Source of the DNA: Sipunculus nudus
Taxonomy: Eukaryota; Annelida; Sipuncula; Golfingiida; Sipunculidae
Length of the DNA stretch: 64,000 nt
Direction of reading: 5' to 3'
Assembly (NCBI GenBank): GCA_026874595.1
Contig: CM049321.1
Coordinates: forward strand, 21,052,979 to 21,116,978
The position numbers and the translations under genes are program-made. Of this stretch, positions 1 to 64,000 are shown piece after piece. How positions within the stretch are numbered: position 1 is the stretch's first letter; the number at the start of each line of letters is the position of its first letter. Under the pieces are notes generated by a model. The model saw only the letters and a list, made by a program, of their open reading frames with translations, did not search any database and was not told the origin of the DNA.

Positions 1-2385
1 CACCAGTCTTGTATACGACAAAGCTATTTGACGTATAAATATGCCCAATTTCAGGCTGATATATCAAATTCCTCCATAGAATTAAGCAATACACTTTGCA
101 AAAGTCATTGTAGATGGCGACACCTGTCTTGTGAACGAGAAAGCCATTAAAGACACATAGACAGGATCAGAATATCAGGCCTTGAGTCTGATGCACCGGG
201 CTGACCAGGCTTGGTGAGAAAGGCTGTTGCCCCGAGTGTACTGTGACAAATTACTGGCTCAGGCTACTGCACTGAGTGAACTCTTGACCTACACCTGGCT
301 AGACTGAGTGAACTTTTGACCTGTACTTGGCTGCACTGAATGAACATGAGGTGATCACATGATACTCATGAGGTGATCACATGCTACCCATGAAATGATC
401 ACATGCTGCCCATGAGGTGATCACATGCCTTGTGCTTGGCTGCACTGTTTGAACTCTTGGCCTAAATCTGGCTGCACTGAATGAACTCTTGATCTGTTGC
501 CAAATCTGAAACAGTTGGCAGTTTCTCAACCTATTCAAGAAACATACACAATCTTGGCCTGTTACGTAACTCTGCTAAAATTTATCCAACACAAACCATT
601 TGAACAAACTTGAGAAGGCTCGCCTCTGGGATCATTTCTGTAAAATATTGAACAATTTGGCTGGACTCTTTACAAGAAGAAGAAGTTTTTATCAGCTTTT
701 TCCCTGTAAAATCTAAGTAAATGCTGATAGCAAAAATAAGCTGAATCCATCAACATTTGATATGTGACTGATAATTGCATAAAATTTGGGAATGGTAGCT
801 CCTGCTATTCCTGAGAAATTATGAATAATGTACAGATGATATGTAATATCATAAATCTACATTTTTTTAAAAGCTTTTAAAAAACATTCTTGTCAATATT
901 TTCAATAGATATTCTAAAATCTAAATGTCTAGAGGCATGATGTAATGGATGCTGATAAACTGGTGCTAGGCTAGATGTATCTGCTTCACACAGCTAACAT
1001 ATATGGTAAAATGACTCAATTCAATCTTTATAATTCAGCCAAAATTCATTTTTTTTTAACCATAAAAGACAATTATTATTAGAATGATTCAGGGAATTAT
1101 TCTTGCAAAATATTAAACAAACTGGCTTCAGTATCATCAGTCGAAAACCGTTTTGTAGGTTTATAACTCATATGGGAAAATACAGCAAAATGGCAAAGTT
1201 CAGCTTCCCATAACTCAGCCAAAAATCATTGAACCAAAACCATTTGAACAAACTTGAATTATCAACTTCTAAGGATAATTAATGTGTGAGATTTAAGAAT
1301 TTGGCCCAGTGGTTTTTGAGAAGAAGATTTTTGTAGCCACTTAGCTAACATGGGCTGTCATGGCATATGACTAAATTAAGCTTCCCATAACTCAGCCAAA
1401 AGTCACTGAACTGAGACCATTTGAACAAACTTGAATTATCAACATCTAAGGATAATTAATGTGTGAGATTTAAGAATTTGGCCCAGTGGTTTTTGAGAAG
1501 AAGATTTTTGTAGCCACTTAGCTAACACGGGCTGTTATGGCACATGACTAAATTCAGCTTCCCATAACTCAGCCAAAAGTCACTGAACTGAGACCATTTG
1601 AACAAACTTGAATTATCAACATCTAAGGATAATTAATGTGTGAGATTTAAGAATTTGGCCCAGTGGTTTTTGAGAAGAAGATTTTTGTAGCCACTTAGCT
1701 AAAATGGGCTGTTATGGCATATGACTTAATTCAGCTTCCCATAACTTAGACAAAAGTCACTGAACTGAGACCATTTGAACAATCTTCAGAAAGCACTACC
1801 CTAGGATCATTTCTGTGCGATATTAAACAATTAGGCCATTTCGTTTCAGAGAAGAAGTTATTTGTAGCTGTCAGTATGATACAGGCACTGATGACCCCCG
1901 TACAAAAAAGGCCGATGCAGGTGGCGCCACCAATACCTCAATTTCAGATATGACTCATGTGACCGACATTGGCATAAAATTTGGTGATGATAGCTCAAGC
2001 CATATCTGAGATTGTAATTTTAGTATGCTTTTTTGGACAGATGACTAAGTTCAACTTCCTGTAACTCGGCCAAAAATCACCAAACTTAAAACATTCGAAC
2101 AAACTTGAGAGAGATTGTTCCAGGGATCATTTCTGTGAAATATTGGACAATTTGGCTGAACAGTTTTGGGGAAGAAGATTTTTAAAGGTTTTTTAGCTTT
2201 TTCCCTATAAAATCTAATAAAATGCAGTTAGCCAAAAAATAAGCAAAATCCGATAGAGTTTTTCAGATGACTAATATTTTGCATAAAATTTAGTTATGCT
2301 AATTCTTGCCGTTTTCAAGATAGTATGGGTTAACCTACAGACGACGGACGACGCCACTCCATCGCATAAGCTCACAGGTTCGCTA
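1..2385 (-). repeat. Large repeat B (left copy, runs off window)
   Basis: Read on the minus strand from 2385, this matches the block starting at 38529 and continuing at 41307-43367. The shared start includes CGAACCTGTGAGCTTATGCG followed by a GTCGTC-rich patch. It contains the palindrome GGTGGCGCCACC (around 1921) and a 177-bp tandem core. At about 2229-2240 it preserves the uninterrupted sequence of the site where the right-hand copy carries an A element. No long ORF. The left end lies outside the window. Confidence 0.85.
1246..1780. repeat. Three tandem 177-bp core units inside repeat B
   Basis: The phrase GAACAAACTTGAATTATC recurs at 1246, 1423 and 1600, with a degenerate fourth start at 1777, giving an exact 177-bp period. 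The equivalent part of the right copy (around 41750-41960) has fewer units, so the core number varies between copies. Confidence 0.85.
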
Positions 2386-4092
2386 ATAAGAATAATGAAT
2401 GATCAGACTATACAATAATTGACCTATCCATGAACCTTATGCGACCTTAATCACATATTCATTCAATGAATAAACATAAGCATTGGACTAATGGAGCAAC
2501 CAATCAGGTGACCTTAAAAATTGTTAATGGTCAATCATCTGACAAAATCAAAATTTTGCATAATTTGACAGAGTTCTGTCAAACAGAACACGTGTAGTCT
2601 GTAAATACTACCAGTATCCATGTCGTCATGCTTTCCGGGATATTTTATTATACGAAGGAGACAGTATAAAAAGTTTCTAGGCTATAGGTTGGGGGAGCCA
2701 TTCCTCCGACTACTGAGTGAATAACAGTGTCTTACCTGGCACATAATTGGTATGGGACAAATAATCCAATATATATATTGCAACACAGTTCATATATGAC
2801 TGCAATATAGTAAACAATGGTCAGGTGATACCAGTTGATGACGTCAGTCAATAGGACGTCATGCGCCATCGCCCTTTGTGACGTCATTATTATGTTATAA
2901 TCAGCTCTCGCTACCATGGGCATGGAAGTCCATATGTGTAGGAGCGTTTTGGGGGCTCATTATAATTATAAGTTAAAAGGGCGGAGCATTTGGGCTGTGG
3001 TGGATAGGTGAATTTCAGGCTTCTGTCTATCTTAACTGGACCTTTGCGTTGACGCTGTTCCCAATCTGAATCATAAAACTTCACGATTTATAACTGTCAA
3101 AGTATAATAACTAACATGGACACGACATCTTTGCGTCGAATCAAGTTAAATATAATTTGTTGTAAAGTGAACAAAACCCAGGTTTCATTAAATTAAATAC
3201 TATTTCGCAAAAACCTGCATTATATTTCTGTGAAAAGAAAGTGCCGGTTCCTCTGTGACACGTCTAGCATGGGCATTCAAGAGATTCACTGCGCGCCGCA
3301 ATATAATACACAAGCGGGCTTATTTTGAAAAGAGCACAAGTGAATGCGCTGTCAAGAAAACAATGAGATCTTGTTCTTGGGCATATTAATTAAGGTCAAC
3401 GCATAATGAATTATGCAAAGGACCTACTCGTATTTCTGACAAATGTTCACGTGACTCCATCGCTTTCTGGCAGTGAAGGCTTTGAAGAATGCCCCTCGTG
3501 CAATTCCTTTTGATCAGTTATGATGCGAGCGTATAGATGAGTTAGAATACCGCTTTAGTTTCGAATAAACTGGACAAAGTTTGCATTCAGCGTGATCATT
3601 TTCCCAAAAAGGCAGACCTTTGACATTTTGCATGTATTACAAAGTCGGTTGCACTACGCTCTAAGCATTGCTGTTTGGAAGCAGGGGATTCCCCTGAATC
3701 GTAAGGGGTCGCATGTCTGAATATTAATAGGCCTAAAGATCAGGCACATTGCATGTTTTTAGGGTCCACTCGCGGGTCACACCTGACACCTGTTTTGTTC
3801 AATCATGGGTCACTACATACAGTCATGCAAGCAACGATGTTTGATGGCCAACTCAGGGGCCCTTTTTTGGACAGTAAATGTGGTGCAGGTCACTACTGCA
3901 AACTAATATTAAACAATTCTGGTTTTCTGAAGGCTCTGAGGAATTGGAAATGCCGATATCACGCAACTTAGTGAAGAAAATTCCAATTTTTTCCAGGTTA
4001 CCCAGGCTCCTTGTCAAGTTGCAAATTCCGTTTCAAAATGCGTTTTCTGCGAATTCCGTCCATTTCCAGCGGTCAGGGAAAATCATTGGCTC
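2386..4092. other. Mostly unique AT-rich DNA, no gene recognised
   Basis: No convincing coding exon was found. The stretch contains a cluster of CRE-like sites (2839-2886) and a consensus minus-strand splice donor at 2735 (see findings). Short frames at 2732-2923, 3753-3971 and 3878-4135 have no recognisable family. Confidence 0.5.
2839..2886. promoter_or_regulatory. Cluster of three CRE-like sites
   Basis: TGACGTCA occurs at 2839-2846 and 2879-2886, with GACGTCAT at 2855-2862. These are full or near-full CREB/ATF sites within 48 bases, an unusual density in AT-rich DNA. No gene can be assigned to them. Confidence 0.45.
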
Positions 4093-4393
4093 TATATATA
4101 TGTCGAGGCCCAGATTAGAATCTGGCCCTATTTAAAACCTGGCCAGCCCAGAACAATATTTTGTTTTGGACCGGCCCAGATCGAAATTCTAATCTGGGCC
4201 AGACCAGTTTTAAACTGGGCCAGCCCAGATTAAAATTTTGATCTGGGCAGGTACAAATTAAAATCATGTGGTGAAGACTTCAGGATTTAAATCTGGTCTG
4301 GACTGATTTTAAAATTTCAAATCAAAATTATGATCTGGGATGGCCCAGTTTTAAATTGGGCCAGATTCTAATCTGGGCCTCGACATATATATA
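4093..4393. mobile_element. Palindrome-rich inverted-repeat element (MITE-like), copy 1
   Basis: Near-perfect terminal inverted repeats of about 35 bases (TATATGTCGAGGCCCAGATT at the left, its complement at 4358-4393) enclose a 300-bp unit. The interior is made of short repeated palindromes built from AATCTGGGC and CCAGATT. It is flanked by TA repeats, so a target duplication cannot be read. No coding capacity. Confidence 0.75.
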
Positions 4394-4971
4394 TATATTT
4401 GTTAACATATATATGAATCAATATCATGAGCTCCATCATCCACAGGAATAAAACACTTCAGTCCATATCTCCATTTATATATCACATCAAGAAAATAAAC
4501 CATTTATCATCTTTGCCCATTTCAGATGGTCCCTCAGTCTAAGATTTATCATTTTGTGTAAATATTTGTGAACAGACCTTTCAAACAAACACCAGTACCA
4601 TGTTGTTTGAACGACAGATTTCAACAAACTATGTATATTTGATCCTGTCTTTGGAGATTCCATAAAGGTTATTAAAATTCTCAACTCAGGGACATGCACT
4701 GTAAGTATCTGTAGATTTCAACCGTATCACATGGTCATCTTCAGCAGACCGGCATGCTTGACAACACCTGGGTCGTCATCAATCACACCACACTGCTGAT
4801 GATGATCATGTGATACAGTCAAAAGCCATAGCAACATACAGTGTAACATACAATGTAAGTCCCTGAGTTGAGAAGTTTAATAACCTTAAACAGAAATCAT
4901 GTTTGTTAGATCTCATATGTTTAAACAAAATTAACAGGGCTGGCACTATTATTTGCATATTTATGTCGAGG

Positions 4972-6293
4972 CCTAGATCAGAATCTGGTCCAATTCAAAA
5001 CTAACTGGTCCAGATCAAAATTTTAACTTGGGCCAGACAGGTTTTAAACTGGGCTAGACAAGATTTGAATTTTGATCTGGGCCAGTCCAGATTACAATCC
5101 TGTGGTAAAGACTTCAAGATTGAGATCTGGTCTGGACTGATTTTAAACTGGGCCAGCCCAGATTAGAATTTTGGTCTGGGCCAGTTCAGATTACAATCAT
5201 GTGGTGGACTGATTTTAAACTGGGCCAGCCCAGATTAGAATTTTGGTCTGGACTAGTTCAGATTACAATCACCTGGTGGACTTATATTAAACTGGGCAAG
5301 CCTAGATCAGAATCCTAATCTTCTCCTAGGCTGGCTTGATTTTTATCATTTTAAATCAGATAATGCTGTTGTTATTTATCTCTGATACACCACTGTGTTA
5401 TTGACTAAACAAATCCAGCTAACCAATTTAATTTTAATGTGGTTCTTTGGTTTCATCTATTCTTCAAGAAAATCAACAGCTTAGAAAATGATATAACTGC
5501 TGTCATTTGACAGTCTAAAAAAATAGAGGGGAAGGTGTGAAAGCCTTAATTGGATTTATAATTTTATTTCAGATAAAAAAGCTTAAATCCATAAGTATGC
5601 AGTAGGGTGGCAAACATGGTGGAGTTTTTGAGTAAATAACTTGGGGGAATAAAAAAGCTAACTGGATAACTGGTAGACACTTAAATCTAAATGAAATGTA
5701 GTTTAATGCTGGAATAAAAATACTCTCCACCTTCAATAGTTAAAATGCTGAGTGAGTGAATATTGTTTCCATTGTTCTAACTACATTATATCCTGGTTAA
5801 TAATTCCAACAAACTAGACAAACAAACCTTATTTTGTTATATTATGTACCAGATATATTTCTCTGTTTGCTTAGTTTCAGTCATCTAATTTCAGTGACAA
5901 AATTCCAGGTTTCCAAATAGATTTTTCAAGGGCCTTCCTTCCTGAATATTTAGTTACAAGTCCTAAACCCAAAGTAACAGTAAATGTGCTACTTGTGAAC
6001 ATGCTCCTTTTTTAATCAATTTTAAAGGGCACTTCGTGTTTGCAATATACATGATGTAAATAATTAATTTCCAATGTAGGTTAATAAGAATTCCTCAGTC
6101 AAGCCAGTCTATGAATAGATTAAGATTCTGATCTGGGCTAGCCCAGTTTAAAATCAGTCCAGACCAGATCTCAATCCTGAAGACTATACCACTGGACTGT
6201 AATCTGGACTGGCCCAGATCAAAATTTTAATCTGGGCTGGCCTAGTTTTAAATTGGACCAGATTCTAATCTGGGCTTCAACATATATATATAT
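4972..6293. mobile_element. Palindrome-rich inverted-repeat element, copy 2, interrupted
   Basis: The left end (TGTCGAGGCCTAGATCAGAA at about 4973) and right end (complement at 6255-6293) match copy 1. Between them the CTGGGCC-type palindromes occupy 4973-5340 and 6113-6293. About 770 bp of unrelated AT-rich DNA lies between (5341-6112), suggesting an insertion or two partial copies. Confidence 0.6.
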
Positions 6294-7346
6294 TTCAACT
6301 GATGCTTGTGGACAATATAATAATTGATGATACTGACAAGAATCAATTTCATAAAATGGACACAATTTCATTAAAATCTGTAATTAATTGGCCAATTCTC
6401 TTGTACATAATTATTGGGCTCAAAGGACGTTTTAACATCACAAAGAATATCAGTACTAACCCAAACTAGACATTTCTGGCATCGGATATGCTGTAGGATG
6501 TCCTACAAAAATAAGCCCCCTTCTTCAGAAGCATATACTGACAGTGACAATTGACGTGGTCAAGGCCACCAGGCTCAGGGTCACAAATGTTTCAACTTGT
6601 CCGACATCTTAATGAAGACAATTTGTGCATCAAATTTAAAGAAAAACTATGCAGTAATTCAATAGTAATGGGTTCACGAAAATACTGCGGTTTCCACAGG
6701 TTTGACCTTGAAATCAAGATCAAGGTAACTGGTCTTGTATATAACACCTCTGACTGATAAAATTGTCTCAACATTTGACTGCTTGACATGCAGGAAAGGC
6801 CTGAAAACCAAATCAATTCTTTGATAGACCTGAATGTGGATCAAGCAGTTTTGCGCTGATGATTCAATCACATTGATGAGTGGTTGTTTTATTTCATCAT
6901 GGATCTAACTGACTGTATTTTAGTATATCAATCACAAACGATTATCTATGCACATGCAAAGAAATCATAAATTATATATGTTTTATATATTAATATTCCA
7001 GTCCTGTCAGAAATATAGGGAACACCCAACACAAGGTAGAGAACAACATTAAAACTGATTTTAAGCAGCAGACAACTACCTGGCCATCACCTTAGCCTTT
7101 CAGAGTGTTCTAAAAGGTTAAATTTAAGTTTTATTATTAACTTTAACATGCTTTCTAAAGTCTTTATATGAACGCTGATTTATACAGAATATTTTGCTGA
7201 AATATAAAGGATTAACAATTAACAGACTGATAATCAACCACCAGTATTTTTTTTTTTTCTTTTTAATCATCAAAAACATGCTAGCCTTGACTCGTGCCCA
7301 TAGACAAATGAAAAGTCAACTTTGGTAAATGCACTTATTGACCTAC
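6294..7346. other. WAC downstream/intron 7 sequence without recognised gene
   Basis: AT-rich, with overlapping short frames on both strands around 6551-6871 that show no family resemblance. The remaining WAC exons were looked for here and not found. A T-run lies at about 7248-7265. Confidence 0.5.
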
Positions 7347-7859
7347 CTTCATGTTCATGCCTGTGTCGTCCACCCTGTTTACTTGTGCTGCTTTTATAAC
7401 CGTATCCATAACCACCATGGCCATAATTAGATCCATGGCCTTGACCTCTGTGCATGTCCTGCATGTTCGATCCGGGCAAGCCGGAACCATAATTATCCAT
7501 GCGGTTCCCATGGTGATTACCACCAATGTTCCTGCTACCATGGTTACCAGCACTACTGCTGCCATGACTACCATCCCTGTTACTATGGAAACCAAGCTTG
7601 TTGCTGTAGTTAACCTCTCTTTGGGAATGGTCACCCTGTTGCCAGTTCTGATGTTGCGACACGGGCCCCTTAGGGTTCGTATAATGGTTATGTTGGTACC
7701 CCTGCCTGCTGTAAGGCTGAGGTTTACCGCGGTCCAAGTTAGTGGCCTGGTTTCTGTCTGGGTAACGAGACTGAGGGTGTGAGCTGGATGTACTTGAGGG
7801 AGCGTTTCTGTCATGCCAGTCCGAACTACTGTTGGAATGTCTGTGTCGGTCATCTGCCC
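7347..7859 (-). CDS. WAC: WAC coding exon 7, low-complexity Ser/His/Gly-rich region
   Basis: The acceptor TTGTTGATACAG precedes 7859 and the donor GTAGGT follows 7347. It encodes residues 214-384. The start ([20 protein letters not shown]) resembles the RHNDRDYR region of vertebrate WAC. The second half is Gly/Asn/His/Tyr-rich ([16 protein letters not shown] near the end), likely disordered and not obviously conserved with vertebrates. Reading through the donor would add about 25 residues and stop at 7270, so a short intron-retained form is possible but not supported by anything else. Confidence 0.92.
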
Positions 7860-10800
7860 CTGTATCAACAAAAGCACAGTTTTTTTATATTAGGATAATT
7901 TCATTTCAAAACCATTAATCAAGGTCAGGACTAAAGCCTCACATGCTGTTACACTGAAATAATCTACAATTATAATGAATAGTACGGATGATGACCAGGT
8001 AATGGTTGTTTTTAAACATGGTTCTTCACATCCGTTAAGTAACTCACCGTATTTTGTCAAACACAGCAAGTTTACGCATTAAACAATGTCAACTGTGATT
8101 AACAAAATATATAATGTAAAACATGATCAGTGTGAAACCTTTTACATACATATTTACATACAACTGTTAATAAAAAAATGTCCATTTAATGTTGCCTCCA
8201 GAGTACAGCTTAATCCAATATATAGACATTGCACAGCATATTCTTTTAAGTCTCAGATTTAACCAATTTTAATTATATATACCAGCTAAAACTAGGAAAA
8301 CATAATTCCCAAAACCTGAGAAAATCATGTTACTGACGTTCATTTAACTAACCAGCTAAGCACATCATATTACAGAATATTCATTTAATTTTGGCTATTC
8401 TTTGATGAACAATTTACTCATTCTAGTTTTAACTTTTCATCACTATTTCTCAGTCATCCCTTTTAAAACATTCCACCTACAAGGTGTAAACATAAATTCT
8501 AAAAGTTATTTCGGCTCCATTTGATTAAAGTACTTTACTGATAAACATTTAAAATTGAAATATGCTATTAATCAATTCAATGAAACACAGTTTGCCATTC
8601 TCCTTATATATATTATTAGCATTTTATATATATTATTAGCAACAGGGATGCTTGGAAAACGTTACATATAAAATTGATAATTTTATATCTTTAAGAAATC
8701 ACAATTTTAGATGATATAAACTTAAGTTCCCATAAACCACAATGCATGGGACACTGTTAACCTTCAGAATATGTACGAATCAAGCACTTCAGAGCAGCAG
8801 CTTGGTTAATATTCAGGAAAAACTGACAATATTTAAACATTTCCAAGACAGTCCCGACTTCTTCAGGGCCCAATAAGATAAATTTAGCAGCTTATTACCT
8901 CTGCTGGATGAACTGGATGATCCCTCAGAATATTTGTCTCTCTGTCGCTCAGATTCTTTGTTGGCCTTCCCTTTTGACCTGGGTGAAAATACATACAATA
9001 CATACAATAATCAATGTGTTACAATGGAGCAAAATTATACACAACCGAGTACAGTTTAACCTGTTCATTTGCTCCAGTTAATTTTCCAAATTTGCCTACT
9101 ATAAAAATATTTTTCTTAATATTTTTGTGAGTGCAAGTAATATTTATTTTTATTTTTAACTCATCTACCTTTAACTACACAGTTCTCACTGCATGACATT
9201 TTAACTGTGTAATTATGTTTTCCTATGCACTCTGAAAACATTAATATTTAATATTTAATGCATTTAAAATATTTTGAAAATTCAGAGCACTGAACATTGG
9301 AATATGTTTTTAAATACTAAGGAACACACAGCAACAAAATGGAAGCTCAATCATTTCAATTTAATCCCTGCAACAAGAAATCAACACTGCAAGCCTTTAG
9401 TGCTCAACCCTGCAGTAGAAAACCAAGAGACAGATCTCCTTTTCCCCCTGACAAAAAGAATCAAGAAATCAAACAATACCCCACAATACTGAGTAAAGAT
9501 GCCTCCGCTGATTTTTTAATCATTCCTTGTTCCCCCCCCCCCCTGATATCTTACTTCAAAAGTGAATCTGGAGTGTGTAGGAGTGCATACATCAGGGTTA
9601 CCTACACTAAGCTTTCACAGACTTATTTATTTGTGCAATGTTACTTTTCTGTGCAACGAACCTCACTTATATTAAACCACATCGTAATCCGATGAAATTA
9701 TAAAATATTTCAACAGTTCAAAAAACAAATTGGATGCCCTTACGGGAGCGTCCATTCCTTGGGTTTTTCCCACTGGGAGACCTCCGATTTACAGTTGTAG
9801 AAGTATCGTTTGCCTGAGGAGCTGATATGTTCAGACCAGTCTCCACACACTCGCACTGCCGACTTCTGCACCTGAAAGACACCACAGAAGATGAAGCTAT
9901 CACCGAGGTTTGGTTTATAATCTGGTATCGTGGCCCAGTGCTGTAGTCAACCTAAAACCATCCATATCCAAGTGAATGTCCGGTCACTCAAGTCCAAGTC
10001 CACATTTAAGTAGACCAAGTCCAAGTCCCTCCTCTTTGGGTCCCAGTCTCCTGAAGTCCAAGTCAAGAGTCCAAATTAAATATCTTTATTAAAAGATATT
10101 TTCAGTTGAACTTCAAGGTTATCATGTGTACTTGTGTTGGTTTGTAATCATCTTGGTTCTTACACTTTCAGTGGATTAATTTTTCATGACCTTTAAGAAC
10201 AAGAGCACCCCATGGGCGCACAATGTGACTGTCGTATGTCTGACCAGTGACATCTGACCTCATTAAATATGCATGGGTTTTGCCGCAATAGAATTCTGAT
10301 TTCAGATGAGAAATACTATTGGTAAATAATTATGACGAGTTTCATGGACAGCCATCAGACTTTGATATGTCATCACAATGCCACCAAGTATGAAGACCCC
10401 TGACCTTGTTTGATATGCTTGACTCTGGGTGGAGATATTATTATATTGGATGATACTGCTGTTGAGTTCTTCAAAATGCATCATGTTCCAGGCAATTTAT
10501 TGTGATGAAACCACAAAGTAACCTGGTGACCTCTGACCTCATGAAAAATGTTTTGATTTTACCTATATTAAAACTTCTTTGAGATCATCTTGAGTAAGCA
10601 CGAAAGGTGTGTTTTGTGAAAATCCATCAAAGCCCTGTTATCACACTGACACACTAAAAGTTAACGGACAAATGGACTGTGGGTATACCATGTATTGTCT
10701 TAGATGGGCGTCTAAAAATTCATGACCTTTTTCAGCACAACTTCAATGGGAAACAATCACATATTGAACAGGCAAATTAGATCCCTGATGAAAAATTTGT

Positions 10801-13800
10801 TCTTGAAAAAAATTGGTTAAAAGACTGTTTTTGAATTATCAGAATTTGTAACTTTTTAAGGGCATGGGAACCCCTACATGATTTTTTTCAGTTCAATTTT
10901 TAATTTAATTAGATGTGGTCGGACAATGGTCCTCAGAGGGCCCCCCATTTCTGGTAAAAATTAAGTTAAATTTGAAAAATATGACAAACAGAAACAGGTT
11001 TTTGTCCATATGCATGAGGGAAAAAATCCTACTGGATCAAATGATCTTAAAGAAGATATGTCTGAAATAATGTGTGCAATATAGAAAATCACCGAGTGTA
11101 GTCTGTTGGCCATATTTGATTTTGAGCAAGTCTGTAATTCAAAAGGTCTGGGGTTCTCATAGTCACCAATGATCACTGTGAAATTTGGTTGTTGTTGAGT
11201 TATCACGTGCGAAAGAAAATCAGCGATTGGGCTGTGGCAGCCATATTGGAATTCCCACAGCTCTGTAATTCAATAGGTCTGGAGCCCTCATAGGTAACAA
11301 TCATCCCTGTGAATTTGAAAAAGCTGCTGTAGGTTGTTGTTGAGTTATCACTCACAAAAAAAAATCAGGGATCAGGCTGTGGCAGTTATATTGGAATTCT
11401 GACAGGTCCGTAATTCAATAGGACTGGAGCTCTAGAAGGTACCAATCATCCTTGTGAATTTGGGAAAGCTGCTACAGGTTGTTGTTGAGTTAACCCGCAC
11501 AAAAGAAAATCAAGGATCGGGCTTTGGTGGCCATATTGGAATTCTGACAAGTCTTGTTATTCAACAGGTCTGGAGCCCTCATAGGTACCAATCATCCCTG
11601 TGAATTTGGGAAAGCTGCAGTAGGTTGTTGTTGAGTTATTGCGTGCAAAAGGAAATCAGCGATTGGGCTTAGCCATATTGGAATTCCGACAGGTTTATAA
11701 TTCAATAGGTCTGGAGCCATCATAGATACCAATCATCCCTGTGAATTTGGGAAAGCTGAAGTATGTTTTGTTGAGTTGTTGCGCACAAAAGAAAGTGTCA
11801 CTGACGGAAGGACGGATGGATGGGAGGACAGACTGACATGGTGATCACTATAGGGCACCGCTTGCCAAGCAGGGCCCTAATTAAGATCCTGTTGAAGAAA
11901 CAAAGCTTAGTATATAAGCTTGGGTAAATTTTTTTTTTTCAGTTACGAGTTCCCATTTATGCAAATCTCGTTAGTGTGTTTCAATCTGAATGTCTGACTT
12001 TAAGTGACAGTTTTTTACCCCCCACTGGATCCCAGACAGATTATGCCTGAATTCTTGAGTCCTTAACACCAAGCCCAAGTACAGGTCAAAGTCCTTCAAT
12101 TAAAGTCTGGGTCAAAGTCTAGTCTGAAATAAAGTTTAAATAAGTCTGAACTGGAGTCTTAACTCTCTCTCAACATCTTATCTTACAACTCTCTCATTGT
12201 CTTTATCTGTCATTATCTGTTGTTAACACTGCCTTTTTGTCTTTTGGGTCTGTTCATTCTTGTAACTTTTTCTTCATACGAGGAAGCATAAAAGGTAACT
12301 CGTTTTACATTTGCTTGCTGAGCTGACAGTAGTATGCATTCATCTTTGGCAGGAGAGGGAACACCCTCGTACTAAGGACCTTTCCTGAGGGGTCTCAGTG
12401 AGGGGGCAGGGCTTTAACAGGACTTGAACCCACAGCCTTACAATGACAGGCACACCTTTGGCAGCCTGACCAACATAACTCTATACACAACTCTATACAG
12501 CTTAGGGGTTTTGTAAGAAAAGGTTCTAACAGGTGTATTAAAAGAAAATAACGAACAACTTTCCCTGCAGATTTCAATTTTCATAAAATGCCACATGGTG
12601 GTTTTTATCTATTCTCATCACTTCTATTTTTCATGTGCATCATGATAATAATGCTTGTTGAGAAAGTAACATCAAAAGTTAAAATCAAGCACAGCCCTGT
12701 GATTCCACACACTATCTTACAGAAAGCCATGTCTACTGGTAAAGCATAAGTTAACTTAAAGATAAGTAAACTTGCATCAAAATAAATCAAATAACATCAC
12801 AATACACAGACTTGCATCTAGAAAAGTAAACCTGCATTAAGATAAATAAAATTACATCACAATACACAAACTTAAGATAAAAAAACTTACATCGCATTAC
12901 ACACACTTATGATAAATAAACTTACATCACTATACACATCATGATAAGTAAACTTATGTCAAGATAAATATACTTACTTAAAGATAAGTAAACTTACATC
13001 AACTTCAAGATAAGTAAACTTACATCATTCCTGTGGCTTTGGTCTTGGTCATCACCACGTTCGTCTCTGGTGTCACTTCCTGTTGGACCTCGGGCAGACA
13101 TGGGAGGATTACGGGCATCACCGAACCCTCCATCTCCACGCGACTGGACCGGTCCAGGGTTACCATGGTGGTTGAAGCGAGAACTCCCCACCCCTTGGTC
13201 TGTAAAGTGTAATACAAAACCACAGTGATCATTTTCGTATCAAACAATTCAGATGTATTGATATTAATTTCTTTGATATGATAGGAATTTTTACCTTTGT
13301 AGAAATTAAGAATGGTGATGTATAGTGCCGCAATGAACACCCAGACTTTAGAGAGTCCATGATCTATGCAAGAAATAATGAACATGCAAATGTTCACCCA
13401 CTGTGATAAAAGCAGTACACAAATCTTTTTAGAAAGCTCATTTAAGCTGACAGACAAATAGCAAAGAATGAATACAAAAGTTTCTTTTTACAAGATAAAT
13501 TATCTAATAAATGGTATCCATTAATTTGCTGTGTCCAGTATTGGGTAGGAGCCAGGAGACCCGAAGTACATGGTTTATTGCAGGTGATAAATTGTTAATC
13601 ACATTAAACAACATGAGTTTTTTTCTTAGCTATTTCTAGCAACTTTTTTGCGAGACGCAATGTTCACAAACCCATTTTCTTATTGCCATAGAGTATCATT
13701 AACCAGTTCCTCTTGCAAGATGCCGCCATTGCACATAAGATGTTATTGTTAAGGCAGTGACATATAAACATCTGCAATAATGTGTATTGTCTCACGCAGT

Positions 13801-16800
13801 TTATCCTTTTTTGGCTGAATACGAAGGTTTCCCTGTAAAACCATCCCTGCACATGCTGTTCTGTGTGTAAGTAATATAGTCCACCTGTTGTTTACCAATG
13901 CTGTGTGATAAGAGATCCTGTCTTGCACATCTCTCAAACAAGGGTATATATAAACTTATTTATTTTACATGGGTTGTACAAATAGTTATTATAACTAATC
14001 GAGGCACACTCCATGGCTCCGGAGATGGCGTTCGGTAGTCTGTTGAGGTAGAGGAAACCAGAGTACCCGAAGAAAACCACCGGCCTTGGACGGGCAACTA
14101 CAACCCACTCTCATAGCCACGCCGGGGATCGAACCCGGGTCACCAGCGGAGAGAGCCAAGCATTTTACCACTCAGCTGTCCAGGCCCCTGCAGGTAACGC
14201 AGAGGGAACAGTTTGGAAGCAAGAGAATCTCAATTAGTGAAGTTGTGCAGTATATGGTAACTGGGTGGTATGCTTCCTATGTTTGTTTTTTTGCCACTGA
14301 TCACCCTGATGCAAGTATAACAATTTACAGAGTAAACACTATGCCTGATTATGTGCATAGGTACCTTTAAGACACAGGATTAGGTCAGAGAAATTTATTT
14401 CATTGGACTTTACAGTGACCTGTTTGTATAGCAGGCACATTGTAGCTGAAATATCTACAAAATGTACCCACCTGTGAAATGGTCAGATAGCTACCCAAAA
14501 GGACAAAGCACGAGTATTGATTGTGTGATGGGTTTGACTTAAAACATCTTTATACATAGATATAGTGGAGGTACGAGCTTTGGACTCAACCTATGTATGT
14601 ACAGAATGTATATGGTTTTCAAGCCCAATATGACTTTTTAATATGCTTTCATGAATATGTAATATGTAAGTCCGTGAAAGCTGAATCATATATATAAGGA
14701 TCTGCTCACATTCCACCAAAATCTTGCACTCTGCCATTATATCTGTTGAATAAGCTAAAAATCTGTTGGACATGCTAAATAAATTTCCCATTATAAATAC
14801 TGACTAGTAGTATACCCATAAATTTGACATGCAACATGTGAAATCATGGTTTTAGTGTGTACACAAAATGGCAGCCCCCATGAGCAGTTTCAAGAAAAAG
14901 GAAGGTGCGTGATAAGGGCACGGGATGCAACACAAAAATATTCAAGGGACAGGTTCCTGCAAACAAAGATAGTTCAGATGTTAGCAAGGGTGCCTGTATC
15001 ATATAAAATTCTAGCTTAATAACACTTTTTTTTTTTTTTACAACAGATAGAAACAGGCAGACAGGTAGAAACCCACCTAACTACTGTCCTCAGAGTACTT
15101 TACCCGGCCCTTATGAAACCCTGAGCTCAGAAAAATTTTAAATGGCTCATGGGGTCTGCCATTTTGCATACAGATTAAAACCTGGATGGCACATGTGGGA
15201 ATTAAGGTTATACCACTTGTAATACAAATTATATTATTAATATTATTATTATTATTATAAAGGACAATGTTCGTTGAGTTGACATGAAGCAAAACAGTAC
15301 CAGACTTCTAGTGGTAAATATCACCATGATGGCATGAGTACAATTACTTTTTCAAAATACAGGGTTAAACATTGTGTCCAGCTTTCATAAACAGAATAAC
15401 CCATTTATATCAAAGTTAAACAATTACTACATGTATGAAACCACTTGTGTTGAACCTCTGATAAGTTGAAGTTTGATCGCAAGTCCCTTGACTTCCACAC
15501 AACTAAGTTTTACTTTAACTTCTGAGGTAAAAAGTGTACAACTGAAAAACTTAAGTATCAAATATCTTCAAATAACTAGGGGTGCGGAATTACTATGTCC
15601 GACTTGTCCGACACAGATGTTAATGAACATCGACAAGATATTTACAGCCACTAACTTAGTCTAGGGACAAGTAGAAAAAGACAAAAAAATAATATTCATT
15701 GAAAAATATGTTAAGAGTATGTGAATGAGGATGTATCTTAAAATTTATAACATTGATTCTTGAACAGTGCTCAGAATGCAAATGAGGTCTGATCCATATG
15801 TGTGACCTGCGTGTTCAGTGTTGATAAACGCAGAGTCCGAGATTTTTTGCTGATGATAGACCAGTTCCTTTTTACTGAAATGTCACTATCATAATTTCTG
15901 TGGAAGTGACGAATAAATCAGGAGCAAGGGAATAAGTCTACGCTTGCATCAACATGGGCAATCATCAATGACATTCCAATTCCCTCCATGTCACCTGCGG
16001 TCTTTAAGGTAAACTTACACCATATAGGCCACATCAGGTTCGAACTTGTGAGAAATCACCATGAATATTTTGTAACCTAGCTTTGTACATCATCTTGTCA
16101 ACACAATTTCACATTCAGTGGCTTGAATGAAAACAAACATCACCAAGTAGCCTAGTGACCGCATTATTTATGCATGGATTTTGCCAATAATCAAACTCAG
16201 GTGAGATAATATATTGGTAAGTATTTATGGCGAGTGTCATGAATATCCATCAAGGCCCTGGTAAGTTATCCCAACAACACTAAAAGTATAAGGATGGACC
16301 GACTGGGGGTATACATTGATACATCTCATCATAGATGGGCTTATAAAAAGTAAATGGCCCCTGTATTTCTTACTCTTGTTCATCTCTATACAATATCAAG
16401 TGTGCATGCACTGGGTAGATGCTATAAACATTACTGTAATGTAACAGAGACCCATAATAAGAAGACTGCCAAATTATTGCTGATAGCATACACATGGTTA
16501 TAGGTACACTGGCAGTCACACTGCTGTCAGCTCTGACAAACCACACACATCAGCTGGTGATCAGCCTGGCCCTGGCTGCCAGTGACTGGCACTGTAACAT
16601 GATCAGTCAAAACAGCCTGGGAAATCCCCTTCTGAACTACATGTCTGGCCAGCTATAAACACACTGGTCTCTCTCACTTTGGTGCTCTCTTGTTGACTGC
16701 AGAGCATACACACTTGTATTACAGACAAAAATGTTACTGCCAAGAGGTTACTTTGAATGCTGGTTAAATAAACATTGTATTTTGAACTTCAAAAAATGTG

Positions 16801-19800
16801 TTGATGTAAACTTCAATATTCAGTATCCTTAAATGGCCATAAGATTGACTCCTACTTCCTGCAAGAGTTTAAATTGTAAAGAATCCACCCCTACACCTAA
16901 ATATAGCAGGAATGGAATGTCATAGTTGTAACTGTACCTTGGCCTAGTTATCTACATGAAAGGGGTAACAATGGAATGCTTTAGTTCCTGCTGTACCTTG
17001 GCAAAGTTATTCACAGTTGTACCTTGGCAAAATTATTCAGTTGTGCCTTGGCAAAGTTATTCAAAGTTGTACCTTGACAAAGTTATTCACAGTTGTACCT
17101 TGGCAAAGTTATTCACAGTTGTGCCTTGGCAAAGTTATTCACAGTTGTACCTTGGCAAAGTTATTCACAGTTGTACCTTGGCAAAGTTATTCACAGTTGT
17201 ACCTTGGCAAAGTTATTCACAGTTGTACCTTGGCAAAGTTATTCACAGTTGTACCTTGGCAAAGTTATTCACAGTTGTACCTTGGCAAAGTTATCTAGTA
17301 ATCAGTTGTGGATCTTTCCATACATGTTGCTTTAATGGCTGATGGACAAGCAAACTTGTGTAAAATCGTAATTTCTGTCAACAAGCCTTGTAGATAATTA
17401 TGATCAACCATTAAAGTGACATGTATAGAAAGATCCACAAACTGATTAGGCTCACTGGTTCTGGTACTGATTACTTGACCTAGTTATCTACAAGAAAGAG
17501 GTTACAATGGAATGCTTTAGTTCCTGCTGTACTTTGGCCTAGTTATCTACATGGCTTTTTGACAAAGATTATGATTTAACACAAGTTTGCTTGTCCACCA
17601 GCCATTAAAATAGTAAGGATGAAGAGATCCACAAACAGATTAGGGTAACTGGTTTTGGTATTATATGGAACATATTTGACCAAGTTCTTTCACTGTGATC
17701 AAGTTGTAATTAAGCGGCAGCAGTAGAAAGCCAGCAATGTCCCTGTTCATGTCAATGTCAATATTCAGTATCCTTTAATGGCCATAAGATTGACTCCTAC
17801 TTCCTGCAAAAGTTTAAATTGTAAAGAATCCACCCCTACACCTAAATATAGAAGGAGTCGAATGCCATAGTTGTAACTGTACCTTGACCTAGTTATCTAC
17901 ATGAAAGAGGTAACAATGGAATGCTTCAGTTCCTGCTATACCTTGGCAAAGTTATTCACAGTTGTACCTTGGCTTAGTTATCTAGTAATCAGTTGTGGAT
18001 CTTTCCATACATGTTGCTTTAATGGCTGATGGACAAGCAAACTTGTGTAAAATCACAATTTCTGTCAAAAAGCCTTGTAGAAAATTCTGATCAGCCATTA
18101 AAGTAACATGTATGGAAAGATCAAGAAACTGATTAGGCTCCCTGGTTCTGGTACTGGTTACTTGACCAAGTTATCTACAAGAAAGAGGTTACAATGGAAT
18201 GCTTTAGTTCCTGCTGTACCTTGGCAAAGTTATTCACAGCTGTACCTTGGCCTAATTATCTACATGGCTTTTTGACAGAGATTATGATTGAACACAAGCT
18301 TGCTTGTCCATCAGCCATTAAAATAATAAGTATGGAGAGATCCACAAACTGATAAGGGTTACTGGTTTTGGTATTATATGGAACATATTTGATCAAGTCA
18401 TACATCATTGTATTTGTTAACTTGTATCTGAAATGTTTGTTGTCTATGTAAAATCTGTTTCCAACGGATAATATTACCCATTATATGTAATAATTTAATA
18501 TAAATTCTATACATAATGTTAACTTAATATTCCATGTTTGGATATTTTATTTATAAGTGTGCATATATTTTTATTTTCCTTAAATGAATAATGACCAAAA
18601 TGCCTCATTGTTTCCTTAACATTTATTTACAATATGTATCTTGATGTCTTTTCAGGTCCAAAATTCAAGTCACCCGATGCTGACTGTGAAGGTCCATAAC
18701 AACAAAGTGAGAACCCTTTTACTGCCAAACACCAGCCAGGATGATTGTGGACAAAACATCAGGTTATTATAAATACGGCAGACCATGGCCTCTTCTGTTC
18801 CCGCTACTTGGAACATATGACATAATGTCTCTTGGGCACTTCAGCCAACTTAAAGTAGAGCATAAGTTTGCTAAGACTAGATAGGGCCAGATAACACAAA
18901 TACTTGGAACATTTTGGGGTTGACAGTGTCACAAATACTAAGCCTTTGATCATGAAATCTAAAATTTGAAGTCACAGGGGTTTTTCCTGTGTGTGACGTC
19001 TCTGCCGAGTTGCTCATAGACGTGCCAATGGTTTTTGAACAAATCACACCTCTTGTTTTTTGTTAACAAATAAAAAGGGAAAAATGTTTTTCCTCCAGGA
19101 ATTGGGTTCATTTTATGTAAAATCTATATTAATATTTTTTCATAGGTAAGTGTGCTACTGTGCTATTTGATAATAAAATGTCGAAATGAGATTTGGAATA
19201 CATTTACAGCTAAACGTCATGTTTTGAAAGTTTCATTTTATCTGCCTTGTTTCATGTATACAAACAATTAATTGTAGCCTCATATTTGTTTAATGATCAC
19301 ATCAAGTAAATAAAGATCAGCATATATGATAAAATATAGTGGGGATGGTCAGATAAGAAAATGCTAATGACTATCTGGCTGAATTATGCTTGCATGCATA
19401 AATGGGCTTTGACTGTGCCAGCCAGTGGTTTTGTCCTCCAATACATAGGAAACTGCTTTGGAAATATCCTGTACTGTGCATTTTTTTAAATTTATCTCTC
19501 AACAAGACATTTCTTGGCACCGCTGGTGCCATAGTATCGCCAGACAAATGAGGTTTTGTGGTATTTTGTTGATATAATGTGATGTATTTGTATTTTAGCA
19601 ATGAATGTGAGAAACATTTGTACAAAATATAGGGATAGGGAAGGACAATTGATCAAAGGGTTTTTGACTTATAATGCTCACAGTGCTGTCAAGAGGCCCT
19701 TTTTAAGATATTCATGATTTTATGTTTTTCACCAAATATGGGAATATTCAAGGTCAAGGTCACTCTCATAGTCACGGTCATGACCCCAAATCAATAAACT

Positions 19801-22800
19801 GCATTCCAAAATATCCAACATTTGAAAAAAAAATTAAATTAAAAAAAAATAATTTAAATTAAATTAAATTTTAAAATTAAATTTAAAATTAAATATACCT
19901 CATTCCATAAACTATATCTATATACATGCATAACATGAAAGAAATCTGTCCATTACTGTTTGACTTATAATGCTCACAGTATATACTGTCAAGTGGCAAT
20001 GATGGGGTATTCAAAGGCGCAAAAAACAAGAAAAGGACAACAGGTGGCGCCACCTATCTTCTGCAAAAGACAAAACTATCCAAGATCTTCCATCAACTTG
20101 ATTTTTGGACCAATCCATGCATCCCTTTTTAAGATATTCATGATTTTATGTGATTTTCACCATATATGGTAATATTCAAGGTCAAAGCCACTCTCAAAGG
20201 AAAGGTCAAGACCCCAATTTTAATATACATCATCCTATAACCCATACCTATGTACATGCATAATATTAAAGAAATCTGTCAATCAGTTTTTGACTTGTGA
20301 TGCTAAAAGTACTGTCAAGTGGCAATGATGGGGGTATTAAACGGCACAAAAACAAGAAAAGGATACTAGGTGGCACCACCAGTTTCCGGTACATGACATC
20401 ACTATCCAAGATCTTTGTCCAACTTGATTTTTGGATAAATCCATGAAAGATTTCTTGAGATATTTAAGAATTTGTGTGATTTTCCCCAAAAATGGATCTA
20501 TTCAAGGTCACTCTCCTAGTTGAGGTCATGACCCCATTTTAAATAGGCTTCGTCCTCTCGCCTATATCTATAAATGTGTCAAGTTTGAAAAAGATCCTTG
20601 AAATATTTTTTGAGTTATTGTGTCCAAAAGAAATCTCTGCGGCGGCGCAACCGTGCCTAAACCATAGTATCTCCAGACTATGTCTGGCGATACGATATTT
20701 TAAATACAATATACCAAATGCACACAGAGCAAAGCCCAACATATAATTTGTCTAATTACTATCAATCACTGAACTTAATGAAATGTTATGATAAGCACAG
20801 GTTTTTCCTCGTAAAAGAATTTTTTTTCTTCACTCAAACCATGTGACACACCAATGTTTCTAACTAGAATATCAGCAGAAGCTGACAAAAGCCCTCAGCC
20901 TAAAGAACAGTGTTTAAAGGTGGTAACAGTAACAAGTACTAAATATCTGTTCTGACATGGATGTATATCTGTACATGTCTCAGTTATAAATTTAAAATGA
21001 AGAGGTATGTACCATGATTCATAACAATCCACCAAATGTTTCCAAAAAAATAAGCTTCTAAGTTTTATTCTATTATAAGCTCTGTGACCTTGAAAAGTAG
21101 GTTAAGGTCACCCATCTTCGAACTTGACCGAGATTTTGTCGATATACATCTTCACCAAAGAAATAAAATTCCTATTGTGAATCCTTTTAGAGATATCCCG
21201 CTCACAAGGCCAAAGTTGAAAATCCAAGAAAAATTCATTAAAAATCAGAAATTGTAGGTGGCATCCCCAAACTTGTGCAGCAGTTACAGACCATCAGTCC
21301 CTATGATCATAGTAAGTATTGTGAAAATCCACCCAATGGTTCCTGAGAAATAAGCTTCTAAATGTTTTTTCTATAATCAGCTCTAAAACGTAGAAAAATA
21401 GGTCAAGGTCATCCATCTTCGAACTTGACCGAGATTTTGTCAATATACATCTTCACCGAAAAAATAAAATTCCTACGGTGAATCTTTTTTTAGATATCCC
21501 GCTCACAAGCCCAAAGTTGAAAAATACGATAAAAATTTATTAAAAATCAGAAATTGTAGGTGGCGCCACCAAACTTGTGTAGCAGGTACAGACTATCAGT
21601 CTCAATAATCATAGTAAGTTTTGTGAAAATCCACCAAATGGTTCCTGAGTAATAAGCATCTAAGTGTTTTTCTATAATCAGCTCTAAAATGTAGAAAAAT
21701 AGGTCAAGGTCACCCATCTTTGAACTTGACCGAGATTTTGTCGATATACATCTTTTCCGAGGAAATAAAATACTGACGGTGAATCCTTTTCCAGATATCC
21801 CGCTCACAAGGTAAAAGTTAACGGACGACGGACGGACGGACGGACGGACGGACAGACAGCTTGGGTGACGACAATAGCCCATCAGCTTAAGGGCTGAGGG
21901 CTAAAAAGTAACAAAGTCTATAGTACACCAGCATAGAGTACCACAGTATGCACTCATGACAAGTTTATGATTGAGACATAAATATAGCTGAAATACCATG
22001 ATAAAGATAAAATAATTCTTGAACCATGAAATATTTATACATGTCACTATCATTTATACATGTCATCTTATCAGCAATGTTGAGACATCAGATCTCTGAG
22101 TGTTCAATGATGGTTTTCCCCCAAAAAGTATTTTTTTTTATTATTGACAAGTGTACCTAGTAATAGGCTGGTATCAGTACAAACTGAGAACCAGCAGATC
22201 AAAATAGAAATTTTATAGCAGAGATAATGCTGGGTTTTGGATCAAACCTTGGAAAACAGATGGGAATCACTACTCTTGTAGTCCACAAAACGATAAATAT
22301 TATATGCATATTGAATAGGGTTGTATCAATTTATCGATACGAATCGATACACGACACGATAACCGAAATGCGTTGCATGCTGTATTGGACGTATCGATTG
22401 CTTGCTAATGAATAGCAGTCTAACTTTACATATAACCATGACGATTTATAAATGTAAATGCACTGCAGCCTATATATTTGTTGCTTTGGCTTTTAAGACT
22501 TGTTAATAAATGTATATACGCATGCACGTCAGTACTTCCATGACAAGCATGCGCATGTGAGTGCCAATAGATGAATGATAATAACGTTTATCTTTATTAA
22601 TGAAATCCATATTCACATCACATATTGCTACTAGGAACAAGGTACATTCATGTATATATCCTTTCTATATGTCATTTAATCTCTATTTTTTTTATTTACA
22701 CAGCCCGTCATAGGTTATTCAGAACTCCCGCGTTCGACATCAGATGTCAAATAAATGGTTAAAGCCTGGGGACAAATCCTGTACAAACAGGAGAGTAACT

Positions 22801-25800
22801 AATGGGATTCATATTCACAGAATTATACAAAACTGTGTAATTACATGACATAAAAAGCAGCCTATTATCTTCCCCACCAAATGCAATAAAACATGTTTGT
22901 GGGGGGGGGGGGGGGGGGGGACGCTAAGGGCTCAAAGAAGATCGAGATTTTGCTAGTCTTGATTAAAGAGATTTTTATAATTAAAAGCAACTGGTTTGTT
23001 TATTTATTTAATATCAAGCTTAAGCTACTTAAGTGCATAGCATACTAAATATGTTGTATGTTAAAATAAAAAAAAAATCATATAAAAACCAAAAAACAGA
23101 GCTTTCATTAAGAAATGATATACAAAGAAAAATGAAACGTATCGTCAATACGTATCAGTATTTGTACCGGAAGAGGCGGACCCATACCCAGCCCTAATAT
23201 TGAACCATACAATATGCATGCATATAAAAGGCTGTGGAATACATACAAATATAATTATAATAAATGACACAAAATACAGGCCCGTTATATATAATTTTTA
23301 CTAAAGATGTCACCTGAAGGGTCTCTTTGTCTTAAGCACAACATGACAGATTATATTGGTACAAACACACCACACACCGTAGTGAGTGAATGATATAAAA
23401 CTGAAATACTGAATCCGTGCATGAATAGCAGTAATGTAATCCAGTCTAAACTGTCCAAATCCAAGTCTTAGTCCAGGCTACTCTAGTCCAAATCTTAAGT
23501 CCAAAATCTTAAGGTTCACCCCCCAGGAGTCAGACTCATTTAGAACCAGAATGCAAGTCAAAATCAAAATAAATCTCCTTAAGATTTCAGATTTTTAAGT
23601 AAGTTCCTACTTGTCTTTAATATAACATTGGTTAATTACATTAATAGCTCCTGATGCTGAGCAAAGCTGAGTATATATATAGTGTTATTTTGTAACATTC
23701 TGTTGGTAATTGGCACATGTACACAAGTCTTTATAATGTTTGACAGTTTTTTTTCCCAAGAGGACTCTATATAGACTCTGCATGATTTCTCGAGTCCTTA
23801 CCTCCGAGCTTTTGAGTACAAATCTGAAGTCCAGAACCTTTGAGTCAAAGTTTTAAGTCCCTAAAAAATTCAAAACGCAAGTCCTACATCACTAATGAAT
23901 AATACCTGACTAAACAATAAACTGAGTTAACTGACATTCTCTTTTAGTCTAGTAGTCTACTGCAGTACTACAATTTAGAAATTAAACTTAACCCTTTAAT
24001 GTTCTCTTTTCTTGTTCAAGTAATACATCTAAACCTGGTTGAAAACATCAGTTCCATAACCTTGAATTGACTCTGTCTTAATTCAGTTTATTGCATATTC
24101 ATAAGGATGTTTTCACATATCAACAGTGACTGAACGTTATGACAGATTCTTCATAATATGTGCAATAGATATATGCAATAGATATGCTTTGCAATTTCAT
24201 ACAACTGATGCACAATATGTATTTAAGCAGGCTTCAAACTGCATTTTTCTTCTATGATTTCTAGGAGTACCAACTAAATGATACCTATAGTTAAATTTGC
24301 TGCAACAATCTCACAATCCCAGGAAATCAGAGGTTACCCTCACATGGTCACACATAAAGATCATTTCAAGATTCCCTGGAATTCTCCGCAAAAAATCTCT
24401 ATCTTTTAGGGATCTATGATTTTCTGTTACCACAAAGGCTGTGATTTAATACCTTAGTCCACTATTTCCTACAACAGGTCACGACACCTTCACATTTTTA
24501 ACATGTCCAAAATCCTATGTCCTGCTGAGATTTTCTTCACCATTTCTTTTGATTTGCCATGACAAATACTTGTCAAAGGCGTGTCACATGCTGTGACTTC
24601 CTAGGATTTTCTGCTATTGTGCATAATTTAATAACTGATCATATCATGTACCTGTGTAGTTATTACTGTTCATCATTTGAAGGACCCACTGCCTTTCTGA
24701 CAACACTTGCACGTTTTCATTATTTCATATTTCTCAACTGACACTCTCCTGTTTTAATTCAGTAGATGTCAGTAATCATTGTGGTTAACAGTAGCATTCA
24801 AATCAGTGGTAATTTCATGATCAATCAACAGAATAATTAGTAAAATCTTTTGAAGTATGAAATTACGGACCATATTTAGACCAGTTCATCATCTAAACTG
24901 ATATGTAGGCCTGCATGCAGGCTAAAAAAATTTCTTAATTCTATAGCCTACATGTCTAAATAGTAAATTAAGAATTAAGTGTTTTTAGTAAATGCAGACT
25001 TCCCTTTATTTGCTTGCAAAATATATATTAATTATAAAAGCACAAATTTCCTCATCAAAAAACTAAGTTATGTGCAAAAATTTGCAATTGATTATGGCAC
25101 TGCAAGATTGATTGTGGGATCATTTGAATCAAGTCACCGATTATCATCAGTCCACTAGTTAATAGTGTTGGAACTGACAATCGATTACAAACGATCTGTA
25201 AATTGATGCAGATGATCTGATGATCAATCCTGAATTGCCATATTCTTAATACAGACTGCAGACTTTTTCAAAAAGGTTAGGCTTTATGACAACAGAAGGT
25301 ATGTACACTTTCATAAAATTCAGACGGTATGTAGGCCTAGATACAAAATGAGAGGATGTAAAGGTCTTAATTTGATCAATCAATTTTTACTGATGATAAA
25401 TTATAAAATTACAACCTATTCCCTAAACTTCTCGAAAACAACTAATTATCCATCATCAGTTGATAATATGCTAAGATAGATTATGATACCGGATAGGGAT
25501 ACCGACCACTAGTGGTTAATCATTTCAAATCTTTGTTTTTTGCCTTCCATGTGATTCTGACAGACTAAAAGAGATTTTCCTCAAATCAACAGTTTTCTTG
25601 GCATGTGAGTATATTGTTAAGGACTGATCACATCAAACTTGCAAATAATTTATTTAAATATACCAAAAACAACCAATTGATGTGATCAATTAATCTGCTC
25701 CACACTACACAACAGTAAGTAAAAAATATCACTTTATTTATTTATTAAACTTTCCACACTTATATGAATACTGATAGTTTATGCCTGACAAAATCACATT

Positions 25801-28800
25801 TGACAAAAGTAAGAGGCACCATGTCAGCAAGCCAGGGAGAAATTTGACTTCTCAGATAAAAGTTGATCAGCATATGATTTTCTAACTGCTGCAAATTTAC
25901 CAAACAGAGGGGTTTATTTTTGCTTCATTATTAATCAGTATAATTACAACATGCAACCTGTGATATCTTGGTTTTAGTGTGTAAACAAAATGGCAGCCAA
26001 CATTGATCAGTTTCGAGAAACCGGGAGAAATATACTGTCAGATTTTGATTAGGGGCAGAGGATGCAAAATGGGAAAACTCTGACAAGGACAGCACCCAGA
26101 CAAGAATCTCTATACAGAGACTGATGGCAAGGGAACAAGTATTGGCAAAGTTTACAGAGGAGTAACTTTTCTTTGGACCACGGTCAAATCCTCAAATTAC
26201 TGAAGGTTTTCAAAAGAAAACCAGCAATTGCTGTCAGACTGGCAAACTAAATATTATTTATGATTTAGAATACTATATTACAAAGAGAGTTTGGTTATAA
26301 TCTTATGAATAAGGAAGTACAGTGGCTTGAAATCAGTACCTCAGTGTATCACAAGTGTACTGTATATATTTAGAAACACTGGATTGTAACAGCAGTCCTG
26401 CAAATACTGAAAACACTTTTAAACACATCAATGGACATGATTTTCCTCATATTGTATTAGTATGAAACAAGCAGAAGATTATCTCCATTGCTCAAGAACT
26501 CCTGAGATCTCATTAATCTGAGCTATCCCTGTCCTGTCTCAGTGCTTTCACACATCACCTTTCAGGGAAATTATGTTGGAGGTGATAACACATCCACTTA
26601 ACACTCACTATACCAGAAATTATTAGCCCAAATAAAGTTAATTAGCACACAAGATGGACACTTGTTACATAGATATGATTCCAATTTGCATCAAGGCAGA
26701 TATTATAAGGATGCTGTTCTCAATGGTCAAAGTTTTCTCCTTGTGTTATTAAATACCTTGATCAAGTTATTGCAGCCTTCAGGGATTGCATTTGTCCCAG
26801 ATAAAACCTATTTTAGATTTTACCAATAGGAATCAATAGGAATTACAGGTAAAACCCAGGAGACCTGGGTAATATCTATTTTAACCAGCTAAGGTTTTAT
26901 CCCGGTAAATCCTGTGTTTTACCCAGGTGCATGGTAAAAACTGCAAACCCAAGTAGATGTGGCCTTTGACAGTGCTAACAACACATAACCATTCCTGATG
27001 ATCAGATGATGCAACTCGAGCAGGTATCTGTCTGAAATTTTACTGACCACACTTCGGCAGTTAACAAGTTGATGAAGCTGGTCTCAGGGCTTTGTCTTGG
27101 GGCTAGTTGTTTTCTTGATCTACCTAGTACCACTAGGAGGACAATTGAGTGTCATCACATCCAGCAGCACATATCTGTGGATAAGACAGCTTTATGATCG
27201 CCTGACTCTGTCCATTCGTAGCTAGTATGAGGGAGAACCATCTTGCGAAGGTATTCAACAGGGTGCTTGCATCTTGGTAGTCAGGTGATAAGCAGCAAGG
27301 CGACTCAGATTGTAAAATTTTCATAATATCAGACACATTATAAAGATAAAACATCACTTCTGAGACCTGTGCAAAATTTATCAATGCAGTCACATCACCT
27401 CTGGACTTCTATGAACAATGACCTTCTCACAGGATTTCCTGACAACAGCACAAGCTTCAGGTGGAACTAAAATGCGGCCTGCATTCTTACTGGTAAAAAA
27501 CAGATCACATCAACCCCGTGTTACATCATCCTTATTGGTTGTCTAAATATTGGACAAAGCATCAAATTTAAGGTAATAGTACTTAACTTTGCATGGGACC
27601 CTCCCTGCTTAAACAGCATCAACTTACCTAAGCAGTTATCTCACACTAAAAACGTCATACTATTACAGCTTTGCACTAATCATCATTCACCAGACCTACT
27701 AACAGGTGATATCTCACTCAGGATACCACGATATGGGTACAGTGCACACAAATGCTTGATGGTAAACTGTAGAATGAAAATTATACCTGACCTTCCATCC
27801 CAAGTGTAGCAATCTATATATTTAAGAACCACTTAAAGGGGCCCAATCACTTATAAAGCATTTTGCATTAACACGAAAAATAGCTTCTTCTCTTTAAAAT
27901 AAACCTGTACACACCAAAACATTGCCTAGAAACTGTTTGCTTACTCCTGTGGTATTAAAAACAGTGGACTGGGCGTGATCCCATATGTCAACATAAACAC
28001 AGCACGTGGGGCTGAGTGCATCACGAAGCCACAACATGTGACAATCAGGAGATGCCCTGACTGACTTGGTTAAAAATGTGATACATGTTTTTTGGCTTAA
28101 ACACCACATGTTGCGGCTCACAATCGGACTTCCAGTCATGTGGTATGTTGTGGTAAACATACACACGTCATCTGTGTTTACCAACCCACATAACCATAAC
28201 AATGAGTTAAACAGCCGTCCACAGGTACTGGGACTGTGCTGGAGTGTTTTGCATGGAAACTTTTGTATAAAGCAAAACTTAACTGACAGTGTGAAAGAAT
28301 AGGCATAATATTCCCCTGATTATGCCCCTTGGAACTTGGTAGTTTTGACGTGTTCATCCCACTTTTTTTGCAATCATTAGTACAACATATGTCAATTATG
28401 TCTGGACTAAGTGATATATACAGGTGCTATTTCAACGGTTAAGGTGGACAGAAATGCATGTACTTTAACACATATAAATAAATAAATAATAATAATAAAT
28501 CATTATAGACCTAAAATATGATAATCATGCAGTGAAAGATTCAGTATTACATCTGCCAAAAGACCCATTCCCACCTGGGTTTATTTCTGGTTTTCTGTCA
28601 GTATTGTCAATTTGTCATCCCCATTAAATTCTGATATTTAATATATAGCCAGATAAGGGGGCGAGCTCAGTAACTATTTGCCTTAGTACTGGTATACTCA
28701 AGGAGTTCCCTTTCAATTCAATGTTATGAATTTGTACATTACTAAATTTGGAGATTTCTGATTAAATAAAGAGCCATGATAATAAATAGAATATAATAAC

Positions 28801-31800
28801 TATGATTTGGTAGGACAGTAATTCCCCAGTAATGTCTAGTAATATTGATAAATACGGTGGTTGGCTTAAGGCTAATAATATTTCCCTATTTCTCCATTTT
28901 GAACATTTCTTGAGGGTTTCTTTTTTTGCAATTGTACCAGGACCTATACAATCAAAATACAGCTGTTTTTTTTTTTATTTTTTTTTATAAAATAAGAATA
29001 AATCCCGGAAAAATCTCAATTCTATTTTCTGTTACAGTCAATAAACTATGACCTGTGTCACAGTCAATAATCAGTATATCCCTGGTGATTGCCTGAGATT
29101 TTATTATAATTAATGCGTATTTGTATGGGCTGGTTCTGATACTACAAACAGATTAGGTGATTACAGAGGTGTAATAATCCATTCTACAGATGCATCAACT
29201 TCCCCTCTTCAATTTAGTTGATGAGGCATCTTATTTCCGAGGGTTTATTTCATTTGCGAATATTGTAACCTTAAAACCCACTCAAACAAAAAGACAACCA
29301 CAGTATACATGGAGATTAAGCATGCATTACATCATATTAACAAGAATGTAATACCTATTGTAACAGACATGAATTCCTTAGTATAGCCCAGCTATAGCCA
29401 CCATGCAACTTTATACCATGATACACCAGTGCCCAAAAATCTTCTTAACCATGTATGCCCACGGTTCTGTGCAATATGCAGCATTCCATGTCCAACATTA
29501 CCAAAAAAAAATTACCAAATGATTTTCAAAAGTATACATTGCCGACAATTACACAATTTCTTTCAATATCTCAGAAAGTGTTATGCAATCCATGAAGCCT
29601 TTCAAGCAAGCAAAAAGATGGGTCATGGTTTTTTGTCAGAACTGAGTAGCTGAGTAGTTTCCTAATAGTTAGGAGTATTTTGATCATGAGAGTCTTGTAT
29701 CAAAGTACACACTGCTGACAGTTTTGTAAAAATACTATAATAAAACACCCGAGGTCTTTCTATGCCTTAGACAATTGTAGACCCTGAAACCCTTTTCATT
29801 TGCAAAAGCTGTCTGTTATAAAGCATGACACACCAAAAGGAAAACATACTTGTTTTTATTCCTTTTATAAGAACCCGTTTTTGTAGCTTCTGAAGTGTGC
29901 ACCATGCAGCACAATGGGACCATTGCTGAGAAAGCATAACATCTTACATAGAAGCATTCACATATCATCAATGATTAAATACCCACAAGTATTCACCTCC
30001 ACCTCTACCTATCCACTCCATTCTAAAACCTGTACCCAAAAGAGAGACTGAGGTATCTGTATCTGATATAATGTACTCCAATCTTATTTATTTGTTTCTC
30101 TTAAGAATTTTAGTTTATCTTTCAGGGATATAGATTGTAATCTTTGAGAGTTCAATGTTTGTGTAATGACAATACCTCATGCATTCAATGGATGAGGTGG
30201 AGTGGAAGTCACAAGTCATGCAATGTTGGTCATGGATTTTAAGTGTAAAAGGGATGCAGGTGCTGGATATTATTGTAAACACATACATGCATTATATATG
30301 ACTTAACCTGCTGGATACTGATAATGAGCATGTTTTCTTTTATCCAGATGACAGATATGGATGATCATCCTTAAATGGACTAAAACCCTGTGTCTGACCT
30401 TCCTACAAGTGTCAGTAACCAAGATCTGACAGTTCTACCAGGCCTCAACCCTGTTCCACATACTGCAAAGCCATAAATACTGCATTCTGTGAACAATGTA
30501 AATAACTGTAAGAAATCATCAAAGCAAATTTCTTACCTCTGTCTGACATCTTGTTCTTCCCTCTCTCCATGAATGAGGTCTTGTTTTGGTAGCGAGGATT
30601 CTGTCGATTCCCAGGACTGATATCAGAACCCCGCCCACCTGGAGAATTCCGATAGTGTTCTCCGTAGCCGTCTCCATGACGACCATCATGACTCTTTGAT
30701 GGGTATTTTGGGACCGCCTGCATGAAAAGTGACAACATGCTGCAAAACATATATAGTATTTAACAGACCACAATACTGTCCATTCTCCCGAAATCAAAAG
30801 TAAACACAGGTTCTATAGTACACAACCTGGATCTAGAAATGCACCAAAATGTTAGCTAATGTTCAGTTTTTAACAGAACTGATTGGCAACTTTAGAGGTT
30901 TCTCTTTTTTAACACATACAATCCTTTAATGAAATCTGCCCATAAAGGTAATGTTTCTCTTATCCACATACCTTTATTATCAGATCAAAACAGTCCATCT
31001 ATTACTTTACACTTTTAGGTCTTTTCATAACTAACTACAAACAGGATGGAAAAAAAATCCCTGGTCTGGATTTATATACATGATAAAATGATGGAAAATG
31101 CACAAATGATTATATTCTTGATAGTTTTAGGCACCTGTGCAAAATTACCCCTGAACTTCAAGAACTGCAATAAAACATGACCTTCCAAAGCTCTCAAGCT
31201 TGTGCCTATACACACGTTTTCAGAAATACTTCTATGGTTATATGACTTTGACCAAAATATCTAGAAGAAACAGGGGAGGGAGGTTCTTTGTAAAGTCTTC
31301 GGACCAAGTCTGCTTTTTCAATGCTTTCTTATCATGAGAACTTGTCCAACTCTCAATAACATTAACCTAATAACCAACACCCTAAGCCCCTGGAAACTAG
31401 ACAGTTGGGTTGTCAACCAGTGAATGAAGTGGGCACAAGTATCATAAACAAAATCATCTCTCATTTACATCTTACTTGTAAGTACAAAATATCTTAAACT
31501 GAAGCTGAAAAGTAACATGAAGTTTTCAAATAACCTCCCTATTTTGTTAAATTATGGATAAAATACTTCCCTCATACAGGCACACCCTCAATGACCAGCC
31601 TGCACCCAAATATAAGAATCAATCAAAAATAAACCCTGCAGTTTTCTCAAATGTAACCCTAATCTGCTACAATAGTCATTCCTAAGATGTTATACACAAG
31701 TTTTAATCTAATTGGCGAAGTTTTAAACCCTGTTCTTTCAATTTTTTTAGGATTCTTCCCAAAATCCACTGGTGCTGAAAACCAGGCCAATCTTCCGGCC

Positions 31801-32052
31801 GACACCCACCTCAAAGGGATGGGATTGGTTCCTGTTGTAATACCTGAAACAAAAGGAGAAAATTGTTTAGTCATACACCAATAGTTCTTTGTCAGGGGCT
31901 TTGAATATGCAAAATGTGTCACTCAATGTTTTTCAATTTGACAACAAAAATGGCGGCCTATTCAGTCTTGGTTTAAATCACGGTATGTCAAATGTGTACT
32001 CATGTCATTACCCATCATTGAGCCTTTGAATTTTCCTTGCATGCATCACCAT
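7347..32052 (-). CDS. WAC: WAC homologue (WW domain adaptor with coiled coil), 3'-partial, seven coding exons
   Basis: In animals WAC is a nuclear adaptor. It links the RNF20/RNF40 ubiquitin ligase to RNA polymerase II for histone H2B ubiquitination, and also acts in cell-cycle checkpoint and autophagy control. Seven exons join in consistent phase (41, 34, 181, 176, 128, 80 and 513 nt) to give 384 codons plus one base. The start [14 protein letters not shown] closely resembles the vertebrate WAC N-terminus, and the next segment ([10 protein letters not shown]) matches the vertebrate KYSSKSH region. A WW domain spans about residues 154-186, with W156, the aromatic patch YFY at 167-169 and W178 in SQWEKPKEW. 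The rest is low-complexity Ser/Gly/Arg/His-rich sequence. The last exon found ends in a good donor (GTAGGT), so the gene continues leftwards. The C-terminal coiled coil that binds RNF20/40 in vertebrates was not seen in 1-7346. Identity is near certain; the missing exons are the main gap. Confidence 0.93.
7860..8898 (-). other. WAC intron 6
   Basis: AT-rich intron bounded by GTAATA (8898) and a CAG acceptor (7860-7862). It contains a small direct duplication, TATATATTATTAGCA, at 8604-8641. Nothing else recognised. Confidence 0.75.
8899..8978 (-). CDS. WAC: WAC coding exon 6
   Basis: The acceptor TTTTCACCCAG precedes 8978 and the donor GTAATA follows 8899. It encodes Pro187 through Arg213 plus one base of Gly214. 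The segment [19 protein letters not shown] is a charged stretch like the one that follows the WW domain in vertebrate WAC (LEREQRQKEANK), ending in a serine run. Phases agree on both sides. Confidence 0.9.
8979..9743 (-). other. WAC intron 5
   Basis: AT-rich intron with a C homopolymer run around 9533-9543. Plus-strand frames at 9274-9695 show no recognisable protein and are taken as chance. Confidence 0.75.
9744..9871 (-). CDS. WAC: WAC coding exon 5, WW domain
   Basis: The acceptor GTGTCTTTCAG precedes 9871 and the donor GTAAGG follows 9744. It encodes residues 145-186 plus two bases of Pro187. The whole WW fold is here: first tryptophan W156 in [12 protein letters not shown], aromatic strand YFYN (167-170), second tryptophan W178 in SQWEKPKEW. 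The [11 protein letters not shown] and SQWEKPKEW blocks are WAC signatures rather than generic WW sequence. In the vertebrate protein this domain contacts phosphorylated RNA polymerase II. Confidence 0.96.
9930..10190. repeat. Repeat H, left half
   Basis: Rich in the short phrase GTCCAAGTCC and variants. Together with 11880-12160 it matches the continuous copy at 23430-23890. The two halves are separated by element F. Confidence 0.65.
10190..11880 (-). mobile_element. Hairpin-ended tandem-core element F
   Basis: Read on the minus strand it starts near 11880 with an imperfect hairpin (AGGGCCCTGCTTGG...GGTGCCCTATAGTG). A CCGTC-type microsatellite patch follows (about 11798-11835), then about four tandem cores of roughly 145-150 bp (about 11100-11790). 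It ends near 10190 with a CCCATGGG-centred hairpin followed by CTTGTT. The end is nearly that of family A (TGACCCATGGGTCA then CTTGTT). Longest frame about 81 codons, so non-autonomous. It splits repeat H. Confidence 0.7.
11880..12160. repeat. Repeat H, right half
   Basis: Continues the repeat interrupted at 10190; it matches the right part of the copy at 23430-23890 (GAGTCCTTA..., then AAAGTCTGGGTCAAAGTC). Confidence 0.6.
12300..12485 (-). mobile_element. tRNA-derived SINE
   Basis: On the minus strand, from about 12485, an A-box-like segment (GGTCAGGCTGCC) precedes a B box GGTTCAAGTCC (complement of 12420-12430), followed by a non-tRNA body. It does not fold as an intact tRNA gene, so it is read as a SINE head. 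Confidence 0.6.
12760..13023. repeat. Degenerate minisatellite that repeats the WAC exon 4 donor site
   Basis: Irregular units of about 26-45 bp built around AAGTAAACTTACATCA (plus strand). On the transcribed strand the units read GATGTAAGTTTACTTATC, which is the donor of WAC exon 4. Exact GATGTAAGTTT copies lie at the real donor and again near 13000, 12927 and 12884, with weaker variants beyond. Confidence 0.75.
13024..13199 (-). CDS. WAC: WAC coding exon 4
   Basis: The acceptor (ACTTTACAG) precedes 13199; the donor is a consensus GTAAGT at 13023-13018. It encodes Asp86 to Asp144, a low-complexity Gly/Arg/Asp/Pro-rich linker (for example [13 protein letters not shown]) ahead of the WW domain. 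Phase 1 in and phase 0 out fit both neighbours. The donor is the first member of a minisatellite that repeats the same splice-site sequence further into the intron (12760-13023). Confidence 0.9.
14000..14188 (-). mobile_element. tRNA-derived SINE with conserved central domain
   Basis: From 14188 on the minus strand: a tRNA-like head with A-box region (GCTGAGTGGTAAAATGC) and a perfect B box GGTTCGATCCC (complement of 14125-14135). A body follows that includes GGTTTTCTTCGGGTACTCTG. That phrase resembles the conserved central domain shared by many invertebrate SINEs. The head alone is not an intact tRNA. Confidence 0.75.
14825..15005 (+). repeat. Dispersed repeat, copy 1
   Basis: Shares CATGCAACaTGTGA, GGTTTTAGTGTGTA and ACAAAATGGCAGCC in the same order with 25945-26135. 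Function unknown. Confidence 0.5.
16130..16345. repeat. Fragment related to element F
   Basis: Shares an ordered series of phrases with 10500-10720: GTGACC, TCCATCAAgGCCCTG, AACACTAAAAGT, GATGGGC. Truncated on both sides. A similarly weak relative lies at about 55220-55640. Confidence 0.45.
17003..17297. repeat. 26-bp minisatellite, about 11 units
   Basis: The unit is about CAGTTGTACCTTGGCAAAG plus TTATTCA, 26 bp, highly uniform. Because 26 is not a multiple of 3 and the unit has no stop on the plus strand, long frames of 26-residue repeats appear in all three frames (16956-17342). These are not taken as genes. Confidence 0.9.
17298..17448. repeat. Inverted repeat (about 40-base arms)
   Basis: The arm at 17298-17345 (AATCAGTTGTGGATCTTTCC and onward) is complementary with few mismatches to 17408-17448, with a loop of about 60 bases. 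The same fold-back recurs in the second duplication unit (about 17985-18140). Confidence 0.75.
17757..18396. repeat. Tandem duplication, unit 2 (unexpanded)
   Basis: Same block order as 16812-17690, but the minisatellite phrase occurs only once or twice per site. It gives the pre-expansion arrangement. Confidence 0.8.
18656..18772 (+). other. Exon-like segment of unknown nature
   Basis: A plausible acceptor (GATGTCTTTTCAG ending at 18655) opens a 38-codon frame, with segments [17 protein letters not shown] and TSQDDCGQN, to TAA at 18772. An AATAAA follows near 19067. It could be a terminal exon of a gene nested in WAC intron 3, an old fragment, or chance. No partner exon was found. Confidence 0.2.
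19501..20695 (-). mobile_element. Hairpin-ended tandem-core element D1
   Basis: Minus orientation. The 5' hairpin GTATCGCCAGACATAGTCTGG...GATAC lies at about 20692-20662, followed by a CGCCGCCGC patch near 20643. Tandem cores are about 350-400 bp and carry the palindrome (for example 20042-20055). The 3' hairpin TGGCACCGCTGGTGCCA (complement of 19514-19530) is followed by AAGAAATGTCTTGTT at the end. It matches D2 at 55873-57442. No coding capacity seen. Confidence 0.75.
19826..19900. repeat. AAATTAAATT low-complexity tract inside D1
   Basis: Nearly pure A/T runs in AAATT-like register, about 75 bases. Confidence 0.8.
20862..21906 (-). mobile_element. Hairpin-ended tandem-core element E
   Basis: Minus orientation. 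It starts TTTTTAGCCCTCAGCC with a hairpin partner GCTGATGGGCTA, then a (CCGT)n tract (complement of 21815-21855). About three cores of roughly 300 bp follow (around 21710, 21410 and 21100 on the plus strand). The palindrome GGTGGCGCCACC is intact at about 21559-21570 and degenerate at about 21258. Near the 3' end GGCTGAGGGC (complement of 20891-20900) inverts the 5' GCCCTCAGCC. The hairpin TCAGCttctGCTGA and TATTCTAGTT follow. Confidence 0.75.
22308..22315. other. Target site duplication, left (hAT-type element)
   Basis: ATATTGAA directly precedes the element end TAGGGTTGTATC. The identical octamer follows the other end at 23197-23204. Confidence 0.85.
22316..23196. mobile_element. Non-autonomous hAT-type DNA transposon (881 bp)
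   Basis: The ends are TAGGGTTGTATCAATTT (left) and, read inwards, TAGGGCTGGGTATGGGTCC (right), inverted repeats in the style of hAT ends. It is flanked by a perfect 8-bp duplication, ATATTGAA, the length hAT elements make. Subterminal CGATACG-type motifs recur on both sides (22337-22363 and about 23139-23152). There is no transposase frame. It contains an 18-base-class G run at about 22902-22920. Confidence 0.88.
23197..23204. other. Target site duplication, right (hAT-type element)
   Basis: ATATTGAA, identical to 22308-22315. Confidence 0.85.
23430..23890. repeat. Repeat H, uninterrupted copy
   Basis: Starts with CCAGTCTAAACTGTCC and GTCCAAATC-type phrases and ends with GAGTCAAAGTTTTAAGTCC. 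It shows the layout of the copy that is split by element F at 9930-12160. Confidence 0.65.
25945..26135 (+). repeat. Dispersed repeat, copy 2
   Basis: Partner of 14825-15005. Contains AAACAAAATGGCAGCC followed by a 20-codon open stretch ([14 protein letters not shown]...), not preserved in the other copy. Not called a gene. Confidence 0.5.
26785..26945. repeat. Short palindrome-rich repeat
   Basis: Built from GGTAAAACCCAGG, CCTGGGTAA and GGTTTTATCCCGG in alternating orientation, about 160 bases, likely able to fold back. Origin unknown. Confidence 0.45.
30537..30717 (-). CDS. WAC: WAC coding exon 3
   Basis: The acceptor TTTTCATGCAG lies before 30717 and the donor GTAAGA follows 30537. It encodes residues 26-85, beginning [20 protein letters not shown], which aligns with the KYSSKSH..GDHRHEK stretch of vertebrate WAC. 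The remainder is basic and Gly/Ser/Arg/Asn-rich. The last base is the first base of Asp86. Confidence 0.93.
30718..31809 (-). other. WAC intron 2
   Basis: AT-rich intron between GTGGGT (31809) and CATGCAG (30718-30720). No further feature recognised. Confidence 0.75.
31810..31843 (-). CDS. WAC: WAC coding exon 2 (34-nt microexon)
   Basis: The acceptor is a good pyrimidine tract ending GTTTCAG next to 31843; the donor is GAG then GTGGGT at 31809. The first base completes Gly14, and the rest encodes [11 protein letters not shown] (15-25), which sits where vertebrate WAC has CHDRRGDSQPYQ. It ends in phase 0, exactly as exon 3 requires. Its small size makes it easy to miss in automatic annotation. 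Confidence 0.88.
31947..31958 (+). promoter_or_regulatory. YY1-like site in WAC intron 1
   Basis: AAAATGGCGGCC matches the YY1 consensus core (AANATGGCGGC). It lies about 55 bases inside the first coding intron. Such sites often lie just downstream of transcription starts in housekeeping genes. The ATG inside it opens a frame of only eight codons and is not a gene. Confidence 0.35.
32012..32052 (-). CDS. WAC: WAC coding exon 1 (start codon)
   Basis: This exon runs from ATG at 32052-32050 to a donor at 32011-32010 (GG then GTAATG). It encodes [13 protein letters not shown] plus the first two bases of Gly14. The start was chosen because the peptide matches the conserved vertebrate N-terminus MVMYARKQQRLSDG almost residue for residue. 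The exon is only 41 coding bases and cannot be found by ORF length alone. Confidence 0.92.
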
Positions 32053-32420
32053 TAATGCTAGCGTTTTGGGGCAAAGTTTGCAACGGTTAACAGGTCTGAT
32101 TTGCGAGAACCGCTTATATTTTTCACCCAAAACACATAGCTAGCCGATCATCAGCAACAACTCCATTGTCACATCCGGGCAATTTGGGTCACCCGGAAGT
32201 TCACGGAAAGACCCGACGAGGGATCTAAAATAAATTACACCCCTGAATTCAGTAAAATTTTTCATCAGATCCCTTCAGCTAATAATAATTTTGATTTCTA
32301 TCATTGAATATTCCGTTATGATCTATGATAAATTGATTTAACTTCTCTAAAAGTTACGGTCACATGGCCGGAGGGTTCAAGGTTGGGGTCAAGGCTGAAA
32401 ATGACTTCCGGTATTTGACC
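32053..32420 (-). promoter_or_regulatory. Putative WAC promoter and 5' UTR
   Basis: The block directly upstream of the WAC start is richer in CG dinucleotides than its surroundings. It holds two ETS-type sites in opposite orientation (CCGGAAGT at 32193-32200, ACTTCCGG at 32404-32411). No TATA box is evident. ETS sites are typical of housekeeping TATA-less promoters. The exact start of transcription cannot be set from sequence. Confidence 0.55.
32140..32166 (-). other. Short upstream ORF in the WAC 5' leader
   Basis: ATG at 32166 opens a 9-codon frame (MELLLMIG, stop TAG at 32142-32140) about 90 bases before the WAC start. If transcription begins upstream of it, it could reduce initiation at the main ATG. 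This is inference only. Confidence 0.4.
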
Positions 32421-35100
32421 ATCAAGTGCTTTCATAATAGAGACAAGTTTGACAGCTGACAGTGGTAGCTTCATTTGAGTCTGAAAGCACAAACATATCC
32501 TGAGCTGACAAACATTGTACGTATATTTTATCTAAGTTTACTCTAAATATATTATTGATTCGAGGCAAGCTCATACAAATGTCAGTAGTGTCGAAACATT
32601 TTGGATGCATTACATAAAAATAAAAATGTCAACTGGTCAATTGTCATGTGTGTGATCAGTGATTGTCTTATTTGGTGTCATGAAATTAAATAATAATTGA
32701 TAGCCATATGTAAGATACAAGTCAGTATAACTAATACCACTGGTAAAATGGAAAATAAATCTATTTACAATATGTCGAGGTAATTTAGACCACTGTCACA
32801 GAATCAAGGGCAATCTCAATCCTAACTGCAAAAATTATAATTTATATGCGGCTTACGCATCCAGGATCCTGGATATAACTGTATAACAATCATCATGTCA
32901 ACTGGAAAGCTTTAATCCCTTATCTAGAAAAAAAATTATCTTAAGAACCAATATTGCGTATATGACAGAGAAACTTAAGTAATCTGAGGCAGTAAAAGTA
33001 CCTTATTTGAATGTCAAAGAAATTTAGCTAAATATTGTGTTGAAGTATGAAAACAAGACTCAGTTTTTTAACTTTGCAACCCTGGAGCATGAAACTGTCT
33101 CAGAATCTGAAAAAAAGACCTGTGTGACCTTTGCTATTAGAGCCATGCGCTGCTGCAGTTGATACATTGTAACAAGTTTACCAAGGCGCTTGCAACCCGA
33201 AGTGGCTTGGGGAAACCCAGAGCAGACATCATACGCTGCTTTTCATTGGTTCTAAGGACAATATTCTTCATATTGACATTAAAAGTGAAAAACATTGTCA
33301 AAGTGTTCTGTTACATATGCATTTGATAAAAATATCTTTGTTTTGTGATGTATTCAACACTTTTTACAGAAATATCAGAAATTTATTGTTAAGTTGAATG
33401 TCTCCAGTTTTCTCAAATGATCTTCCAGGGCCTCAGACAACATAGCATAGGGAGAGTGCACGGGGCCTTGGGCTATCTCAATACCATCCCTTTAAAAATG
33501 CACTAAAGTCATCCTTATATCTTGTCCTGTATCATGACTAAGATTGGCCTCTGCTGTCTCAGTCATGGGCGTTACTTAAGGCAAATTATATGCAGTGTGA
33601 CCCTCACCAGGGTTGCATATATAATGGCAGGATGAATATTTGATATATGGACCATTTAGACTATGTAACTTACTGCAACGGAAACCTCAGATTATATGTG
33701 ACATCATGGCTTCTTACCAATTTAATTATATGACTCAGTATTCATAATTTATGGCTGTAATACCAGCCAAGTCAAACAATTTTACTTTTCCTTTCATGCA
33801 AGTTTACAGCTGGCTTCTGATTGGTTCACTGTAGTAAACACTGCTGTAAGGAACTTGCAACCTGACAAAACATCCAGAATGGTCCCTGTGTCAAACAATG
33901 TAGCCAGCGTTTTCGGGGATAAATGACAACTGTAAAACCAGAGGTCTACCTAGTTTAAAACATCTGGTGACAACATACATCCTTGAAAGCTCATGCTGAT
34001 CTCTGGGTAATGAAAATATGATAGTTAACTAATTTAAATGTGACACAGCATAACAGCAAAGAAAATGAACAAGGTAAACCTGTAACAGAATATATTAATA
34101 ATTACTGGAAGGTCCAGGTACTCCAAGAAGAAGGCCTGAGAAACCACAACTATACAAAAGAGGGAGGGAGGGGGGGCTTGACTGATCACTCAATCAATAA
34201 TAAGCAAAATTAAGCAAGGCTCCTGGGCCAAAAGCCATAGGCTCTGTTAGCATCATCATAGTCAGCAAATGTATTTCATGCATGAAAGAGCACATGATCT
34301 TTCCACATCACTCTCATCAATAGTCACCACTGGACTCAGGCTTTCCAACCCTCTCCCCATGATGCCCAGCATTAAGAAAGCCCTGCTGGAGCTAGGCTTT
34401 AATACATCATTCCAGGTACCAGAGACACATGAATAATGACTATGTAAACAAGTTAATGCATATCAGCAAACCAAAAGGGCTGTGATAATAACATTACCTG
34501 AGCCTAGGAACCCATGTGCCACACATACATTAGGTCCAGCTTAGGAAACTCCAAGACAGTACTGGCTCTAGAGCTGGGACTGCATAATCCCAGCAAAATA
34601 GAAATCCCGCATCACACACACCTGAACATTTCAAGTCAAGAACAGCCCTGTAACTATACCATGTTAGTCACAATTGTTATTATAAATCTCTTAGTCATAA
34701 ATTTGGGCAAATTTGATTAGATGCAAAGTTAAGACCAGTTACTAAAAAGTTAAGATCTGAAAAAATCTAATTTAAAATCAAGGGATAAATCAGAGAGTAA
34801 TCTTATATAGGAAACAGTGATATCATCACAATTAGCCACCCTCTCTGTATTTTTCCAATGGAAAGCTAAACTTATTATAATATGTCTTCTTCACTTACAG
34901 GTAAAAATGGCTTAGGTAAAAATGGCTAAGGTAAAGATTACAGAAAACAGGATTAAATTTTGCAGTTCATAACTTCAGTTCAGTATCAAATTGTCTATAA
35001 TATTGTCTGAATGCATCTTGACAGCTGGATACTGTTGATTAGTGTGTTTATTATTATAATAAGTTTAGCTTTCCATTGTAAAAACACAGTTGTAATGAAT
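32421..35100. other. Intergenic DNA, no gene recognised
   Basis: AT-rich unique-looking sequence between the WAC promoter and the first A element. A purine-rich GAGGGAGGGAGG run lies near 34161. Short frames (32422-32610, 34514-34720) have no recognisable family. Confidence 0.55.
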
Positions 35101-37717
35101 TTTTAGCTCAGCTGACTATAAGTCATCTGAGCTATAGTCGTGGTCCATTGTCCGTCGTCCGTCCGTCTGTCCGTCCGTCCGTCCGTCCGTCCGTAGATGT
35201 GGCACGTTTTGAAACCGTAAGACCTAGGAATCCAAAATTCGGCATAATGTTAGATGTCCCCAAGATCTCCTACCAAGCCGAAAACTGGGTGTTTGCAACT
35301 TCGTTCCTTTGAGAAATTAAGGAAAAACCTCAATTTTTTATTAAAAACCTATTTTCACTCTTCAGGACTGCCTAATATCAAAACCACTCATCTGTTTTAC
35401 CTCATATTTACCATAAATATTCCTCTATATAGTTCCTATGTACATGCCAGAAATTATGTCTGTATTATTTAATTTAAAAAAGTTATGGGCCCAAACATAA
35501 TGCATTTTGTAAAAAATCAGAAAAGATATTTGATCACTTAACGCAAAAAATGTTAATGCTATGGACCTTTTTTCCAGTAATATAACTTTAATTAATCAAA
35601 ATTAAATTGTATACCCAAAATTAGATGAAAATCTTTTAAATTTTTTAAAATATTAATAAAAATAAAAAATTGGTACCTTAAATTTTGCCCAACTTTGACC
35701 ATGGCACGTTTTTTTCCTGTAAGTACTGTGGATTTAATTTTCACAGCATGTTTTTGTTAGCATTTCAACTGTTAACACCAAAAATTTGAAACCAGTTGAT
35801 CAAAAACTGTAATTTTTAATAAGTTTTCAAGCACCATGTAACATATTGTTTACATCAAGCTAGTGTTATGCAGTTTGCAAGAGCTCAGCTCCCCAGCTTC
35901 AGCTCTTAGTTCCTTAAATTCGGCATACAGTTAGATGTCTCCAAAATGCCCTACCATGCCAAGAATTTGGTCACTAGGACATTCGAGATATTAATGAAAA
36001 ACTTCATTTTTCCATTAAAAACCCATTGTTACACTTCAAGACTGCCTAATATCAAAACCACTGATCTGACTTTAATCATAAATAATATACATATTTTTCA
36101 TTCTCTATGCACATGCCAGAATGATGTCAGTATTGTGTAATTGTTTTAAGTTATGGGCCCAAACATAATGCACTTTGTAAAAAATCAAGAAATATATTTA
36201 CTCCCTTAACGAGAGCATTGCTGAAGCTAGAGATTTTTTTTCAGGGATGTAACATTATTTAATCAAGATTCAATTGAATACCCAAAATTAGTTCTGAATT
36301 TTTTAAATTTTATTTAGTATAAATATAAAATTAGTACCTTAAATTTTGCCCAACTGTGACCATGGCACGTTTGTTTCCCGTGAGCACTGTTGATACAATT
36401 TTCATTTCATGCACACATAAGCATTTCAGCTTTTTAGTTTAGAAAGCTGAAAGAAATTGGCCAAAAATTGTAGCTTTTATTAATGTTTTTTATGAGACCC
36501 TGTCAGACTTTGGCTCTCTCCAGCCCCTCTTGAGTCACCTGTATGTTGACCTTGTTGACCTTTCATCAAATTATGCACGCTTGAGGCGAGGCATACATGG
36601 AATCCAGGCAGCTTATGGCAAGCCACAGTTGATCCAGGTGTCCAACCCAACTCATCTAGTAGTTTTAACCAAGAACATAACAAAAAACAATAAATTAATA
36701 AATTTTTATTGGTTTTTAATAACAAATTAAAGAAAAATAGAAAAGGAATTTGTTAGTTAATAATAACAGGAAATTAACTTGCAGTTACTGATGATATAAG
36801 AATCTTGTATCGATGGGTAGAATGTCACATATTCCAAATAACACCATGCAGTCACCTATGGCATTTTTCAGTTCAATTTTAATGATAAAGAAGTAAATCA
36901 TATTATTCATTACTAATTATTAGGGATCATATGAAGGAAATTAGACAAAGATGCAGTTGATAATATTAATCTAGATTCCTGCTGTGTCTAGTGTGTACAT
37001 TGATGTGAAATTAGTCCAAAATGAATTTTTTACAGTTATTTTTTAATATAAATAAAAGCCATAAAACCAGGTACTTATGATCATTATTTAAATGTGTGAA
37101 TTTTGTATATTCTGGATTCTCAACATCATTGTTTGGTGAAAACTGAATAAATTCCAGACATGGTGCAAATATTTTGTAATTGTATTTAAATACAAATATG
37201 ATTTTGTACTCCATTATAAAATTTCTTGCATAAAGAATGGGAATTCAGGTAAAAATGAAAATATATGAATACTCGTGCAAATACTTTCAAAATGTATTCA
37301 TGAATGCATTCATGAATATATTCTTTAATATTATTTTAATAATCATATCAGTTATATTTCATTTTAAAAAATCATATGATTCTCTTATTATTTTCAATAA
37401 AATTATATTTGGGACAATATTTGTATTTTTTTTTGATAAATAGTTAAACTCTTATATTATATGTTCTGCTTATAAGTTATATGGCCAAGTCAAAATCTGT
37501 GTGACAATAGTACTCCATTTGTTAATAAAATAAATGAAATCAATCCTCTTCCCTGTCTCCAAAGGTACTATCAAAATCATACATAAGCTAAACAACAACA
37601 ACTCATAATACAGCTTATATTTATTACCACACAAAACCAGCATGTGCCTCATTTCTAAATAATATTTTTTTATCATATATAACAGCTGAGCGTCGTGACC
37701 CATAGGTCCCTTGTTTT
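35101..37717 (+). mobile_element. Hairpin-ended element A, full-length copy 1 (2.6 kb)
   Basis: Starts TTTTAGCTCAGCTGACT, with hairpin partner AGTCATCTGAGCT. A (CCGT)n tract follows at 35153-35192, then two diverged cores of about 700 bp (one from 35200, one from 35910), and an AT-rich tail. It ends CAGCTGAGCGTCGTGACC, CATAGGTCCCTTGTTTT. The 5' GCTCAGCTGAC is inverted near the 3' end. The longest frame is about 80 codons, so it has no transposition protein. Very similar to 38686-41306. Confidence 0.85.
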
Positions 37718-38528
37718 GTGACCATTTATATTGTTTTTAAACATAACACAGGCATTTATTGTAACAGATATCTGTAGCCCTCGCTTCTGAGCCCTTTCCC
37801 TACATTTTATTTTCCTCTGCTGTGAGAGAGCCATAGTAAAAGGTTTTTGAAAAGTTGAGACATTCCAGTGGACAATAAAGCAATAATATCCCAGCTAAAA
37901 AAAGTGTCTGATATAAGAATACTGAATACAGACATATTTCTATCATACAGTAACATAACATACCACTTCAACATATTTATGTCCCTTAAACAACTGAATC
38001 AAGTAGGTCTCCATCTCAAATGGTAAAAATAAACCTGTCTGGTGGGGACTTCCCCGGGTTTTCCCCACATAAAATGTCATACCAATTCATCAGCCTCCAG
38101 CGCAGGGTAAAGATCTGTTGTGTTTACCATTGACATTCATGATAAATCTTCTGTAAAAAGAATGATGCATCATTCATATTAAAGAGTCTCCTGCGAATGT
38201 CTCAACTTTCAGGCTTAGGGAATTTTAACTTTTCAAGTAAGTACGGTTTAGGCACTAAAGCAAGAATTTTAGTGAAATTTCTTGTTGATTCATATACAAT
38301 GTTACAGTAACATATATCTGCCCCCAAAGGCATAAGTTTCCCTGTCATACACACAATATTTGATTAAATATAAATTTTTCCAGTGAAGGATTTATGCTCT
38401 AGTTTTATTCAAGCTTTTTATGCGGTGCATGGGTACCTGTGGAAGGAGATACCTATGCCGCATAATTTGCAGTTAAGATCACTACTGAAGGTTATGCCAT
38501 GATTTTAAGCATGAGTTTGGAACTTTGT

Positions 38529-41500
38529 TTTTAGCGAACCTGTGAGCTTATGCGATGGTGCGGCGTCGTCTGTCGTACGTCGTCTGTATGTTAACCATAG
38601 CTATCTCAAAAACAGCAGGAGCTAGCATCGCCAAATTTTTTGCAAATAATCAGTCATTCAAAAAACTATATTGGATTTTGTTTATTTTTTAGCTCAGCTG
38701 ACTATAAGTCATCTGAGCTATAGTCGTGGTCCATTGTCCGTCGTCCGTCCGTCTGTCCGTCCGTCCGTCCGTCTGTCCGTAGATGTGGCACGTTTTGAAA
38801 CCGTAAGACCTAGGAATCCAAAATTCGACATAATGTTAGATGTCCCCAAGATCTCCTACCAAGCCGAAAACTGGGTCTTTGCAACATCGTTCCTTTGAGA
38901 AATTAAGGAAAAACCTCAATTTTTTATTAAAAACCTATTTTCACACTTCAGGACTGCCTAATATCAAAACCACTCATCGGTTTTTCCTCATATTTACCAT
39001 AAATATTCCTCTATATAGTTCCTATGTACATGCCAGAAATTATGTCTGTATTATTTAGTTTAAAAAAGTTATGGGCCCAAACATAATGCATTTTGTAAAA
39101 AATCAGGAAAGATATTTGATCTCTTAACACAAAAAATGTTAAAGCTATCGACCTTTTTTCCAGTAATATAACTTTAATTAATCAAAATTAAAGTGTATAC
39201 CCAAAATTAGATGAAAATCTTTTAAATTTTCTAAAATATTAATAAAAATAAAAAATTGGTACCTTAAATTTTGCCCAACTTTGACCATGGCACATTTTTT
39301 TCCTGTAAGTACTGTGGATTTAATTTTCACAGCATGTTTTTGTTAGCATTTCAACTGTTAACACCAAAAATTTGAAACCAGTTGATCAAAAACTGTAGAT
39401 TTTAATAAGTTTTCAAGCACCATGTAACATATTGTTTACATCAAGCTAGTGTTATGCAGTTTGCAAGAGCTCAGCTCCCCAGCTTCAGCTCTTAGTTCCT
39501 TAAATTCGGCATACAGTTAGATGTCTCCAAAATCCCCTACCATGCCAAGAATTTGGTCAATAGGACTTAATACCTTCGAGATATTAATGAAAAACTTTAT
39601 TTTTCCATTAAAAACCCATTGTTACACTTCAAGACTGCCTAATATCAAAACCACTGATCTGACTTAAATCATAAATAATATACATATTTTTCATTCTCTA
39701 TGCACATGCCAGAATGATGTCAGTATTGCGTAATTGTTTTAAGTTATGGGCCCAAACATAATGCACTTTGTAAAAAATCAAGAAATATATTTACTCCCTT
39801 AACAAGGGCATTGCTGAAGCTAGAGATTTTTTTGTCAGGGATGTAACATTATTTAATCAAGCTTCAATTGAATACCCAAAATTAGTTCTGAATTTTTCAA
39901 ATTTTATAAGTTATTAGTATAAATATAAAATTAGTACCTTAAATTTTGCCCAACTGTGACCATGGCATGTTTGTGTCCTGTGAGCACTGTTGATATAATT
40001 TTCATATCATGCACACATTAGGATTTCAGCTTTTTAGTTTAGAAAGCTGAAAGAAATTGGCCAAAAATTGTAGCTTTTATTAATGTTTTTTATGAGACCC
40101 TGTCAGACTTTGGCTCTCTCCAGCCCCTCTTGAGTCACCTGTATGTTGACCTTGTTGACCTTTCATCAAATTATGCACGCTTGAGGCGAGGCATACAGGA
40201 ATCCAGGCAGCTTATGGCCAGCCACAGTTGATCCAGGTGTCCAACCCAACTCATCTAGTAGTTTTAACCAACAACATAACAATAAACAATAAATTAATAA
40301 ATTTTTATTGGTTTTTAATAACAAATTAAAGAAAAATTGAAAAGGAATTTGTTAGTTTATAATAACAGGAAATTAACTTGCAGTTACTGATGATATAAGA
40401 ATCTTGTATCGATGGGTAGAATGTCACATATTCCAAATAACACCATGCAGTCACCTATGGCATTTTTCAGTTCAATTTTAATGATAAAGAAGTAAATCAT
40501 ATTATTAATTACTAATCATTAGGGATCATATGAAGGAAATTAATGATAGACAAAGATGCAGTTGATAATATTAATCTAGATTCCTACTGTGATGTGAAAT
40601 TAGTCCAAAATGATTTTTTACAGTTATTTTTTAATATAAATAAAAGCCATAAAACCAGGTACTTATGATCATTATTTAAATGTGTGAATTTTGTATATTC
40701 TGGATTCTCAACATCATTGGTTGGTGAAACTGAATAAATACCAGACATTATGCGAATACTTTGTAATTGTATTTAAATACGAATATGATTATGTACTCCA
40801 TTATAAAATTTCTTGCATAAAGAATAGGAATTCAGGTAAAAATGAAAGTATATGAATACTCATGCAAATACTTTCAAAATGTATTCATGAATGCATTCAT
40901 GAATATATTCTTTAATATTATTTTAATAATCATATCAGTTATATTTCATTTAAAAAAAAAACATGATTCTCTTATTATTTTTTATAAAAATTATATTTGG
41001 GACAATATTTGTTATTTTTTTTTAATAAATAGTTAAACTCTTATATTATATGTTCTGCTTATAAGTTATATAGCCAAGTCAAAATCTGTGTGACAATAGT
41101 ACTCCATTTGTTAATAAAATAAATGAAATCAATCCTCTTCCCTGTCTCCAAAGGTACTATCAAAATCATACATAAGCTAAACAACAACAACTCATTATAC
41201 AGCTTATATTTATTACCACACAAAACCAGCATGTGCCTCATTTCTAAATCATATTTTTTTATCATATATAACAGCTGAGCGTCGTGACCCATAGGTCCCT
41301 TGTTTTCTTACTGCATTTTCCTAGATTTTATAGGGAAAAAGCTTAAAAAGCTTTAAAAATCTTCTCTGAAACTGTCCAGCCAAATTGTCCAATATTTCAC
41401 AGAAATGATCCCTGGAACAATCTTTCTCAAGTTTGTTCGAATGGTTCCAGTTCGGAGATTTTTGGCCGAGTTACAGGAGGTTGAACTTTGTCAATTGGGC

Positions 41501-43367
41501 AAAAAAGCATATTAAAATTTTAATCTCAGAAACGGCTGGAGCTATCATCACCAAATTTTATGCCAATGTTGGTCACATAGGTCATATCTGAAATTGAGGT
41601 ATTGGTGGCGCCACCTGCATCGACCTTTTTTGTACGGGGTCATCAGTGCCTGTATCACACTGAGGGCTACAAAAAACTTCTTCTCTGAAACCATATGGCC
41701 AAAATGTTTAATATTGCACAGAAATGATCCTAGGGTAGTGCTTTCTCAAGTTTGTTCAAATGGTCTCTTTTCAGTGACTTTTGGCTAAGTTATGGGAAGC
41801 TGAATTTAGTCATATGCCATAACAGCCCATTTTAGCTCAGTGGCTACAAAGATCTTCTTCTCAAAAACCACTGGGCCAAATGCTTAAATCTTACACATTA
41901 ATTATCCTCAGATGTTGATAATTCAAGTTTGTTCAAATGGTTTTGGTTCAGTGCTTTTTGGCTGAGTTAGGGGAAGCTGAACTTAGCCAGTTTGCTGTAT
42001 CTTCCTATATGAGTTATAAACCTGGGAAACGTTTTTCGACTGATGCCACTGAAGCCAGTTTGTTTAATATTTTACAAGAATAATCCCTACAATAATTCTT
42101 ATAATAATTGTCATGAATGGTTCCACATGAATGATTTTTGGCTGAATTATGGAGATTGAATTGAGTCATTTTACCATATATGTTAGCTGTGTTATGCTGG
42201 TACATCTAGCATTGCAACAGTTTATCAGCATCTATTACATCATGCCACTAGACATTTAGATTTTAGGTTATCTTTGGTTAATATTTTGGTTATAATTCAA
42301 GAAAGTTTTTTTAAAAGCTTTTAAAAAATTTAGATTTATGATTTAAGTTATTCATCATACCAGGCTATGTAACAATCATGGGTATTCAGTTTTCTGTGGC
42401 TATATAAAGACAACTGTACATGAATTATTAATTATTGGTATCCCTACTCAACTTAATTAAAGAATTTGCCATCATCGTATTTTAATTTTGCATTCAGTAT
42501 GCGTCCATAATAATTTTACATATATTCCTGATTTCTTTTTTATAAAAAGTCAGCTGAAATGCATTTTGTATTGGGAAAATAAATTTCAAAATTATTTCAA
42601 GTAGGGACCACTTTTGTGTACAGATAGCAGCACTTGGTTTACCATTGGCAGATTGTCAGTTCCTTAATGTTGGCTATTAGCCAAGATGATGTAAGCTATA
42701 TAAATAGTTTTGGCACAGTGCCAGGATTGGAAGAAGTGCAGCCAGGTATAGGTCAAGAGTTCACTCAGTGCAGGAGCTGCATTCTATTTATAGCTTTGGT
42801 AGACTGCTTATTGCATCATATATGGCACCCAAGTTCAGCCTGAATCTATTTATAGCTTTGGCAGACTGCCAACTGTGTCAGATTATGCAACAGGTCAAGA
42901 GTTCACTCAGTGCAGCCAGGTACAGGTCAAAAGTTCACTCAGTCTAGCCAGGTGCAGGTCCAGAGTTCACTCAGTGCAGTAGCTTGAGGCAGCAATTTGT
43001 CACAGGTCACTCGGGGGCAACTGCCTTACTCACCTAAGCCTTGTCAGCCCAGTGCATCAAACTCTGGAGAAGTTTGACCTGTCTATGCATCTTTGATGGT
43101 ATTCTCATGGTGCCACCTACATTGGCTTTTGCAGTGTATGCGCCTGCTTATTTCTACAGAGGAAAACATCAGCCTAAAATTGGGCATGTTTATACATATC
43201 GGGTAGCTTTATAGTGTACAAGACTAGTGGCGCCACCTACAATAATTTTTGCACAGTGTATGTCCCTGCTTATTTCACAGGAGGGGTTTGACATATCAGT
43301 CTGACATTGGGCATATTTATATATCTCTTCATTGTATATAAGACAGGTGGTGCCAGCTACAATCATT
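38529..43367 (+). repeat. Repeat B, right copy, split by element A copy 2
   Basis: Starts TTAGCGAACCTGTGAGC, is interrupted at about 38690 by an A element, and resumes at 41307 (CTTACTGCATTTTCC). It continues, in opposite orientation, along the sequence seen at 1-2385, including the palindrome at about 41605. The part at 42840-43260 matches the extreme left of the window. It runs into element C1 at 43368. Confidence 0.75.
38686..41306 (+). mobile_element. Hairpin-ended element A, full-length copy 2 (2.6 kb)
   Basis: Near-identical to 35101-37717 over its whole length. It shows scattered substitutions and small indels, for example a gap of about 15 bases near 40590 relative to 36988. It is inserted in repeat B; the other B copy (about 2229-2240) shows the uninterrupted site. 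The flanks show no clear target duplication. Confidence 0.88.
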
Positions 43368-45385
43368 GTATCTGCCAAAACAGAGTTTTGCGGATACTAT
43401 GTTTTCAGTCGGACGCCGAGGCTGCCGCCATCGCCGCTAAGGTTTCCGAAAAAATCCTCCATAACCACTGGGCAGAATTTTTTAAAATTTGGAATTATGA
43501 TCAGTCGCATGTGAACTGCTGGGCCCTCATTTTTGGTTGACCTCTGACCTTTCTTCTCTGCTCAGCGTCCATTTGTGCGTCTGTTTCCACACATAAACCC
43601 ACATATCTCAGGAACCAGTTGACCGATCAGTCTAAAAATTTTGCACAAATGTAGCCCTTTGATAGCTTTATAACATACACTAAAAATGGTGGCGCCACCT
43701 ACAACCATTTTTGCACAGCGTCCACCTGTTCATCTGCCTTAGGATAAAATCACTCATATCTCAGCAGTGGTTTGACTTTTCCACCTAAATTTTGCAGGTT
43801 TATACATCCTGGACAGCTCTCTTGATTTATGGCAGGTGGCGCCACCTGCATTCAGGTTTACTCTGCAGACATCCAAGCTCAAATCTCGGAACCGTTAGAC
43901 TGATTGGGCCAAAATTTTGCATGTGTATAGATCTCACATAGCTCTTCATCATAGGCAAAACTAGTGGCGCCACCTGCAACCATTTATGCACAGCGTCCAT
44001 CTGTTCATCTGCCTTGGGATAAAATCACTGATATCTCAGCAGTGGTTTGACTTATCCACCTGAAATTTTGCAGGTTTATACATCCCGGACAGCTTTCTCG
44101 ATTTTATGACAGGTGGCGCCACCTACATTCATGTTTACTCTGCAGACATCCAAGCTCATATTTCGGGAACTGTTTGACTGATTGGGCCAAAATTTTGCTT
44201 GTGTATAGATCTCACATAGCTCTTCATCGTAGGCAAAACTGGTGGTGCCATCTGCAACCATTTATGCACAGCGTCCATCTGTTTATCTGCCTTGGGATAA
44301 AATCACTGATATCTCAGCAGTGGTTTGACTTATCCACCTGAAATTTTGCAGGTTTATACATCCTGGACAGCTCTCTTGATTTTATGACAGGTTGCGCCAC
44401 CTACATTCACATTTACTCTGCAGACATCCAAGCTCATATCTGAGGAACCGTTTGACAGATTGGGCCAAAATTTTGCATGTGTATAGATCTTACATAGCTC
44501 TTCATCATAGGAAAAAGTGCTGGCGCCAACTGCAACCATTTATACACAGTGTCCATCTGTTCATCTGCCTTGGGATGAAATCACTGATATCTCAGCAGTG
44601 GTTTGACTTTTACACCTGAAATTTTGCAGGTTTATACATCCTAGACAGCTCTCTTGATTTTATGACAGGTGGCACCACCTACATTCAGGTTTACTCTGCA
44701 GACATCCAAGCTCATATCTCGGGAACAGTTTAACCGATTGGGCCAAAATTTTGCCTGTGTATAGATCTCACATAGCTCTTCATCATAGGCAAAACTGGTG
44801 GCGCCACCTGCAACCATTTATACACAGCGTCCATCTGTTCATCTGCCTTGGGATAAAATCACTGATATCTCAGCAGTGGTTTGACTTTTCCACCTGAAAT
44901 TTTACAGGTTTATACATCCTGGACAGCTTTCTCGATTTTATGACAGGTGGCGCCACCTACATTCAGGTTTACTCTGCAGACATTCAAGCTCATATCTCGG
45001 GAACCGTTTGACTGATTGGGCCAAAATTTTGCTTGTGTATAGATCTCACATGCTCTTCATCATAGGCAAAATTGGTGGCGCCACCTGCAACCACTTCTGC
45101 ACAGCTTCCATCTGTTCATCTGCCTTGGGATAAAATCACTCATATCTCAGCAGTGATTTGACTTATCCACCTGAAATTTTGCAGGTTTATATATCCTGGA
45201 CAATTTCCTCGATTTTATGACAGGTGGCACCACCTACATTCACGTTTACACTGCAGACATCCATGCTAATATGCAACACACCTCACTCTATTCCCCTTGC
45301 CACATAATCCATGCCTCACTTCACCCGTCCTACTCTGATTTCTGCGGATACACCTATTCGCTTGTTGACATCCCATATTCTAGTT
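43368..45385 (+). mobile_element. Hairpin-ended tandem-core element C1
   Basis: Starts GTATCTGCCAAAACAGAG with hairpin partner TTTTGCGGATAC, then TATGTTTTC and a GCCGCC-rich patch. About six dimeric cores of roughly 277 bp follow. Each half ends in a GGTGGCGCCACC-type palindrome (about 43690, 43836, 43964, 44111, 44667, 44798, 44945, 45074), spaced alternately near 131 and 147. It ends TGCGGATACACC...CATATTCTAGTT. No coding capacity. Confidence 0.85.
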
Positions 45386-45965
45386 TTAAAATGTCCTAGT
45401 CTGAAACTTGCAGGTCAGAAATGTCCATTTTGCTACACTAATAATGACAAAGGTAGATATGCAGGACTAAAGAGGATCAATATTAAATTTTATAAATAAA
45501 CCTCCATTCATACTCCCAAACTTTGCACAGGTTTGCATTAGGCCTGTAGGCCTTGTTTGATATATTCGTTGAGAGATCTCTGTGTGGCTTACTAAACCAT
45601 TATCAGTACTTAAAGTCAATATGTTTAGAGAAGTCTGCATGAGTATAATAGATCCCTCTACCAATATCTGTATTCCCACTTGTATCACTCTGTGGCCTGA
45701 AAACATCTTTAGTTATATCATTTGGAAGGTCAGTAGAGCCTGAAATCATTGCTTAAGAAAATACTACTGCATTACATTTTCTTCTTGGCTGAGGATGATG
45801 CAATAAAGATGATACAATCTATTTAGAAGTTGACTTCCAGTCTACCAGTCAGAAGAGTAACACAGAAGACAACAGACTGCCACTCATTCTAGTGTTTATA
45901 GAGCACAAGCTGGTGGCTGCTGACAAGAAACAGTGAAAAATGAACCTGGAGGAACATCGTAACAA
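45386..45965. other. No gene recognised between C1 and G
   Basis: May include the remainder of repeat B beyond C1, but no second copy in the window lets me confirm this. Confidence 0.4.
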
Positions 45966-46640
45966 TGTCTCCCCCTCCCATAGGGGGAGACATAATGTTT
46001 GGTCTGTCTGTGTAGTCGGTAGTTGGGATTAGCATCTTTGTCATTTCTTGTGGACATATTAACTTTGAACCACACCTTGTTCATCAAATGGTACACATCA
46101 TTTGTATATGCCATGTTCTTGGCTGTTTTTGAAAACTGTGACCATGGCTTTGGTCTTCAAGGTCAAATCTGCAGAAATATATGGTAATTATATTTGAAAA
46201 ACTGAAGATTTTCCCTACATGTTTGGCACACAATTTGATCCCACAATGCTCTTTAAAATAAAAAGTAAAACCTGGTGACCTTCACCTCAACCTACAAGGC
46301 CAAATCAGCCAAATTATAGTTTCATCATCTTAAGGGATTCTTGTGAACTATATAGCATATTTTGTCCTCCGTTTGATAGACAAAATGTTCCCAAAATCCT
46401 CTAGTTTCTCAAATAAGTTTGACTCTTGGTATTGGCAAATAATGACTGGATTCAGTCTTCACAATGTGACCAGTCCTTTAAGAAGAACCTGTCAACTTTG
46501 GTGTCAGAAGGTGGAAAGTCAAGATCACATCTAAAGTTATCTCAGTTTCACTTTCAGATAATAAAAATAAATGTTGTGATAGTTAAGCTGAAATGTCTTG
46601 CCAGTCAGCTGAGCATCATGAACCTTGATGCACTATTTCA
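45966..46640 (+). mobile_element. Hairpin-started element G
   Basis: Begins GTCTCCCCCT, short loop, AGGGGGAGAC, then ATAATGTTTGGTC, parallel to the hairpin plus ATACTATGTTTT of C and D. Near its 3' side GTCAGCTGAGCATCATGA resembles the family A end. The right boundary is uncertain. Confidence 0.5.
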
Positions 46641-46824
46641 GTGAGCAGAGGTTATAGGCAGTGAAAACAGACATACTAGTATTAAGTGTGGGTGTGTTGC
46701 AGATAATTGTATCAGCCAAAACAAAGTTCTTGGGGTACTATGTTTTTGACTGGGTTCCCCTGTCTCTTCTGCGTTCCCGCCTCCGCATTTGTGAGACTCC
46801 TGTGAGACCACTGGACTGATTTTT

Positions 46825-49800
46825 AGCTCAGCTGACTGAAAGTCATTTGAGCTATAGCGATCACTCTTTGTCCGTCGTCCGTCTGTCCGTCCGTTAACCA
46901 GGCACAAATCGTAACCGCTGGACCTAGAACCTTGTAACTTGGGATTCTGAGAGGTCAATAAAAAATCTCCTTGGAAACCAGAAATTAGGTCTCTGTTACC
47001 CATATCCTTCGAGCTATGTGGCCCCAAAGTACCCCCCAGAAAAGTCAAAAATTTCATACAAAAACTTCAATATCTCATTAACTACTTGACTGATGGTCAT
47101 GATTTTTGGCATACATATTGATCATGAGATGTTCGATCAGTTCCTGCAGACTGGTGGTGCCACCTGTATTTTTCGATTTTTTACGATTTTTTCCTCTATT
47201 TTTGAGACCTTTGAGGATGCTGTCATCTGTTAGCGTGGCACAAATCGTAACGACTGGACTTAGAATCTTAATTCTTGACACACTGAGAGGTCCATGAAAA
47301 ATCTCCTTGGAAACCAGAAATTAGGTCTCTGTTACCCATATCCTTTGAGCTATCGGGCCCCAAAGTACCCCCCAGAATAGTAAAAAAAAAAAAAAAACTT
47401 CAATATCTCAATAACTACATCACTGATGGTCTTCATTTTTGGCATACATATTGATCATGAGATGTTCGATCAGTTCCTGCAGACTGGTGTCGCCACCTGT
47501 ACTGTTTGATTTTTTACGATTTTTTCCTCTATTTTTGAGACCTTTGAGGATGCTGTCATCTGTTAGCGTGGCACAAATCGTAACGACTGGACCTAGAATC
47601 TTCATTTTCGACACACTGAGAGACCTATGAAAAGTCTCCATGGAAACCAGAAATTAGGTCTCTGTTACCCATATCCTTCGAGCTATGGGGCCCAAAATTA
47701 CCCCCCAGAATAGTCAAAAATTTCATACAAAAACTTCAATATCTCATTAACTACATCACTGATGGTCATGATTTTCGACATACATATTGATCATGAGATG
47801 TTTCATCAGTTTGTGCAGACTGGTGGTGCCACCTGTATTTTTCAATGTTCACGAATTGTTTTCTCCATTTTTGAGACATTTAAGGATGTAGTTATCTGTC
47901 AACAGGGTACAAATAGTAACGACTGGACCTAGAATCTTCGTTCTTGACACACAGGGAGACCCATGATAAGTCTCCATGGAAACCTGAAATTTGGTCTCTG
48001 TTACCCATATCCTTTGAGCTATGGCACTCCAAAGTACAGCTCAGAATAATGGAAAATTTGATACAAAAGCTAAAGTATCTGAACAACTAATGCAGAGATA
48101 ACCATAATTGTTTGCATGGATATTGATCATGGAGTGTTTCATAAGTTTCTGCAGACTGGTGGCACCACCTGTATTTGTTCTTTTTTTTTTCCGAAATTTT
48201 TCTGTATTTTTGAGACCTTTAAAGATATGAACATCTGGTAACAGGGCACAAATCATAAAAACTGGACCAAGAATCTTCATTCTTGACACACAGGGAGACC
48301 CATGAAAAGTCTCTATGGAAACTTGAAATTAGGTCTCTGTTACCCATATTCTTTAAGTTGTATGGGTCCAAAATACCCCCCCCCCCCATGAATAATGGAA
48401 AATTTGATACAAAAACTGCAGTATTTCAATAACTACAACACTGATGGTCATGATTTTCGGCATACATATTGATCATGAGCTGTTCCATCAGTTTCTGCAG
48501 ACTGGGTGTGCCACCTCTATTTTTTTTCAAATTTTTACGAATTTTTTTCTTTTTTTTGAGACCTTTAAAGATGTGGTTATCTGTCAACAGGGAACAAATC
48601 GCAACAACTGGACCTAGAATCTTCATTCTTGTCATGCAAGGAGGCTCATGAAAGGTGCCTGTGGAAACTTGAAATTAGGTCTCTATTACCCATATCCTTC
48701 AAGCTATAGGACTCTGAAGTATCCCTCAGAATAATGGACAATTTGATACAAAAACTGAAGTATCTGAACAACTAATGCAGAGATCACCATGATTTTTTGC
48801 ATGGATATTGACCATTAAGTGTTTTTATTAGTTTCTGCAGACTGATGGAGCCACCTGTATTTTTGTATCCGCCAAAACGAAGTTTTGTGGATACTATGTT
48901 TTTGACCGAGTTCCTCCGCCGTGGCGGCGTTCCTTTCCAGAGAGCTCCTCGGAGACTAATGGACCGATTTTTCCCAAACTTACACCTATTATCGGGTCAC
49001 ATGTGAACTGGTGCCTAACCAATTTGCATTGACCTCTGACCTTTCCTCTCTATCCAGTGTCCATTTGTGGGTCTGTTTCCACTCATAAACCCTCATATCT
49101 CGGGAACCGTTTGACCGATCAGGAAATAAAATTGATACAAATGTAGCCCTTGGATTGCTTTATAACATACACAAAAAATGGTGGCGCCACCTGTAACCAT
49201 GTTTGCACAGTGTCCATCTGTTCATCTGCCTTGGGTTAAAATCACTCATATCTCTGCAGTGAATTGACTAATTCACCTGAAATTCGTCATGTGTATACAT
49301 CCAGGATAGCTTTCTTGATTTTATGACAGGTGGCGCCACCTACATTCACGTTCACGCTGATGACATCCAAGCTTATTTCTCGGGAACCGTTTGACCGCTC
49401 AGGAAATAAAATTTATACAAATGTAGCCCTTTGATAGCTCTGTAACATACACAAAAAATGGTGGCGCCACCTGTAACAATGTTTGCACAGCGTCTGTCTG
49501 TTAGTCTGCCGTGGCCTAAAATTACTCATTTCTCTGTAGTGGTTCGACATAACTGCCTAAAATTTTGCAGGTTTATAAATCGTGGACAGCTTTCTTGATT
49601 TTATGACAGGTGGCGCCACCTACATTCTAGTTAACGCTGGACACATCCAAGCTCATATCTCAGGAACCATTTGACCGATTGGGCCAAAATTGTGCATGTG
49701 TTTAGATCTCACATAGGTCTTTATCATACACAAAACAGGAGGGGTTACCTGCAAAGATTTTTGCACAGTGTTTGTCTGTTTGTCTGCCATTGGCAAAAAT

Positions 49801-50219
49801 CGCTCATATACATGTAGTGGTTTGACTTTTCTGCCTAAAATTTTGCAGGTGTATACAACTTGGACAGATTTCTGGATTTGTGGTAGGTGGCACAACCTAC
49901 ATACACATTTAGGCTGCAGACATCCATGCTAATATGCAACATACCTCACTCTATTTCCCCTTGCCACTCAATCCATGCCTCACTTTCCGATTTTGGCAGA
50001 TACATGTAGTCACTTGTCGGTTACCCGTATTCTAGTTTTAAAAGTTTACACATTTTTCTCTACTTTTGAGATATATAAATACAGACTAAATCTTGGCCTG
50101 TTGGTTAATCTGTTTGATGCTTCAGTTGAATTGGTATATACTACCATTCTGGTGATAAAATTTCCTTTTGCGAATCTCTTCCCAGTCAGCTGAGCGTCAT
50201 GACCCATGGGTCACTTGTT
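46825..50219 (+). mobile_element. Element A (copy A1) nested in C0
   Basis: Starts AGCTCAGCTGACT with hairpin partner AGTCATTTGAGCT, then CCGT repeats (46873-46895) and about six cores of 330-345 bp. The recurring phrase is CAATATCTCATTAAC at 47070, 47402 and 47738, with later variants. Each core holds a GGTGGTGCCACC-type palindrome. It ends GTCAGCTGAGCGTCATGACC, CATGGGTCACTTGTT. It is itself interrupted by a C element at 48865-50037. Confidence 0.85.
48865..50037 (+). mobile_element. Element C nested in A1
   Basis: Starts GTATCCGCCAAAACGAAG with partner TTTTGTGGATAC; a GCCGTGGCGGCG patch follows. Cores carry palindromes near 49182, 49327, 49460 and 49610. The 3' hairpin GTAGTC/GGTTAC is degenerate, and the element ends CCGTATTCTAGTT. 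Confidence 0.83.
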
Positions 50220-51633
50220 CCAAAACTTGATCCCATTATAGGGTCACATGTGAACTGGTACTATACCATTTTTGCGTTGAATTCAGACCTTTCCTTTCTG
50301 CAATGTTTTTATCTGTGTGTCTATTTTTACACATTAACCCCCATATCTTCGGAATCATTAGACCAATCAGGCTGAAATTTTGCACAAGTGTAGCATTTAG
50401 ATAGTTTAATATCATACAAAAAACTTGTGGTGCAACATGCAACCATTTTTGCTCAGCATCCATCTTTTCGTCTGCCTTGGTTTAAAATCACTTGTATCTC
50501 TTGATTGGTTGGACTTATCCATCTGAAAACTTGCATGTGTATACATCCTGGATAGTTTTTTTAGCTCAGCTGACTTTCAGTCATGCTGGGCTATAGCGAT
50601 GGGTCTTTGTCCGTCGTCCTTCCGTCTGTCCGTCCGGCCGGCCGTTAGCAGGGCACAAATCGTAACCGTAGGGGCTAGGGCCATGAACCCTATGCAGTCT
50701 TAGAGGTTATAAAAAGATCTCCTTGCAAACCTGAAATTAGGTCACTGTGACCTATATCTTGAAGTTATGGGGTGTGTTTGCACCCCCCAGAAATAACTCT
50801 TTGAGACAAAATTTTCATCCCAAACCTTCCATCTTTCACATACAGCTCACCTACCAACAGGGGAAGAACCATAATTTTTTTTAGGTCAAAAGGTCAAAGG
50901 TCAAGGTCACAGGAGCCTCTTCTTTGAAAAGCCTGTGGATGCATTTTAAGCCAACCCTTTCATCCCAATTCTTTGATCTGTCACATATAGCTCACCTACT
51001 AAGTTGGAGAAGAATCCTATAGATTTTGAGGTCACAAGGTCAAAGGTCAGGGTCACAGGATCCACTTCTTTGAAATGGTTGTGGACACATTTCAAGCTAG
51101 ACTTTTCATTCAAAACCTTTCAGCACTGATATGGCTTCTCTGCCAACAGGGGAAAAGACCTGTTGATTTTGAGGTCAAAGGTCAAGTTCACAGCACCCAC
51201 TTCTTGCATGGAGTAATTTTCAGGCAAACTTTTCAATCTGTACCTTCCATCTGTCATATATGGCTTACCTACCAATAAGGGAAGAAGCCTATTGATGTTG
51301 AGGTCAAAAAGTCAAAGGTCAAGGTCACAATATTTAATTGTTCTAAATGCTTGTTAGCATATTTCAAGTGTAACTGTTCAACCCAAACCTTCAGTCTTTC
51401 ACATATGCCACATCTATGCATCACTCAGTTTGACTAAAACTTCATATTTATGGGTCTTTTTGCTTGAATAAATAACTTATTGATTTTGGGGTCAGCTGGT
51501 CAGCAGGTTAAAGGTTGCAGGTCAAAGTTATTCACCCATTGGTTGCCAAGTAATTACACCAGATTTAAGTAGTTAGTAGTTACCCATCATTTAGAAAAAA
51601 TCCAGTTGATATGTGGGCAAAAGGCCAAGGTCA

Positions 51634-51702
51634 TAGGTCAGTGATGTTCACAATTACTTATTTTATAGGTCAGTGATGTTCACAATTACTTATTTTATAG
51701 AC
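51634..51702. repeat. Small tandem duplication
   Basis: Two adjacent copies of a unit of about 33 bases starting AGGTCAGTGATGTTCACA. Confidence 0.85.
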
Positions 51703-52699
51703 CATCTCTATTTTTCTTGTATATATAACATCCCACCCCAGCTGGTTATCTCCCTGTGTGGCTGTAATTGTGAGTGACACTGGTGACATATGACTCCCTT
51801 TTGTTTCAGCCTATTAAGTGATAAGGATCAGTGATAAGTACCTCGTTACTTCATAACAAAAACACTGTTGTCTGAATGCTTCAGCCAGGCATTAAGACTA
51901 TGAGAGTATAGTATTAAGGTTTAGCTACTGATTTATAAGATGATGGGAACATTTTGCAGTTTATTTTATGGAATCCTAGCAATAAACATAGTTTCCTAGA
52001 TATCTGAATATTTTAATATATATCACCACATATAAAAGCAAGTGTTTGTTCTCATAATATGTGGATGTGTACCTTGATTTAGGATGGCTTTTTGTTTTAT
52101 TTCAAGACCCTTAGTCATGCTTTCTGCATTTCTTTTCTTTCAGGTTTTGCAGTTTACCTACCCTGCTGACCCCATTGAAAAGCAGAGTGATAATAAAAAA
52201 TATTGGACTTACACTTTTTACAATTGCATACCTATAAATCTGATATGAGCGCCTGGACATGCCTTTTGAATTATTTTGGGCATTCATTACTGGATAATTT
52301 GCCCCAAGTTTGGTCTCTTATTGGAGAATGTGGGATATCAAATGTCATACTTGTCAGAAATCCATTATGTCTGCCAGTTAGCCACCTTAGAAATTATTTC
52401 TTCAGTGCAGTTTCAGTAATTTTTCTTTAATGTTTGGTTCGATTTAGAGAATGTTTGTTGTCTGATTTATGACTTGTCAAAAGTCCAATATGGCCACCAG
52501 GCAACCATCTTTTAATTCCTTTTGATCATATTATCTCAAGAACAGTTAAAGTGAATGCAGTTGGATGTATATTTATGTAATCTTGTAAAGGATTGGGTCA
52601 AATATTTCTGAATAAATATTACCATCATTTATAAAAGTGCAATACAGTTGGCTTGTATTGAATAAAAATTCATACAGAAGCACCTGTTTCTCAATAATT

Positions 52700-54034
52700 G
52701 CATCCGCCAAAACAGAGTTTTGGATACTAGGTTTTCAGCTGCACGCCGCTGCCGCCGCATAGGTGTCCAGGGAACTCCTCCATAACCGCTGGGCAGAATT
52801 TTACGAAACCCGAGATTATGTTCAGTTCACATGTGAACTGCTGCACCCCAATTTTGTTTTGACCTCTGACCTTTCTTCTGCACTCTGCGTCAGTTTGTGT
52901 GTCTGTTTCCACACATAAACCAACATATCTCGGGAACCGTTTGACCGATCAGGAAATTTTTTTGCACAAATGTAGCCCTTGGAGAGCTGTTTAACATACA
53001 AAAAATGGTGGCGCCTCCTGCAACCATGTTTGCACAGTGTCCATCTGTTTGTATGCCTTGGGTTAAAATCACTCATATCTCCGCAGTGGTTTGACTAATT
53101 CACCTGAAATTCAGCATGCGTATACAAATATAGCCCTGGGATAGCTTTATAACATATACAACAAAAGGTGGCGCCACCTGCAACCATGTTTGCACAGTGT
53201 CCAATTGTTCATCTGCCTGGGGTTAAAATCACTCATATCTCTGCAGTGGTTTGACTAATTCACCTAAAATTCGGCATGCATATACATCCTAGACAGCTTT
53301 TCTGATTTTATGACAGGTGGCGCCACCTACATTAATGTTTACGCTGCAGACATCCAAGCTCATATCTCGGGAACCGTTTGACCGATTGAGCCAAAATTTT
53401 GCATGTGTATAGATCTCACATAGCTCTGTATCATACGCAAAACTGGTGGCGCCACCTGTAGCCATTTTTGCACAGCTCCCGTCTATTTGTCTGCCATGGG
53501 ATAAAATCACACATATCTCTGCAGTGGTTTGACATATCTGCCTAAAATTTTGCAGGTTTATACATCCCCGACAGCTCTCTTGATTTTATGACAGGTGGCA
53601 CCACCTACATTCTACATTTATGCAGCAGATATCCAAGCTCATATCTTGGGAACCGTTTGACCGATTGGGCCAAAGTTTTGCATGTGTATAGTTCTCACAT
53701 AGCTCTTTATCATACGCAAAACTGGTGGCACCACCTGCAGCCATTTTTGCACAGCGTCCATCTGTTTGTCTGCCAAGGGCAAAAATCACTCATATACATG
53801 TAGTGGTTTGACTTATCTGCCTTAAATTTTGCATATGTATACAACTTGGACAGCTTTCTGGATTTTGTGGTAGGTGGCGCAACCTACATACACAATGGGG
53901 CTGCAGACATCCATGCCAATATGCAACACATCACTCTATTTCCCCTTGCCACTCAATCCATGCCTCACTTCACCAGTTCCACTCTGAGTTAGGCGGATAC
54001 ACGTAGTCACTTGTCGACTACCCGTATTCTAGTT
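52700..54034 (+). mobile_element. Element C nested in A2
   Basis: Starts GCATCCGCCAAAACAGAG with a GCCGCTGCCGCCGC patch at about 52745. Cores carry palindromes near 53168, 53317, 53446, 53595 and 53726. The 3' hairpin GTAGTC-acttgtc-GACTAC is intact and is followed by CCGTATTCTAGTT. Confidence 0.85.
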
Positions 54035-54766
54035 CTGGCATGTATTTCCTTGATTTTTGCTATATATTTTGATCTTATATTTGCCTTTTGTGAAGTTCCT
54101 TATGAGACTGACAGGTTTCAAGCAAGCTGTTGGAATAGTTCCTGATAGCTTAACAATCATGCATTTTCCTCAGACCATCAATTCACTGTGTTTTAACCAG
54201 ACATAGGTGATATATATTTCTGTTGTCATAGAAAATTTTCAACAAATTGGCAAATTGGTTCTTCAAAATTTGACTGGAAGTTGTGAATCTCAGTCCATGA
54301 TGTCACAGGTCATGCATGGCAGCTGAGCGTCATGACCCATGGGTCACTTGTTTTATTTTATGACTGGTGGCACCACCTACATTCGAGTTCACCCTGCAGA
54401 CATCCATGCTAATATCTCAAGACTGGTATGAGGCATCCTTCTGAAAATTTGCATGTGTATATACCTCACATAGCTCTTGATCATACACAAAACTGGTGGC
54501 GCTACCTGCAACCATTTTGCATAGAGTCCGTCTAAGGTTAAAGGTTTGCTGCCATGGGATAAAAGCACTTATATCTCTGCAGTGGTTTGACTTATCCACC
54601 TGAAATTTTGGATATGTATACACCTTGGATAGCTTTCTCTTTCAAATAACAGGTGGCACCACCTACAATCAGTTTCCCCTTCCCACTCAATCCATGCCTC
54701 ACTTCACCCATCCCACTATGATTTCGGCGGATACATAGATGCTTTTCAACCAACCATATTCTAGTT

Positions 54767-55714
54767 GATTACTTTGGATCAGTAGAGCCAAAATATGATG
54801 TGTGCGCTATGTGTATGTTTAGCACCACTGATGCATTTTATTGCCCCTTGTATTTAGAAGTAAGCAAATCTATATTGGCAGACACCAAAATATTTTATGG
54901 AGAAAAAACCCTATTTCATGTATATTCAACATACCTGTATGTGAATAGGCTTGTTTATTGTTTAGGAAGAACAGAATCATGTGGTGTTACCCCTTATCCC
55001 ATCCCATACTAATAAGTGGTTTTATCAGCATTCCTTTTCACCTATTTGGCATGATTTGATCCACCCATTCAGTTCGGGATTACTTTGAATTAGTGTCAAA
55101 TAATTGATGGTAAATCATAGATTATTTCATTATGATCTCATTATATAGTTAATTATATGGGTTTTATAACGGTATATTTGTTTGTTTGTTTGGCTTTGAC
55201 TTCTTGGTCCTGGTTCAGTTATCAGCAAAATCCATATGTATTTTGAGGTCAGAGGTCACTAGGTTTCTTTGTGGTGTTGTAATAACAACCTACCAGGAAT
55301 ATGATTGATTTTGGTAAAAATCTCAATAGAAATATGAACCAACATGATTTCTGGCCAGAGTTTGATTCTGACCAATATTCACCCATATTTTATACTGCAG
55401 AGGTCACCAGGCGTTGATGGCACCCTGATGTCTTGCCAAACATTTGATGGATTTCTAAAAAAACTCCGTATAAATTTATGTACTGATAGTGTTTCTCACC
55501 TGAATACAATTCTCCACTAATTTGAGGAGTTCAGAGGTCACAAAACATATGATGGGTTTATATAAATGCATGCGTATGGTGCTCTTGTAAATGGTGGTGC
55601 AATTGTCTGTTACATCGTACCAGGTTGATGATACTGTCATGGTACTTTAGATGAGGTTGTTTATCAAAGTATATTCTTTTTCTGGACAAAAACCATCACT
55701 CCAAGATATTTTAC
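54767..55714. other. No gene recognised; weak F-related repeat
   Basis: Around 55220-55640 phrases such as GAGGTCAGAGGTCAC and CCATCACTCCAAG suggest a worn element related to F. Nothing else supported. Confidence 0.4.
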
Positions 55715-55866
55715 AAAGAGGCTCCCACTCAACCAATAAAGGTTTTACAGAATACCTTTTGGACAGTATAAGTATTCTTTAATTTTTTAGACCATTATTA
55801 AAAGAGGCTCCCACTCAACCAATAAAGGTTTTACAGAATACCTTTAGGACACAGTATTAATATTGT
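55715..55866. repeat. Tandem duplication, 86-bp period
   Basis: AAAGAGGCTCCCACTCAACC begins at 55715 and again at 55801; the second copy runs into element D2. Confidence 0.85.
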
Positions 55867-55872
55867 TTAATT

Positions 55873-57442
55873 GTATCCCCAGACAAAGTCGGGGGATACT
55901 ATGTTTTCATACCAGTCCCGCGGCCGCCGCATATAAATCTTGTTGGCAAGATTACTCAAAAAATATTTCACAGATCTTTACCAAACTTGGTATATGTATA
56001 GATATGGGTGAGAAGACGATGCCTATTTCTAAAATGAGGTCATGACCTTTACTAGGAGAGTGTCCTTGACCTTGAATATTCCCATATTTGGTGAAATTCA
56101 CACAAAATCTTTAATATCTCAGTAAGGGATACATGGAATGATCCAAAACTCAAACTGACCGAAGATCTTGGATAGCCTTGTCTTTTGCAGAAGACAGGTG
56201 GCGCCACCTTGTGTCATTTTCTTGTTAAAATGATGTTTACGCAATAACTTTGTAAGAATTTGAGGTACAGTCACCAAACCTACAGGTTTGATGCATCTTA
56301 TCAACGGCTAAGTCAAGTTCAAACATGGATGACCTTGATGCATTTTTTCAAGGTCACAGCAGCGATTATGCTAAAATGATATTAGGGCAATAACTCAAAA
56401 AGAATTTGTGGTACAGTCAATAAACCTACAGTTAAGGTGCATCTAATCAAGGGCTAGGCCAAGTTCGAATACTGATGACCTTGATGCATTTTTCAAGGTC
56501 ACAGAGGCGATAACACTGAAATGATGTTTCTAAGTCTTGTAGGTGCAATAACTCAAAAAATTTTTCACGGATCTTTACCAAACTTGATATACATGTATGT
56601 ATAGATATGGGTGAGAGGACGACGCCTATTTCTAAAATGAGGTCATGACCTTTACTAGGAGAGTGTCCTTGACCTTGAATAGGTCCAATTTTGGGGAAAA
56701 TCACACACATTCTTAAATATCTCAAGAAATATTGCATGAATTGATCCAAAACAAAGTTGATCAAAGATCATGGATAGGGTTGTCTTGTTCCAGAAACTGG
56801 TGGCACCACCTATTATTCTTTACTTGTTTTCATGCCTTTTAATACCCCCAAAATTGCCACTTGACAGTACTTTGATCATTATAAGTAAAAAATTAATGGA
56901 CAGATTTTTTTTATATTATGCATATACATAGATATGGATTATGGGATGATGTTTATTTAAATTGGGGTCATGACCTTTCCTATTAGAGTGGCCTTGTCCT
57001 TGAATATTCCCATATTTGGTAAAATTCACCTTAAATCTTTAGTATCAGGGATACATGGAATGATCCAAAAATCAAATTGACCGAAGATCTTGGATAGCTT
57101 AGTCATTTACAGAAGACAGGTGGTGCCACCTTGTGTCGTTTCCCTGTTAAAATGATGTTGACGCAATAACTTTGTAAGAATTTGAGGTACAGTCACCAAA
57201 CCCACAGGTTTGATGCATCTTATCAACGGCAAAGTCCAATTTGAACATGGATGACCTTGATACATTTTTTTCAAGGTCACAGCAGTGATAATGTTAAAAT
57301 GAAATTACAGTAATAACTCCAAAATAATTGTTGGTACAGTCACCAAACTTTCAGGTTAGATGCATCTTATCAAGGGCTGGGGGGGGGGGGGGTTAATTAT
57401 CGGGAATACTATGGCAACTGCAGTGCCAAGAAATATCTAGTT
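55873..57442 (+). mobile_element. Hairpin-ended tandem-core element D2
   Basis: Starts GTATCCCCAGACAAAGTC with partner GGGGGATAC, then TATGTTTTC and CGCGGCCGCCGC. Tandem cores contain AAGACAGGTGGCGCCACC (about 56194) and variants at about 56800 and 57115. The 3' hairpin is GGCAACTGCAGTGCC, then AAGAAATATCTAGTT. A G homopolymer run lies at about 57379-57391. It matches D1 in inverted orientation. Confidence 0.8.
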
Positions 57443-58186
57443 TTACAGATTAGATTGTAAAATGCATTTCATTTTTAGCTCAGCTGACTATAAGTCATCT
57501 GAGCTATAGTCGTGGTCCATTGTCTGTCGTTCTGTCCGTCCGTCCGACCGTCCGTAGATGTGGCACGTTTTGAAACCGTAAGACCTAGGAATCCAAAATT
57601 CAGCATAATGTTAGATGTCCCCAAGATCTCCTAAAAAGCCGAAAACTGGGTCTTTGCTACTTCGTTCCTTTGAGAAATTAAGGAAAAACCTCAATTTTTT
57701 ATTAAAATCCTATTTTCACTCTTCAGGACTGCCTAATATCAAAACCACTCATCTGTTTTTCCTCATATTTACCATAAATATTCTTCTATATAGTTCCTAT
57801 GTACATGCCAGAAATTAAGTCTGTTAAGTATAAATTCTTTAAGTTATGGGCCCAAACATAATGGACTTTGTAAAAAATCAGGAAAAATATTTACTCACTT
57901 AACATGAAAAATTTTGAAACTAGAGTATTTTCCCAAGTATATAACTATGTTTAATTAAGATTCAATTGTTTACCCAAAATTAGACCTGAATTTTGTAAAT
58001 TTTTAAAGTAATTAGCATAAAAATAAAATCAGTACCTTAAATTTTGCCAAACTTTGACCATGGCACATTTTTTTCCTGTATGTACCATTGATTTAATTTT
58101 CACAGCATGTTAACATAAATATTTAATTTGTTTAAATCTGAAATTTGGGAGTAAAAGCTTGAAAATTAAGCTAGTTATTGATTTTT

Positions 58187-60082
58187 AGCTCAGCTGACTG
58201 TAAGTCATCTGAGCTATAGTCGTGGTCCTTTGTCCGTCGTCCGTCTGTCCGTCCGTCCGGCCGTCCGGCCGTCCGTTAACAGGGCACGTTTTAAAACCGT
58301 TGGACCTACAAATCCAAAATTCTGCATACCATTAGATGTCCCCAAAATCTCCTACCATACCGAAAATTGGGTCATTAGAACTTCGTTCCTTCGAGATATT
58401 AAGGAAAAACCTCCTTTTTCCATAAAAAAGCAATTGTTACACTTCAAGTCTGCCTAATATCAAAACCACTGATCTGTTTTTGATCATATTTAGTATTCAT
58501 ATTCTTCCATATATTTTCTGTGTACATACCAAAAATTAAGTCAGTATTGGGTATTATTTTGAAGTTATAGGCCCAAATATAATGCAATTTTTTAAAAATC
58601 AGGAAATATATTTGCTCACTTAACATGAGAATTGCTGAAGCTGAAGACTTTTTTTCAGGAATATAACTTTATTTAATCAAGATTCAATTGTTTGCCCAAA
58701 ATTAGATCTGAATTTTGCAAATTTTTCAAGTTATTAGCATAAATAAAAAATTAATACCTTAAATTTTGTCCAACTTTGGCAGTGGCACGTTTTTTCCCTG
58801 TAAGCACTGTTGATTTAATTTTCACAGCATATATACATAAGGATTTAATCTTTTCAAATCTGAAATTTCAAAGAAATTGTTTGAAAAGAGTAGCTTTTAT
58901 TCAAGTTTTCATACACCATGTCAAGTGTTGTTTATATCTGGCCCACCTAGTAGTACAGCCTTCACTTGCATTATGTAACCCACCCCAGGCAGCTTGCCTT
59001 GACCCAGCTTGGCCACTACTAGCAGGCTTCTCCTCCGCCCTGCACTCAACCCCCCCCCCCCCCCAGCTGGTGCATAAACTAGATGAATGTTATAATTTTC
59101 TGTATTTTATTTTATTCTTGGACATGCTACATTTTAGATTTTGGATTGTACCACCAGGGTTACAATGATTAAAGTGCACATTTAATTGTGTCCACAAAGT
59201 GATGTATTGCTATGAAAGTATGGATGTTCATCAGATAAGTAATGCTTTACTTCAGAAGAGTAAAACTTCACCAGGTGTGAAATTGACTATTAATTCCAGT
59301 TATTAATTATAGCTTAGATTGTAATTAGCAAAATGATATTGTTTGTCCCTCATTCAACCAACAGTGTGTATACTTTATTTGAAAAGATGTTTTTATTTTA
59401 TCAAATTTACTGAATCTTTTATTTTATTTCGGTGAATAAAATTTAGCTTGTCCTGAAAACTCCAATGTGCAAAACTTTTTAATAGGAATTCAAGGAATAA
59501 TTTTGTAGATGCCATATTGTGGCATTATTTTCTTTTACATTCAGTTTAAACATTTGATTTAAAAATAATAAAATATATGTGTATGCATAATATGACCCAA
59601 TGTGAGCTACAATCTGGATATATAATGATTTCAACTTAGAATTCTAATATTTTAACTTATATTTTCACTTTTATATTACAAATTTATAACACATGTAAAT
59701 AAAAAAAATGAATCAGATAAAAACTATTAATGAAAAAAGTGGATATGCTAAAAAAATAGGCTTATATATAAACTTAAATGCATTATTCTTTTGAAAGTGA
59801 ATGAAGGTATTAGTCCATTCTGTCCACTTGCCTGTCCATCTGTAAATTTTTCATATGCATCACAGTATCTCAAAACTTTTACTGTTTTTCTTCATGACAG
59901 TCTTGTCAGAGTATTAGTTTGCAATCATATATTGAGAACTTTACTATAACCAAGTAGGAGGGCCCTTTCCTCTTAGCTTCTCATATGCTTATATAAATAT
60001 AAAACATTACAATAGAATATTTTTCATATTTTGCATTTGCAAAAATTTCAAACTTTTGTCATGACCCATGGGTCCTTTGTTT
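58187..60082 (+). mobile_element. Element A (A5) nested in A4
   Basis: Starts AGCTCAGCTGACTGTAAGTC, then CCGT/CCGG repeats (58240-58275). One core is followed by a long AT-rich interior with a C run near 59050. It ends CATGACCCATGGGTCCTTTG then TTT at 60082; the subterminal CAGCTGAGC is lost. Confidence 0.65.
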
Positions 60083-60807
60083 ATATTCTGGATTCTCAAC
60101 ATCATTGTTTGGCTAAAACTGAATAAATACCAGACATGGTGCAAATACTTTGCAAATGTATATGAATATGAATATGAATATGTACTCCATTATAAAATTT
60201 CTTGCATAAGAATGGGAATTCAGGTAAAAATGAAAGTATTTGAATACCAGGGCAAATACTTTCAAAATGTATTCATGAATGCATATATTCTATAATATTA
60301 ATTTAATAATTAGTTCAGTTATATTTTATTAAAAAAATCATATGATTCTCTTGTTATTTTTAATAAATATTATATTGGCACAACATTTGTTATTAAATTT
60401 TAATAAATAGTTAAACTCTTTTATTTTATGTGCTGCTTATAAGTTATATGGCCAGGTCAAAATCTGTGTGACAATAGCACTCCATTTGTTAATAAAATAA
60501 ATGAAATCAATCCTCTTCCTTGTCTCCAAAAATACTATCAAAATCATACATAAGCTAAACACCAACAACTCATAATAAAGCTGATATTTATTACCACACA
60601 AAACCAGCATATGCCTCTTTCCCAAATCATATTTTTTATCATATATCTATTGTAGTCATTTGCTTTGAATACAGATTACAGATGCCGGGTCCCACTCCAG
60701 GTCACTGGAAGTCAGCTATGCCAGGGTTTCTGATTTGTTACAGTCACTGGGGGAGATCCCCTGCTGTGACAGGTGTACAGTTATTCTTATATCACAACCC
60801 CAATCAC

Positions 60808-60829
60808 CCCCCCCCCCCCCCCCCCCCCC
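60808..60829. repeat. C homopolymer run (about 20 bases)
   Basis: Long poly-C in AT-rich DNA. Similar G or C runs lie near 9533, 22902, 48377, 57379, 59050 and 63841. Lengths of such runs are often mis-sequenced. Confidence 0.8.
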
Positions 60830-61869
60830 GCAAACCCAACCCACCAAGTGTTATGCAGTATTGTTATTGTTTTCACTGTATCTCCTTAATTGTAATGCTG
60901 TTTCCACTCTGATATGCAAAAACTTTCCTTGAAAAAGTAATTCAAGGTGTAATCCAGAAGATGCAATGTTGTGTAATGTAGCATTTTTAAAGAAATCATT
61001 TTTCTTTTAAATGATTTTTCCAATCATAATGGAACCCATCAGTTTGCTTAAATTTTGATAAAATATGAAGCACATTATGGATAAATGAAGACACAATTAA
61101 AAATTGTGAAATCTAAATCAAGTATTTTTTTAGATATTTATTGTTTTGCAAATTTAAAAGATATATTTTTGTGGTAAAAAATAAATAAACATTTGTATGC
61201 ATGATGTGGTGTTATCTGACAAGATTGAGATTTATGATGATGCAATTGAGAATTATGAATCAACTTTTATATTCAGATATATATGTTATATTGAAAATGT
61301 ATAGAAATATAAACTTAAATTAAAAAAAAAATTATGTGATAAAAAAATGAGGATTTATTACAAACATTTGTTCATTATTTTCCTGCATCAGCAGAATTTG
61401 AGATCAGGCTTTGTTTGCCATGTTTTATGTTGTTAATTAGTTATATTTCAACTGTAATCATTTCATAAAAAAACATATATTTAATAATATATATTATACA
61501 AAAAAAAGATTCGATTGAACAAATGTGTAAACTACTGAAATGTCAACAGTTAATCGAAAAGCCAACTAATGATCATGGTAATTGTACAGATCATTTGTTC
61601 ACAAACTGCTCACATGCTTCAGTTTCAACATTAGGAAACACATGGTCAGGTCACAAAATATTATTTGCAACAATTTCTTGCTCATCAATACAAACCAATC
61701 ATATAAACCAACCATGGCCTTTATTACCTCTTCCTCGTACACTTTATCTCCATTTGATATTATTTTAGATTTTACCTTCAAGGTTAACGTCAGCTGAGCA
61801 CAGTGACCCATAGGTCCCTTGTTAGAGTTTTCTTAAATCAACTATTTATTATCATGATATTAATTATAA

Positions 61870-61892
61870 ATATATTTTTTAATTTCTTTTAG
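61870..61892 (+). other. Splice acceptor just upstream of SDHAF2 start
   Basis: A T-rich tract ending CTTTTAG at 61892 precedes AGTTATGG. It suggests that the SDHAF2 CDS exon starts at 61893 and that the 5' UTR is spliced. The upstream exon was not identified. Confidence 0.6.
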
Positions 61893-61896
61893 AGTT

Positions 61897-62373
61897 ATGG
61901 CCCATTTGCTGAGGCAGTGCAGCAGACGGCTAGTCAGCAGTCATCTACCAATCAGGTCACAGCATATGAGAAACTGGCCAATCAGGGCACTCTCTTCTGA
62001 AACACCTGGGGAACCACAGTATGAAGAGCCACCAATCCCTAAACCAAAAATAAGAGTTGGGGAGAGCATCAAAGTACAAAGAGCAAGGTTACTTTACCAA
62101 AGTCGAAAACGAGGAATGGCAGAAAACTGTCTTCTCCTCAGTACATTTGCTGACAAATTTTTGGACGATCTCACAGATTCTCAGTTAAAAATGTATGACA
62201 CTTTGATTAATATGCCGAGCAATGACTGGGAGATATATTACTGGGTTGTCGGAACCAAGCCAACACCAAAGGAGTATGACCATGAAGTTATGCATATGTT
62301 ACAGAAACACGCGAGAAACGACGACATGGAGTCCAGAATACGAATGCCAGATCTTAAACCAGTGCAGAATTAA
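61897..62373 (+). CDS. SDHAF2: Succinate dehydrogenase assembly factor 2, mitochondrial (SDHAF2/Sdh5)
   Basis: SDHAF2 acts in the mitochondrial matrix, where it promotes covalent FAD attachment to the SDHA subunit of complex II. The 158-residue product is close to the family's usual size (human about 166). Residues 1-35 are Arg-rich with no acidic residue before Glu35, fitting a mitochondrial presequence; ALSSE at 31-35 is a plausible maturation area. Residues 61-116 hold the family core: [16 protein letters not shown] (63-77 region), a helix [11 protein letters not shown], and [11 protein letters not shown] (106-116). The frame is complete, from ATG at 61897 to TAA at 62371. No coding intron is present, unlike the multi-exon vertebrate gene. 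A splice acceptor ends at 61892, four bases before the ATG, so the gene probably has an upstream non-coding exon that I did not locate. Confidence 0.97.
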
Positions 62374-62600
62374 TGGATTTTCTATTCTCTGATAATTCTC
62401 TCTTGTCGTATAATGAGCACAAAAGGCCATAAAATGGTGATTACCATGCCGTTGTCATCCACTGTACCCTGGATTATGTCATCTCAGAATATGAGAGAGT
62501 ATGCACAGACTACCAAACTTGGACAAATGGAGGTTATTCCCAACATAGAACTTATGTAACGATATGTTGCAATAAATTAAAGAATTTGAAATTAATTATA
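62374..62600 (+). other. SDHAF2: SDHAF2 3' UTR
   Basis: Non-coding stretch between the stop codon and the first good polyadenylation signal. No other feature is seen in it. The transcript end is inferred, not observed. Confidence 0.6.
62571..62576 (+). terminator. Polyadenylation signal of SDHAF2
   Basis: AATAAA lies 198 bases after the SDHAF2 stop codon. It is the first canonical signal downstream, and a second AATAAA follows near 62604. The assignment rests on motif and position. Confidence 0.6.
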
Positions 62601-64000
62601 TAAATAAATGATAAAATGACAGTGGTTCCTATATTGGAGTAAAGTAAGTCTGCTGGACTTTCTTTTATTCAGGCTTTTATTAATGAAGATCACTTTTGTG
62701 AATTCAAGATATGCTCAGTGCTTTTCAACGTATAATTCTGTATTTTCACAAAGGTGTCATTTCAGTTAGGGAAAAATACTGTGCAATTACGTATTCAACA
62801 ATATGAGGTGCTCAGGACTAGAGATATCTTAACAAAAGAGCAAATGCATTGTGCTTTAATTACAGAAAGCGTGATGTGCTGCAGTGTTTGAGTACTGCAG
62901 CTGGTCTGTTTTATATGAATGAGCATGAAGGATTTCTCAGTAAAATGATGGAACAGTTTATTGTGTGCCATAGGTGCTAATATCAAGTATCATATGAAAG
63001 CACTGCATTGTGTAGTCCCGGCTGTAACAAACCATTTACGCTATTTCGTCGGCAAATGCAACACTTGACGCAAAGTGCATAATATTCATATGTTTTGATA
63101 ACCTTGAAGCCAGAATATTTAAGAGTTTATTAATAATTCTGAAAGAGATGTATTATGATGAGCGAAAACTCGGCATGCTTGTCAAATCACTCGGACATCG
63201 TGATTACCACAAGGCATGACTGAAATTAGTTCATTTTAAAATAAGTTCATCGAAGAAATGGTTTTGTTTTATTAAAGTGTGGAATATACTTATTGTTGCA
63301 ACAGTTTTCCTTTTAGTTATATCTCCATAGTTATATAAATCCATAGTTCAAGTGTGAAATGCTGTGATTTAGCAAATTCTACTTATATAGGTGCATGCCT
63401 GTATGTGTGAGAAAGTGGTGAATGAATGTGCAATATATGCAATTTGCCTACATTTTTCTTCTAATTAAATAACATTTGCCGTTAATTCTGTAAGGATTTA
63501 TTACCAATGTCTCCGCTGCCTGGTTCAATTCTCTCGCTCTTGACAAATTATGATTTGATAAAAATATATATACATCCAGATTTCAATTTATTGACCATGA
63601 GATTTGCCCTACACTGAACAAATATTTTTTTTTTTATTCTGAGAAATAAATATATGAGTCCATGCTGTTAATAGAATCGATCATGTAATGTAATATACTG
63701 GTTTGTCACACCTGTCGCGTGGAGTAAGAGAATGAATCATTCAGGTGTTTTCTTTGAAACTGGACCGTGCTGCGGGCAGATAGTCAATAGAAGCCTCGCG
63801 GGACAATAATACATGTAATACAACGTAACCTGCTGACTCGGGGGGGGGGGGGGGTCCTTTGGATGAATGGAACAGGATGGAAGGGCCAGGTGTTAATTGA
63901 TTGTTCATGCAGGAACTGGGAGGGGCTCGCTCACTCGACCAGACAAACTTGTTACTTATAAGAGGATCAATTATCTGGCCAGCTGGGTAATATCCCGCCG
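62601..64000. other. Downstream flank, no gene recognised
   Basis: AT-rich at first, then somewhat richer in CG from about 63710. A G run lies at 63841-63854. The minus-strand frame at 62795-62986 has no recognisable family. Confidence 0.5.

Follow-up and report, generated by a model that had tools for sequence, protein, structure and literature searches.

The question raised by the 64 kb of DNA analysed here, hereafter the window, is why one and the same 12-bp palindrome, GGTGGCGCCACC, recurs in several otherwise different repeat families, as was claimed in the sequence-only reading of this locus. Its occurrence in several families is confirmed by the counts. The window contains 18 exact copies, whereas 100 dinucleotide shuffles averaged 0.00, and 44 sites with at most two mismatches compared to 0.31 expected. 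In the whole genome (1.43 Gb), 111,757 exact copies were counted vs 14 copies of the control CCACCGCGGTGG, the letter-reversed GGTGGCGCCACC, which is also a perfect palindrome of equal composition and GC content. Furthermore, the CpG-decayed form GGTGGCACCACC, counted on both strands, accounts for a further 45,699 genome sites compared to 28. With a genome mean of approximately 5 exact copies per 64 kb, the window is rich in the palindrome; seven random 10-kb pieces contained one exact copy and 11 matches with at most two mismatches. At the latter threshold no match was found in the window's arrays at 1199-1868 (177 bp), 11187-11794 (145 bp) and 50813-51119 (146 bp).

At least two of the carriers, F1 and F2, look like HINEs, i.e. 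non-autonomous Helentrons, and a left subTIR with a nearby inverted repeat is present in F1 at 43369 and 48866 and in F2 at 46825. The first F1 element (+ strand) begins with the subTIR TATCTGCCAAAAC and its inverted repeat (43369..43396), continues into a core array of 278-bp dimers (149 + 129 bp; 43602..45272) with palindromes at 43688, 43835, 43963, 44112, 44241, 44390, 44519, 44668, 44797, 44946, 45074 and 45223, and ends with an inverted subTIR copy with three mismatches (45338..45350). Such inverted copies near the right end were seen in F1 only (45338, 49990, 53987 and 54721, with 2-3 mismatches), and right ends of the other families were not found. The second F1 element (48866..50002, +) has an exact subTIR at 48866, the right-end copy at 49990 and palindromes at 49180, 49329, 49460, 49609 (exact) and 49886 (two mismatches). 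The third (52701..54021, +) extends from a left subTIR at 52701 over palindromes at 53007-53884 to the right-end copy at 53987, 3' of which a 6-bp stem-loop, GTAGTC...GACTAC, is located on the + strand; judged by eye, the stem-loop after the right subTIR is clear in this copy and in L043 and decayed in others. An F1-type fragment follows on the same strand (54366..54733), with palindromes at 54366, 54495 and 54652 (one mismatch each) and the right-end copy at 54721. As the right end of F1 lies beyond the array, the palindrome was ruled out as a terminal hairpin of this element. Insertion of F1 appears to occur at T-T, as 87 of the 100 listed left-end matches, which include a few opposite-strand right ends, read TTG before TATCC by eye.

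F2 (+) starts with the subTIR AGCTCAGCTGA, an inverted repeat reaching to 46853 and GTCC-type repeats at 46870-46894 (left end 46825..46894), followed by a 336-bp core array (46893..48868). The sequence-only reading had placed a perfect palindrome, or a one- or two-base variant, in every core unit. Its single coordinates proved correct to within 3 bases. The F2 array has palindromes at 47153, 47486, 47822 and 48158 (one mismatch), 48504 (three mismatches) and 48844 (two mismatches), and the site at 57119 is also a one-mismatch variant. The word order described in that reading was also recovered: along the sense strand of the element, ATATCTCA comes before words resembling CAAAATTTTGC, and these come before the palindrome. 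Two F8 units (43226..43357, +) have palindromes at 43226 (one mismatch) and 43346 (two mismatches). The F1 left ends about 10 bp past F2 and F8 palindromes prompted the idea that HINE insertion is aimed at the palindrome. This was ruled out, since the arrangement occurs in 14 of the 100 listed left-end matches, all with the same GGTGGAGCCACC flank by eye, and therefore represents one amplified composite; the F8-F1 adjacency may be another. Exact palindromes of F4 (A1-type) core units lie at 1920..1931, with the palindrome first in the + strand box order, and in opposite orientation at 41604..41615. The F4-type left end, TTAGCGAACCTGTGAGC..., is GTC-rich (2340..2392, - strand; matches from several loci end at 2386-2392) and shows no clear inverted repeat. 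The remaining palindromes belong to F3a (exact at 20043..20054; one mismatch at 20369..20380, with the box TGAGATAT 87 bp further at 20456), to a 301-bp F5 array (exact, 21559..21570) and to F3 units on the - strand (56197..57130; exact at 56197, one mismatch each at 56799 and 57119).

Many of the families are homologous by their core, which supports the ancient common core considered in the sequence-only reading, and the palindrome is conserved between replicating lineages. The consensus sequences of nine families share 13 adjacent invariant columns, which correspond to an A plus the palindrome, whereas only 21 of 140 alignment columns are invariant overall and the flanks are on average 47% identical (range 29-70%). 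Hence, the palindrome is better conserved between families than its flanks, and the families are not all recent copies of one consensus. When tested with 200 shuffles at p <= 0.05, flank homology reached significance for 18 of the 36 pairs of families, among them one of eight pairs for F4 and two of eight for F8. It must be mentioned that the families were initially gathered by palindrome match, although the preceding A was no part of this selection, and that several of them rest on few units (F5 three, F3b four, F6a and F8 six each). Among 135 units, three fit no family, and F6b, F7 and F9 (three, two and two units) stand outside the nine-family alignment. In genome-wide samples collected by the flanks only, the palindrome was the majority sequence in six of six families.

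The palindrome is part of a core module together with the second box TGAGATAT, at a spacing of 83-89 bp. This module is inherited at near-constant length, reading TGAGATAT, approximately 75 bp and then GGTGGCGCCACC; it makes up central repeats of the carrier elements and is present in elements with differing left ends. When 134 kb were anchored on TGAGATAT alone, without use of the palindrome, 19 of 29 anchors had a palindrome at -89..-83 with at most three mismatches, compared to a mean of 0.23 for shuffled letters; these 19 units are mostly F1, F2 or F3 from one window. Nine of the ten other anchors do not resemble core units; the tenth does belong to a core unit, whose palindrome has four mismatches. 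In the opposite direction, the second box was found at 30 of 54 palindrome sites (at most two mismatches). In viral and prokaryote collections, palindrome, spacing and TGAGATAT gave one match each, with flanks that by eye are not core-like. Pol III A and B boxes were ruled out by eye, GGTTC not being conserved.

Inserted copies show neutral-like decay. The non-CpG sites of the palindrome change at about the rate of their neighbours (mean deviation of the F2 control columns 7.2%; sixth column 3/100), while its CpG decays faster and is lost in 22-58 of 100 copies; in F1a, by eye, a neighbouring CpG is kept in approximately 36 and the palindrome CpG in 42 of 100. Therefore, the host does not visibly preserve the palindrome, and the claim that it is preserved while everything else drifts applies between families but not within a family after insertion. 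The unprotected CpG, unlike the expectation for lasting germ-line occupancy, was counted against a host-protein site. Likewise counted against such a site was the spread of half-broken subfamilies, with GGTGACGCCACC in 23 of 100 F5 copies and GGTGGCCCCTCC in 12 of 100 F1a copies.

With slightly less than even confidence, we favour the view, derived from sequence comparison, that the palindrome is an inherited sequence-specific site retained because it is helpful to propagation, perhaps as a site, dimeric or not, for a host protein. The A and the palindrome would then form a sequence-specific site for a host DNA-binding protein common to all families, and the predicted binding may make it easier for replication or transposition to use the DNA of the element. 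A lineage that lost the palindrome would leave fewer offspring, which could generate the sameness between families, while each inserted copy would be free to decay. The simplest competing view, which we regard as rather unlikely, is that every family goes back to a single core unit, of which the palindrome is the slowest part without present function. The homology of many units and the decay after insertion would be expected in this case, and the palindrome was partly seen through the selection of units by palindrome match. However, the 13 invariant columns beside such divergent flanks, the conserved A outside the selection and the recovery of the palindrome by the box-anchored test all argue against a mere relic, and a CpG should speed change at the site, not slow it. 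Still less probable is a hairpin or cruciform kept for its structure and aiding rolling-circle copying or array growth. Perfect symmetry over 12 bp and, in excerpts of PMC5139131, palindromes tied to array junctions in one bivalve satellite are in its favour. Nevertheless, no covariation was found across the nine families, 600 copies included 282 with a perfect palindrome, which in 281 is the consensus, double changes are compensated no more than by chance, symmetry-breaking subfamilies have spread without compensation, and in F1 elements a separate right end lies past the array. In the absence of covariation, the sequence rather than the structure appears to be kept, and the rolling-circle hairpin suggested in the sequence-only reading finds no support.

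The site could also be read by a known type of protein. HINEs rely on the proteins of Helentrons, this genome contains Helentrons that have long open frames, and tandem sites resemble iterons, so a Helentron Rep protein binding the palindrome in each repeat was considered; we judge this improbable, though less so than the hairpin. The left ends differ among carriers. Of eight pieces surrounding three autonomous elements, seven lack the palindrome (at most two mismatches), as do all eight Rep loci; in the remaining piece it belongs to F1-type units. The elements examined may not be the partners; left-end probes of F1, F2 and F4 found no partner in the eight pieces. As improbable as the hairpin is, in our view, a reading of the palindrome on either strand by the host insulator protein CTCF, whose match is tempting but imperfect. 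The CTCF motif is given as CCASYAGRKGGCRS in the consulted portion of PMC6746451, and its SYAGRKGGCRS part fits six of nine family consensuses (F2, F3a and F3b fail at SY), but the upstream CCA (motif positions 1-3) is missing from the expected place in all nine, and the symmetric second half is conserved though the motif does not need it. The genome is enriched in the full motif (5310 vs 76) and has a CTCF-like gene. The contact residues of its fingers 3-5 match the human ones. Unprotected palindrome CpGs and half-broken subfamilies with a weakened core also speak against CTCF.

Returning to the propagation site, a more far-reaching version, which we consider doubtful, is that one portable cis-module is common to Helentron-type elements whose ends differ, and that a single DNA-binding protein of the host reads its palindrome, the module being the shared key to the success of these elements. 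If true, it has seeded more than 150,000 intact or CpG-decayed sites genome-wide. The central repeats of HINEs are usually regarded as satellite-like cargo; a box identical across families with diverged ends and repeats suggests that the element has a requirement in its central part. The 13-bp site could serve as bait for the protein (bait AGGTGGCGCCACC) and as a marker to trace these repeats in other species, and motif scans in such genomes should be expected to be dominated by it.

A full-text literature search with the 12-mer and two 10-mers returned, among the matches listed, the 12-mer only in a cloning primer, the rest being judged by title; among the papers listed by further literature searches, none dealt with a palindrome common to such families (the original BIV160 and DTC84 descriptions lay outside this comparison). 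The carriers resemble HINEs such as Cg_HINE of Crassostrea gigas in the left subTIR with inverted repeat, the central satellite-like repeats, the GTCC-type microsatellite (F2) and the inverted right-end subTIR and start after T (F1). Unlike in the HINE descriptions, as far as their consulted parts go, one identical 12-bp palindrome occurs here across elements with different left ends. Judged by excerpts of PMC5139131, and by description rather than letters, the situation resembles the BIV160/Cg170 satellite superfamily, in which divergent monomers share two conserved motifs, and, equally by description only, the DTC84/pearl elements of bivalves, where a conserved palindrome lies close to the junction of the repeats in DTC84.

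The palindrome, GGTGGCGCCACC, had been noticed in several otherwise different repeat families in the sequence-only reading, and this observation holds: the window contains 18 exact copies, where 0.00 are expected, and 44 with up to two mismatches (0.31 expected). Genome-wide, 111,757 exact copies were counted in 1,426,538,692 bases (153 contigs, including the window), compared to 14 in the control run with the backwards-read pattern, which is likewise palindromic and has an identical letter composition. The form in which the central CpG is changed to TG or CA occupies 45,699 genome sites (28 for the control).

We collected 135 units carrying the palindrome with up to two mismatches, drawing on the window, seven 10-kb pieces chosen at random and 20 pieces surrounding exact palindromes. 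The units were clustered with the palindrome masked and summarized in one consensus per family. Nine families could be aligned, in which the palindrome is followed by words like CTATCCAAGATC and AAAATTTTGG and then by a second box, TGAGATAT; the palindrome is part of a module. The second box (up to one mismatch) mostly begins 85-89 bp from the palindrome start, and it went unrecognised in 9 of 32 units in both F1a and F1b, 8 of 24 in F2, 1 of 4 in F3b, 1 of 3 in F5, 4 of 6 in F6a, 8 of 10 in F4 and 5 of 6 in F8. The alignment of the nine consensuses has 21 invariant columns out of 140, including 13 consecutive ones formed by an A plus the palindrome. Identity of the right flanks among families averages 47% (range 29-70%), and shuffle tests support flank homology at p <= 0.05 in 18 of 36 family pairs. 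The homology of F4 and F8 is less sure, because they pass only 1 and 2 of their 8 tests, respectively.

Since the families were collected through the palindrome, we designed a test independent of it, anchored on the 29 usable exact TGAGATAT boxes in 134 kb (window and random pieces). At 19 anchors, mostly F1, F2 or F3 units from the window, a palindrome with up to three mismatches lies 83-89 bp upstream; shuffled palindrome letters gave a mean of 0.23 and a maximum of 18 (up to 500 shuffles). One of the ten other anchors is a core unit whose palindrome has four mismatches, and the remaining nine, judged by eye, do not resemble core units. In the reverse direction, the box was present to one side of 30 of 54 palindromes (up to two mismatches), the chance level being 4.5% of random 40-bp stretches.

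The fate of inserted copies was followed with six patterns, in which flanking letters alone were fixed and the palindrome as well as a six-letter control were left open. In the order F4, F3a, F2, F5, F1a and F1b, these matched 3813, 2776, 15083, 384, 8884 and 12307 times on both strands of the genome, and the first 100 matches per family were analyzed. The palindrome is the majority sequence in all six families, with 59, 65, 36, 33, 26 and 62 exact copies per 100. Its non-CpG sites differ in 2.0, 2.8, 5.7, 6.6, 6.4 and 2.7%, the F5 value being 3.4% once one subfamily site is removed; control sites differ in 2.8, 6.2, 7.2, 2.7 and 2.0%, F1a having no control. The palindrome CpG is lost in 31, 22, 52, 27, 58 and 23 copies per 100. 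Decay rates near those of the controls, together with the CpG loss, mean that inserted copies are not visibly protected. Across the window and the seven random pieces, CpG observed/expected is 0.48, TpG 1.26 and CpA 1.25, a signature of CpG decay in line with the rapid CpG loss in the palindrome. The earlier statement that the palindrome is preserved while the rest drifts is true between families (13 invariant columns versus 47% identical flanks) but not within families after insertion. The palindrome is thus identical between families yet decays freely inside each of them, a pattern suggestive of selection acting on replicating lineages.

A hairpin used in rolling-circle copying had been suggested as one possible function of the palindrome. 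Among the 600 copies, however, paired double changes are compensated no more than by chance, the consensus accounts for 281 of 282 perfect palindromes, and RNAalifold found no covariation across the nine family consensuses. This points to the sequence, not the structure, as the conserved feature. Moreover, the full palindrome is favoured but not obligatory, because variants with one half broken have spread, namely GGTGACGCCACC in F5 (23 of 100) and GGTGGCCCCTCC in F1a (12 of 100).

The carriers have different ends. F1 starts with TATCYGCCAAAAC plus its inverted repeat (window 43369, 48866) and carries an inverted copy of TATCYGCCAAAAC at its right end (45338, 49990); TTG precedes TATCC in 87 of 100 left ends among the matches listed, as judged by eye. 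At the start of F2 stand AGCTCAGCTGA, its inverted repeat and repeats of the GTCC type (46825-46894). Left ends with AGCTCAGCTGA also lie at 35105, 38691, 50563, 57477 and 58187, and most of these have both repeat types. Such ends characterize non-autonomous Helentrons (HINEs) according to PMC7492417 and PMC4067079. The left end of F4 is different again; it lies near 2392, where the matches of several loci break off. GGTGGAGCCACCTGTATTTT precedes the F1 left end in 14 of 100 of the matches listed, as at 48844-48900, and this F2-F1 composite was probably amplified as a single unit. Helentrons themselves are represented by 143 Helitron_like_N matches in the genome; in one element, OTU and endonuclease domains lie downstream. 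Those whose open frames exceed 2200 aa (C8:80139053, C4:36174940, C11:50385293 and others) are possibly recently active. The palindrome (up to two mismatches) is absent at all eight Rep loci and in seven of eight pieces around three Helentrons; in the remaining piece, it lies within F1-type units. A common host factor would explain its presence across elements with different ends more easily than the Rep of each family. The window also contains an exon or gene of the Sdh5 family (succinate dehydrogenase flavinator; 61897-62373, plus strand, Pfam PF03937, E 4.6e-25) and a 26-bp tandem repeat of 11.7 copies spanned by an open frame (16992-17294).

One candidate for a host factor is CTCF, as SYAGRKGGCRS matches six of the nine family consensuses and the genome has a CTCF-like gene (C11:67037578-67038411) with a 906-aa open stretch and 11 C2H2 fingers. 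Helices and contact residues of fingers 3-5 match those of human CTCF, and finger 6 onward differs. The full vertebrate motif CCASYAGRKGGCRS is approximately 70-fold enriched in the whole genome (5310 versus 76 for the reversed control) and occurs in many variants, so that the animal probably uses the canonical motif. However, CCA is absent in all nine families, the palindrome CpG lacks protection, and the second half of the palindrome would be left unexplained. We therefore do not class the palindrome as a CTCF site; it may function like a weak one. Many clustered C2H2 zinc-finger genes were also seen on contigs C16, C7, C9 and C11, with most on C16 among the matches listed.

Among the open-licence papers listed by our searches, none deals with one palindrome shared by HINE families whose ends differ. 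PMC5139131 describes two conserved motifs common to BIV160/Cg170 monomers and, for DTC84, a conserved palindrome close to the repeat junction. If these are identical to the present boxes, our finding is partly known already.
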